The position numbers and the translations under genes were made by a program. A stretch of DNA of 64,000 nucleotides from NCBI GenBank assembly GCA_964035545.1, contig OZ037765.1, positions 34,423,504-34,487,503 on the forward strand, in the 5' to 3' direction. The notes beneath the pieces were generated by a model, which was given only the letters and a program-made list of their open reading frames with translations, was not told the origin of the DNA and did not search any database. Position 1 is the first letter of the stretch. Every line of letters starts with the position of its first letter. Shown piece by piece: positions 1 through 64,000 of this stretch. Source of the DNA: Bugula neritina. Its lineage: Eukaryota; Bryozoa; Gymnolaemata; Cheilostomatida; Bugulidae.

Positions 1-22
1 TATTTCCTCTCTCAACTCACAG

Positions 23-3000
23 TTTTCTACTCAGTGTGTCTCTCTTCACCTACTAGACTCTGACCAGCTTCTCATTGCAACATCTCACAGCTCTACGAAT
101 ACAGGCTAGTATAGTTTACCTTTTCTGAACATGATTGTTCTAGTAAAGTAGTTCTACTGTAACTGTATGCCTCCTTCACTTGAATATGAGTAGATGTAAG
201 CCAATCAGTGTAGCTGTTCTCATAGCACCTGTTTAGACGTGTCACAGCTCAAGTATGGTGACATGTGCTGGTCTTGTAGGTGTCTTACTTATATTCAGTA
301 TCAAGTTCAGAACTACGAGGGTTCTAAAGAGTCTGGACAGTGAGCTCTACGGTGATAAACCTGTGACTCTTCTACCTCCATACATACTGACTCACACGGA
401 GAGCTCATTGCAGGCTCACTCATATAAGTACAGCAAGTTGACACTAAGGAGCATGATGGGCAGTTTGAGACTGTCTGCTGATTCTGAGTTGGTGAGTCAC
501 CAGGTTATTCAGTGAGTTACCAGGTTATTCAGTGAGTTACCAGGTTATTCAGTGAGTCACCAGGTTATTCAGTGAGTTACCAGGTTATTCAGTGAGTTAC
601 CAGGTTATTCAGTGAGTTACCAGGTTATTCAGTGAGTTACCAGGTTATTTAGTGAGTTACCCGGTTATTTAGTGAGTTACCCGGTTATTCAGTGAGTTAC
701 CAGGTTATTCAGTGAGTTACCAGGTTATTCAGTGAGTTACCAGGTTATTCAGTGAGTTACCAGGTTATTCAGTGAGTTACCAGGTTATTCAGTGAGTCAC
801 CAGGTTATTCAGTGAGTTACCAGGTTATTATTCACTGAGTCACTTAAGAGAAGCTGTACTAAATCATCGTAGCATGAACCATCTGCATTTGTTTCTAATG
901 ATATTCAATTCTCTTGTTTAGACTAAAGCTGAAGAACTCAACTCCTGTATGATGTATTTAGAAACTCAAGCTAAGGTGTGTAGCTGTGACGTTGAACTTT
1001 AACCTCTTAGTGCACATAACTCCCTGACTACTGTTCTACTTGAGATTTTATGTTTAGAATGGACAAGAGTTGGTGGAGGAGTTGGCCAAGTATGATAGGA
1101 GTTTGTTATTAGAAGTTGTGCTTTCCTATGCATCCCTAACCTCCATGAGATGGCGCTCCTCTGTGGTTCTAAGGCTACTCAGTTATCTTACCTTACCTTC
1201 ACAGTGAGTTACTATATATTACTCTACTCAGTTACTCTCTCACTGAGTTACTATATACTACTCTACTCAGTTACTCTCACACTGAGTTACTATATACTAC
1301 TCTACTCAGTTACTCTCTCACTGAGTTACTATATACTACTCTACTCAGTTACTCTCACACTGAGTTACTATATACTACTCTACTCAGTTACTCTCACACT
1401 GAGTTACTACATACTACTCTACTCAGTTACTCTCACACTGAGTTACTATGTACTATACAGTATCTACTATCCAGATGTCTTCTTGTTACAGACTTGTGTT
1501 GGCTGTCGCAGATGCAGCAGTGAGACACGCTGACTCAGATCTGGTGAAATATTTAACATTTGTTAGAGAGGAGCTGCCTGAATCAGCCATTGTCTCTCTC
1601 CTCACACATTACATCAAGTAGGTATCTCTTAGCTCTATCTCTAGTCTCAACTCTGAGTTTAAATCTTTTGAGTAAGAGTTATTTACTCAATGCAGTCCAG
1701 TGGGTATGACTAAAATGGGTGGCCACCCAGTGTCGCAGTCTGTGACACCCATTTTAGTCAAATGGGGAGGTTTTGACTGAAATGGGTGTTGCGAAAAAGT
1801 TTCGTTTCATTTTCAGATTTTTAGACAGCTGTGACTGTTGAGATTATTGTTAAATGGATCTTCAGTGAATAATGAACATCTCACAATCGTTTAAACCAAA
1901 AAAACATAAATAAAGATAAAGTTGAAATAATTAAAACAAAAACCAAATTTGTCAAGAGTTATCTTTCCTCATCAAAACTTTAATTTCCACTTAATTTTAT
2001 TGTTATTGTTATGATCATAGACATGCCGACTTATAAAATATATACTTTAAGCTAGTAAAAATGCTGGGAGTAATATTGGAAAAACAAAAATGTTCACAAA
2101 GTTTTAAAAAAAACGAATACTTTCCCCGACACCCATTTCAGTTAAAATAACCCAGGATGACTAAAATGAATGTCAAAAGAATTTCTGGTTTGCATTTAGC
2201 ATTGAGGACAGATATAATTTTACAATTGACATTATTAGACTGCTTTTTGTCACACCCCAGTCCAGCTACCCTCCAATGATTGCACTGCTGTGAGTTTAGT
2301 TTGAGGTTTGAGAATTGCTTTTCTTTTCAAACTTCTCCAACATACGAGAGTTTCACTGAGTGTATTGATGTAATTTGTGTTTTATAGGAATATTCCCCAG
2401 TCTGATGTTACCATGGATACTGATAGCAGCGGACATGATAGTGGAATACTAGACATCCCCTGTGAGCTGATAACTCCCATGTTAGTTGTACTCTTATCTT
2501 ATTCTCTTCCTATCTTGACCTGGTATTGTCAGTATTTCTTTCTAAAGAATGTTGTGTCTTCTAACCATTTACACTATACTGTTGATAGGGATAAGTAATT
2601 CCTTAAACTCTCAGTCTTTAAGTATTACTTTTCTATCCTGAGTAGCTTACTCAAAGGATGTTTGAATAAAGAAGGCTTTAGTAATTCTAGTGAATGCTCA
2701 ATCACTGGCTTTCCATGTATCGATCTCAGATCTGAGAAATGTGCTAAGATCGATCATTTTTCCATGAAAGTGTCAGATAGATCTCACGGAGTTACCTCCT
2801 CTTAAGTGAAAGATACTTTAATAGTATAATTTGCTGACCCATCTAACTGATTAAAGCTACTGCTGTCAAAAAAAAACAAGATTGTTGCAGTCTAAAAATT
2901 AACGCCAGCTATAAACTACACGCAGCAAATTTTTTAGCGTGGAGTAAATTTGCCAATTTATGATGATCTATTTTAATTTTTTAGCTTGACAGCTTATATA

Positions 3001-6000
3001 AAATTAATAGCTGTCTTGCAGATTATTCATAAACTTACAGGATTGTTAGGCTTGAAAATAGGCAGCAAATAGCTAATGAAAGCAAGTTTTACTAGCCATT
3101 TAAATTCAATTTAAATGCTCCCATTTTTTGTCTGGTCTATAATTTTATATAATTGAGTTTTCTTAATCATAGTACTGAAAGTTGAAGTTTTGGCATCTGA
3201 AAATGTGGCTATTGTAATTATTAAGTAATTTGCTTAGTAATTAACAATAAGTTATCATTTTTAAAAGCAGACGACATTTTAGCAAACAGTCTTTTTCTAC
3301 TTCTCAGATTGATCTTTTGTTTTTCCATGGTCTTATTGCCTTGAGATCGATCTGAGTTCAAGCTCTACAGACCGACCAGCTCAGAATGACTGAGATCGAT
3401 CTTTGACGTCTTTCCATGGAAAGACGTCAAAGATCTATCTCAGCGAGATCGATCTGAGATCGACACATGGAAAGCCGGTGATTAGCTTCCCTTCTTATTA
3501 TCACTTGTATGTAATTACCTTTGTGGTTGGCTACACTTCTTTCTATTGCTTTGTACTAATAATTTTGTGATATATATACTCTTTCAAAAGGCTTTTTGTT
3601 ATGATTAGGTAAGTTGTATTAAGTGAATCTTCCACATCAAAGAGTTTCGGTGAAGCTATCACAGGGATTCAGCTGAAACTCAGTATGGGTCATTTTACTT
3701 AATTTAGTACACACTGAAATCTCCAGTTTTTAGCTATTTTTCAATATTTAGCTGGTAATGAACATGGCTTTTTGCCTAAAACTAGTAAAACACCAATAAA
3801 TACACCGAAACAATTAAGGTTCTTCTTAGTTTTACTTGATTTCTCATGTTTTTGCTTATTCATTTAGCTTATTAGGAGTTCAGACTATTAAGAAAACCGT
3901 AACAGTCTGCAACCGAAAGTAGCTGAATAATTAGGAAGAAACATGGGAAATGAAGCAAAATTAAAAAGAACTTGGCTTATTTAGGTGTATATATTGGTGT
4001 TTTGCTAGTTTTGACCAAAAACCCATGTTCATTAGCAGTTAAATCGTGAAAAATAACTAAAAACTGAAGATATATAGTGTGTACTAAATTAAGTAAAATG
4101 ACCAGTATGGTAAATGTGTGAAAAAGAGTACCGAGTTTCAGTTAATTTCACTTGTCGGAGCACCCGTTATAGTTTTACTAAAACTTGCTTAAATCATATT
4201 GATGCAGAAGCTCACTTTTACCTCATTCACACTTGCTGTACCTTAATGTAAAATATCAGCCATTTTTAATGTTTCTGGGCTAATGTTTTCAAAGTCCGAT
4301 ATTGGGTTCGATCTATGCAACTTCATTGGACAATTAATCCCAATGAGTTGATGCAAAAGTTGTTTTGTCCAATAGGAGCCCACCACAACTTGTTTGAATC
4401 AAGGCTTTTTTTAGTAGGTCGTCTGGTCGGCAGAGTAATAACTTATCATCTAGCTCTGCAAGGATTTTTATTTCTCTTAGACTCTTATTCTCGGGTCAGT
4501 TGGTCAAGTTATTACAAAACAAAAGTTTAGCCGGGTGCCTTCTACAATGCAAAGGCAATTTTCAAGGGTTTCTCTCAACCAAATTGACTTTTTGACTATA
4601 AGTGGCTAAGGTATAAACTCACCTTATGTAAGTTTATGTAACAAGAGCTTTTACTGATAGTTCTAACACTTTATGTCTACTTATTACTAAACACATGATG
4701 CCCCTTAAGAGGGGAAAGAGCTGAGTCTATCTAATCTATGGTTTATACTGCACAGGTTCCTTCTCTCTTCTCCCCCATTGATCAATACTACATCCTCAGT
4801 GTCTGTTGCTAGGTGACGATGTGTTGGTAGGTGATGATGTGTTGTTAGGTGATAATGTGTTGCCAGGTGATGGTGCGTTGTTAGGTGATGATGTGTTGTT
4901 GGGTGATGATGTGTTGCTAGGTGACGGTGCGTTGCTAGGTGACGGTATGTTGCTAGGTGATGATGTGTTGCCAGGTGATGGTGTGTTGCTAGGTGATATA
5001 TTACATTTGTGTTTATATTTCAGAGAGACCCTTCTGAGCAAAGACATAACAGATGTGTATGCTGTAGAAGCTGTTAGGAGGATGGACTTTGACCATGTGC
5101 TGGTTCGTTTATATTACGTCATATACTTACTATATTACGTCATATACTTACTATATTACCTCATATACTCACTATATTACATCATATACTCACTATATTA
5201 CATCATATACTCACTATATTACATCATATACTCACTATATTACGTCATATACTTACTATATTACATTATATACTTACTATATTACATCATATACTCACTA
5301 TATTACCTCATATACTTACTATATCACATCATATACTCACTATATTACGTCATATACTTACTATATTACATCATATACTCACTATATTACGTCATATACT
5401 CACTATATTACGTCATATACTCACTATATTACGTCATATACTCACTATGTTACGTCATATACTTACTATATTACATCATATACTCACTATATTACATCAT
5501 ATACTTACTATATTACCTCATATACTCACTATATTACGTCATATACTCACTATATTACGTCATATACTCATTATATTACGTCATATACTTACTATATTAC
5601 ATCATATACTTACTATATTACATCATATACTTACTATATTACATCATATACTCACTATATTACGTCATATACTCACTATATTACGTCATATATTCACTAT
5701 ATTACGTCATATACTCACTGTATTACGTCATATACTTACTATATTACGTCATATACTCACTATATTACGTCATATACTCACTGTATTACGTCATATACTT
5801 ACTATATTACGTCATATACTCACTATATTACGTCATATACTTACTATATTACGTCATATACTTACTATATTACATCATATACTCACTATGTTACGTCATA
5901 TACTCACTATATTACGTCATATACTCACTATATTACGTCATATACTTACTATATTACGTCATATATTACCACATATAATACATGCAGGTTCTACTGAAAC

Positions 6001-6548
6001 ATCTTAACACCCTGCTATCAGATGTGAGAATACCGGATGCTGATTGGATACTGGATGGTGAGAGGATGTGCCGGTGGTGTACCGTCATTCTGGATGCTCA
6101 CTCAACTCAACTCATTCTCTCTAATCAGGCGCAACTTCTGGTCAGCTTGCACGAGAACATCAGACGGCAGGTGAATATCTACCTATAGTATTGTTACGGT
6201 ACACATACTGCTAGTATTGTTACGGTACATATACTGCTAATGTTGTTGCGGTACACATACTGCTAGTATTGTTACGGTACACATACTGCTAATGTTGTTG
6301 CGGTACACATACTGCTAGTATTGTTACGGTACACATACTCCTAGTATTGTTACGGTACACATACTCCTAGTATTGTTACGGTACACATACTGCTAGTATT
6401 GTTACAGTACACATACTGCTGTTGTCAGGTGGAGTTACACGGAGAGATACGGAAGCTGGGGGCAGCCATACACGCTCTGAGTAAACCACCTCAAAGTAAA
6501 CCATCAGCTGGAAGATACAGTATAGAAGTTGTCCCCTTCTACTACTAA
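23..6548 (+). CDS. NOL11: NOL11-like nucleolar protein, C-terminal part (5' end outside window)
   Basis: Exons that keep one frame through matching phases: 23-104 (tentative), 280-491, 922-975, 1058-1203, 1492-1617, 2388-2480, 4756-4812, 5024-5102, 5988-6170, 6429-6548 (TAA). The product in the window is about 380 residues, mostly helical (for example LVLAVADAAVRHADSDLVKY), and ends GRYSIEVVPFYY. This closely resembles the end of animal NOL11 as I remember it. NOL11 works in the nucleolus in the small-subunit processome, supporting rRNA transcription and early pre-rRNA cleavage. The beta-propeller half lies upstream of the window. A polyadenylation signal AATAAA lies at 6645-6650. Five introns begin with tandem arrays. 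The exon at 23-104 would need a GC donor (AG|GCTAGT), so it is the weakest. The family call rests on the C-terminal motif and helical content, without an alignment. Confidence 0.6.
492..832 (+). repeat. 20-bp tandem array starting exactly at a 5' splice site
   Basis: About 17 copies of gtgagttaccaggttattca. The first copy begins with the GT of the donor after the NOL11 exon ending at 491, so each unit carries a consensus GTGAGT donor. The rest of this intron (to 921) is unremarkable. Confidence 0.95.
1204..1446 (+). repeat. About 40-bp tandem array starting at a 5' splice site
   Basis: About six copies of a unit containing gagttactatatactactc. The true junction is CACA|GTGAGTTAC. Later copies read CACACTGAGTTAC or CTCACTGAGTTAC, so the copies resemble the junction but have lost the GT. 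Confidence 0.9.
1708..2172. mobile_element. Possible degenerate inverted-repeat element in a NOL11 intron
   Basis: The motif gactaaaatgggtg recurs in both orientations. A 14-bp stem joins 1708-1721 with 1746-1759. The stretch near 1773-1790 pairs with 2129-2147, and another copy sits near 2161. This looks like a decayed palindromic element. No target duplication or coding sequence is seen. Confidence 0.4.
2700..3483. mobile_element. Terminal-inverted-repeat element (MITE-like) in NOL11 intron
   Basis: The left end aatcactggctttccatgt is the near-perfect reverse complement of the right end acatggaaagccggtgatt. GATCGATCT-rich inverted motifs continue inward at both ends. It is about 780 bp, AT-rich inside and non-coding. 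A perfect 38-bp palindrome lies near the right end at 3398-3435. No clear target-site duplication. Confidence 0.7.
3670..4145. mobile_element. Foldback element with long inverted arms
   Basis: Two arms of roughly 180-200 bp face each other around a loop near 3870-3920. For example ggtcattttacttaatttag on the left is reversed as ctaaattaagtaaaatgacc near 4083-4102. The matches are imperfect, so this is an old element or MITE. No coding capacity. It shares the 2481-4755 intron with the element at 2700. Confidence 0.7.
4813..4995 (+). repeat. 18-bp tandem array starting at a 5' splice site
   Basis: About ten copies of gtgatgatgtgttgctag. The exon end (gttgctag) plus the donor gtgacg form the unit, so most copies recreate an AG|GTGA junction. 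In the frame of the preceding exon, read-through gives a stop at once (AGG TGA). Confidence 0.93.
5103..5987 (+). repeat. 21-bp array filling a whole NOL11 intron, rich in TTACGTCA
   Basis: Starting a few bases after the donor, about 41 copies of a 21-bp unit (core tattacgtcatatactcac) fill this 885-bp intron up to the acceptor at 5987. By eye 25 copies carry TTACGTCA and most of the rest have TTACATCA. Long open frames in this stretch are repeat artefacts. Confidence 0.95.
6171..6428 (+). repeat. Tandem array filling the last NOL11 intron
   Basis: Nine to ten copies of a unit of about 27 bp with core gttacggtacacatactgct occupy nearly all of this 258-bp intron, between donor GTGAAT and acceptor gtcag. 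Confidence 0.92.
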
Positions 6549-6806
6549 CTCTACTAGATAGAGTATCTGTGTATAGAAGTTGTGTTGCTACTGCATAACC
6601 ACACTTTGTGCATACTGTGTAGAAATATTTTATTCATCTGTTAAAATAAAGCTTGTAATACATAATAAAGCTGAAAAACTTCGTTTTTACATAACTGAGA
6701 AACTTTAAAGTACCCACTAGTCTAAAAACATTTACCTATATGAAAGAAACCTGCTATATGCAAGCTGGACTCATCTTTACAAGATGAGGAAAATGTTGAC
6801 TGGACG

Positions 6807-8866
6807 TCAAACAGTTGTAGTTTTACAATAACTCCGCCCTCGGGTTGGTAAATTTGAAGAGGTCAATTCTGGCAATGAGATCTCTGTGAATTTGCTATAC
6901 GAACTTCTGTGAGGGTTTGCAGTTTGAAATTGGAGAGGAGGTGCAATTGTCTCTCCTTCTAGTATGTCACTCTCACTCAGTGCTGTTGGAGTTGTCTCTC
7001 CTTCTAGTATGTTGCTCTCACTCAATGCTGTTAGAGTTGTCTCTCCTTCCAGTATGTTACTCTCACTCAATATTGTTGGAGTTGTCTCCATGTTAGCAAG
7101 GGTTGTCTTCTCACTCTTGGATGAGATTCCCTTTATATTAGAATGTGATTCTGCCCCACATAGCATAGTGAGCTGAGTTGTGTCTCTAACAATAGGAAAT
7201 GCAGGTGACATAGGGAAAGACAACTCTTCAATACCATAGGCACTGCTTCCACTCCGGTTGCGTGATTGGCGCCTGAAAAAGTTACGAATTCGCTCCGACC
7301 TGGATTTATGAGCACTGATTCGAGCGTGCTTTCTCTTGACGCTCTCTTTGTGACGGATTATGAAAAGATAGACTGAGAGAACGCCGGAGATCTCATCGAG
7401 ACAGAAGGCTATGCTCATCATGATAAATGACGACTGGTACTGGTAAGTGAAAGAGGGCCGCTGTAAGTTTGATGATTGGGTCACATGGTTTGCCTCCCCT
7501 GTAACGGCTCCAATGAACAGAACAGAAGCTACCAGCAAGCTTAAACCTAAAAAAAATGTCAGAAACTTTCCGTTTAGTTTTTGTCATGGCCATTATATGT
7601 GTAAGTTACTTGCAGCTAACTCCTCAGAGAATAGAGCATTCAGGTCTAGCAACAATATCTTACCTGATGTTACAAACAGACATCCTGTAATAAACATGAG
7701 GTGTCTTTTTCTACCAACGCAGTAAGCCAGGAGGCAGAGAATGTCTCCTAGAACCTCCATGAAGATACTAGAGAGAGGAAACACCATCATAGTTCGCAAA
7801 CTACCTGCATGCACATGTCAAACAATACATGTATCACTATAGACTACCTGCAAACTACCTGCATGCACATGTCAGACAATGTATCACTACAGACTGCTGG
7901 GAGGAAATTCTATAATATCGTTCCCAGAATACAATGCAATGCTCTGCCAGGACCTCTCTAAATCCCAACATACACTAATTAGTAGTCTGGCTTGAGATAA
8001 AAGTGCATATCAAGAGAACAAAGCTTAGTTAATTCAATAATTACAGAATGCTAATAATAGATAGATGAATAAAGATAATGTAATAAATATCGTATGAATA
8101 TAGATAGATATTAATATAACATCATAGTATACAAGAATAGAGATAATATACATTAATATAAATTACTTATTATAGTTTTAAGGACTGTGTGTCCACTTTG
8201 CCCATCATCTTCCTTTACACTAGCGGCCATGTTGCTATAACATTCAACATCCGTGTAGGCCTTGTCTCCAACATCTGAAATTATACTCTAAATTTTATAA
8301 ACTTTTTTTATTTAAAATTTGAATTTTATGACTAAAAATTAGTATTGTATGTTTACATTTTGTTTTGCTTTTCAATATTCCAACTTATAAATGTCCACAC
8401 TCCTTTCAAAGATGACATACATGCTAATGATAAAATGAAGTTTGCAGAATGTTAGTAGAAAGACAAATAATGTCAATGTTGTTATAGCATAAGTAAAAGG
8501 CAATGGAATAGGCTGTCAAATAATTCCATGCCCTGTAATAGCTGACTTAAGGCAAGTGTTTACATTAAATTACCAGAGGCAGCACTTATCTGGTTTAGTA
8601 GAATATGTAGACATGCATTGAGAACCAAAGTGCCCACCAGTGAACTGTGAGCAGACTCTCCACAGACCCAAGTTAGACAGAGTGTAGACATCAGTCTGGT
8701 TGTATAGTGAGTATATATTGAGGTCACTGATCTCTCCGTCATATCTCTCAGACGTCTGTAGCCAGTGGTCAGTGGATATCGACAGCGTCAGCAGTATCGT
8801 GGATACTCCGGCGCACAGGATTGTAGAGATCATTAGCAACTTCCTCTTCTGGCACGACTCATCCAT
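6807..8866 (-). CDS. Stargazin/CACNG-like four-pass membrane protein with C-terminal PDZ ligand
   Basis: Exons 8574-8866, 7664-7804 and 6807-7546 are clear. A middle exon, perhaps near 8178-8270, is unresolved because its phase does not match exon 1. Exon 1 gives transmembrane segment 1 (about residues 11-32), an N-glycosylation site (NQT) and the family motif GLWRVC in the first extracellular loop. The second exon carries transmembrane segment 2, and the last exon carries segments 3 and 4 plus a basic cytoplasmic tail. The tail has three tandem copies of a motif like SESNILEGETT and ends CKTTTV, a class I PDZ ligand. Vertebrate stargazin ends TTPV, so this may be an AMPA-receptor auxiliary (TARP-like) subunit or a calcium-channel gamma-like protein. 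A more general claudin/PMP22-fold role is the alternative. Its 3' end faces NOL11 about 260 bp away, and the two 3' UTRs probably overlap. Confidence 0.72.
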
Positions 8867-9699
8867 TTCCTCTGGATTATTTCCCGTCTAAGTTACCGAG
8901 TCAAAGTGAAATGCTTGCTGTTGATTGGATATCTACCAGGAAGTAGTAGAGTAACCATTCCGAAGGCTCTCCTAATCTGGTAGAGGATTACTTTGTTAAC
9001 TCCTGTAGACTAGAGATAGCCATAGAGTCCTGCTAGCTACTCTGTGGTTCTTTATGTTACTGACTCGCTTTACTAACTCGCAACTTCCCATAAGCAATGC
9101 TAGTTGGCTAATTAGTCGTGAAATTTCTCAGCGTGTTTTCACAGAAGGGCTGGTGTTGTACTGAGAAGGGATTAATCTCATTATCATCTATTGAGTTCTT
9201 GTCACACGTCAAACTTTATTCAATAAACTCTGCTTGGCAGCACACATTCTGCTAGGCAGCACACACTCAGCGCACACCCTGCTAGGCAGCTCATACTAAA
9301 TACATACTGTCGTCTATCAAGTAGCTCCTTGTGTGTCTTACTATGTTCCACTCATGTATTAGCATCAGCTGAATGTATACTATTATGCTATATTTTAATA
9401 TAATACATTATCTATATACAGTATGCTGTTTAAGCTATGCCAAATACATTGTATCTTGTAAAATTTGTACATAACTTGGTGACAACCATACCACAATGCA
9501 TAGCGCCGAATAACATCAGTAAATATAATTTATATCTCTCATATCCCACCAACCTGCACTTTCATGTAATATATTTAAAGTTGAGCTCTGCAGTGGAGTA
9601 ATAGTAAAGTGGAGGCAATGAGCACAATGTTCCAACACCGAAAATATCATAAAGTGAGTAAATTAATAATTATGAAAAAAGCTGCTAAGAAAGGTGTCT

Positions 9700-9815
9700 G
9701 ATAAAACTGGCACAGGTAAAACTGGCACAGGTGAAACTGGCACAGGTAATAATGGCACAGGTGAAACTGGCACAGGTAAAATGGCCCAGGTAATAATGGC
9801 CCAGGTAATAATGGG
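9700..9815. repeat. Short tandem array, unit about 15 bp
   Basis: About seven copies of a unit like aaactggcacaggt, degenerating to atggcccaggtaataatgg. Intergenic. Confidence 0.85.
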
Positions 9816-9977
9816 AATATAGAAGTATATGAGAGATAGAATAAAATGACTTGCAACTTTCTAATCTCCAGCTATACTGCGCGACATTTCTCAACTGAAC
9901 GACTGTGAGTATATATTGTAGTATCTGTGAGGTAAAAGCAGATTAGTAGTTGGGGTCGAGTGGTGAGTGGTTAGTAA

Positions 9978-10110
9978 GAATGACTCTATAAGCAGCTCTG
10001 GGTTGGGGATGAATGGGTGCTGTAGTTTGTAGTTCTCCAGTTTAGAGTTGAGCCCCTCCCAACTACTGTACTCATTCACCCCCAACTCGGAGCTGCTTAT
10101 AGAGCCATTC
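9978..10110. repeat. Inverted repeat with about 40-bp arms
   Basis: The left arm from 9978 (gaatgactctataagcagct) pairs with the right arm ending at 10110 (agctgcttatagagccattc). About nine in ten positions match over 40 bp, around a loop of about 55 bp. Probably a remnant of a foldback element. Confidence 0.8.
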
Positions 10111-11087
10111 GTCTAGTCACTTTAAGCCCTTAAACTGAGTCCCCAATACATGCCTTGAGGCACAGTCCCTGCCCCACCCCTATCACCAGATAATATCACC
10201 AGCTATGAACTATTGCGACACAACTTTAGTATACAGTTAGTCAGCAGTAACTTTGCTGACAGCAACTGCTGCAACATCTGCCTAGTATAAGACTAGAATT
10301 GTTTCGGTTTAAATTTTCAGTTCAATTGTTGGATATGTTTGGTTTTAGTGAAACCATATAATTTTCATTAAAAGAAAAAACTAACTGTTTTTCTAATACT
10401 TCATATTAGAGATGCCATGGCGACGCCAATCTTATCTTTAAGACATTGACTGCAAAGTGAGAAAGTATGAATGGAATAAATGTATTGAGATATATCGCGG
10501 TTAAAACTCGGAGATAGAAATGTAGCCTCAGTAATAAAACTAGTCTCAACTAATTTATCGGCTAGTATATTGTATAACCTATTGACAGGACTTCTGTTTT
10601 TGGAACGCACGCTTTACAAATCAAATTAGAGCAGACACGCATGAGTAGTCAGCTACACACGCGGTCGGTCACATGACCGGTATTTTGACAACTTATTAGA
10701 AACAGAGTAGCATAATATAATATAAAATTACAGCGTAGAATTCGCATTCCAAATTCAAAGACGAATTTGATACCAACAATAGATAGAAATACTTAGTAAT
10801 GGTAAAAGATATATTGTTCAATATCAAATGTTCTTTTCACGTGCTTAATACCGTGCTCTATTCATATGCAAATAAAGCTATTGCTAGCTCAGGGCTGTCC
10901 AATAGCTGTATAGCTGAGATAATAGACCACATTGTTGAACCATAGAATTGTTGTGGGGCTATTGATCGCTATTCACTACGTTAGAATATATAGTTGAAGG
11001 GCGTAGATATGAACAGTTCGCAGTGTACTAGGTAGCAGCAGACAGACACACCCTGCGATTCATTCCATCAACTACAAGTTGGACAAA

Positions 11088-14000
11088 ATGACGTACCGTA
11101 CTGTTACTCTGGGTTTTGGGGCCTTTTTCACCGTGGCAGCATTTGTATGCTTGCTAGTGGCGCTGTGCACCAACCAGTGGGTCATCATTCAAGTGGACAG
11201 GTCAGCTGATTCTACGCTGCAGATAGGCTCAACCAGTGCTGCCACTCTTGCTGCCTTCACCAGATACAGAGGCATCTTCAAGGAGTGCTATGATGACAAA
11301 GAGGCCACCAAACCTTGTATGTATGACGTCATATTTGCTATTTTACAATTTCAAGTTATGGGTTTTAACGACAAGCTAGTTGAGGGACTGTGAGTCTATT
11401 TCTACAGAGTGTCTCTAATGAGGTAGGTCCAGTAATGGAGGAATTAGGGAACCCTTTGCTTTAGATAAAAAGTGTAGCAAAAGAAAAGACGTCAACAAAA
11501 ATTCCTGAAGAAAACAAAATACACTTGGGCTAGTTATTGATAATTCTCCATTACTGCACCTAAATGTAAAAATAGTAAAATTACAAGCCAGGAATCAAGT
11601 TTACATGATGCCTCTAAAGTCATTCAGTTCCTGCCTTTACCGTCTCTGTGCCAATAGTGATAAAAAGTGACCAAGTTTTATGGCAGTTCAAGAGTGGGAG
11701 GGGCCTTGTTTAGTGGCGATAGAATCTGGCATTATGCCAATATTCAATGTTGCATCAGTTTTCATTAAAGGCAATTACATACAGTTTTGCTGCTGTTACT
11801 GTTTCCTGTTGGGCGGCCATTTCATAATTAATACAAAGAGAATGACTTTTATACGTTGTAGACGTGAGAGCCAACGACTTTAAAGATGACCTGAATGAAT
11901 GTATATTCAATGACTTCATGGTGAACCGTAGAGTTTCTGTCAACTACACCAGCAACTACAAGACTAGAACAAGTAAACTCTACACTTATACTGTATACGC
12001 ATTGTTTTATTGATATAACCTCACTTAAGACTTCATATCATTAAATATGGCCTTGCAAAGCCTCTTCACTACATACTGTGTCACTCCAGTCAGTCGTCTA
12101 CTATTCACTACATACTGTGTCACTTCAGTCAGTCATCTACTATTCACTACAAGTACATACTGTGTCACTTCAGTCAGTCATCTACTCTTCACTACATACT
12201 GTGTCACTACAGTCAGTTGTCTACTATTCACTACATACTGTGTCACTTCAGTCAGTCAGTCGTCTACTATTCACTACATACTGTGTCACTTCAGTCAGTC
12301 GTCTACTATATATTCACTACATACCGTGTCACTTCAGTCAGTTATCTAATATTCAAGCCGATAGTTCTGAATCCTTCTACTACAATAAACACTGTTTTCT
12401 AACCAATAAAAAGCTGATTTTATGCTTAACATAGTTTTATGTAGAAAAGAAGTATTAATTATTCTCCCATCATTTTACTTCTCAATGTAATAACACTTAT
12501 TCATGAAATAGCAGACCATGTTATATTGGAATCCTAGCTTACCAATCAAGTACATTACCGGGCAGCAAACACCCTGACCTACTGAGTCATACACTGAGTC
12601 AGCACACTGAGTCATACACTGAGTCAGCACACGCTGACACATGACTATTATATTGTAGACCTGCTCATAGCTATGGTGGTGTTCATCTGTCTAGCTCTAC
12701 TCCTCTGTGTCATCGGCTTTATCGTCTTCTGCTACAGCGTCATGCTCAACGAGACTGTCATGACCAGGAAATGGAGTCTCGCGACAAAGTGGGCGGGCAT
12801 TCTCTTATTCACCGCAGGTAGTGTTCTTATCACTAGACAGAGTGCGAGCATAGTATGTGAAGGGCGGACAACCTCGCGTTTGCAGTGTATAGTGCTCCAG
12901 TGTAATATGCTTTCATAAAACTTCTTAAAACTCAGCAATAAATTTGTCGAGTTCATTCAAATCAGGTTAAGCTTACGAGGAATATGATTTGCACTGCTAT
13001 GAATAACATCCCACAATTCTCATTCACCTAACAAATTAGTTGTGGTTATTATATTTAAACTGGTTACTTGCGATTGAAATGATTCTTTTGAGAATGACTG
13101 ATGCTTATAGTTTGTTTGCTGCTTACTTGTTCGTTTGTTTGTAGCATTTAGCACAGCGTTGGGGATGGCTTTCTATCACGGAGCAGAGTACATGGAGACA
13201 GAAGTTATCGATACGGACGGGAATGACGCCCCCTACCCTCTCTTCTTTACTAAAACTCAGCCATCTGTACGTATTACATAGACTCAGCTCTCTGTATGTA
13301 TTACATAGACTCAGCTCTCTGTATGTATTACATAGACTCAGCTCTGTGTATGTATTACATAGACTCAGCTCTCTGTATGTATTACATAGCCCCAGCTCTC
13401 TGTATATATTACATAGACTTAGCTCTCTGTATGTATTACATAGACTCAGCTCTCTGTATGTATTACATAGACTCAGCTCTCTGTATGTATTACATAGACT
13501 CAGCTCTCTGTATGTATTACATAGACTCAGCTCTCTGTATGTATTACATAGACTCAGCTCTCTGTATGTATTACATAGACTCAGCTCTCTGTATATATTA
13601 CATAGACTTAGCTCTCTGTATGTATTACATAGACTCAGCTCTCTGTATGTATTACATATACTCAGCTCTCTGTATGTATTACATAGACTCAGCTCTCTGT
13701 ATGTATTACATAGACTCAGCTCTCTGTATGTATTACATAGACTCAGCTCTCTGTATGTATTACATAGACTCAGCTCTCTGTATGTATTACATAGACTCAG
13801 CTCTCTGTATGTATTACATAGACTCAGCTCTGTGTATGTATTACATAGACTCAGCTCTCTGTATGTATTACATAGCCCCAGCTCTCTGTATGTATTACAT
13901 AGACTCAGCTCTCTGTATGTATTACATAGACTCAGCTCTCTGTATGTATTACATAGACTCAACTCTCTGTATGTATTATTCACCTATATTATATAGTTGG

Positions 14001-14908
14001 CTTAATAGTCGCTCTTGAATATCTGTACAAAGTGACTTGATTCTTAGAACCAAGCTGTGACTATTTGGTAACACTGTGACTATTTGGTAGCATTGAAACT
14101 GTTTAGTGACACTGTTCCACACATAAAGACAATGTTATAGAGTTACAATCTCGTCTACAGGCACTACAGAATGCAACTACTAGGAGCTACTCTTGGTCCT
14201 ACGCCCTCGGCTGGCTGTCGGTCTTCTTTGAACTATTAGCTGCTCTCCTGCTTTTCCTCTGCGCCGTTTGCTGCGTGCCATCTGTTGGTGCGGGAGATAA
14301 AGACTTCTTCGACATCAACACCCTCAACTCCACCAAAAGTAAGCTCTTTGGTACATTATTGTTGGTCTTACAGAAACTAATGGGTAACACAGACAGTGTT
14401 TTGTGTAACTATATATAGTGCATAAATGTAGTTAAAGCAAACGCCTCGACACAACTTTAATATGAACATGTATAATATAATTTTGAAATTTAATAAATAT
14501 TGCTGTCTACCAGTCTCACTGGATTTTAATCTGTAATCACTTTGAAAACCCTGCAACATGTTGAGCTGTGAGAGAAGCGATATTTAATATACAGTGTCGT
14601 AAGATTACTTGCTCCATGGTGGGATATTTGAGGCTAGACTTGGGGACTTTCAGTAGCACTCTGATACACAATATTATAATAGTGAGAGTTACTCTGCAGG
14701 TCAGGGCCAAAGAAACATGGCATACGAGTACGTGGAGAGGAAAACTCCAATGGTGTTTGAAGCGCAACCACACATGATGAGTGACGGCTCCTACCACGAC
14801 CACTTCCGAGGCAGACACTACGACCCGTATAGCAGAGCTCCTGTGCAGCAGGAGGGGCGGGTGCAGGCCCAGTACAACTACGAGCAGGGCGGCTGGAGCT
14901 GGCAGTGA
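11088..14908 (+). CDS. Claudin-fold four-pass membrane protein (PMP22/claudin/CACNG superfamily)
   Basis: Six exons in one frame: 11088-11316, 11862-11972, 12659-12817, 13145-13266, 14161-14338, 14700-14908; 335 residues. I chose the ATG at 11088 because the frame has only TTG before it. Transmembrane segments lie near 7-29, 115-137, 157-178 and 222-245. The first loop has W31 and GIFKEC (62-67), a variant of the claudin GLW-C motif, plus a second cysteine in NEC and an NYT glycosylation site. Segment 4 has the family style ALGWLSVFFELLAALLLFLC. The tail is Tyr/Gln/Arg-rich and ends GGWSWQ with no classic PDZ ligand. It sits 2.2 kb from a divergent stargazin-like gene of the same fold. An AATAAA lies at 15154. 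Ion-channel auxiliary or junction protein are both possible. Confidence 0.78.
12047..12350 (+). repeat. Tandem array inside an intron of the four-pass gene
   Basis: Around eight imperfect copies of a unit containing tgtgtcacttcagtcagtcg and ctactattcactacatac. It lies in the middle of the 11973-12658 intron, not at a splice site. Confidence 0.88.
13267..13978 (+). repeat. 27-bp tandem array starting exactly at a 5' splice site
   Basis: About 26 copies. The exon ends ACTCAGCCATCT and the intron starts GTACGTATTACATAG. The repeat unit is GTATGTATTACATAG followed by ACTCAGCTCTCT, so each copy is intron start plus a copy of the exon end. Every copy therefore offers a TCT|GTATGT donor. The unit is a multiple of three, which produces long spurious open frames on both strands. 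Confidence 0.96.
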
Positions 14909-15569
14909 TCAGTTCTCAGGCTTCAGTTAGAGGAAAAATAGTCTTACAGCCCGTGTTGAAATTGTCTCCTCATGTTCTCGCCATTCAACTGTTTGTAAGA
15001 TATCCTTCATGTACTAAAGGTGTTTCTTTGAGAATTTTAGGTATTCTTTAGTTGTATTTTTGTATCTCACTTTAACTTATTATATTGCAACAAACTCAAG
15101 GCAAACACTCATATCATAATACTTTATTAAGTTTTCGTTAACACTTGTAACTCAATAAATATACAACACCTTTGTATAATATTGAATTATTCTGTAAAAA
15201 AAAGAACTTAGTATATGTGTTGAAAAATACAGAATGAAGTGTACAGATGAGTCAATAGTAACCGACTGAACTCTGGCAAAATTAAGTCATACTTAAACCC
15301 TTACTTGACTTAATAGTACAACACAAGCATTGACGCTGGCAGTGGCCAAGGGAGTGATAACACATGAGAGCACAACTCAAAAAAATAATCCTAGCACCCT
15401 TAGCAAATATTTGTATAAGTTAAAACATCAAACACACAGTGATATCCAGATATGTGCATTTCGCTAATGAGGCACAGTACGCTCTAAACATATCACCAGG
15501 GGGATACTCATCCCCCCTTGTAGAACACTCCCCCCCTTGTAGGACACCCCACCTTGTAGGACACTGAAC

Positions 15570-16585
15570 CTATTTCTGCGCCTGCACACTCGTCTCGATC
15601 TTCTTGAGCGTGTCCTCGAGCACCTGGAGGTCCGTCTGCCCCATACGACTGTACATCTTGGAGAGTTTGGCTGCGGTATGAGACGTGTCCTGCCCCTGCT
15701 TGATCTCTTTGGCCAGCTGCAACTCCAGCTTCTCGATCTCCTTGTAGGGGTCAATGGCGTAATACAGGTCGCTCAAGTTCTCATCAAGGTCGTTCTCCTC
15801 GCGCAGCACAAAGAAGTAGAGCATGAACACCGCCACCGATATCTGCACAATGACATACTGGTACCGCGGGGCCCCCGACTCCGGGGCTCTGAAGGTGTTG
15901 GCCGCTTTCCAGTCTGCCTGACTTCCTGAGAACTTGACTGGCTCGTCTGAATCTGGTTTCTGCTGAGTTGTTCGGCTGGTGCTGAAACTCAACCTGCAAG
16001 GGGAGATAATTCTCTTAGCAAACTACATATAATATAATTATAGTAACTCCTAGTACATGTAGAACTGTAAGCTAGATGTTGATTCAGGAGTGTAATTGGC
16101 TCATATGACTCATATCATATCATCTCATACCAAACTATGATTACCATAGTAACTTTTGGTAAATATTATTTTAATATTTTAAAATTTTGTCTCAAACAAG
16201 AACTGGCAATGCATTTTTTTCAGATGAATACAAAGTTAACTAAAATTAGTGCAACAATCTCGCCAGCTATTGTCAGCCAGCATACAATTTCTTGTATACT
16301 GAAGCTACATTTGCCAGTTTCCTTGTTTTTTTATTAAAAAACTAAATAATCCTTTATGACGAATAACAATCATGAATACATGTAGAATAATTATCAACAT
16401 ATAGATAACTAATAACACAATAATATATTCACTAACCCATATTTAGCTCTTCTTTCGTTTGAGTTCAAGGATAACGATTGTGAGGATAAAGGTTGAAGGC
16501 ATCCACAAAACTGACGGTGCTTGGAAAACGCAGTGAGATTTCTAACAGACTGAATCTGAATGAGACGGAGGGTTTTGAATATCAT
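15570..16585 (-). CDS. CCSMST1: CCSMST1-like mitochondrial single-pass membrane protein
   Basis: Two exons, 16437-16585 and 15570-15993, joined in phase (TAT GG|G TTG); 190 residues. The start at 16585 gives MIFKTLRLIQIQSVRNL, basic and hydroxylated with few acids, like a mitochondrial presequence. Then come EPVKFSGSQADW (67-78), a single transmembrane helix (about 95-113) and LREEND (113-118). The pattern FS-S-A--W, one helix, then LREE-D--L is what I recall of CCSMST1, a small conserved inner-membrane protein. After the helix is a predicted coiled coil (IEKLELQLAKEI onward) that makes it longer than the mammalian form of about 130 residues. The gene is convergent with the four-pass gene. 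The function of this family is poorly known to me. Confidence 0.6.
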
Positions 16586-17204
16586 CTCTGACACATGGGC
16601 TTGGAACTGGTTTGTAAGTTCAGCACAGCTACTAGAATAAAAAGAGCAAAAATTAGCCTTAATAAAAAGTTAAATCCAGAAACTAAAACTAAATAAGAAA
16701 GGCTAATTCTTTGAATCAAAGCTGAGTAGCTAGTACTGACGCCCCGTTGACTGAGTTAAGATTGGAAACTAAAAGCAAAAGGTGGTATCTACCACTCTCC
16801 TAAGCACCACTTCAGTATTAACTTGTTAACAATAACATCGGCATTCGTTTAACTAAAAAGTAAAGTAAATGTAAAAATATGAGTAAGTGTAACACTAACT
16901 ACTAACTAGTAACACCATGACTAACTGTAACAACTATAATTCAATACCAATACTAACAGTAACAGTAATATTATTACTATATTATATTACTAATACTATT
17001 ACTTTTAGTATCAATAATAACATTATAATATAAATATTAATATAAAAAAATTAAACTTTAAGTTTTATTTTCAAATTCTCGAACATGGAAGTCACTTTTT
17101 TACCTGTATTTACCTGTATCCCATAAAAAGTGGGCTAAGGAAAGAAAGCAAGTAGCTTACTTAACCCCAATAATCATAATGTAGCATGCAAATTAAAATG
17201 TATG

Positions 17205-17352
17205 CGGAATACTAATACTAATAGTAATACTAATACTAGTAGTAGTAACTGTATTACTAATACTAATAGTAATACTAATACTAATAGTAATACTAATACT
17301 AATAGTAATAGTAATACTAATAGTAATACTAATAGTAATACTAATAGCAATA
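17205..17352. repeat. Trinucleotide-type simple repeat
   Basis: Mixed aat/act/agt triplets (actaatagtaat). Translation gives only Asn/Thr/Ser. Confidence 0.9.
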
Positions 17353-17515
17353 GAGTTTTAAAAGCAAGTACAGAGTTAGCATCAATTGGAGGTGTATAGT
17401 TCCGTTATGACTAGTTGAGCAAAACAACTAAAATATTATGATAAAACCCTACTTAAATACCTTTATATTGCAGAAGTGATCATTGATATGATGATAATTA
17501 CTTGAGGATAGGAAC

Positions 17516-17820
17516 ATGAACAAATACAATCGAAACGATTGTATAACCCCGATAATAATTACTTATGTCGATTAGTGATAAGTAGATCACTAAAACTAAA
17601 AGTAAATGTTCTATTAACCATTACTCTTAGAATTACTTTTTTATCACCAATCACTCATGGCCATGAGCCATTACTTATAAGACTTACACTTTTTGAGTTA
17701 GTTATATTAATATTAAGTTATATTAGTATTACTTATACTTATTATGAATTATGAATTCATAAACTCATAAACTAATGAACAAATACAATCGAAACGATTG
17801 TATAACCCCGATAATAATTA
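17516..17820. repeat. 46-bp direct repeats with an internal hairpin flanking a 213-bp core
   Basis: 17516-17561 and 17775-17820 are identical by eye and each contains the palindrome acaatcgaaacgattgt. The core (17562-17740) recurs at 18407-18590 without the flanking hairpin repeats. Confidence 0.85.
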
Positions 17821-18406
17821 CCGGAACTCACCTCAGTTTGAAATTAATGTTTTCGAAACTTCTAAAATATTAGATTTAATGAATGAGAAATTAGTTTGTA
17901 AATTTATATACAATTTTTATTTAAAATTTATTTGCGCAAAATTAATATTATCATAAAATTTTTTTTTATTCAAAACAAGCTGCTGTGATTTTGTGCGTTT
18001 AGCGCGTTGGTATCCTGAGCACTTTCTTGATGCTTTTACTAGTTATCACTATAACTTTTAAGTACATTACTATCCCTATTACTATTAGTATTACTATTAC
18101 TATTAGCGAACAAACTTTGAGAATAGAATATACTCCTAAGTAAGAACAAATTAGCGATGTGCTGATTTGCATTCAAACTCACTGTAACGCACTATCACTG
18201 TTACAAAAATTAAGGAGGTATTTTTAACTTGCAGTTGGCGTTGCACATTTTGATTTTGATTTTCAATTTGATTTTTTTAATTCTCATTCGACATTCTGTA
18301 GAAGTAGTAGTACGAACGTTTAACACTTATGCTAACAGTAACAGTGTAGCACTGACTAACAGCAAGCGCAGCAGTAACATGAACAAAAACTGAAACATTC
18401 AGTTTA

Positions 18407-18590
18407 ACTTATGTCGATTAGTGATAAGTTATAAGTAGATCACTAAAAGTAAATGTTCTATTAACCATTACTCTTAGAATTACTTTTTTATCACCAATCA
18501 CTCATGGCCATGAGCCATTACTTATAAGACTTACACTTTTTGAGTTAGTTATATTAATATTAAGTTATATTAGTATTACTTATACTTATA
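18407..18590. repeat. Second copy of the 17562-17740 block
   Basis: Starts acttatgtcgattagtgata and shares about 180 bp with 17561-17740, with small indels (for example an extra agttat). It probably belongs to a dispersed repeat family. Confidence 0.85.
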
Positions 18591-18714
18591 CTTATAGTTT
18601 TACTATAGTTATAGTTATTACTTATACTTATTACTATACTTACTACTTACTTCGATACTTCGACTTTAGCACACGCTAGATCACCATAAGGCGCAAGAGG
18701 CGTGCCTCAGCAGC

Positions 18715-19762
18715 TTGTTACAATACATTTGACATAGAATTATAACTGTATTTGCATACATTATGCATTTTAAATTTGGCAATTGTAGTACCTTTCAGGT
18801 TATCATTTATCAAGTATTTGGGGAGTTCCAATTCTTAGGTCTCTAATAGTGCGCGGTAGGAAGCTGTTATGATATGCTGTGCACATGGCAGATATCGCAG
18901 TTAGAGGCAGCCCTCGTGGTAACGGTAGCGGTTGATTTGTCCCTTGTCAGTTCAGTGTAGCTGGAAGATAATGCCTGATGACATTCTTCTTTGGACAGGA
19001 TCTTCAAAAGGAGGGTTATTCGTAGGCTTTTGCGACGATCTTCCAGTGATGATATATTGAGTTGTTCTCTTGCATCACTGATGCTAGCCTCCCGGCCTTT
19101 GAGACAGCAGATGAATCTAATAGCTCGGTTCTGGACTAACTCAATTTCTTTCACAAGTTGCTTTGTTACAGGATCCCAAGTGGTTGCAGCGTATTCTAGT
19201 ATAGGTCTGCAGAGAGTCATATATGCCAGCAGCTTTGCTTTCTTGGGAGCTCCATAGAGGGATAGCTTTAGCATGCCAAGAACCTTGTATGCTTTGTTTA
19301 TTTTCTTAGTTATGTGGCTGTGAAACTTGAGGTTAGATTGTAGTGTAACTCCAAGGTGGGTAATCTCATCTACGTAGGGCAATGTTTCTCCCCCTAGTCG
19401 ATATGATGGTAGAATTTGGGGATCTTTGCCAAATGACATGATTCGGCATTTTGAGGAGTTGAACGGCATCTTCCACTTCAGAGACCAATTCTCAATCTGT
19501 TCAATATTCTTTTGGAATTTTCGAACATCATCTAGGGAGTCCACCTCTTGAAAAATCAGTGTGTCATCAGCAAATAAACTGACACTGCAACTTAGTAGAT
19601 CAGGGAGATCATTGATGTAAAGAAGGAATAGGGTGGGCCCCAGGACAGAGCCCTGTGGAACGCCAGAAAAGACTGGTAATCTACCAGAAGAGTGGCCATC
19701 TATGATTACTTGCTGCTCTCGATTTGTCAAAAAATTCTGGAGCCATATATTAGACTTCTGAT
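18715..19762 (-). mobile_element. 5'-truncated CR1/Jockey-like non-LTR retroposon
   Basis: This strand encodes the C-terminal half of a reverse transcriptase and then a 3' tail. An in-frame stop just upstream of residue NQKSNIW marks the 5' truncation near 19762. The 3' limit is approximate. Confidence 0.8.
18867..19757 (-). pseudogene. Reverse transcriptase fragment (non-LTR), inactivated
   Basis: The frame shows SGVPQGSVLGPTLFLLYINDL and the catalytic FADDTLIF box, followed by the thumb and the HLGVTLQSNLKFHSHI and RPILEYAATTWDP motifs typical of CR1/Jockey-clade elements. The endonuclease and the first RT blocks are missing. At 18867 the frame stops, yet the expected ending (NSFLPRTIRD) continues in another frame, so there is at least one frameshift. 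It was probably able to move long ago and is now dead. Confidence 0.85.
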
Positions 19763-20385
19763 TCTAATTTATATTCTATGACTAAGAGACAGTTACAGAA
19801 TAGCACTAACAATTACAATTATACTAAATCAATTTGAATTAGCGAACAAGTCTAGCTCAGTAAATGTAATTGCAAGACTGGTTGCAAGTGTATCTCAACT
19901 TTAGCTGTCAGACTAAGTGTAAGACTGAAAGCAAGTTATTATTATGATAACTATTTCTATGTTTCAAACAAATTTTAATGAGTTATTGTATTAAATTTAA
20001 TAAATGAACGTGTAGTAACATTAACTTTGAGAAAATAAAAAATTATTGATAATTGATAGGGCTATCAATTTAATATTCAGAGTTGATAGTAAATATTCTA
20101 ATGAGCAGTTTGAAATTAAATTTGATCTAATGATAATGTTAGTTAATAGTATTATTTGATGATGTGAATTCAGTAATGACTAATGATTATTTTTTCTTGT
20201 CATCATCATCTACCTTCACATATGATACTGCATATAAATATATGTAATAGCTACAGCAATATATACGTATCCCACTGTGTATGTATCTCACTGTATAATA
20301 CTGTATATTACTGCATGATACTGTAATAATGTATAATACTATGGTAATGCTGTATAATATATAATACTGTAATAGTGGCTCAGCC

Positions 20386-23300
20386 ATGACTTCCTGTGAT
20401 GGACTGTCCCAGAATTCCAATACAACTGCTGCCAACAATATACTAGACAATGATGCTGAAGATGGAGACACCATCAAGATATTGCTCTCTACTGATAATC
20501 ATGTCGGGTATAATGAGAAGTGTGAAGTCAGGGGAAACGACTCTCTCACTGCCTTCGAAGAGGTCCTACAGCACGCCAAGAGACACGACGTGGACATGAT
20601 TCTACTAGGTATACTCTCCTGGTCTAGAAATCATACTGATATAACTGGATTGGTCTACTAAACTTGATTACACTTCTTTATTTTTCTGAAAGTAACATTT
20701 GTTTTTAACTTTTAAATTAGCTGAAAAGTCAAAAAAGTTATTCAAAATGTTTATTAAGTCTCGGCAAGAGTTGTCTTCTTTCAAAGAGCTGAATATAGTT
20801 GCTATTGTTTGGCTAGTCTAAGTATTGCAATGGGATAGTTTGTGTATCGTGTCAATAACCTGGCTCTATGAGAGGCCGTTTAGGGGTGCCATGGGCGCTC
20901 CTCAAACTGAGTCTGCCAAACAAAGATATATTTGTTTGGCAGACTATTTGTTTGGTATATCTATTTTCTCTCCAGGCTGCAATACTGGAGTTAGTATATA
21001 GTACTTAGGTTAGTATAGTTACAATAAAAGATAGCAAAGTTGTGTTGACTCTAGGCGGTGACCTGTTCCACGAGAACAAACCCTCCAGAAGGATGGTGAA
21101 CTCGGTGATACAGTTGCTCAGGAAGTATACGACGGGGGACAAGCCCTGTCAGCTAGAGTTCCTCAGTGATCCCTCCATCAACTTTAAGCAGAGTAAATTC
21201 CCTGTAGTCAACTACGAGGACCCCAACATCAACATATCCTATCCGGTCTTCTCAATTCACGGCAATCATGATGACCCCAGTGAGTAGACTCTGCCTTGCT
21301 CTGCTCTCAGATTGGTGACGAGTCTGCCATGTGATGTGTTGTTGGCTAACTCGAGGCAGTACGAGTCAGTACGACACTGTTTCCCACTCTGTAGAAATAT
21401 TCTCCACAATGTAGCAACACGAAACTTTCTAAACATGTCACTAAAGTGTGCATAATAGATTCAAATGGTAGATTTGCCTACCTATGATACAGAATTTATT
21501 TCCTGATTTTTATGCTGAGTAAATATGTATGTGCTGTATAGTATATATAGACTGTATACCCTCCCTTTAGGTATGGGTAACCTGTGTGCTGTACAGTATA
21601 TATATAGACTGTCTACCCTCCCTTTAGGTATGGGTAACCAGTGTGCTGTATAGTATATATAGACTGTATACCCTCTCTTTAGGTATGGGTAACCTGTGTG
21701 CTGTATAGTATATATAGACTGTCTACCCTCCCTTTAGGTATGGGTAACTTGTGTGCTGTATAGTATATATAGACTGTCTACCCTCCCTTTAGGTATGGGT
21801 AACCTGTGTGCTGTATAGTATATATAGACTGTATACCCTCCCTTTAGGTATGGGTAACTTGTGTGCTGTATAGTATATATAGACTGTATACCCTCCCTTT
21901 AGGTATGGGTAACCTGTGTGCTGTATAGTATATATAGACTGTCTACCCTCCCTTTAGGTATGGGTAACCTGTGTGCTGTATAGTATATATAGACTGTCTA
22001 CCCTCCCTTTAGGTATGGGTAACCTGTGTGCTGTATAGTATATATAGACTGTCTACCCTCCCTTTAGGTATGGGTAACTTGTGTGCACTGGATGTTCTCA
22101 GTTCCACCGGTCTAGTCAACTACTTCGGGAAGTGTGATAGTCTAGACAAGGTGCAGGTGTCGCCTCTGCTCTTTAGGAAAGGAGATACAAGACTCGCTCT
22201 CTTCGGACTCGGCTGTATTCGCGATGAACGCTTGCACCGTCTCTTTGAGCAGAAAAAAGTTCAGATTTTGAGATGCAAAGAAGATGCAGACCTGTGGTTC
22301 AATTTGTTTACTATACACCAGGTACTATTATATACTAGGTACTACTGTATACTAGGTACTACTATATACTAGGTACTACTATATACTACAATATGTAGAG
22401 ATGATGTCATACTGTAGAACAGGGCCAAACACGGTGCCAAAGACTATATACCAGAGAGTTTCCTCGGAGACTTCATGGACTTTGTTCTCTGGGGTCATGA
22501 ACACGAGTGTCGAGTGGATCCAGAGTTCAATGGCAGCTTTTGGGTGTCTCAACCCGGTAGCAGTGTGGCCACTTCTCTGTCAGAAGGTTGTTACATTATG
22601 CTACCTTTTACTCCGTGTGTCACATCCTGTCGTACTGTGTCACACTCTTTCATACTGTGTCACACTCTGTCATGCTGTGTCACACTCTTTCATACTGTGT
22701 CACACTCTGTCATGCTGTGTCACACTCTTTCATACTCTGTCACACTCTGTCACACTCTGTCATACTCTGTCATACTCTTGTCACATTAGAGTTTAGACTT
22801 ATGGTTATAAAAAGAGTTCTTGATGCACTAAAAGTACTCTTTATGGAAGCAAATGTATCTTGAACCTTAATCATTGAGCTATTTTTTATTGATTTCTTTT
22901 TACTTCTTCTTAAATTCCCTGTGTGCGAGTGTTTGTAGATCAAGTATATATCTTAGTGAGTCTCAGTTCCCATCCTACTGTTGTTGGATGTTACAGGGGA
23001 GGCAAAGCCCAAGTACTGTGCACTCATGAAGATACACAAGAAGAGTTTCAGCATAGAGAAACTGAGGCTACAGACTGTACGACCTTTCTACTTCGAGGAC
23101 GTTATCCTCAAGTCGACGGACATCAAACCTGAGGCGTTCCACGAGAGGAAAGTGATGAAGTACTGCAAGGAGAGAGTGGAGACTCTGATACAGCTGGCTA
23201 GAGAGGAGCACAGTGGTCACAGGTGTGTTTTACCTCCTCTCTATACTAGTAATAGACTATACCTACTGCATGGCGTAGTAATACATACTATATGGCGTAG

Positions 23301-26300
23301 TGATACATACTATATGGCGTAGTAATACATACTATATGGCGTAGTAATGCATACTGTATGGCGTAGTAATGCATACTGTATGGCGTAGTAATACCTACTG
23401 TGTGGCGTAGTAATACCTACTGTATGGCGTAGTAATACATACTATATGGCGTAGTAATACATGCTGTATGGCGTAGTAATACATACTGTATGGCGGAGTA
23501 ATACACGTTGCAGGGGTCAACCAGCCCTGCCCCTAGTCAGGCTGAGAGTGGACCACTCAGGCGGCTACGAGACATTCAATGCGGTGCAGTTTGGTCAGCA
23601 GTTTGTCGGCCGTGTCGCCAACCCCAAGGACATCGTTTTGTTCACGAAGAAGCGGCAGGCAAGACAGAGGGGAGACATCCTCAATTTGGACGACGTGGAG
23701 GCCCTGGTGTCGGAGCAGAGTCACGAAACTATTGAGTCTCTCGTAAACAGGTTCCTCGGCTCTGTTGAAGAGAGGTGCGTCCCTTTAATTCTTGGGCTAA
23801 CTTTAAGATCTGAATCTAAACAGTGTTCAGCTGTATGAGTCAAGGTGAATAGACGGAGTGTTTTGGTTGTCGGCTGGGAAATCATCTGAAGTTATGTTCA
23901 AAGTGTTGGGGAGATCCTAAATATTATTGTGAAGCTGAATTTAATGGCGATGTGTAGTTGTGCTCTTTCTCTAGCATCTATTGGCATGGCGAAAGTCAAA
24001 TGAAGGTTTCATTATTTGCTAGGAATAAAATTTTTCCAAATAATTTTTTTCCTGAAAGTTGATAATACAGTTAGTAGAAAGACTACATGAAGGTGATGTA
24101 GGGTGTATGGCTTTTGACTGTTAACTGCTGATTTTATTGTATTTACTGATATCCGTGAAACTTTGAAAGTTCTGCCATCTTACTGGTCGCGTGTTTGTTG
24201 TATCAGAGGATCTCTGAAGCTGGACGCGCTGAGTGAGAGGGGACTAAGTAAAGCTGTCGGGGAGTTCGTCAAGAAAGATGATAATGAGGCTATACATGCC
24301 ATGGTGAACCACCAGATTAGCAGCATCAACACCTCCCTAAACTCTGTATGTTCCCTAAACTCTGTATGTTCCCTAAACTCTGTATGTTCCCTCAACTCTG
24401 TATATTCCCTTAACTCTGTATGTTCCCTTAACCCTGTATGTTTCCTCTCTCTACTCTCTATATTCCCTCTCTCTACTCTCTATATTCTCTCTCTCCACTC
24501 TCTATATTCTCTCTCTACTCTCTATATTCTCTCTCTCTACTCTCTATATTCTCTCTCTCTACTCTCTATATTCTCTCTCTACTCTCTATATTCCCTCTCT
24601 CTACTCTCTATATTCTCTCTCTCTACTCTCTATATTCCCTCTCTACTCTCTATATTCTCTCTCTCTACTCTCTATATTCTCTCTCTCTACTCTCTATATT
24701 CTCTCTCTACTCTCTATATTCCCTCTCTCTACTCTCTATATTTCCTCTCTCTACTCTGTCTACTAGTATACTATGTATTATGTTATAGTAATATACACTG
24801 ATATTACTTGTAGAAGAATATTGGGAGAGACGCGGAGATTTCCGAGCATCTGGAAGGACTGAAAGTGGAGAGGACAACTCTCGACCCACGAGAAGAAGAC
24901 CAGCAGGTATACTATGAGATATAATTCTACTAAATGCTGACACAGAGTATACACTGCGTGTTTCTACGTGCTGTAGGGTGTGGCTAATCATAAGGTTGGA
25001 GTGTGTTTGGTGTTGGATCTTTGTTTTGTTGAGCAAATCTTTAGTCATGAAGTTTTTTTGGAAATCTCAGCATTTTCTTCTCACCTGACACTCTACTTTA
25101 CTTGTAGAGAGATTTGATTTGCCAATTCTAGCCTAAGTTTTAGTCTGTAAGATGTAGGAAACTGTAGGAGAGTAAACTGTGTACTGAAAGCCTTATTTAA
25201 TATTAAGTGATATGTCTACGTATTGAGTGCCGAGTAGACTCAGTCTCAAGCCCTGTACTGAGTAGCAGATGACTTGTGTGTAGTTTGAGAGAGTGTTGGA
25301 AGAGAGCCAGAAGTCCCGCACGTATGTCCCTCCCCCCGACCTAGACGATGACCCTGACACTGTGGAACCAGTGCCGAGTAAGCCGGCGAGGGGAAGGGGT
25401 AGTCGGGGTGGACAGAGAGGCCGAGGTCGTGGTGGCAGAGCAAGTCGTGGAGCTCGGGCTAAAAGTGAGTCACACTCTCCAGTTTCTGTAACAGCTATTT
25501 TATTTTCAATCTTTTTTTTCAACTGTTTTTTTATTGATCTTTTAGTTATTTTTTCTCATTTATAGAAATATTTTGAAATATAAATAGACAACATACTCAA
25601 ATATGCAATGGAAAGTTCAGGGTGCATTTGGTACTGAAGTAACACAACGTCTCACTTGGCTAATTCGTGTGAGAAGTTCTCTCTGTGGAATTACTTTCTC
25701 GGTCAGATACTAAAGCTACAGTCTTTGCAAGATACTGATAAATAACTCACTCACTCACTAACTCACTCACTCACTAACTCACTCACTCACTAACTCACTA
25801 GCACTAACTCACTAGCACTAACTCACTAGCACTAACTCACTAGCACTAACTCACTAGCACTAACTCACTAGCACTAACTCACTAGCACTAACTCACTAGC
25901 ACTAACTCACTAGCACTAACTCACTAGCACTAACTCACTAGCACTAACTCACTAGCACTAACTCACTAGCACTAACTCACTAGCACTAACTCACTAGCAC
26001 TAACTCACTAGCACTAACTCACTAGCACTAACTCACTAGCACTAACTCACTAGCACTAACTCACTAGCACTAACTCACTAGCACTAACTCACTAGCACTA
26101 ACTCACTAGCACTAACTCACTAGCACTAACTCACTAGCACTAACTCACTAGCACTAACTCACTAGCACTAACTCACTAGCACTAACTCACTAGCACTAAC
26201 TCACTAGCACTAACTCACTAGCACTAACTCACTAGCACTAACTCACTAGCACTAACTCACTAGCACTAACTCACTAGCACTAACTCACTAGCACTAACTC

Positions 26301-27025
26301 ACTAGCACTAACTCACTAGCACTAACTCACTAGCACTAACTCACTAGCACTAACTCACTAGCACTAACTCACTAGCACTAACTCACTAGCACTAACTCAC
26401 TAGCACTAACTCACTAGCACTAACTCACTAGCACTAACTCACTAGCACTAACTCACTAGCACTAACTCACTAGCACTAACTCACTAGCACTAACTCACTA
26501 GTACTAACTCACTAGCACTAACTCACTAGCACTAACTCACTAGTACTAACTCACTAGCACTAACTCACTAGTACTAACTCACTCACTCACTAACTAACTC
26601 ACTCACAGTAACACTACTCACTCATAATTTCACAGACAATAGTTTTGGCCTTCATATCACGAACTTACAGGACTTCTTGACATCATCAGCCATTAACTTA
26701 TCTAGAGTTAGAGTTATAGTTGGCGGTTACATTCTATGAGTACTTATTTATTAGTTGATATTTAGTGTCTGCAGGTTACATAATAATATGGCTGTATTTC
26801 CTGTATTCTCACTCTCCTTCTAACTGCACAGGCTCTGCGTCCAATGGAAATCTGCTGGTTGATGTTACCAACAGTGACGGTGAAGATGTGCTCGTGGTGA
26901 AAGCAACTCCTCCGCCATCTGGGAAACTGTCCACCAAACTTCCTGCTAAACGATATAAAGGCATTCAAGATGATTCTGACGACGACGATTATCTTCCGGG
27001 AAAGAAATCGTGTGCTCGTCGATGA
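20386..27025 (+). CDS. MRE11: MRE11 double-strand-break repair nuclease, complete
   Basis: Ten exons keep phase from ATG to TGA: 20386-20608, 21055-21279, 22068-22321, 22418-22586, 22997-23222, 23514-23774, 24207-24345, 24814-24906, 25284-25464, 26832-27025. That gives 654 residues (human about 708). Metallophosphoesterase motifs: TDNHVG (D37, H39), GGDLFHE (D77), GNHDD (N145, H146) and WGHEHE (H261, H263). RVANPKDIV is in the capping domain. A Gly-Arg-rich stretch (about 566-590, the site of arginine methylation in vertebrates) and an acidic [14 protein letters not shown] end follow. With RAD50 and NBS1 it resects DNA ends and activates ATM in the nucleus. All metal ligands I can check are present. 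Five introns are largely tandem repeats, including arrays at splice sites. An AATAAA lies at 27618. Confidence 0.96.
20910..20945. repeat. Perfect 15-bp hairpin in MRE11 intron 1
   Basis: agtctgccaaacaaa and tttgtttggcagact are perfect reverse complements around gatata. It may be the end of a small inverted-repeat element. Confidence 0.85.
21530..22086 (+). repeat. 55-bp array containing about ten copies of an MRE11 3' splice site
   Basis: Each unit contains ccctttag|GTATGGGTAAC and then tgtgtgc. Only the last copy (acceptor at 22067) continues into exon 3. In upstream copies the exon-like part ends in gctgtatag, giving an in-frame stop eight codons in. Confidence 0.96.
22322..22395 (+). repeat. 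17-bp array starting at the MRE11 intron 3 donor
   Basis: Four to five copies of actatatactaggtact. Exon 3 ends CCAG|GTACTA and the repeat recreates CTAG|GTACTA each time. The intron is only 96 bp. Confidence 0.9.
22612..22785 (+). repeat. Tandem array in MRE11 intron 4
   Basis: About 9-15 short units built from gtcacactctgtcatactgt. It begins about 25 bp after the donor, so it is only loosely attached to it. Confidence 0.88.
23262..23505 (+). repeat. 22-bp array ending just before the MRE11 exon 6 acceptor
   Basis: About eleven copies of gtagtaatacatactgtatg plus gc fill most of this 291-bp intron. The last unit runs into the acceptor region ggagtaatacacgttgcag. Confidence 0.9.
24328..24765 (+). 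repeat. 18-bp donor-copy array passing into a CTCTCTA repeat, MRE11 intron 7
   Basis: The exon end TCCCTAAACTCT plus donor GTATGT is repeated six times from 24334, then changes into about 17 copies of a ctctactctctatattctct-like unit. The array begins inside the last 12 bases of the coding exon. Confidence 0.93.
25745..26632 (+). repeat. 14-bp minisatellite in MRE11 intron 9
   Basis: About 58 nearly identical copies of ctcactagcactaa, among the most uniform arrays in the window. Edge copies are shorter (actcactc). The uniformity suggests recent expansion or active homogenisation. Confidence 0.97.
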
Positions 27026-28111
27026 GTCATGGCATCTTTATTCTCTTATCTCCGTAGCAACTAGCATTCATCTTCCTTCATTCATATTGACATGTTGCCA
27101 TAGCAACTATAACATGGCGTATTCACTACCTATGGCTTACTAACTGTTCATATTTTACATAACTTTTGATATTGATATGACGTTACTTACATTAAATGTA
27201 GTCATTTACATTTACTCACAGCTCTCCCACTTATTGCTCTGTCAATATCACCTCTCATTGGTCCTCACACTATAAGTTTCTCAGGAATTGGCGGAACGAC
27301 ATTTTGAAATCAGTCTTAGAACGAATATTTTATCTGGCATCAAGTTTGGTGACTACAGTAGGGTATGTGATTTGATGAGTCCAGTTGTATATGAAACTGT
27401 AAGTTATGCTTTAATCTTTCATGTTCATAAAAAGATTTTTATATTAGCTTTGATGTTTGTACATATGTTCATAGGTAAATTTTATTTTTACACTTTAGGC
27501 CATCATTTGGCCATTTATATAAATGTTGAAAATGTGTTATTGCATTTTTGTTGAAGATAGCTTTAATTTAAATTGGTTGTATCATTATATTATGTTGTTG
27601 AGAAGTTATGTTCCAATAATAAAAACTTCTTTATTTAACTGACCCACTTCTTTTCTCATTTTACTCAATACTAAATATTAGGTTGCTTATTAAATGCAAC
27701 TGTTCTTAGCTAACTTAGAACTTACAACTGGTGCTGCTTTGGTTGGCCCATAATATAGCTTTTGCTAACTGACAGCTTGGGCAACATTGTCACATTTGCT
27801 GCATTATGAAACCATTGCTGTTGAAAATAAATAGCATAATAGTACACATTATAGACACTTCATTGTTATAGGGTTTTATCAATAAACTAAAACTTGCAGT
27901 TCAATAGCAAGAGAAGATAACTTTTCATTGATGACGTGTGATCGTATCAAGTTTCAGACGCTCCGCCTACAAATGACACGAGATCGATAATTTGGTAAAA
28001 AATATACTTCTGTCCAATCCCCTCTCTTTGTGTTGGCACATATTCTTAGCTATTCAATTATGAGACTTTGTCGGTTGTAAAACAAAAAGCAACTAATTTC
28101 AAGTAGTCAAC
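27026..28111. other. MRE11 3' UTR and SELENOM promoter region
   Basis: AATAAA at 27618-27623 probably ends MRE11. The rest is AT-rich non-coding DNA up to the SELENOM start. The short open frame at 27288 has no supporting features. Confidence 0.5.
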
Positions 28112-30704
28112 ATGAAAGCACTAAATGTTTTCATACTGACAGCCTTGTGTGCTTTAGTTTTTTCAGAAGAAGACGAAATCTTTGAAAGTTCAGCTAATGA
28201 TGCCTACAAAGCAGCTGTTGAGGTAATCACTATCATATTGATTATTTGATGGTCATCATGTTTCATTGTTTGCCGATTATGAGTTCAACTTCATTAAATT
28301 TAATGAGTAACTTTAATCATTATGATTATCATTAACTTTAAGCCTAAGCCCTAAGGATAAGTGATTATTATCTACTCATAGTTATGCCCACACTCATACT
28401 CTGATCATTATTTTGTCTTATCACTCTCGGTATCACTACGAGTATCAGATTAGTATCAATATCAATATGCATAACCGAAACGGCTAACAGTAACTTACAA
28501 TCACTTTGTTACAATGAGTAACAGGAACAGTAATTCTATGGTTCATTGGTTGTATCAGTATGAGTATCACTATTTACTATTATAATTCAAAATCATTATT
28601 GAATTTGAATATATTGATCATCATTATATTTATAATACTCATAATTTAATGTCCTACTCATTCTTTCAGTGTCTAATACCTTAGAGTTAGCCTTACCGCA
28701 TTACGGTATTGCTATTACTATTAGTGTTGCTAATAAATTCCGTAATTTCAACTATTTTCATAATAATAATGACATTTATTTATTATCTGTATTGATTATA
28801 GGTTATGCCTATGGCAACCATGTTAATTCTAATGGTAATGCGAAATAGACCAAGTATGACACTAATGGTTAGAGTAATGATCACTTTGCGAAGGTTCAAA
28901 ATGAATTAATATAAAATCAAAAAATACTTTTGTATAAAATTATTGATGCATCTTTAAATGATAATATTTAATTTTTTTCGAAATCTGATAAGCATAATTT
29001 TAATATACAACTAAGTAAAACTAAAAGTTATATTCATCATTAATCAAATGTCGCAACCATAGGCCTATACTTTTGGTTTTAAAAACGTTGGGTGACTGAT
29101 TCATTTGATAATTTCAAGTTGATACATTTATAATCATTATTCAATAATCAATAGTCCTAGCTCCATTTGCAGACCCAAGAAAAGTTATTTAGTATATACT
29201 CATTTTGATTTCAATATACTAATTAATAGCAGTTATTTAGTTAAAATTTAAGCAATGACTGTTGATAGCAACAATTTGTTAAATATTTTAACTTAATTTT
29301 GTAGATTTTCAACTTTCTTTAACCAAGTTAGTATTAAAGTACTATTTGATAACTGTTGCCACAGTCAGTATAGTGCTTACAGCATTCATGTATCAACTTT
29401 TGCTGCTTACTTTAGATTATGGGCTAGGTCTAAGGTACCGGGTGAGAGAAGTTTCTAACTGAATTAGGTGCTTTATTTTTAGGTATTTTCTCCACATGCC
29501 ACATTTTTAGGTAATAGTGGCCCTCAAGCTCTTCAAAATTAAAATAAACAGAAAGGTGTTGGGCTGGTCAAAGATTTTGATTTTCAAATTCCAAAATCAA
29601 AAATTATATTTATTCAGCATTTCCAAAGTTGCAAAGCAACCTATTATGACCATAGCAGCTTGTTTTCTGATAGAAACTAAAGTTTATTTGGCTATGCTAT
29701 GACTACTACATATAGCGTAATGATTTGCATGCTCTTTAGTTACAGCAGTTACAGTTACATGCACACTGGTTCACGCACTCTCTTTGTCAGCTCGCTCTTA
29801 ATCCTCTCTCTTCCTTCTCTTCCTACATCCTTGACTTCTAATATACAATATAATATTAGAGTATAATCAACATATCAGAGTATAATCAACATATTAGGGT
29901 ATAATCAACACATTAGAATATCATCAACACATTAGAATATCATCAACATATCAGAGTATAATCAACATATCAGAGTATCATCAGCATATCAGAGTATTAT
30001 CAACACATTAGAGTATCAGAGAAGTAGTTTAATTATTCTCTATTTGCAGAGCTGCTCTGGGTGACAACTCAACAAATATCCTGAGGTCAGAGATTTTATC
30101 AACAAAGATCTCCCTCTTTTGTATCCTTTTACCTACTCTCTGCTGATCCATACGCCACCTCCATGTCATCCTGATATGATATGCCACCTTCATGTCACCC
30201 TGATATGATATGCAGTCATTTTAGTTCTTCAGTGAAACTGTGAAATTTTAATAGCTGTTAGACTGATTTGAAAGGTGCAAGTTGTAAGCTTAGAAGTAGA
30301 GAGTAATTATCTGATTGTAATTCAAATAGTAGAAAACATATTTTATTGTATTGACTACATTTCATCTGATAGTTTCCTTGACTGGCTGTACTAGTCATAA
30401 TGTGGTTAGAGTCAATAAACCAGGAGCTCCGCCAAACCTTATAATCTACAACTTGGAGGAGCACGAGATTGAGGTATGTGTTATAAACAGCTTTGTGTTG
30501 GAGCCCAGTCTATGTGATATGTGAGAGTGTATATGTCAAGGTCATATGCTCTACTCATTTTAGAGAATACTACTGTCTGGCAAGAGCAGAGCTCACTGCA
30601 ATGAGTTGCTACTGAGTAGAGGGTTCTACAAGAAGAGGTCTCAGAGTGAGTCAGTACCAGAGGAGTATCTGCAGGGTCCTTACAGACGCAAGGAAGAACT
30701 ATAG
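28112..30704 (+). CDS. SELENOM: Selenoprotein M, with in-frame UGA read as selenocysteine
   Basis: Four exons in phase: 28112-28222, 30050-30120, 30395-30473, 30564-30704; 133 residues. Residues 1-17 (MKALNVFILTALCALVF) are a signal peptide. Exon 2 opens with S-C-S-G, then TGA at 30062-30064, then QLNKYPEVRDF. This matches the C-x-x-U redox motif of SELENOM (CGGU-QLN in mammals), so the TGA is Sec42. Then come the family's thioredoxin-like stretch DLPLFHNVVRVNKPGAPPNL and the ending RRKEEL. KEEL is a KDEL-type ER-retention signal. SELENOM is an ER-lumen thiol-disulfide oxidoreductase. A normal gene caller would stop at the TGA and miss the gene. A SECIS candidate lies at 30777-30842 and AATAAA at 30959 and 30971. 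Confidence 0.93.
29862..30015 (+). repeat. About 20-bp tandem array in SELENOM intron 1
   Basis: About eight imperfect copies of a unit like catatcagagtataatcaa and catcaacacattagaatat. It ends about 35 bp before the acceptor of the selenocysteine exon. Confidence 0.88.
30062..30064 (+). other. SELENOM: Selenocysteine codon (TGA) of SELENOM
   Basis: TGA in frame between TGC TCT GGG and CAA CTC AAC, the exact position of Sec in the C-x-x-U motif of the SELENOM/SEP15 family. Confidence 0.92.
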
Positions 30705-30776
30705 TTATTCCTTTGAGAATATCTCTAACTCTATTTATTCATCATCTCGTTATAAATTCCCTCCATTATTATATTC

Positions 30777-30842
30777 TACACAATGTTTAATGATGCTGAT
30801 ATTGGCTACAATGATGCAATATTATGAGTTTTATTTTGTGTA
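30777..30842 (+). promoter_or_regulatory. Candidate SECIS element in SELENOM 3' UTR
   Basis: Lower helix tacacaa/ttgtgta (30777-30783 with 30836-30842) and an internal loop. The core is ATGA (30790-30793) opposite TGA (30825-30827). The upper helix is tgatattg/caatatta, with a 12-nt apical loop that contains AA (30810-30811). It starts 72 nt after the stop codon. The layout fits a SECIS, but the upper helix is short with a 3-nt asymmetry. Confidence 0.6.
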
Positions 30843-30992
30843 TTGTTGTGACCAAGGAAGTGATGATCTGAAAGCAAATGCTGGGTCAACATGGATATAT
30901 TTCTCCAACTAATACTTAAACTAAGATTCTAGAATATTCAATTATTTTTACAATATACAATAAATGTGTAAATAAAGGGAAGATAAATCCCG

Positions 30993-33900
30993 CTATTGAT
31001 TATCATCATCATGGTAAGCATATATCAACTCTTTCTTGTCGACTTCCTCATTGGAGATGTAAGGTTTCACTTGGCGCCAGTCTTCTGTTGTCGTGGCACT
31101 TATTTTGTCCAGATATGCTTTAAGACGAGAGAAGCCATCTTCTAGCAGCTGGTTTTGTTTTGTAATGGCCTTTATTAGCTGTAGGTTCATATTTACAGGG
31201 TGCACGGGATCCATACCATCGTATGAGGAGTTGTCATCTTCTAACTCTTTCTTTAGCCTTGTCTCGTTGCCAAGGTAACGCTTGTGTATCCAATATGGTG
31301 GCATGTAGTGAGGCATATAGTAGTTATACTCATAGGGGTAACTCTTGTACTGGTAAGGAGGCCACCTTGGCATGCCATACAAACCACCAAACCTACAAGT
31401 TAACAACTGCCCATGAATGTGTAAAGCAGTGAAGAGTTGAAGGCATCCAGTGACATATGCAAGTAAAGGACGTATCGATCTTTCTCTTGGCAGTTTACAA
31501 TAAAACTAGAAGCCAGCTTTCATTTAGTTAGGGTTTTGGTATACAACAATCTGTGAATTAAACTCTTAGTGTATTAAAATATTTGTAACCAACCATAGAA
31601 TATGCAGCAAGCAATTATAAACACTCTGTGTCATAAATCAGTGCAACATATTTGTTTTATTGTATTTCACATCAACATGGGCCCTTACCACCACCCCCCC
31701 CCCCCCCCCCGTGTCATGTTGTGGGTAACTCACTGTGGCAAGTATTTAGGGACTTCCTTTTTTCCTGAAAGTGAGTGTGACATGTGACTGTCAGGTGGCA
31801 CGTCTGCTGAGTGTGACATGTGACTGGCAGGTGGCACGTCTGCTGAGTGTGACATGTGACTGGCAGGTGGCATGTCTGCTGAGTGTGACATGTGACTGTC
31901 AGGTGGCACGTCTGCTGAGTGTGACATGTGACCGTCAGGTGGCACGTCTGCTGAGTGTGACATGTGACTGCCAGGTGACATGTCTGCTGATGGCAACTGA
32001 TGTGAGGGCACATTGTATAGCCTGTGATTATCAACTAGGGTTGGGTGGTTCAAAGGCTGCCCATCCTCACCTTCTGCAAGACATAAAATCACTTGCTAAT
32101 AGTTGTCAACTACATATGCTATACATATAATAAAGCTAGTAAACAAGGTATGCAGAGCACCTGCGTGTAGAGTCGAGTCTGACTCTGAATTCACTTGTAT
32201 GTCAGACACTAAGGGTGCCGGCGGATCAAGTGGATACCCAGAATCTGAGTTGACATCAGTGTGATGAGATGAAGAGTGAATACTGGTGGCTAGCCCTAGA
32301 ACATAGAGTCAAGTCATCATCAAGGTAGGGGGAGTCAGAAACCACACAGTAACTTGTAAATAATCTCAGAATATTTAATTTTTCAAGAAAGACAACTAAG
32401 GAAATTTGAATTGTAGAAGAATAGCTGCAGCATGCAAATGTCTACTCAGAATATTAGAGAAGTAGAATAAGTATCACATAATATACACTACATAATAGTA
32501 CATCATATATTACATAATAGTACATCATATATTACATAATAGTACATCATATATTACATAATAGTACATCATATATTACATAATAGTACATCATATATTA
32601 CATAATAGTACATCATATATTACATAATAGTACATCATATATTACATAATAGTACATCATATATTACATAATATTACATCATATATTACATAATAGTATA
32701 CCATATATTACATAATAGTACATCATATATTACATTATAGTATATCATATATTACATAATAGTACATTGTATATTACATAATAGTATATCATATATTACA
32801 TAATATTACATCATATATTACATAATAGTATACCATATATTACATAATAGTACATCATATATTACATTATAGTATATCATATATTACATAATAGTACATT
32901 GTATATTACATTATAGTATATCATATATTACATAATAGTACATTGTATTAGTACATTGTATATTACATAATAGTATATCATATATTACATAATATTACAT
33001 CATATATTACATAATAGTACATCATATATTACATTATAGTACATCATATATTACATAATAGTACATCATATATTACATAATAGTACATCATATATTACAT
33101 AATAGTACATCATATATTACATAATAGTACATCATATATTACATAATAGTACATCATATATTACATAATATTACATCATATATTACATAATAGTATACCA
33201 TATATTACATAATAGTATATCATATATTACATAATAGTACATTGTATATTACATAATAGTATATCATATATTACATAATATTACATCATATATTACATTA
33301 TAGTACATCATATATTACATAATAGTACATCATACATTACATAATAGTATATCATATATTACATAATATTACATCATATATTACATAATATATACCACCA
33401 ACTCACTGGTAAACCGAAGAGAGTATTTAGTGTACCCATTGCCAACTCCATGATTACAGTCTACCTCTGGAGTCTCCTCTAGCGAAGATTTGCTAGCAAC
33501 TGTAAGATTATACACAGCCACTGTGAGCAAGCAGAGCTGACTCTACTTTGTAAGACATTGACTGTACCACAAAAAATACCTACAGTCACTGATTCATAGG
33601 AAAACTTTTTCACGTCTCAGAAATTATTCCATCAATCAAAAAATTTAAGTAACCACTAAATCTGTGCGTCACTCTGATTGGCTCAATACACTGTAGTGAG
33701 TCACGTTAGAGACCGTCACTCTGATTGGCTCAATACACGGTAGTGAGTCATGTTAGAGTCATACTCATGTTGACAGCATGGCCAGACATGTCATACTCCC
33801 CGTCTCTAGAGAGGACAAGACACTGCAGCTGACTTCTACTTCCTGCCGGCAACCTGGACAGACAGACATGACAAACTGTGATGCATTATAATATATGATA

Positions 33901-34075
33901 TGATATGCTGTAATATAGTTTAATAATATATTATAACAGAAAGCTCACTCCCACAGATATAACTTGAGAATAATTCGTCTAGGATTGCATACAAGTGAAT
34001 AGAATGGCAACTCTTCATTCGTCCTCCCTACAAAACAATAAGACAGAGTGAGAGAGCTAGAGAGAGAGAGAGAGC

Positions 34076-34130
<55 letters not shown>

Positions 34131-34135
34131 AGGAA

Positions 34136-34224
<89 letters not shown>

Positions 34225-34277
34225 AGAGAGAGAGAGAGAGAGAGCTAGAGAGAGAGAGAGCTAGAGAGAGAGAGAGC

Positions 34278-34324
<47 letters not shown>

Positions 34325-37268
34325 AGGGAGAGGGAGAGGGAGAGGGAGAGGGAGAGGGAGAGGGAGAGGGAGAGGGAGAGGGAGAGGGAGAGGGAGAGGG
34401 AGAGGGAGAGGGAGAGGGAGAGGGAGAGGGAGAGGGAGAGGGAGAGGGAGAGGGAGAGGGAGAGGGAGAGGGAGAGGGAGAGGGAGAGGGAGAGGGAGAG
34501 GGAGAGAGGGAGAGAGAGAGAAAGGGAGTAAGAGAGAGAGGGGTATAAAACTGTTTGTAAACTGTAGTGCTTGGTGTATATCTAAAAATGTTTACATTTA
34601 CTTACAGAAGGGGTCCTTGCCAGCCGCCCCGTATGCCCTGTAGTAGGAACTTCTTAACTCAACTATCCTCTCACTTCTTTCCAGCTTCCACTCACCAAGA
34701 AAGCCATGAGGTATTGTTTTGCACACTGTCACTTCAAACAAGCCAATCATAAAGCAGGATATAGCTTAGAAGCACAAATAGACCAATCAAAAAGCAAGGA
34801 AGTTCTATATGAAAGACAACTCCACACAATCTGATAGACTTACTAGATGAGTCTCCACCAGCCCGGGCCACTGCGTTCCCTTTGGGCAACAGGTCCACCC
34901 AGTTCGGTTTATCTAAAACACAGAAGTACACTAAGTACTGACAATACATCAACTGTACCTGGATTCAACACCAGCATAGCTGAATATTTAGTCACTGTAC
35001 ACTGGAGAGGTTACTGTAGACAGAGACAATAACTCCATCAAGTAAGGTGGTTTGATTCTATTAGAAATACACACTACAGTAGGAAGACAACTCCAGGTAT
35101 GCCCTTTACCTCATGCTCTCTAGTTACAAAGGTACAATACAGTTAGTAATTTAGGCACAGTTCTTATCTTCACAGTATAAGCTAAGTTATTATTGGACAG
35201 GGCAATGTGCACTCATTTGGCACAAATGTTCACACAAACATCTGCTTTCTCGCAATATTCTTTCCCTCGAGTTTAGCGAGTGTGTTCGTGCATCAAAGAA
35301 AATGAAGATATCCTAAGTTTCTCATGAACTCACCAGTTAGATGGAACTTGTAGGCTACCCTCCTACTCCCCTCTCCCCAGAACTCACAGTCTATGCCATG
35401 TTTGTGAGAGAGTTGAGTGGCTGAAGAGTAGAAAGTAACAAATCAGTTCACAAGAAACAAGAAACTGCATGATATGCATATACAGTATACATTGTAGTAT
35501 ATCTAAATATAACTTTAAGGGCTAGTAACTTCATTACATGTTATTAATGAGAAAAGTGTTTTAATTAATACCTTTCAAAAATATATAAAGTAAACTTATG
35601 TCTTAAGAACTACTGTAACTATTTTCAGAGTTAGACTACAGTTAAAGGTTAGTACAGTATGCTAAACTACATGTCTGACACAACGTGAGGTCTAACATAC
35701 AGTTCTAACTTTTAATCTTAATTCAAAGTATGAAAATGTTTATTTACTTTAATTATAGTATATACATATTATAATATATAATGCAGCATAATTATACATT
35801 GATCACAACATAAGTATTAAAATGTATTCAATATAATATATATGAACTATAATATGGACATTGTTATATAATATGCATTACAATATATACATGTGCGTTG
35901 AATATAACTGAGTTGATTAAAACATTTTGTTGTCCTACATTCTAATATAAAAGCCCACACAGTAATCTATTCTAGAACATTCTTCTAGACACAGGAAGTA
36001 TAAACACCGTGACAGGAAATACTTACTCTCGCGTACCACCAACCCGCTCACCGCCCCCTCCTCCTTTTGTAGTCTGAGGCACATAAACTCGCCGCTATCA
36101 CGGCTTCGTGACTCACTCAGGGCTGCCTTCACCTGTATGACATCATCATCACACCTGAGACTGTACCAGTGTAGCTTCAGACCACCTGCGGCCTTACCTG
36201 CCCACCATAATATATTATATAGTGCCCACTATAATATATTATATATTGCCCACCATAATACATTATATACTGCCCACCATAATACATTATATACTGCCCA
36301 CTATAATACATTATATACTGTCCACCATAATACATTATATACTACCCACCATAATATATTATATACTGCCCACCATAATACATTATATACTGCCTACCAT
36401 AATACATTATATACTACCCACCATAATACATTGTATATATACTGCCCACCATAATACAATATATACTGTCCACCATAATACATTATATACTGCCCACCAT
36501 AATACATTATATACTACCCACCATAATATATTATATACTGCCCACCATAATATAATATATACTTATATATAAGTATATATAGAAGTACATATATACTTGT
36601 ATAGAAGTATATCTATACTCGTATATAAGTATATATATACTCGTATAGAAGTATATATATACTCGTATAGAAGTATATATATACTAGTGTAGAAGCATAT
36701 ATAGACTCGTATAGAAGTATATATATACTCGTATAGAAATATACATAAGCTCGTATAGAATACCAAACACATCGTCGGGAGGTCCTAGTATACGGAAATA
36801 GTGTTCGCTGAGCCACAGCTGTCTTCCCTTCTGACCAATCAACTGCCAGCGTTTAGTGAAGGATGGAGGAATAGTTTGGCATGAGAACAAATCTACAAAG
36901 TGGAGACAAATCTACAAAGTGGAGACAAATCTACAAAGTGGAGACAAATCTACAAAGTGGAGACAAATCTACAAAGTGGAGACAACTATTCACACAAAAA
37001 TGTATAAATTCTTCCAACGATAATGCCACTAATGTATATATACACATTCCACACCTGTGTGTACATATGACTTCATGTAGATGTTGTGATACTCAGTTGG
37101 AAGTCTTGGTATTACCTAATTCAAGTTATCAGCTTAAGATTACACATACATATATAGCTAATTATAGAGCAGACAACTCCAAACAACATAAATACCTCTT
37201 TTATAAATATGGCTGAAGCTAAATGGCAGAGCAAACACAACTAAAAGAGAAATCAAATCAACTCCCAT
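30993..37268 (-). CDS. Unrecognised secreted protein with two related domains and a 12-residue repeat
   Basis: Eleven exons in one frame: 37196-37268, 36764-36892, 36027-36197, 35334-35420, 34844-34912, 34606-34725, 33797-33853, 33407-33499, 32161-32295, 31734-32073, 30993-31392; 557 residues. It starts with a signal peptide ([19 protein letters not shown]). Two related domains follow. The first starts C29[11 protein letters not shown] and the second C178[11 protein letters not shown]. Each then has a Tyr-rich box ([16 protein letters not shown]) and closes with IDCEFWGEG or [10 protein letters not shown] before a Y-F/L-T strand. Residues about 340-411 hold six copies of a 12-residue unit ([12 protein letters not shown]). 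The tail is Tyr/Pro-rich ([17 protein letters not shown]), then helical. No transmembrane segment after the signal. The cysteine-tryptophan pattern recalls invertebrate extracellular DUF704x proteins, but that is a guess. Convergent with SELENOM. Confidence 0.75.
31790..31995 (-). repeat. 36-bp coding minisatellite (12-residue repeat)
   Basis: About six copies that preserve the reading frame inside the coding exon 31734-32073. On the gene strand the unit contains catgtcacactcagcaga. Variation is mainly cct gac versus cct gcc, changing D to A in the peptide. Confidence 0.93.
32470..33395. repeat. 22-bp AT-rich array filling an intron of the secreted-protein gene
   Basis: About 42 copies of catatattacataatagtac plus at. 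On the gene strand it begins within about 15 bp of the donor at 33406. Higher-order variants (tatatc, acattg) recur in blocks, so segments were duplicated as groups. Confidence 0.95.
34044..34530. repeat. Purine tract: (GA)n and (GGGAGA)n
   Basis: About 490 bp of nearly pure purine: ga dinucleotides, then about 35 gggaga hexamers. In an intron of the secreted-protein gene. Long purine mirror repeats can form triplex (H-DNA). Arg/Glu open frames here are artefacts. Confidence 0.97.
36198..36560 (-). repeat. 24-bp array of 3' splice-site copies
   Basis: About 14 copies. On the gene strand the unit is tattatggtgggcag|gtata. The real acceptor is gtgggcag|GTAAGG at 36198. The two copies nearest it read gggcac and gggcaa and so have lost the AG. 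Farther copies keep gggcag. Confidence 0.93.
36570..36763 (-). repeat. About 22-bp array starting at a 5' splice site
   Basis: The donor is TTTG|GTATTCTATACGAG and the array is a repeated ctatacgagtatatatatac unit, about eight copies. It meets the acceptor-derived array at about 36560, so two arrays make up the whole intron. Confidence 0.9.
36893..36987 (-). repeat. 19-bp array of 3' splice-site copies
   Basis: On the gene strand about five copies of ctccactttgtagatttgt. The real exon starts tttgtag|ATTTGTTCTC, so every copy carries an acceptor plus the first six exon bases. Confidence 0.94.
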
Positions 37269-37789
37269 ATTATGAGCTGTATGGAGTAGCTGTATGGAGT
37301 AGCTGTACAACACACTGCGATATTTTCCAGTGCATAGGGGATCACCTCACACTCAACAATACCCCTGCTGCTGCTGCTAACATCTCAATGCATTGTTAGC
37401 ATGAAGATGCATTGTTTACTATGTATACTTAACTTATATCAGCTGCTAGCAGATGTTTTCTACTGAAACTGGATGATGTTGTAAGTTGTACACAGGTCTG
37501 TATTAACAAAATAAACTGAAGTCTGAAATTAACAAAATTGCAAAACTATTTTGAACTATAAATATATTAATTGAACTATATTGATCTGAACTTGAAGACA
37601 ATTATATCAATATGAATATGAATTCAAATCATAAGCTAATTATTGCATGGGGAGAACAAGGCACTATAGAGCAATATAATTGGCTTCCATGCCGTGATTG
37701 AAAATGCTTTGATTTCTTCCGGGACTAGTATATACAATAAATAGAGTTTGAGTATTTACAAAGAAATATTCATATGAAGAGATCATAGG

Positions 37790-38268
37790 TCTATACAAAG
37801 AGATCTAGAAACAATACAAAGAGGTCTAGGCATAGTAAAAAGACATCTAGAGGTAGTACAAAGACATCTAGAGGTAATAAAAAGACATCTAGAGGTAATA
37901 CGAAGACATCTAGAGGTAATACAAAGACATCTAGAGGTAATACAAAGACATCTAGAGGTAATACAAAGACATCTAGAGGTTCTACAAAGACATCTAGAGG
38001 TAATACAAAGACATCTAGAGGTAATACAAAGACATCTAGAGGTTCTACAAAGACATCTAGAGGTAATACAAAGACATCTAGAGGTAATACAAAGACATCT
38101 AGAGGTTCTACAAAGACATCTAGAGGTAATACAAAGACATCTAGAGGTAATACAAAGACATCTAGAGGTAATACAAAGACATCTAGAGGTTCTACAAAGA
38201 CATCTAGAGGTAATACAAAGACATCTAGAGGTAATAAAAAGACATCTAGAGGTTCTACAAACACTTGA
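37790..38268 (-). repeat. 21-bp array just downstream of the PTAR1 stop, open in one frame
   Basis: About 23 copies of tctagaggtaatacaaagac plus a (plus strand). On the PTAR1 strand one frame stays open throughout and reads (LDVFVLP)n. It overlaps the PTAR1 end in a different frame, so it is more likely 3' UTR or flank than coding. Confidence 0.9.
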
Positions 38269-38274
38269 CTAGCC

Positions 38275-41200
38275 TCAGCTAACACGCAGAAGTGTTTTCA
38301 GTCCTTTGAGATGTGAAACTATCAAATTATCAGTTGATGTTCGAAGACTATGCAGCTCGTCGTCCACCATCTTTACACAACGTTCCTCCTTCCTCTTAGA
38401 AAGCTGATATACAATCCATTTCCTGTCAATATATTATTTATTGTCTCACTGTGGGATGACAACTTCAAATAGCTACGTTGAAGCGAACTGTATATACTTA
38501 TACTTACAGTAGTTAGCTAGCATAGTGCATAATAAATCTGTCAACAAAAATGTTGTTCCTCAATAAGGTTTGAGGCAAACTTATCCAGTCCATAGTAAAT
38601 CACTATATGATGATGAACGGAAATCAGCAGAAATTAGGCTAAATGTTTCCAGGTTTGGGGCGTGGAGGGATACGCTCTGTTATAAGTGGGCATGGTTTGA
38701 GGCTACACAGCGTAACTCTAGGATACAACCTGGGGAACCATTTATTCCTCAGTAAGGAGCAACTTTCGTTGGATGCCCCTCCTGACATCAACAGACATCT
38801 AGACACGTTGCGGGTGCCTCCATACCCCCCCTCCCCCATCTAACTAATGTCTCTATACTAAACACCTTAATCAACACTGTACACTATTGGAATACACACA
38901 GTATACAGTTTTTAATGTTTATATTACATCTCATATAATACGTGCATTTTACGTAAATCATGGTCATGAGAAACAATGAACCTCCAATAAAATTAGCATT
39001 ATGTTTTAATAACACTATTAGTAGCAACAGTTAAAAACTATACCAGCTCTATAATATGAGTATATTGTAATATTATATTACACACATGCTACACTGTACT
39101 GTATCACATGACTATATGACTATATGACCATAGTACTATATGACTATATATGACTTTATTACTATATTACTATATTACTATTTGACTATATTACTATATT
39201 ACTATACCTGTGATACCAGAGAGACTGATGACCAGGGTACAGCTCTATCAGTTCACACACATCACTGTATTCATACGCCAAGTCATCTGGTCTGAAATCA
39301 CACGATATACAAGCTGATGAGATGCTCATAGACACAGGGAATTCTTCACACACTCAACAAACCACTGTCCCTAAGTTATTCCCTCGTATAAAATTAGTGT
39401 GTGTCTTTAATGTAGATATACAGCTGTTCATTCACTTCTTTATTAACATATATTACCATAACTACTAGCAATCTACTTCAACTATCACTCTGAGTCAGTA
39501 CTACTCACTGTGAGTATAGGGTCAGTACTAATCACTCTGAGTATATAGTCAGTCAGTACTACTCACTGTGAGTATAGGGTCAGTACTAATCACTGTGAGT
39601 ATAGAGTCAGTACTACTCACTGTAAGCCCAGTTGACTCAGTAGATACTGGCAGTAGCTAAACACGCAGTACTGAGAGACGTTCATCTCCCGCCATTTTCT
39701 CATCCTGTCCAACTCAGCTCTCCATATCTGCAAAAAGAAATCAAATTTCTCAGTTTACTTCTGTATCAACCTGCAGGTTGCTGCATACATTGAGGAAGGT
39801 TGTTTGGAGGTCGACTGCACTAAAACTAGGTCATCCTGACGGCTGCTAATAATATTTTATTAAAGTTTTGCCTGAATGAGCAAATTATGCTCATCTTTGA
39901 CAGGTGGAAGATTAATGTAGCCATTTCAACAATACTGAGGAATATTTAGTAACGCAGTTCAGCTCCCCTGGCAATACAAACTCGCACCTGTGACTCACAC
40001 AACACTCAACAAGCAACTTCTATTGAAATATTTGCTAGAGCTCTGCTAACTCTAGCAACGGTACTACGCTATTATAGCTCTGCTACTATACTGCTATAAC
40101 TCTGCTACTATACTGCTATAGCTCTGCTACTATACTGCTATAACTCTGCTACTATACTGCTATAACTCTGCTACTATACTGCTATAACTCTGCTACTATA
40201 CTGCTATAAATCTGCTACTATACTGCTATAAATCTGCTACTATACTGCTATAACTCTGCTACTATACTGCTATAACTCTGCTACTATACTGCTATAAATC
40301 TGCTACTATACTGCTATAACTCTGCTACTATACTGCTATAAATCTGCTACTATACTGCTATAACTCTGCTACTATGCTGCTATAACTCTGCTACTATACT
40401 GCTATAACTCTGCTACTATACTGCTATAACTCTGCTACTATCCTGCTATAACTCTGCTTTTATACTGCTATCACTCTGCTACTATATTCTTGCTTTGATG
40501 CAGCCACAAAACAGGAAATGAATACAGCAGATAAATGGATTCGCTATATCCCAACTAACATGACTGGGTGATAACATCTAATATTACCATTACATGCCAG
40601 ACTTGAAGAGGTTGCAGATGTCAATATTGATTACGAGTAAGAGTTTAGCTACACAATACAGCTAGTATACATTATACACTTGACAGCAGAGCAGTGACAG
40701 CAGAGCAGTGACAGCAGAGCAGTGGCAGCAGAGCAGTGACAGCGTGGTGTGACAATAGCTATCTTATAGTCTATTGTATGACTGCACACAGGGGATTGTA
40801 GTGGGCAGCATATAGCAGTGAATGTGTGATGTACTGAGATGTGTGTGCAGAGTAGACAGGGTAATACTAATGTTGAGTACATAGATGGCAGTGTAACATA
40901 ATATAGTGCAATAATATAATACAACACAATACAATAACATAATATAGTGCAATAGTACACAATAATATAATACAATATACTGAAATAGTGATAAAACATG
41001 ACACGGAAGATGTCTGTGTGTATTGAATAATAGAAATGCTGCCCTGCTCTGTTAAGTATAAAGTTGATTACATTGTGTGCTTGCTGCCGTTGGTTTGGCA
41101 TCACGCTGACAGAGCGGGCTGACTCATACCTGTTTGCTGGAGTGATGAGTCACACAGAAGAGGCGATGACTCCAGGAGTAGTAGTTACTGTAGTACCTGT

Positions 41201-42569
41201 CAGCAGTGAGAGTGCAGAGTTGTAACTCTGCACTCAGTAGAGTGTCCACCATGTTCAACTGAGTCATCAGCCACCGTCTTACCATGAAATCAGACAAACA
41301 GTGTCTAGACATACAGTATACTGTGTCTAGAGTCTAGACATACAGACAGTACACTGTGTCTAGACATACAGACAGTATACTGTGTCTAGACATACAGAGA
41401 GTATACTGTGTCTAGACATACAGAGAGTATACTGTGTCTAGACATACAGAGAGTATACTGTGTCTAGACACAGTATACTGTATGTCTAGACAGACAGACT
41501 AAAATCAACCAACCTGTGCTCGAAGGTTGCGGAACTTTTAGGGTGTAACTTGAGTATCAACTTGGAAACTAGTCTTTCCTCGTCCAATGAAATCACTCCT
41601 TGTATACAAAGCTTCTTCCTGTAAATGAAGAGGAAATGCTAAGAATAGACATAAAAGATGGAGGTGAAAGAGCAGAGAGTAAGAAGAACAACCAGCTACA
41701 GAGAGTAGAGCTACAGAGAGTAGAGCTACAGAGAGTAGAGCTACAGAGAGTAGAGCTACAGAGAGCAGAAAGTAAGAAGAACAACCAGCTAGAAAGAGTA
41801 GAGAAGATCGTACGAAGCCTACTCACCTCAAGTTCCAAAATACTAGACAGTTGGGGTTAGTTAGAAGTAGCACCAGCGACCATTTACTTGTATCTACAAC
41901 AGAGATGTACTATATGTGTGTGTATTGTGTGGTGCATGTATTGTGTGTGTTGTGTGATGTGTGTACGTGTGTGTGTATTGTGTGGTGTGTACGTGTGTGT
42001 ATTGTGTGGTGTGTACGTGTGTGTATTGTGTGGTGTGTATTGTGTGCTTGTGTGTATTGTGTGGTGTGTATTGTGTGCTTGTGTGTACGTGTGTGATGCG
42101 TGCATGCGAGCATGTGGGACAGGTGCAGGTAAGTACAGCTATAATACTTTACCTGCACACTGAGTGGCTGCAGAAGCTGCTAGGGTCTTATGGTAGAGGT
42201 TAGAGTAGAGAATCCTCAGAATGTTACCGGGTATGCCGAGTTGGCCGAGCTCCAGGGGGCACAACTTTACTATGTCCTCAGAAAGGATAGATTCAGGGGG
42301 TAAAATGTGAACCTCACTACAGATAAATATACAACAGATAAACTGAAGAAACAACATTATGTAACACATATATAATATGAAAACAGCTGTCCAACTGCAA
42401 CAAGTTACTAGTATTATCTTCAGTAAAATATAGATAGCAATTTAAAAGAGTATAACATTTAATTGAAACTGTAATTGTTAGACCAGCAGTTGTACGAGAT
42501 TTCAACTCACTCGACTTCTTTCTGTGTGATGATTTGGTGTAGATAATCAACACTTCTGCTGATGTCCAT
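38275..42569 (-). CDS. PTAR1: PTAR1-like protein prenyltransferase alpha-subunit-repeat protein
   Basis: Eight exons in phase: 42511-42569, 42153-42316, 41827-41893, 41514-41618, 41130-41277, 39621-39727, 39208-39291, 38275-38422; 293 residues. Prenyltransferase alpha repeats follow one another: NPNCLVFWNLRKKLCI, then HPKSSATFEHRRWLM, then YYSNYYSWSHRLFCV, then YPGHQSLWYHRRKWIVYQL. This N-xx-W-N-R / S-xx-W-HR pattern and the N-terminal IPGNILRILYSNLYHK match PTAR1. In mammals PTAR1 is the alpha-type subunit of geranylgeranyltransferase type III, which modifies the SNARE Ykt6. The protein is about 100 residues shorter than the human form, mostly at the C-terminus. Either the tail is lost or a further exon was missed. 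Confidence 0.88.
39120..39207 (-). repeat. Short AT array at the PTAR1 intron 7 donor
   Basis: On the gene strand the donor GTATAGTAATATAGTAATATAG runs straight into atagtaat units. Low complexity. Confidence 0.75.
39488..39620 (-). repeat. 27-31-bp array starting exactly at the PTAR1 intron 6 donor
   Basis: The exon ends CTTACA|GTGAGTAGTACTGAC. The array repeats CTCACA|GTGAGTAGTACTGAC (some copies CTCACA|GTGATTAG) about five times, so each copy rebuilds the junction. Confidence 0.92.
40065..40490. repeat. 22-bp array in PTAR1 intron 5
   Basis: About 19 copies of ctctgctactatactgctat plus aa. In the middle of the large 39728-41129 intron, away from splice sites. Confidence 0.95.
41330..41485. 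repeat. 27-bp array with XbaI-like palindromes in PTAR1 intron 4
   Basis: About six copies of a unit including tgtctagacatacagagagt and atac. The copy at 41460 inverts (tctagacacagtatactgta), making a palindrome at the array end. Confidence 0.9.
41695..41770. repeat. 15-bp array in PTAR1 intron 3
   Basis: Five copies of agagctacagagagt, flanked by direct repeats of agtaagaagaacaaccagct. Confidence 0.9.
41905..42112. repeat. (TG)n-type array in PTAR1 intron 2
   Basis: Imperfect units of gtgtgtattgtgtggtgtgt. Alternating purine-pyrimidine, a potential Z-DNA former. Confidence 0.9.
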
Positions 42570-44619
42570 CACTCTTCACTCACACCTGGCTAAAAAGTTA
42601 TAAATAGAATTATGACTAGCAGATCAATATATAAAATATATAAATAGTATACTTTAAATGTTATTGCATCATATGTTAATATATTAAACTGCAAAATTGC
42701 AAGCTAGACGAACAACATGCTTACCAATTACAGCGGTGCTAATATAAACAATAATTATGACTTGGCATAGTGTCAGAACTGACAGGATAACAAAAATATT
42801 AAAGACAATAACAATCAATGCCATAAGAATCACTCATTGATAGTAATATTCCATCAAAATCGAAATTAATGTAAATCAAAATGAAATCCCAATTATAAAT
42901 TGCTATTCTCTTCAAGCTTAGGACTCAAGCAGTGAAGCATAAAGCTTGATAATCAAATAAATTATTGCACTATGACTATGAGAATGAGTATCAGTATGAA
43001 TAAACCTAATACTATTAGTAGTAGTAGCAGCAATATTTAGGTAATATTAGTAGTATTAGTATTAGTATTACTAAGAACAAATCTGAATTATAAATATATC
43101 ATCAATAGTAATAGTAATGGCTAATGCTATTAGTACTACTAATTACAAAAATTAACAATTGCTTTGTGATATAATTACAATAATTATTATATATGAGTAT
43201 AACCAGAATATTATATTTATTAGATTTATTAATATATTATTATTAGTTTGATATTTTCATATCAAATTTAATTACTATTAGAATTATTATAATGATATCA
43301 ATATCATTATAATTTATAATATCAGTATGGTCAAAGACAAATGATCATAATATTAATGGTGATACTGATGATGGTAGTGATACTCAAAGTCAATCTCATA
43401 CTCATAGTGATAGTCATACACTCATTTGCTGATAGTCATAATGATAATCATAAAGTAAATATAAAACTAAATGTAATATTTCTAGCAGTAGTGATAGTGA
43501 CTGATACTAGTTGTAAGTGATAGAAGGATATTATTGATTATTATTAATGTAAACATTATTGACTATATTTATACTTATACTAACTCTAAGCTAATACTTA
43601 TAGAAGTTATAGTGAAATTTAATGTTATACTTATAGTGATAGTACTACTACTACTACTCATACTGGCAGTGACTGATACTAGTAGTAATACTAATGCTAA
43701 TATGATATATGTATAAAATTAGATAATAAACTTAGTCTATTGCTATTATTATTAGCATTAAACTTAGTATTGCAGCTATTAACATTAGTATTACTACAGT
43801 AATAGTTGGTCAGTTTCAGTTTTCAGAAACTGAAAAGGAAAAGCGAGCTAGGGGAGCAAAATAGGGAAGGGGAGGAGGCTTTAAAATAAAAACTCTAAAA
43901 TAAAACCCAATAAAACTTATGCTTAAAACCACAAATCTCACAGAGCTAATAGTAGAAAAATAGTTACATAGAAAAACGAGCTTAGAAAACAAATACCATA
44001 CTTCATTGTCAAAATGATAATACATGTAGTTGTAATTAAAATAATAATAATATTATTTCTTACGATTTGTGCAGAAGTTAATATATTTGAGTCGCTACAA
44101 AAACAATAATTATCGCTTCCTTAAAAATCGGGAAATCGAAGAAGTGTATACTATTTATTTTATAGACCGTTTCCCTGCTGCATCAACTGCCCAGGCAATA
44201 CTGCATTAGATAATGGGTGACAATTATTTTGATATCAAGCAGCAGAAATATTGCTCAGTTTCAATAAAACACGACATGACATGACAATCCATCAGCTAAG
44301 CTGTTACAATCTGACATATTAGTGATGTTTCAGTTTGTTGATTGACTTGGAGAACATAAATACAGACATGCACTAGATGTGCACACTTTTATGTAATGAT
44401 TGATCTGTAAATTAAACAAATAATTATTAAGAAAGATGTTATAACTTAAATCTTACTTTTAAAGAAACTTTTTTTATCCTTTCAAAGAAAATATGGGTGT
44501 ATTGCAGGTAAAATATTGATATATTTGTGCAAGTTTATATTCACTATCCCTGTGAGAAAACCCCTGGTGGAAGGGGTTTTTGTTAAATCGGGCTGAGGAC
44601 TTATTAAGAAGAGGCTCGT

Positions 44620-45139
44620 TAGACGATGTAAATTTGGTACATTTATTACCTTGCACCAACTCTAGAATATTCACCACTATAATGTGTATAAAACTCTACC
44701 TTTTCAAATGCAAATGCATTAGGCCAATCAGATACAAACATCAACTTATCGTGTAAAATCCTGCCAATCAGAACTGTTTAAGAGCTGCTGCGCTTCAAGT
44801 CTACCCAACTGCCAAAAACAACCAGCTCATTCACCACTATGTCAATAAAAAAACCATTATATGTGTTTTTCAAACAGCTGGGGTTGTGGTCAAACTGCAC
44901 CAGGGTATTTGTGCAGGAATAAAAAAATTTTTAGCACTTAATTTAAACATTTTGAAAAATGAACTCATGGTTCATAAATTTAAGATATGAAATAAAATTA
45001 TGCATGTAATAAAAGTTGCACAGCTATTTTCTAAAAGTATGCATTTAGCATTTGAACTTGCAGAAGTTTATATAAGTTATAGTGGTGAGTATTTTAGAGT
45101 TGGTACAAGATACTAAATGTACCAAATTTACATCGTCTA
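44620..45139. mobile_element. Solo MITE of the foldback family
   Basis: 520 bp. It starts tagacgatgtaaatttggta and ends taccaaatttacatcgtcta. Inverted ends continue for about 70 bp. The interior matches the right arm of the 2.1-kb element at 47455-49539. A flanking TA at both ends is compatible with a TA target, as in Tc1/mariner derivatives. Confidence 0.88.
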
Positions 45140-45140
45140 T

Positions 45141-45226
45141 TATGACTGGATGCTCTTCCTAACATCACCAATGACCTTAGTGCTTACTAGGCAAACGCTT
45201 TAACCCCTAGACCACAGCTGCTCCCT
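45141..45226 (-). mobile_element. Probable tRNA-derived SINE fragment
   Basis: The minus strand reads gggagcagctgtggtctagg, then ggttaaagcg, like a tRNA A box (TGGTCTAGGGGTTAAAGCG), and later ggaagagcatccag, close to the ggaagggcatc motif common in SINEs. No good B box. It directly abuts the MITE. Confidence 0.45.
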
Positions 45227-45489
45227 GTGTATTACAGGTAAAAGCTCTGTTTTATTATTTGAGCAGTGTTTTTGTGTGCTATACTTGGTTATAGAGTAGT
45301 TCACAGTAAAAGACTAGACTTTTCCTGCTTTTGGAAATAGGTAACTTTTAATAAAGAAAGTAACACTCAATGAAACATTGACACTGATTATACAGCATAA
45401 CCCAATATAATAGAATTGGGTGTGGTATAATAACCTAGAAATTATAATTATAATGAACATTAGGAGGTCTTGCTGTACAGTTGCGTAAC

Positions 45490-45655
45490 ACGACGTCACG
45501 TGATTTACACATCTCGTCTATAGCTGTGAATCGCAGACTGACAGGTCGCGATTGAAAGGTGATTGAACGTAGAGTAATCGTATTCTATTGGTTAAAGCAG
45601 CCGGTGAAACCTCTCGTCTGCGAATACGAAATGATGACAACGTAATATATAATGT
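45490..45655 (+). promoter_or_regulatory. Likely promoter of the CD225 gene
   Basis: cgacgtcacgtgat at 45491-45504 combines a CRE-like GACGTCA with a CACGTG E-box (USF/TFE type). An AT-rich TATA-like stretch atatataatgtata lies at about 45645-45658, some 140 bp before the start codon. No expression data. Confidence 0.4.
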
Positions 45656-45791
45656 ATAGGTAGAAGTCTGTTAGATGGTTCATTGCTTTCATGTCAGTGA
45701 AGGACAGCTAAGTGGTAGGTTGGAGAACGCTCTGAATTGAATACTTATCTTTAGTTTACAACTACTTAGTCATCAGTACTTACTTAACAGC

Positions 45792-48700
45792 ATGTCTCAA
45801 CAACCACCTCCCCAATATGGTAAGTTCTACTAATAATATTATTTGTATAACAGGATTAGTAAAGAAACTGTTAGCACTTGGGTGAATGTGAAATCTTATA
45901 GTTATACTATACTAATACTCTGACTCTAGTTTAAACCAACATCAGTAAAATTCAATCTATTTATCAATTACTTGCTATTATTTCTGTTGATGTTGGAGTT
46001 GGTTATGATTTCAAACCCATGGCCATAGGATAGGGCACAGGGAAAACTTTAATCACTGCCCCTTATACACGAGTTAATTCTTCAATCAGAATATGTAGAA
46101 ATTAATTTCTCTACAGAATAAATACATTTATATTATGTAGTTGGCAGCTGAAGTTAATCAAGTTTATTTAAACTTATATTTAATTGGAAGTACTTCTATG
46201 AATATATGTACCTTTGGCTTTTATCGGAAATCTACAATGGAATTAGGAAATACATTAAATTTAATATACTTTTTACTCAACTCTTGATGTAATCAATGAG
46301 ATATTACATGATAGTAATAATAATGCTTATATTATTATCACACTGATTGTGTGAGTGTACACTAATAACTAGAAAAGTATATATACATTCACATTCTTGT
46401 CCCACTACTATTACATAATTATAATATGCAGTAGAGTCCAAGTAGAGAGAAGTTGACCCTTGAGTTACCAATAAACTTGTTACTGGACTCGTCATGTAGC
46501 TAAGAAAACAAATATTTGTTCTTCATTTTGTGCACAGCAAGTTATATTATGTTTACACTTGTGGTATTATTTATAACACATCACTTTCTCAGAGGATTCT
46601 GGAGAATGTTTAAGTGTGAGCTTGGCAGCTTTTGTGCTACTTTCTTGTTCAACTTATAGAATTATCAGTCTCACTTTTGCTGACACTAAAAATCACACCT
46701 AGCTGTTTGAGCAGGGAACATTTCTCAACTGTTGGCCCTGTAAAACCTAAACTCTGTGTAGAGTGAAAAAAGAATTCGAAACTGTCATATCTATTGCTGA
46801 AAGTATACAACTATAACTATTCAGCGAGGCTTAGCTCTCGAATAAAACTAGTAACAGCTGTTCATGATATCAAAGTATTGGTTGTTAAATTCAATCTTTG
46901 TCTTTTGGAGAAAATATTGATCAGTGTCTTTCTTATCAAAGTTTCATAGAATGTAAATCAAAAGCCCGGAGTCACAACGTAATACCTAAACAGCATTTCT
47001 CACCTTAATGAGTCAAACTCAAGTTAAATGGAGTCTAGAGTCAAGTCATACATTGATTCTAAGTGGGTCTTGAGTATACAATAGTTTGCATAAATGTCTT
47101 TTGCTTTTTGTTATAGCAAACAAATTCGAATTGTTTATAAAATGTTTAGTTGTATTTTACACACCAAATGAATGTGAGAAATCTGTATATCAGAAAGGGT
47201 AGCCAATGGACTAACAACCAATCAACATAAAGTTTATTATTAATATAACAATACTCATGATTGGCTTAGAATATTAACATAAATTTCCTGTTATTTGATT
47301 TAAATCATTTAGCTTATCCAATCAATTTCAGGGGAGACTGGTTTTGAAAAGTATGAGGCAGTTTAACATCAGCAAATTTATGTGTGTAAATAAATGAAAC
47401 AGAAATAATGTTTAGTATAAGTAGAAAGTATAGCCATGCATTATTATATATAAATAGACGATGTAAATTTGGTACATTTAGTACCTTGTACCAACTCTAG
47501 AATACTCACCACTATAACTTATATAAACTTCTGCAAGTTCAAATGCAAAATGCATACTTTTAGAAAATAGCTGTGCAACTTTTATTACATGCATTATTTT
47601 ATTTCATATCTTAAATTTATGAACCATGAGTTCATTTTTCAAAATGTTTAAATTAAGTGCTCAAAAAATGCAATTAAAATTTTTATTCTTGCACAAATAC
47701 CCTGGTGCAGTTTGACCACAACCCCAGCTGTTTTGGCAAACACATTTAATGGTTTTTTTATTGACATAGTGGTGAATGAGCTGGTTGTTTTTGGCAGTTG
47801 GGTAGACTTGAAGCTTGGCAGCTTTTAAACAATTCTGATTGGCAGGATTTTACACGATAAGTTGATGTTTGTATCTGATTGGCCTAATAATGCATTTGCA
47901 TTTGAAAATGTAGAGTTTTATTTAAGCTATAATGGTGATATTTTAGAGTTGGTACACACCCCTTTTGGGTTGAGTTTTATAGTCTGTTCCTGCTGTAGTC
48001 ATCTACAACAACAGTGTATAGGGAAATTATTAGTATTACGAAATCTGTTTTGGCTTACTTTGCTATGCCAGTATTCTGACTTAGTTTTGTTATAATCAAC
48101 TATGTCGGCAGTTAAAACTGAGGGTGATTTCATCAAAGGTGGACATTGCTGAGGCCTTAGAACATCAAATCAACCAGTGCTGTTACTTGGTTGTATTGTA
48201 AAGCAGTAGTGAGAGCATAGCACACTATCACAGTCACTGAGCTGCAATGACAGTATGTAAGGCACGTCAAAACACTAGCCTAGTCTCTGTTAGTATGTAG
48301 AGCAGTAGCACAGTTACAGCAGTCACACCACCCCTCTCTATCCTGTCTACCAAGTACAGAGGTTGCAATAATGATAATCATTTCATGATTTAGTTTTAAA
48401 TCAATGCATACTATTAAATACATTCTCATAGTCTAATGTAATAAATTATAAAAAAGTTGTTTAACATGCACATTACAAGTGCATTAGCCTACGCTAACTA
48501 TAAATTATTTGCTTGTGTACCCGCACTATTATTTTATTTTAAATTTGTAAAACAGTAGCTTTTTACTCTGTCACATATTCATCTGCATTGGATTTAAATG
48601 CACAGCTATTAGCAATAGATAATGTAAAAATTTTGTATAAAAATGAGTATTAGCATGTAGTGCCTTGCATGTGGGTCTATATTGTTTTGACGTGCCTTAT

Positions 48701-51700
48701 ATAAGATAATATAATAGAACTGACGAGTTTGGTGTAGCCACTGTCATTGCAGCTCAGCGACTGTGATAGTGTGCTATGCTCTCACTACTGCTTTACAATA
48801 CAACCAAGTAACAGCACTGGTTGATTTGATGTTCTAAGGCCTCAGCAATGTCTACCTTTGATGAAATCACCCTCAGTTTTAACTGCCGACATAGTTGATT
48901 ATAACAAAACTAAGTCAGAATACTGGCATAGCAAAGTAAGCCAAAACAGATTTCGTAATACTAATAATTTCCCTATACACTGTTGTTGTAGATGACTACA
49001 GCAGGAACAGACTATAAAACTCAACCCAAAAGGGGTGTGTGCCAACTCTAAAATATCACCATTATAGCTTAAATAAAACTCTACATTTTCAAATGCAAAT
49101 GCATTATTAGGCCAATCAGATACAAACATCAACTTATCGTGTGAAATCCTGCCAATCAGAATTGTTTAAAAGCTGCCAAGCTTCAAGTCTACCCAACTGC
49201 CAAAAACAACCAGCTCATTCACCACTATGTCAATAAAAAAACCATTAAATGTGTTTGCCAAAACAGCTGGGGTTGTGGTCAAACTGCACCAGGGTATTTG
49301 TGCAAGAATAAAAATTTTAATTGCATTTTTTGAGCACTTAATTTAAACATTTTGAAAAATGAACTCATGGTTCATAAATTTAAGATATGAAATAAAATAA
49401 TGCATGTAATAAAAGTTGCACAGCTATTTTCTAAAAGTATGCATTTTGCATTTGAACTTGCAGAAGTTTATATAAGTTATAGTGGTGAGTATTCTAGAGT
49501 TGGTACAAGGTACTAAATGTACCAAATTTACATCGTCTATTAGCATAATCAGGCAACAACCTGAAGAGTGATACTGAGGGGAAGTGTTACTGCAGCCACT
49601 TCTGTATGCTACGCCTTTTATTTCTCATTCAGACAAAGACGTGGAAGCAGGAGCACCTCTAGTCAATCAAGGCTACCCGCCCCAACAGCCACAAGTTTTA
49701 ATCGTAGGAGCCCAGGTAACGGTGATTGATCTAATTTAAAGTTGTTAGCAGTTGAAACCATTATGATAAATGAGGTACGTTCCACCTTTCTGCAGAGTCT
49801 GAAGTAGCTGCTATGAGACGGTGATAAGTACAGTGTATACAGTGTGTGTGTTCTACCATCATCTGTGTGAAATGGTAAATATATGGTGCCTGCAGATTAG
49901 CCTGTGTTGCGATGGTGGGCGTGTTCTATAGAATATTTGCTGCTGAGCAGTACTAAGACAATAATATTATTGTAGTAGTAGCATGAAGGCAGTTGGTTAG
50001 TATAATGTAGCACACAAGTGTCCTTAGTTCGTGTTCTATGAAAGCAGAAACTCCCGGCAGAAAGGCACTAGCTATTGGAAGCCTAAGACTAAAAATAAAA
50101 TCGAAAGTCCAACCCTCTCTCCCAACTATCCATCTTCTGGTTTACAAATGGTCACCTAGCAACTACGTTCATATGTTAATGTAACCTCCAGAGTATGCAA
50201 CCTCCTGCAGCCCCTACCAAGGGGCTATGTTATGCTGCTCAACTGGAATAGAACAAATCGGACAACTCCAAACAATATGCAAAACTAATAAACATTGTTA
50301 TGAAGATGGTGCAAAAATACAGTGAATAGTACAGGCTTCAGCCTAGCAGTTTAAATAAACATATAAATAATATAGTAACTTAAATGTAGTGGCATTAGAA
50401 TAATTATAGTTAGAATCTTAATTATTTAAATGACTTCATTTAACTGCCAGCATAAAGCATCTCTGTTAGTGTCACCATATTGATTAGTCTAGTCTGCTAT
50501 ATCATCGAGAACACCACATATCATGGACTTCGATGAAACTTGACTATAAAACTGCTAGCTGCCAATTTTCGGGTACAAAAAGTATTTCTGAATATGATTT
50601 AAAACTTTTAATTATACTTTTTTTGACAAATTATCTACTCTCCAAACTCCCTCAGTTGCAAGATAAAAGTGGCAGCATGTATAGTATCACACCACTCAGT
50701 ATAATAATGCTGCCAGCAGCAAGGTCTAACTTTTTCAGACCTAAGGCTATGAAATTATATTGATTTATAACAAGAACTTGACATTGTTATTGAGTAGTTA
50801 AAGCCACACACTCGCAGTCAATGCAGATCTCAACTTAGTGCTTCAACTCTTGTTTTATCTGATGTCTATGAATGAGACCGGCTCCTTAGGGAAATGTTAG
50901 CAGCAGTAGGTTGTGTTGAAGCTGACCTGTACCACCATAAGAGCAATAATGGTGTTAGCACTGTGACCATCAGAGCATGGGGGTATCAGCACCCCTTCAC
51001 CCTTCATGTATTCAGTAGACTGCTGTGCCTCTCAGTCTAATAGTTTTGCAGCAGCACTGGTATAATATAGTATGAAGGAGAAAGAGAACGCTATAGGTGT
51101 ATCAGCCAGTAAGCCGCTCAGAGCCAGACATCAGATTGGTCTGGAGGTTGGTCTGGAGGTCTGGAGGTCTGGTCTGGAGGTTGGTCTGGAGGTCTGGTCT
51201 GGAGGTTGGTCTGGAGGTTGGTCTGGAGGTTGGTCTGGTCTGGAGGTTGATCCGGAGGTCTGGAGGTCTGAAAGCTGGTCGGAAACTAAAGGATTAAGAA
51301 TATCTGTGGTTAAATTCTCTTCACTAGTTGATTTAAAGTTTTAAATGGAAAGCAGTTGATGGTTTATGCATTGAACTGGAATATTATTTCCAGTTCAGTG
51401 GATGTATCTGTCTACTGCACATGATACTATGTTCTGACCCCAACACTGGTAGTCTGTGTAGACTGAGGTCATGTTAGCATCTTTCGTTCAATAGATGGGG
51501 ATGGTGACCTTCTGCCCCTTTATATTACAAGAAAGTTGATGACACACACAGATGCTTGTTGTATATTATGTTCTATGAATGAGAAAGTGTACTGTTACTA
51601 AAGTTATATATTTGTATTACATAATTATTTCTGTTAGTATATTCAATAACTAACACTCTGTTGGCAAGCAGTAGAAATATTTGCAGTTTGATACAGTAGT

Positions 51701-52500
51701 GTTTGGTAACCTTGGTGATAGGTGAATAACCTTGACCTGTACTTGTAGAGGCTGAACCACCCGGACTATCTCGGATTCTCCATATTCAACTTCCTATGCT
51801 GCTGTTGCTGCATTGGCATCGCTGCTCTCGTCAAATCTTGTTCGGTGAGAGATGCAAATGACAGAGGTGATCCCAACGCCCAGTCTCTATCCAGAGAGGC
51901 TTTGACCTTGAACAAGGTCGCTCTTGGTAGGCGGAGCTAAGCACTATCATTATGGCATATTCTAGTATATATAATATACTGTAGCTATTGTTAATTGGTC
52001 TCGTAACCACGAGAATGAATGAAATGGCATGGGAAAAACACAATCATATTGACAAGATTGTGAAACTCTGTAAATTCTCCTAAATGTGATGATAAAGTAG
52101 ATAAATAAAGAAAACCTATTTGGGTAGAGTATGTCAAATAATATAATGAAATAACATACAGCTTAATTGATGATCTACTTATTATATTGTAGAAAGACAA
52201 CTCCAAATTTGTTTATCAATTTCACACTAAAAATACTTTAGCCCAATTACAGTAAAACATTGTGCGTTGCTTTTGAAATGTTTGCATAAAAATCTGGAAT
52301 ACTAGAATTTTCAATTCAAAATTACTTCATTCAAAATGATTTATTGTCAATTAGATTAAAACTTTTGTGTGTTTACAGGTATTGGCATAGCATTCCACCT
52401 GATATGGATAGCAATCCTGGTAGCCCTTGTGGTTACTGGTATTGTGGTGCTGGGTGGTACGGCTAAGGCTCTCAACAGTTATGGTTATACCAGCGGCTAG
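45792..52500 (+). CDS. CD225/dispanin-family two-pass membrane protein (IFITM-related fold)
   Basis: Four exons in phase: 45792-45819, 49633-49715, 51749-51926, 52379-52500; 136 residues. A Pro/Gln-rich N-terminus (MSQQPPPQY) is followed by the CD225 signature: DYLGFSIFNFLCCCCCIGIAA region (43-62), KSCSVRDANDRGD (68-80), AQSLSREAL and a second membrane segment (98-122). The run of five cysteines (54-58) is a likely palmitoylation site, as in the family. CD225 proteins sit in plasma, endosomal or synaptic membranes and affect membrane fusion or receptor function. The family includes IFITM, PRRT and SynDIG-type proteins, and I cannot assign the subgroup. Intron 1 (3.8 kb) holds a 2.1 kb foldback element. 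AATAAA at 52764. Confidence 0.87.
47455..49539. mobile_element. Composite foldback element with arms of about 0.8 kb
   Basis: Outer ends are identical to the solo MITE (tagacgatg ... catcgtcta). The left arm (47455 to about 48274) is the reverse complement of the right arm (about 48683 to 49539), with a deletion of about 40 bp in the left arm near 48254. A unique loop of about 400 bp separates them. It looks like two MITE copies in inverted orientation plus extra internal sequence. No transposase. Two mirror-image 77-residue open frames (47862 and 48899) are simply the two arms. Lies in intron 1 of the CD225 gene. Confidence 0.92.
51138..51275. repeat. (GGTCTGGAGGTT)n array in CD225 intron 2
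   Basis: About ten copies of ggtctggaggtt with shortened variants ggtctggag. Confidence 0.93.
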
Positions 52501-54246
52501 ATGTCAAGGACACAGCTAAAAACTACAGCTATTCTCTGGTATTTTATTGCGTCACGTCTTGTATAACCTTGACACTGTACTGTGAACACAGAACTCAGTC
52601 TATAATATAAGAGCTAAGCCTACTGTTATCTGGTTACAATTATTACTCTTTTTAAATTTTACAGTTTTTGCAAGTTGGAAAATTTAGGTTTATAAATACA
52701 TAATGCAGACTCAATTCTCATGGAGTGTGTTGAGTTGATATAGCTAGTAATTGTGTAGCTGTCAATAAAGTAGTTGGTTATGTTATTGTCATGTCTAGTC
52801 TAATAGTTTTGCTTTGCTGTTGTTTTACAATCTGAGTAATATGAACATACACATTGTTATATCTTCCCGTTGTACAATAAATTGAACTAATATTGATTGC
52901 ATATTGATTAGCTATTGATTTGAAGTATACTTAGAATAACAGGTTACTATCACATTATACTCAGTAGCTGTGTGGTCCCTGTACCTAGGTGAAAGTGTAA
53001 ATGGGGAGTTGTGAAACCTCTGATGTATAGGCTGCATATAAAACATATTAATTTGTTAGTAAATTAGCTGATCAGGTTTTATAATAGCTTACTGGGTATT
53101 TTCCTAAATACTAATAAAATGAAGCTATTAGGAGTTGTCACATCTGCTTCAGCTGTGTACAAGAAAATCTAGAAGCATTTTTATATTAAATATAATCCCA
53201 ACACACTGCATCTTGTACAAAGGAGAATAAATTTTATGTTTCATCGTGGAGACACAATATTCTTCCTTCTGTACAAAAGAGTCTCTGTAGACTTAATATT
53301 GTTTTCAAGTTGTCTTTCCTAACATAGCTTCAGTATTACACATCTTTGTAATAGACAATACAGCAATGCATGTATTAAAGTGTGATGCTGTTTCAATACT
53401 ATACTACTACAGAAGTTGAATACTATCAGCGCATATTAGATTCTTATTTATATAACAATCATAACTAACAACTAATGTGTATTATTTACTGCATCTATAC
53501 TACATGCATGCAGGGTTTACAAGCCATCTCAACTTTGTACCTTAAAAAGTCCTGAAGACTATGTGTTTAGATAAGCTAATATATGAGCAAAAGCTGTAAA
53601 TAAAAATGATAATCAAGAAGGTAACATATTTTTAAAATTAAATAGGAATAGTGGAAAATACTGCATGAATTTATTAATATATTGAAATTAAATTGGGAGT
53701 TTGTTATTTCTTAATGTAATCAGAGCCGAAGCTAACTATATGTCTCACTAAAACACATTAAAATAATATAAAGATTATATAAAGACAAAATATAAACTTA
53801 TAGTAAATGGTTGTATTATATTTGTACTTTACTAATAACTTAAGCTATAACGTGAAGTTGTACTTTATATTTGTGTCATGTAATGCAGACGATACGGTAT
53901 AAGGGATAAATCACTTGACTGCTGTAAAAAGACGTATAGTATACTGTAACATAATATACTGAACGTGGCCAGTAGCTCATCTGCTGCTGGACTACAGTAA
54001 CAACAAACTAAATATCATGCTGCCGTGAGACAGACATTTTGGTTACCCTTATTTAGATCAGCATGAGAGTAGGAACACAAGGCAGCAACAAACTGCTGCT
54101 GTTAGGAGGACTTTTGCAGATTTAGTGGCTCAATAGCTTTAATAATATAATGTAGTCATATATTGTATTATAATGTAACATATTATACATAGTGATGCAA
54201 TAATAATAACTAAATATTTATATATGCTTTCTATTAAATATTTTAT

Positions 54247-54302
54247 TGTCTATGATAATCGTCATATTATAGCCAATAATAATATGACGATTATTATAGA
54301 CA
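54247..54302. repeat. Hairpin with 24-bp stem and 8-nt loop
   Basis: tgtctatgataatcgtcata-ttat pairs with the matching 24 bases at 54279-54302 with one mismatch. Size and shape resemble a short pre-miRNA or a tiny palindromic element. Confidence 0.85.
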
Positions 54303-56175
54303 GTAAGTTTATTTTGTTAGGAAACGAAATGCACCGAAGTACAAAAATAGATTTTAGGGCTCGTGCAAACCTTCAATAGACATTCCTACAATTTGTAAGA
54401 AAGGTTAAACTTATAATTGTAAATCCCGAAATGTCACATTGATTACATTCATAAAAATTATGCGCTTCTACTTGTCATTGCATAGGATGTTATTACTGGA
54501 ATGCAGTTACAATGTTATCTATAAATTGAGTCGAGCAATTACCATGTCAATCAGCATCGCTTGACTCGTCTCAACAGAGAACTTAGGGGGCGCTTCATAC
54601 GTCCCCAACCCTTGAATAATATTTTTAAATATGCAGCAATAATTAGCAGCAGAGTAATTAGAGTTTACAAGATAATGCAGGCCATTAGAGACTCAAGTAT
54701 TAACACGCATTCACTCCCTCCAGTTTCTCTGTCAGCTGAAATGATAGTCAATGTATTTCTATCATGCTAAATACATGCCAAAAACACATGCCAAAACTTA
54801 GTTAGCAATGCGTTGTTGGTATAGCCATATATTATTATTAATTGTGAGCAAAATATGTTTGTATTCTATTAAATTTCAAGTGATGTTTATAGCATCCATG
54901 TAAAATTTATTCATATTTATTTTTCAAGCTGCTATTTCGGTAGTTAAAAGCACTTTAACTTTTAACCCAAATTGGATTTACTTCAGAAATTTATAGATTT
55001 ATCATTTTCAATTCAAGTTGTGAGAATGGAAACTATACTATGCGTTGTAATCTTGTAACCAATTAGAAAGTTTGCAGCAAAATGTTTTAGATTTCAAAGG
55101 CTATCTGGTAATTAGTTTGCCACTTACACCCTCAACTTTGACTTTCAAAGTCCAACCCTGGCATTGGATACAATATTTTAAAAGATTATACTTTAATTAT
55201 TCTCAATTTGCAAGGCTTTCATCTGGAGTATAAATAGCTTACCGGGTTGTTTACTGCTGCGTGCTATTGTGTTGCTGGTCTAAAGTGAATTGCTAAGGAG
55301 CTTGCAGAGAAATCCCTCTAGCATCTCGGGATGATAAACCCTTTAACAGAACAATGTTAAACTGCTATTCGCTCACATCTCAAACTTCAACAGCCTAATC
55401 CAATATTTTCCACTTTGATCTATAACACTATCACTTTATTGGGCCGTAGGGGTAGGGGGTGGATGTAGGGGGTTGCTCATATAGGGGGATATGTGGGAGT
55501 TTATGAAGGGGTGGATGTAGGGGTGGATTTTAGGATATCAGAGTGATGTGAAAGGGGTGGGGCATATTATATTGTCAACAACAACAAAAATGGTGCAGTT
55601 GATTAGGATAAAAGTAAGGGTGTTTGTTATTTTGAGAGCTTGCAGCATAGCGTAGTAACTGCATGATATAATGATATTATACAACCATATATTGAATATT
55701 CATTACTGCCTCCTCTTCCTACTAACACAACAGTACTGTGTAAGTACATTATTTAATAGAACTTTCCCTCATGCATAGTTCTACTCTATCTAAATTTAGT
55801 ACATACAAACATTATTCTTCTTCAACATTTAGTGTTTATTTGAAATTTAGTTGTTGTTTGTTTTTATTGTCACTCTGCCCCAACAATACCACCGAGGGCT
55901 ACCTCTAGTCAGCCTCTATATCAGTACATAGTTGGATAGCCAATCACAAAGCAGCTTATTAAAAGGAAGTAAGCAGGATGATCATGTGACCAGAACTCCG
56001 CCAATGGAAGTTGATTTATAATATCGGCCTCTGCCCATGTTGGACACAACGCATTACGATAGCTATGGTAAGTATATGAATACTTGTATGAGTATATTAT
56101 ATTATAATATTATATTATTATATTATTATATTATCATACTCATTATTCGAGTATGTTGTGTTGACATAAATTTAC

Positions 56176-56260
56176 TTGTACATGTGGTGTGCGCTGTGTG
56201 TGTTGTGTGGTGTGCTGTGTGGTGTGCTGTGTGGTGTGCTGTGTGTGTGCTGTGTGTGTG

Positions 56261-56317
<57 letters not shown>

Positions 56318-56603
56318 GTGTGTGCTGTGTGTGCTGTGTGCTGTGTGTGTGTGTGTGTGTGTGTGCTGTGTGTGTGGGTGTGTGCTGTGTGTGTGTGTGT
56401 GTGTGTGCTGTGTGTGTGCTGTGTGTGTGCTGTGTGTGTGTGTGTTGTGTGTGTGCTGTGTGCTGTGTGCTGTGTGTGTGCTGTGTGTGTGTGTGTGTGT
56501 GTGCTGTGTGTGTGCTGTGTGTGTGCTGTGTGTGCTGTGTGCTGTGTGTGTGTGTGGGTGTGCGCTGTGTGTGTGCGCTGTGTGTGTGCGCTGTGTGTGT
56601 GCG

Positions 56604-56642
<39 letters not shown>

Positions 56643-56722
56643 GTGTGCTGTGTGTGTGTGTGCTGTGTGTGTGCTGTGTGTGTGCTGTGCTGTGTGTGTG
56701 CTGTGTGTGTGTGTGTGTGTGT
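56176..56722. repeat. (TG)n / (TGTGTGC)n array
   Basis: About 550 bp of tgtgtgctgtgtgtg units. Long Cys/Val and His/Thr open frames on both strands are artefacts. Confidence 0.97.
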
Positions 56723-57802
56723 TAGAGTTCCGGTTGTGAGTTGGTAGCAACAAGTCAACCAGGACTGGGCTAATTGAGGTGAGCTAATTGTAGTAAAGGG
56801 TGTCTCCTGCCTTCAGTTAGTTAGCCCAAGTGTTTTTTATTCTCTTTATTGTGTCATTTTGTCTCCTTGATTTGGAAAACTGGGGCTAATTTATATCTAG
56901 ACCTGTGACTTTGAGATATCTCGGCAGACGTGTCATGTTTCTATTCACAAATATTATGACTCATCCCCAGGTATCGAATATGGTAGCGTATTTCCTCAGA
57001 CTACTACGCTGTCCATTCATTCAGGCTATGAACAAATATGTAAAGAAAATTCAGTTGATTTCTCTAAATAAAGCTTTTTTAGAGCAATATTTGATTTTAT
57101 CAAATAAGTTACAGAGAAGAGAGGTGCTATATGTATTATCTGAGGTTGTTTCAAGTTACCTTTGCAAGGCTGCAGCCTTTGAGCCAGGGAAGTAGTTGAG
57201 TTGGACACAGCAGAGTTTATAAAAGCCTGAAAAATTAATTGATTAAGATTGTAGCACCGCATAGTTTCTATAGAGTCTATTATAAAAGCCTTAGCTTGAT
57301 AAAAGCTATAATTCTCCCACATAAACACCAGTTACTATAGGCCTCTACTTGAAAGTGTTGAGTTTCTGTTAAAATTTAGTAAAATAAGTTTCAGTAAAAT
57401 AAGTTTCAGTAAAATAAGTTTTAGTAAAATAAGTTTTAGCAAAAATAAGAATCACTACCAGTCAATTTGGTCAGTAAGTATAATAAGTTATGTTATTAGA
57501 CATTTCACACGATATGTGGTTATGATTATACCATGTTATGTTATGTCATGCTCATTCAGTATTGTTACTAACCTATAATTAACCAGCCATGGGGAATTTT
57601 ACAAAATAATATGGGGGCTCTGCTTTCAAATTTTTATTGATAAATACGTTTTTGGGAGGTAACTGTGACGTTGACCTCGACGCTTAGTGCATAATATGCT
57701 GTTAAATGGTTAGTGCATTGTTAGTTTTACATGCTGAGAATAAACAAACAATTCAAGTACAGTGTAATAATCGTTGTGGCACTGCAATTATAATGGACTA
57801 AG

Positions 57803-57844
57803 TCCCGCCCCCTTAATTTCAGGTCGTCTGCTTTAGTATATAAC
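57803..57844 (+). promoter_or_regulatory. Core promoter of the neurogenin-like gene
   Basis: GC-box-like cccgcccccttaat at 57804-57817 and a TATA box tatataac at 57837-57844. About 100 bp upstream of the start codon, a spacing consistent with a start site near 57870. Confidence 0.6.
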
Positions 57845-57942
57845 AGGCACACGCTACTGTATCGATTCAAAAACCATTTAATCTCATTAGAGCAGACATC
57901 GAATTAGCTGCGTTGGGAGCACGAGACAGAAGTTACAAGGTG

Positions 57943-58945
57943 ATGGCTGAACTAAGAAATATTCTACCAAACTCTGACAGTACTGATGGCATACAGTTGA
58001 AGGCAGATCATGATGCAAATAGAAAACCAAAGCGAAGAGCCCATAGAACCAGATCTCAAGACCCAGAAGCTCTAAAGCAAATTAAAAAGTCAAGACGTCA
58101 AAAAGCTAATAACCGGGAAAGAAATCGAATGCATGACTTAAACTCTGCTTTAGACATCTTGAGAGAGCTTCTCCCCCAGGGTTGTGACTCGGAGAACAAA
58201 CTAACAAAAATTGAAACTCTGAGGTAAGTTATCCTTTATAAAATGAAAAGTAGTTCTTATTCCAATTTTTATAAAGTTTGAATATTTTTGATAAGCTGTT
58301 TTTAAACATACAATTTAAATTTACTAAACTTATCGGTCAATTTTATACACGTGACTTTTCCCAAATGATTATTACTAAAGGAAAATTTGCCATGTTGTTT
58401 TCTTAAAAGATTATGCTATTTGTGTCAAATTTAGGTAATATGTTTTATAAACTCTACGAAAAAAAGTCAATTTTCTTAGAATAAATAAATATTCCGGAAT
58501 ATTCTGTAGGTATGCGAGAAACTACATAGAGGCTTTGCGTGAAGCCTTGAGGTTGATGGATGATGGAAGTGAGACCAGCACCACGGAGGCCTCGGAGCAG
58601 AGTCCCGACTACAGTTTGACACAGGACCCAAACTATACACCTGCCTACCAAACCTACCAGCTAACAGAGTCTGATAACCAGACTCCAGCTTTCAAGCCTG
58701 AGCCATCTTGGCAATACAGTGGCGTATCCAGCTGCTCCCAATATTCCCCTCAGTACTCCCCCCAGCTGCAGTTCTCTTCTTCCTACACTCCTTACTCGTC
58801 TCCCCCCAGCAGTAACAACACCGTAGAATACTACTCGGACACTCCTATGTGTAGCCCGCAGTCCATTACAGAATATGGGAAACTCTGCGATGTAGAGGAG
58901 TTTCACCCCTCTTACGCCCCTCCATCTTATCCTAACTTTTACTAA
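57943..58945 (+). CDS. NEUROG: Neurogenin-like bHLH transcription factor
   Basis: Two exons, 57943-58223 and 58510-58945, joined in phase (AG|G, R94); 238 residues. I chose the ATG at 57943 because the open frame upstream has only TTG. The bHLH domain is at about 51-105: basic region [17 protein letters not shown], helix 1 [11 protein letters not shown], loop, then [27 protein letters not shown] and KLTKIETLR are the neurogenin pattern; NeuroD has KLSKIETLR, atonal has QLSKHETL. It should bind E-boxes as a heterodimer with E proteins and drive neuronal fate. The C-terminal half is Ser/Tyr/Pro/Gln-rich, like an activation domain. Vertebrate neurogenins have an uninterrupted coding exon, but here an intron cuts the bHLH at the start of helix 2. 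Confidence 0.85.
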
Positions 58946-59892
58946 GCTCAAATACTACAAGATTTTGTATCATGTGCAAGTTTGGTGACTTTGGCTTTAC
59001 TTTATTTTCCTCTGTTTTTACCAATTTTTAAATTTACACAGTATCGTCTTCTCCCAATCTCACCAAAGTTGCTCATAGGTGAACATTTTGAAGTACTTTT
59101 GTTATTTATTATCAAGTATGCTGTGAAACTGTGCAATGTTTGGTATTTGTGTACAAATTAACATGCAAATACTTTTCTCACTTTTATACTGCCTAAAGGA
59201 CAAATTTTAGAGGTGTGAATCTAAAATTATTATATTATTTATTTTACATTCCTATAATTGACCAAATAATTAACCCTAATCTTGTTATACATGCCTCAAA
59301 AACTGACCTTTGTCTGCATTCTGCCCACCGCTACAGCAAACGTGCCCTTTCTGATCATGTGACAGTATACTTAGCTAGTAAACTAAAACATTCTGTTTTA
59401 TTGTTTTCATCGTGTATTTGTAAATATTTTTTATCCATTGCATTATATAATATTATGGCAAGTAGTTTTTATACTTGAATATAACACTTTGTAATATAAC
59501 TACCACTATGAGTCATACTTGAATAGCATAAAAATTGATCAGCTAATAAAATTAGTCAGCATTTAGAGATATCGAGGCAGCGAGTATTGATTTACCATTA
59601 GGGGATCAACAAAAGAAATGAAAATAAAATGAGTGTCTTTCAGTTTCCCATGTGAAGGTATAGAAGGTGTAAGTAAATATTAGTCACCTTTATTTGTCCT
59701 TGGGGGTTTTGCTGAGCTTAAATAATTAAAATATGAATTGATGCATCATCCCAACCTAAACATAATTCTTTGAGTTCACAGCTGAATGGGTGAACAGAGA
59801 GAAGAGTACTGACTGTGGGAAAGTGGTTACAGGAAAAGAAAGAGAACAAGCGGAGCTTTGAGCTTATAAATTGTACATGTAATTACTACTGT

Positions 59893-59975
59893 GTGCCACC
59901 AATAGGGAGGGGAGCCACCAATAGGAAGGGGAGCCACCAATAGGGAGGAGAGGCACCAATAGGGAGGGGAGGCTG
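59893..59975. repeat. 20-bp minisatellite with CCAAT motifs
   Basis: Four copies of gccaccaatagggagggga, each with a CCAAT-type pentamer next to a G-rich run. Confidence 0.9.
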
Positions 59976-61211
59976 GACCATAAATAAACCCTTTGATTGG
60001 CTCAGTTATAATAATGTTTTACTTTGAAACTAAACTTGCTAATAACAACAACAGAGCTTATAGTTATGTAACTTAACAAGAGACTTGCAATTTTCTAAAT
60101 ACATGTTTAATAGTATTATCCCCCCCCCCCCCTTGTAATGTTGTTGTTCTTTTTGAACCACTCTAGAGTTACCAGTCAGACTACTTTTTCTTGATATTGG
60201 TTAATTTGTAAATCTCCAATACCTGCAAGACACATTGCCTTTAACAAGCAAAAGTGATGTAAAATGTCACGGAACCTGTGCGGACAAGTGAAGCTACAAG
60301 TAAAATAATATATAGTAAAAAAAAGTAACAAATAATGTGATCATTAAATACAGTAAAGTGTAATTTACATACAAAAATTATATATTACAAAACAATAGAA
60401 TAAACAATAGAATGATTTACATATAATATTATTTTCTACTCTTGCATAATATAATATATTACTAACATACATGAAATGCAACATTATGTGTTTTTTAAGA
60501 TATTGATAATAATATAATCATATTGAGAAATGCCCCATATCACTTGTTAGAAAGTGGTGAGTGTGTAGTAGTGTGTACCAGTATTATCAAGGTACGCTCA
60601 GTACACTTAATATGCTCATCTGATACTGTAGTTTAATAATTACCATATCATTGTAACAAATAGCTGCAGTATGAAATCACATTCCCTTACTTTGTCTACC
60701 GCTGCTGCCGGGCTGCCTGCCCTGGCGTAAGAGTCAGCTATCAAGCTGTGCACGAGCTAACTTCAAAACATTGTTAATTAATTCAGCCCAGCATGTCGCG
60801 TGTTTTTTCATTCTTAGATAGATACAGGGTAGCAGCAGCTAGCTATGGTGTGCAGGTCGTAGGTGTGTTTGTTATTAAACTGTGAAGTGTGCTCAGGTCA
60901 AACAGTGCTCTGTTAATTTAAACCTGCTCAGAATTTGTGAAGACTTGTATTTTAGCGGAATATTAAATACTTGAGCACGAGTTTGGTGCTCTACCTCTTA
61001 TCGCAGCTCTGTGCTGCATATATCTGCATTTAGTACTTACAAAGTTAGATATTACAAGCTAATAACATGTTTAGCAGAAGGATTTTTATCAAGTAAAAAC
61101 AAAGAAAACTTACAGCTTTGTCAAATAATGTAAAAGCTTTGAAATATCAAAAGTTAATGGTACAAGAATAGCAGCTTCTGATTTTGTTGAAAGTTGCAAG
61201 TTTCTATGCAC

Positions 61212-61392
61212 AATGCTGTAAGCGTAACTGTAAGTGTACACTGTAAGTGTACACTGTAAGTGTACACTGTAAGTGTACACTGTAAGTGTAGCTGTAAGTG
61301 TAACCTACACAATGCTGTAAGCGTAATTGTAAGTGTAACTGTAAGTATATACACTTACAGTGTAACTGTAAGTATACACTGTAAGTACAACC
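61212..61392. repeat. Array of gtaagtgtacact units, ends in inverted orientation
   Basis: About ten 6- to 13-bp units built from ctgtaagtgtaca. At 61345-61365 the units turn around (tatacacttacagtg), giving a local palindrome. Confidence 0.88.
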
Positions 61393-64000
61393 AATGCACT
61401 GAGCTACGCTAGCAGCATGGAGCCAGTGTAGAACTGATAAGAGAGAAAAACAACTTCAACACCTCCACTGATATTATTATTGCTTCACTACATAATTAAT
61501 GTTATTTTAAATTATTCCGATAGAGTTGAGCTTTGATTTGTGAGGTAGAAATGAGCCGTTTCACGGGAAGGTAATTACAGAGATTGGACGAGGTGATGTA
61601 AAGAAAGATGGAGACCCGCAGACGTCGGATTCTTCTGATGAAGTCTCACTTGAAACTAGACGTAGGCTGCTTCTATATGATTATATAACATGAGTTCTAG
61701 GAAACTGTCGCCAGAGATGCTATCACCATTTATTGTTATATAAAAGTTAACATATTAATACAAAGTGATAAAATCAAACTAAATTATTATTAAACTATTT
61801 TTGTATTTTGAGCTGCAATAATTCTTTAGTCCAAACCACTAACCAAACTGACAGTAATGGAACACTAATGTGTCTAATTTCTTATTATATAATTCAAATT
61901 TAGCGGTATAAAGTTAGTTTAGCTAAATTTGGCAAGAATCTTAGATATAATTCGGCTATAGATTGTGTAATAATTCTTAATTATGATGCTCTCAATGTGT
62001 GTTTAACCGTTAATGCATATAGTATTATATTTATATGCCCTTGGAAGATTTAGCACTGAATATGTTTGAATTGGGCCCCTAGATATCCAAGTACACCTTG
62101 TTTATTGTAAACAGTTGGTTTAAGAACAGTTAAAATAACAACACAAAGTGAGTATTGGACAGGCTTAGTGTCACTAGTAAATGGGGGTATTGTATAACAT
62201 AGTATCTTAAAATAATCTCAAATACTAAGAGAGGGAGATATACCCTGTAGAGTATATTGTCATAGGTACAAACTACTGCATTTAGATGTTATAAGAAGCA
62301 CCAATTTATGCATTTCTATAACTGCTTTTTGTAGTAATGCAAAATAAGAGGCATTTTCTCTTGAAAGAAAGCCCTAAATTTCATATTTTCATTACAAAAT
62401 GCTCCCTGCGTAACATATATTAATACTAGAGACAGCTAAAAAAGCTCTCTATAGCATCAAAAGTGCTGAAACGTGGAAAAATACTATTTACTCCTTTTCA
62501 GATGGTTTTAAGCTAATAAGCATTTCACAAATTTGACTAAAATATTTTTGAAAGTATTTAAAAATCTACTCTTAAATAGGATATTTCTATATTCTATTAA
62601 ATGATTCGTATTCATATAAAAAGCTGCTCCAATGTTTTCTTTAATAAATTCAATCAACTCTTAAAGCTACATCAAAGGCTTAACAAAACTATCAGTTTCA
62701 CAGTACAAGCTGTTTCAATTAAATTAATTTGTTGAGAGAAAGTTCGAACTCTTCAAGCTTCATTGAACACTATTGAGTATTTAGGGTAAACTTTCCTCCT
62801 ATAGGAAGTGTGAGGGTTCTAGCCCTTTTCTCCTCCTTTACAAGAACATAGTGGTTCAACCACAGAACTGGATATTGTGCTGAGAATACTGTCTTTATTA
62901 ATATTCATCTCTAACATTGGGCTACTTAGCTGTCTACATGCTGATGAAACGTATAATATTGTGTTGTGGACCCATTAGCACTTTTGTTCTAACTACTTCT
63001 TATGCAATACTTATTATTCTGCACTTTGGTTGTTCCTCGTGTAATTCTTATGCATACTTTTTGCTATAATTTCTCTTTGGTCACATAACTGAGGGATTTT
63101 AGCTGCCCTCCTACAGATATACTACATTATATGAATGTAGCAAATATTTGGGGTTCTTTTCTTCATTTTATTATTTGCAATGAGTTTATTTAGAGAGAAT
63201 ATCTTGAGTAACAGCTTAGCTCTGCATATTGTGTAGGTATATATTTCATAGTGAGTTATAGTAGCTTTGGATCTATAGGAATTGTACAGCTAATCAAAAG
63301 CTACATAGCACACTATTTATACTAGAGCTACCACAGTAAAACCTCAGGCTAATGTAGCAAAAATAGCCAACATTTTTCTCTTTTCCCCTTTCAAAGTGTC
63401 ATAATTGAATTTAAAAACAAAGGCCAAGTGGTTGTACAACTAATAACAGACGATTGAAGTGGATTGTGGTACAGCTGAGAGTCTCTCTACAGTTAGACTC
63501 AGCTATTAGACCTGCCGTAGTGCAGAGCAACCCTCATACGTGAAGCTGTAGAGAGAGTAGCAGAGGCCTGGGGTGATCATGTCACTGATAGTTGAATGTT
63601 ACAATTAAATACACTTATCTGGGTGTACATGTCACCTCTCTAAACAGCCCCCAGCGTCTCCATTCTACTGCCACTTGGATCATACAAACTCAACACAATT
63701 TACACGTCTTTCTGTTTGTCATAACAAGTTGAACAAATATTTCCGTGTGAGAAGAAGGTGTGAGAAAGAATGTAAGACTCCTGTTCATGGGACTATTTAA
63801 ACAGTCCTAAAATATCTTATAATATTTCTTTTATTTTTAGAACATTTCAAAGTAGACACAGATTATAAAAATATCCCATAATCAAGACAATATAAATTAA
63901 TGCTGCAGTTTCTAGGTTGTTTTAAATATTCCATATGAGGAATATTTTATAACTATACGTAGTACCATTACTGCAGTCTGCTAGGGCATTAGATGCAGTG

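Follow-up and report, generated by a model that had tools for sequence, protein, structure and literature searches.

Tandem arrays that cross splice junctions in introns of the bryozoan Bugula neritina

Several genes in a 64,000-nt stretch of contig OZ037765.1 of Bugula neritina (GCA_964035545.1), the whole of which we call the window, carry tandem arrays that stop at or run across splice junctions, and this raises the question of whether splice sites cause the arrays or whether arrays land on them by chance. Our preferred answer, to which we assign a probability of roughly 0.7, is that they are locally born intronic minisatellites, concentrated in certain gene regions and placed arbitrarily, intron edges included, with those that span a junction forming 'mirages'. 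A short stretch at an arbitrary place in an intron or at its edge would be duplicated in tandem and would then grow via slippage or unequal exchange; where the first duplication happened to span a junction, each copy would come to hold an exon edge together with a splice site.

Arrays at and across splice junctions

Arrays in the window were called with TRF, and junctions were taken from reading frame, GT-AG ends (present in 48/48 hand-set introns) and protein alignment. Because the gene finder, which was trained partly on hand-made genes, still read some arrays as exons, junctions beside arrays in the window and in SMC2 (locus L029) were set by hand; models at the sample loci are ab initio. 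The joined MRE11 product aligned to PDB chain 9ulo across residues 24-597 and was, by eye, gap-free at junctions 20609, 22322, 22587, 23223 and 24346, with gaps of one residue beside 21280 and of two residues at 23775. The SMC2 product (917 aa, 18 exons joined) aligned to PDB SMC2 across 4-892, and the inspected portion of that alignment has a single 1-residue gap. Neither Rfam nor tRNA scanning of the window produced a match.

Table 1. Tandem arrays in the window and their relation to splice sites (a slash marks an exon-intron boundary; n, copy number).
Gene	Position	Strand	Unit (bp) x n	Relation to splice sites	Source
NOL11	492..829	+	20 x 16.9	start coincides with 5' splice site of intron 492-921; unit without exon base	TRF
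NOL11	1199..1455	+	39 x 6.6	5 bp across 5' splice site 1203/1204; exon copy not above chance	TRF
NOL11	4804..4997	+	18 x 10.8	unit TGTTGCTAG/GTGATGATG; 9 bp across 5' splice site 4812/4813	TRF
NOL11	5110..5965	+	21 x 40.8	intron 5103-5987; 7 bp to 5', 22 bp to 3' splice site	TRF
NOL11	6186..6420	+	26 x 9	intron 6171-6428; 15 and 8 bp to its splice sites	TRF
Claudin-like	12062..12355	+		unattached, middle of intron 11973-12658	TRF
Claudin-like (Pfam Claudin_2)	13255..13978	+	27 x 26.8	12 bp across 5' splice site 13266/13267	TRF
MRE11	21530..22086	+	55 x 10.1	19 bp across 3' splice site 22067/22068 (TTTAG/GTATGGGTAAC)	TRF
MRE11	22309..22388	+	17 x 4.7	13 bp across 5' splice site 22321/22322	TRF
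MRE11	22616..22785	+	20 x 8.4	unattached (29 and 211 bp)	TRF
MRE11	23259..23505	+	22 x 11.2	36 and 8 bp to splice sites	TRF
MRE11 (two adjoining)	24334..24757	+	18 x 6.3, then 22 x 15	first array 12 bp across 5' splice site 24345/24346 (TCCCTAAACTCT/GTATGT)	TRF
MRE11	25743..26583	+	14 x 59.6	mid-intron, unattached	TRF
	32489..33390	-	22-bp units (TRF 44 x 20.7)	16 bp to 5' splice site of intron 33406-32296	
Secreted-protein	36198..36563	-	24 x 15	end coincides with 3' splice site of intron 36763-36198; unit without exon base	TRF
Secreted-protein	36578..36760	-	22 x 8.3	second array in intron 36763-36198; 3 bp to 5' splice site; unit without exon base	TRF
Secreted-protein	36887..36985	-	19 x 5.2	6 bp across 3' splice site 36893/36892; exon copy not above chance	TRF
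PTAR1	39108..39206	-	8 x 12	1 bp to 5' splice site at 39207	TRF
PTAR1 (Pfam PPTA repeats)	39492..39623	-	27 x 4.7	3 bp across 5' splice site 39620; exon copy not above chance	TRF
PTAR1	40073..40486	-	22 x 18.8	mid-intron, unattached	TRF
PTAR1	41301..41496	-	~26	intron 41513-41278; 17 and 23 bp to splice sites	TRF

Across six window genes, 8 of the 26 intronic minisatellites that were placed crossed a junction by at least 3 bp, and 3 more had an edge within 1 bp of one (Table 1). The unit copied the exon edge in five of these eight (NOL11 4813, claudin-like 13267, MRE11 21530-22086, MRE11 22322 and MRE11 24346), with 9-12 of 12 bases matching the array's own edge (own-edge shuffles, P ≤0.025), and copying was not above chance at NOL11 1204, 36893 and PTAR1 39620 (7-8 of 12; P 0.27-0.35). 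Over all loci, 11/50 arrays crossed by at least 3 bp, so that their units, 17-55 bp long, span an exon-intron boundary; eight lie at 5' and three at 3' splice sites, and the exon edge was matched above own-edge shuffles in 8 of the 11 (again 9-12 of 12 bases, P ≤0.025) and not in the other three. SMC2 contributed two further crossing arrays, and a locus on another chromosome (L024) holds a two-copy seed with 15 exon and 6 intron bases across its junction and one mismatch. The intron at 36763-36198 of the secreted-protein gene is almost wholly array.

The observation that these arrays copy splice junctions is thus real, and the initial annotation, whose interpretation of them is partly supported, was right that tandem copying recurs at junctions of both kinds, 5' and 3', in several genes, and lengthens introns. 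TRF recovered all 11 arrays that it had named as attached to splice sites, each with an edge within 3 bp of the site or crossing it, as well as the three that it had placed mid-intron. Its further statement, that the unit is as a rule the exon edge joined to the intron edge, held for 5/11 and failed for three with chance-level copies and three whose units have no exon base, and its division into attached and unattached arrays passed over the unattached ones at 5110, 6186, 22616, 23259, 32489 and 41301 and, unattached too, 41694 and 41913, along with the near-junction array at 39108-39206.

Placement against chance and regional concentration

Our placement test covered 50 arrays, with rows entered by hand, each array collapsed to one unit and uniform placement as the null. 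For SMC2 introns 6481 and 5039 the underlying units of 20 and 21 bp replaced TRF's 39 and 86, and SMC2 intron 1537 was scored as non-crossing by its TRF edge, with degenerate copies that seem to extend to the 5' splice site. This revealed 11/50 crossings against 14.1 expected (P 0.91), made up of 8/26 against 7.7 in the window, 2/12 against 5.0 in SMC2 and 1/12 against 1.4 in the genome sample. Random placement in short introns is enough to bring a sizeable fraction of arrays onto junctions, and the frequency with which arrays touch them looks like chance in such introns. The null uses post-collapse intron lengths, and an excess appears if the original introns were longer. With a floor of 100 bp on original length, 10.6 of 50 crossings are expected against the 11 seen, and floors of 74 or 100 bp gave no significant excess (window edges at 100 bp, P 0.054). 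At 150 bp, window edges at or across junctions were in excess (P 0.011; window crossings, P 0.073), with no significance for all 50 arrays (0.20 and 0.11), and at 290 bp the excess extended to all 50 (crossings P 0.015, edges P 0.003) and to the window alone (crossings P 0.007, edges P <0.001).

These figures bear directly on the proposal, close to that of the initial annotation, that splice sites themselves seed tandem duplication, through R-loops, transcription-coupled repair or slippage at AG/GT, and so lengthen introns genome-wide. The crossing and near-junction arrays of the window speak for such targeting, as does the excess over chance if original introns were at least 290 bp, which for window edges begins at 150 bp; against it stand the lack of a significant excess with collapsed lengths or the two lower floors, the shortfall of crossings in SMC2 and the single crossing in the sample. 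With crossings at the uniform expectation, a mechanism aimed at splice sites is not needed unless introns were long beforehand, and we consider it unlikely. The annotation had itself offered, as grounds for giving up its idea, array edges no nearer to splice sites than random placement; this is what we find if introns were short before expansion, the same assumption under which slippage or R-loops at splice sites lose their role as driver, and it reverses for window edges with the 150 and 290 bp floors.

The phenomenon is regional, and lengthening on a genome-wide scale is not supported. Of all intron bases in two hot regions, 43% and 56% belong to arrays, versus 4.6% in the sample; arrays occur in 33/51 of the introns in those regions versus 12/88 in the sample of other loci, where one of the 12 crosses; L011, with its frameshifts and transposon-like sequence, was left out of intron counts. 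Array density in the window is far above that of sampled loci, and SMC2 has arrays in 12/17 introns. Ordinary intronic minisatellites often cluster towards chromosome ends in vertebrates, and the bryozoan arrays resemble them as local 10-60 bp tandem arrays, with both hot regions lying ~1.0-1.2 Mb from a chromosome end, but differ in the junction-spanning subset with its repeated functional-looking splice sites. Enrichment towards chromosome ends is suggestive only: arrays per locus tended to fall with distance from the end (rho -0.36, P 0.054; array bases P 0.28; 29 loci, window left out), 3 of 7 places within ~1.2 Mb of an end are array-rich (the window, L019 and L029) and 4 are not, and 1 of 23 places farther away has 5 arrays (L017). 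GC3 of four hot genes is 0.47-0.63, and neither GC3 (P 0.12, 24 sample loci) nor non-array GC (P 0.88, 28 loci) was firmly linked to array count.

Possible intron turnover and comparison with known systems

When arrays are collapsed, 12 of 34 array-bearing introns fall below 70 bp (to 22-66 bp) versus 0/92 array-free introns, the latter counted only where both flanking exons scored >8 and splice sites >3; this 70 bp minimum depends on the filter, since 19/273 unfiltered gene-finder introns do not reach 70 bp, and the ten of these that lie outside L011 (35-61 bp) are weak predictions that failed the filter and are not among the 92. The difference suggests that growth was not merely added onto the present intron, which weighs against our preferred reading in its plainest form; the old intron body would have been lost as arrays grew. 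We tentatively propose that in hot genes arrays have replaced intron bodies, with the old sequence lost until hardly more than splice signals and array was left, such that introns would represent a steady state of array birth and death, with selection filtering decoy use at junction-spanning arrays; we regard this as possible though somewhat unlikely, the more so as the 70 bp minimum depends on the filter.

The same collapse could be expected if the introns were themselves born from arrays, through tandem expansion of exonic AG/GT sequence that leaves the array as the intron, following the Rogers model of intron creation by tandem duplication of AG/GT (described in PMC3087553; see also PMC4974935, PMC3443670). 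The likeness lies in a tandem duplication that involves a splice signal, but the Rogers model takes exon sequence as its starting point, with both new exon edges inside the unit, and the present units contain a single intron edge: the opposite exon edge exceeded its shuffled level in 0/11 crossing arrays (lowest P 0.20). Most arrays also stop short of the 3' end of the intron, with some non-array sequence beyond them. The intron-gain model to which the annotation had compared these arrays is accordingly not supported for them, and we judge birth of the introns from arrays to be quite improbable.

Wrong gene models or misassembled repeats are a very improbable source of the pattern: the sample-locus models are ab initio, but protein alignment supports the MRE11 and SMC2 junctions, the PacBio/Hi-C assembly has a reported QV of 53.7 (PMC11480708), and the two-copy case in L024 is much too short for an assembly problem. 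Least credible of all is a dispersed, introner-like mobile repeat family inserting at splice sites, since, although many introns in several genes are affected, units differ between arrays, with 4/822 similar-length pairs alike at ≥80% (L009 and L012 satellites left out), a result that contradicts such a family within the loci examined. The four comprise one array split by an insertion, two simple-sequence-like pairs and one borderline pair, MRE11 versus SMC2 (0.82). Introner elements involve recurrent sequence gain in introns, with sequence common to different genes; recurrent gain is shared here, but related sequence in many introns is not.

The closest likeness to these arrays is found in amphioxus, a precedent that the annotation does not mention, where 'mirage' minisatellites are described in Adh3 and the globin genes BflGb6 and BflGb9 and are also reported for PGBD5 and troponin C, with splicing reported as unaffected (PMC3087553, PMC3902484). 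The amphioxus type is also characterised by length polymorphism or somatic instability. The bryozoan arrays, read from the sequence of one haplotype, are alike in having boundary-spanning units with splice signals. They differ in phylum, in unit length (17-55 bp for crossing units versus 10-160 bp across the named amphioxus genes; PMC3087553) and in that most introns of some genes, SMC2 among them, carry arrays, with non-crossing ones alongside. In the literature covered, mirages have so far been an oddity known from a handful of amphioxus genes, and the present arrays appear to carry them into a second phylum, where cases are many and one gene can hold several. The arrays offer a system for measuring intron lengthening by tandem repeats and its turnover between haplotypes and species, and they correct a tempting inference, as a tight fit of arrays to splice sites does not by itself make the sites their cause.

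Decoy splice sites and unit length

Copies within crossing arrays also carry splice signals. In 8 of the 10 crossing introns scored, with L024 outside the scoring, the crossing side holds 2-23 internal sites that equal or exceed the authentic one in strength, with the claudin-like array at 13255..13978 holding 23 such donors and MRE11 21530..22086 holding 7 acceptors equal to the authentic site; the other two (1204 and 22322, the latter with array 22309..22388) had no internal site as strong. Decoys alone are not a mark of crossing introns, given that authentic strength is also reached inside 15/38 non-crossing introns, by one internal site or more, and in three of them by 13 or more.

Despite equally strong inner sites, the conserved open reading frame is the one built with the outermost site, and the conserved MRE11 and SMC2 products, as translated, require the outermost sites, which hints, indirectly, at undisturbed splicing. 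The spliceosome may use the copy adjoining the exon body, probably by exon definition, so that the other copies would stay intronic and the protein unchanged; a mirage would be tolerated because the exon-adjacent copy is the one used. These introns thereby present a natural experiment in how the spliceosome picks one site when as many as about two dozen nearly identical ones are on offer.

Unit length was a multiple of three in 7/8 5'-crossing arrays versus 11/39 non-crossing ones (P 0.003, post hoc), or in 5/6 once the 39 and 27 bp units, with exon copies no better than chance, are set aside. We considered a benefit to the reading frame as the cause and rejected it, because reading into the array meets an in-frame stop within 12 nt in 5/7 5'-crossing cases of known phase, which leaves the multiples of three without explanation by such a benefit. 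Nor is this excess predicted by chance placement. Selection that filters decoy use, if it acts, would account for multiple-of-three periods at 5' splice sites.

Tandem arrays at splice junctions

The window lies on chromosome 1 at 34.42-34.49 Mb, ~1.15-1.22 Mb from the chromosome end. The assembly analysed (215.85 Mb, 295 contigs; chromosomes 1-5 of 35.64, 33.58, 32.42, 24.80 and 17.72 Mb) differs slightly, in small contigs, from the published Bugula neritina version tzBugNeri2.1, which is given as 216.00 Mb in 320 scaffolds in the available text of PMC11480708. Models of MRE11, the claudin-like gene (Pfam Claudin_2 match) and the NOL11 C-terminal region (Nol11_C match) were built by hand with translation as a check, and the MRE11 product aligned to a PDB MRE11 chain across residues 24-597, with 5 of 9 junctions gap-free by eye and small gaps at or near two. 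The minus-strand models of PTAR1 (PPTA repeats matched; 3' end of its last intron left open), a short secreted protein (no match in a Pfam search) and one further gene were read off the reverse strand and are less certain.

The initial annotation held that tandem arrays here are repeatedly, though not always, attached to splice sites and copy the junction. TRF recovered every array it named, and attachment was borne out: 8 of 26 window intron arrays crossed a junction into the exon by at least 3 bp (hereafter crossing arrays), and a further three lay within 1 bp of one. The exon edge recurred within the unit, at 9-12 of 12 bases, in NOL11 4813, claudin-like 13267, MRE11 21280-22067 (where the junction is copied on the 3' side), MRE11 22322 and MRE11 24346 (numbers being splice-site positions; own-edge shuffle P of 0.025, 0.002, 0.001, 0.003 and <0.001, respectively), and the match was not above shuffles for the arrays at 1204, 36893 and 39620 (P 0.27-0.35). 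Junction-copying arrays are worth genome-wide follow-up.

In amphioxus, according to the available text of PMC3087553 and PMC3902484, exon-intron boundaries, whether 5' or 3', are tandemly duplicated in minisatellite fashion as "mirages", with 10-160 bp units and splicing reported as undisturbed. We class the B. neritina arrays as mirages from a further phylum, of unusual density; no bryozoan or genome-wide mirage report was among the matches listed by a literature search run without most subscription journals.

Density and placement across the genome

Elsewhere we sampled first 250 kb, yielding 88 filtered intron models (locus L011 excluded), and then 40 kb ~1 Mb from chromosome ends, using a self-trained gene finder whose training set included the hand-made window genes; it recovered 8 of 10 MRE11 exons exactly and now and then called an array an exon. 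Arrays were present in 12 of the 88 introns, and the sole crossing array, on chromosome 3, was a duplication in two copies that spans a 5' splice site, with 15 bases from the exon and 6 from the intron, and looks like a seed. On chromosome 4, at 1.0 Mb, the SMC2 locus was read by hand as 18 exons encoding 917 residues, whose alignment to PDB SMC2 spans 4-892 and shows a single 1-residue gap in the part inspected. Arrays occupied 12 of its 17 introns; two crossed, by 13 bp on the 5' side and 6 bp on the 3' side, both with exon-edge matches above shuffles, and in intron 1537 degenerate copies seemingly reach the 5' splice site past the TRF edge (by eye). The window genes and SMC2 together bore arrays in 33 of 51 introns versus 12 of 88 in the sample (P 1e-9), and the share of intron bases lying within arrays was 43% for the window genes, 56% for SMC2 and 4.6% for the sample. 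Such hot regions are patchy, as the other three near-end loci had only 1 or 2 arrays each.

Because arrays fill short introns, their edges necessarily lie near splice sites. We therefore compared crossings with a null model in which each array is collapsed to one unit and placed at a random position within the shortened intron or over either of its ends. Observed against expected crossings were 8 vs 7.7 in the window, 2 vs 5.0 in SMC2, 1 vs 1.4 in the sample (whose junctions come from ab initio models) and 11 vs 14.1 for all arrays. Setting a minimum original intron length lowered the overall expectation to 12.1 at 74 bp (the shortest filtered array-free intron), 10.6 at 100 bp, 8.4 at 150 bp (P 0.20) and 5.4 at 290 bp (P 0.015). 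Counting edges within 1 bp as well as crossings gave 14 observed vs 17.2 expected for all arrays (P 0.11 at the 150 bp floor, 0.003 at 290 bp) and, for the window alone, P of 0.054, 0.011 and <0.001 at 100, 150 and 290 bp. Unless introns were long before expansion, attachment thus requires no splice-site-directed cause, and the genome-wide, splice-site-driven mechanism proposed initially finds no support in the placement statistics at hand.

Array origin and splicing tolerance

Units were at least 80% similar in only 4 of 822 pairs and otherwise unrelated between arrays, so each array probably arose where it now lies. The 15-bp SMC2 array is older than the insertion of the transposable element that splits it. 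Collapsed array-bearing introns had a median of 100 bp, with 12 of 34 below 70 bp (lowest 22, 33, 35 and 42). Filtered array-free introns were never below 70 bp (P 3e-8), the median being 355 bp for the 18 modelled by hand and 308 bp for the 74 from the gene finder; the filter leaves uncounted 10 weaker predictions of the gene finder, 35-61 bp long and in loci other than L011, some of which could be real. Read literally, these figures mean that array growth removed or overwrote intron sequence, or that these introns began with the array; the shortness is not predicted by the favoured model of local array birth and chance placement. Array-first introns are disfavoured, since none of the 11 crossing units contains the opposite exon edge above shuffled level, as looked for under the Rogers model of intron gain by AG|GT tandem duplication.

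The 5'-crossing units had periods of 39, 18, 27, 17, 18, 27, 21 and 21, so that 7 of 8 were divisible by three, versus 11 of 39 non-crossing units (Fisher P 0.003, in a test conceived after seeing the data); none of the three 3'-crossing units was. Most 5'-crossing units (window, chromosome 3 array and SMC2) contain an in-frame stop despite these periods.

Splice-site scoring of 10 crossing introns showed, on the side crossed, 2-23 internal copies that equal or exceed the authentic site in 8 of them (donors: 23 in claudin-like 13267, 9 in NOL11 4813; acceptors: 7 in MRE11 21280, 4 in SMC2 6481) and none in the remaining two. Such sites also occurred on either side in 15 of 38 non-crossing introns, three with 13 or more because arrays contain splice-like motifs by chance. 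The conserved MRE11 and SMC2 proteins were obtained only with the copy adjoining the exon body, and exon definition, the pairing of sites across a short exon, would select that outermost copy on either side. Seven cases have a known phase; in five of them, translation continued past the junction reaches a stop after no more than 12 nt. In the other two, MRE11 22322 and MRE11 24346, the stop comes at 48 and 453 nt, respectively, so splicing at an inner site would add an in-frame repeat.

Other features of the assembly

Further repeats and insertions are collected below. Contig C295 is likely mitochondrial, and the chromosomal COX1 copy, with an equal number of in-frame TGA, may be mitochondrial DNA recently copied into the nucleus.

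Repeats and insertions in the window, in sampled loci (L numbers; L029 is SMC2) and in the assembly (G000; C numbers are contigs)
Feature	Location	Strand	Remarks
36-bp tandem repeat, 6 copies	window 31772-31990	minus	within predicted exon; 12-residue in-frame protein repeat
Transposable element	L029 ~7533-8830		long inverted ends (TGACTAAAATGGGTGGCCACCC); inside SMC2 15-bp array
Shorter similar copy of that element	window ~1695-2165		in NOL11 intron; by eye
Gypsy-like retrotransposon ORFs, G+C-rich	L031 2489-7399	minus	protease, reverse transcriptase, integrase by eye; host sequence around A+T-rich
Full-length COX1 copy on chromosome	G000:C6:11174072-11175412		9 in-frame TGA, same number as in C295
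Long satellite, 20-bp unit, ~396 copies	L009 1-7867		chromosome 1 interior
Long satellite, 18-bp unit, ~340 copies	L012 1-6095		chromosome 1 interior

Among the kinase-domain matches listed, more than 100 of 130 fell on small contigs (C11-C289); these matches are long, with in-frame TAA/TAG and seldom TGA, the pattern that a ciliate-type code would produce, and the contigs probably represent a ciliate cobiont remaining in the assembly.
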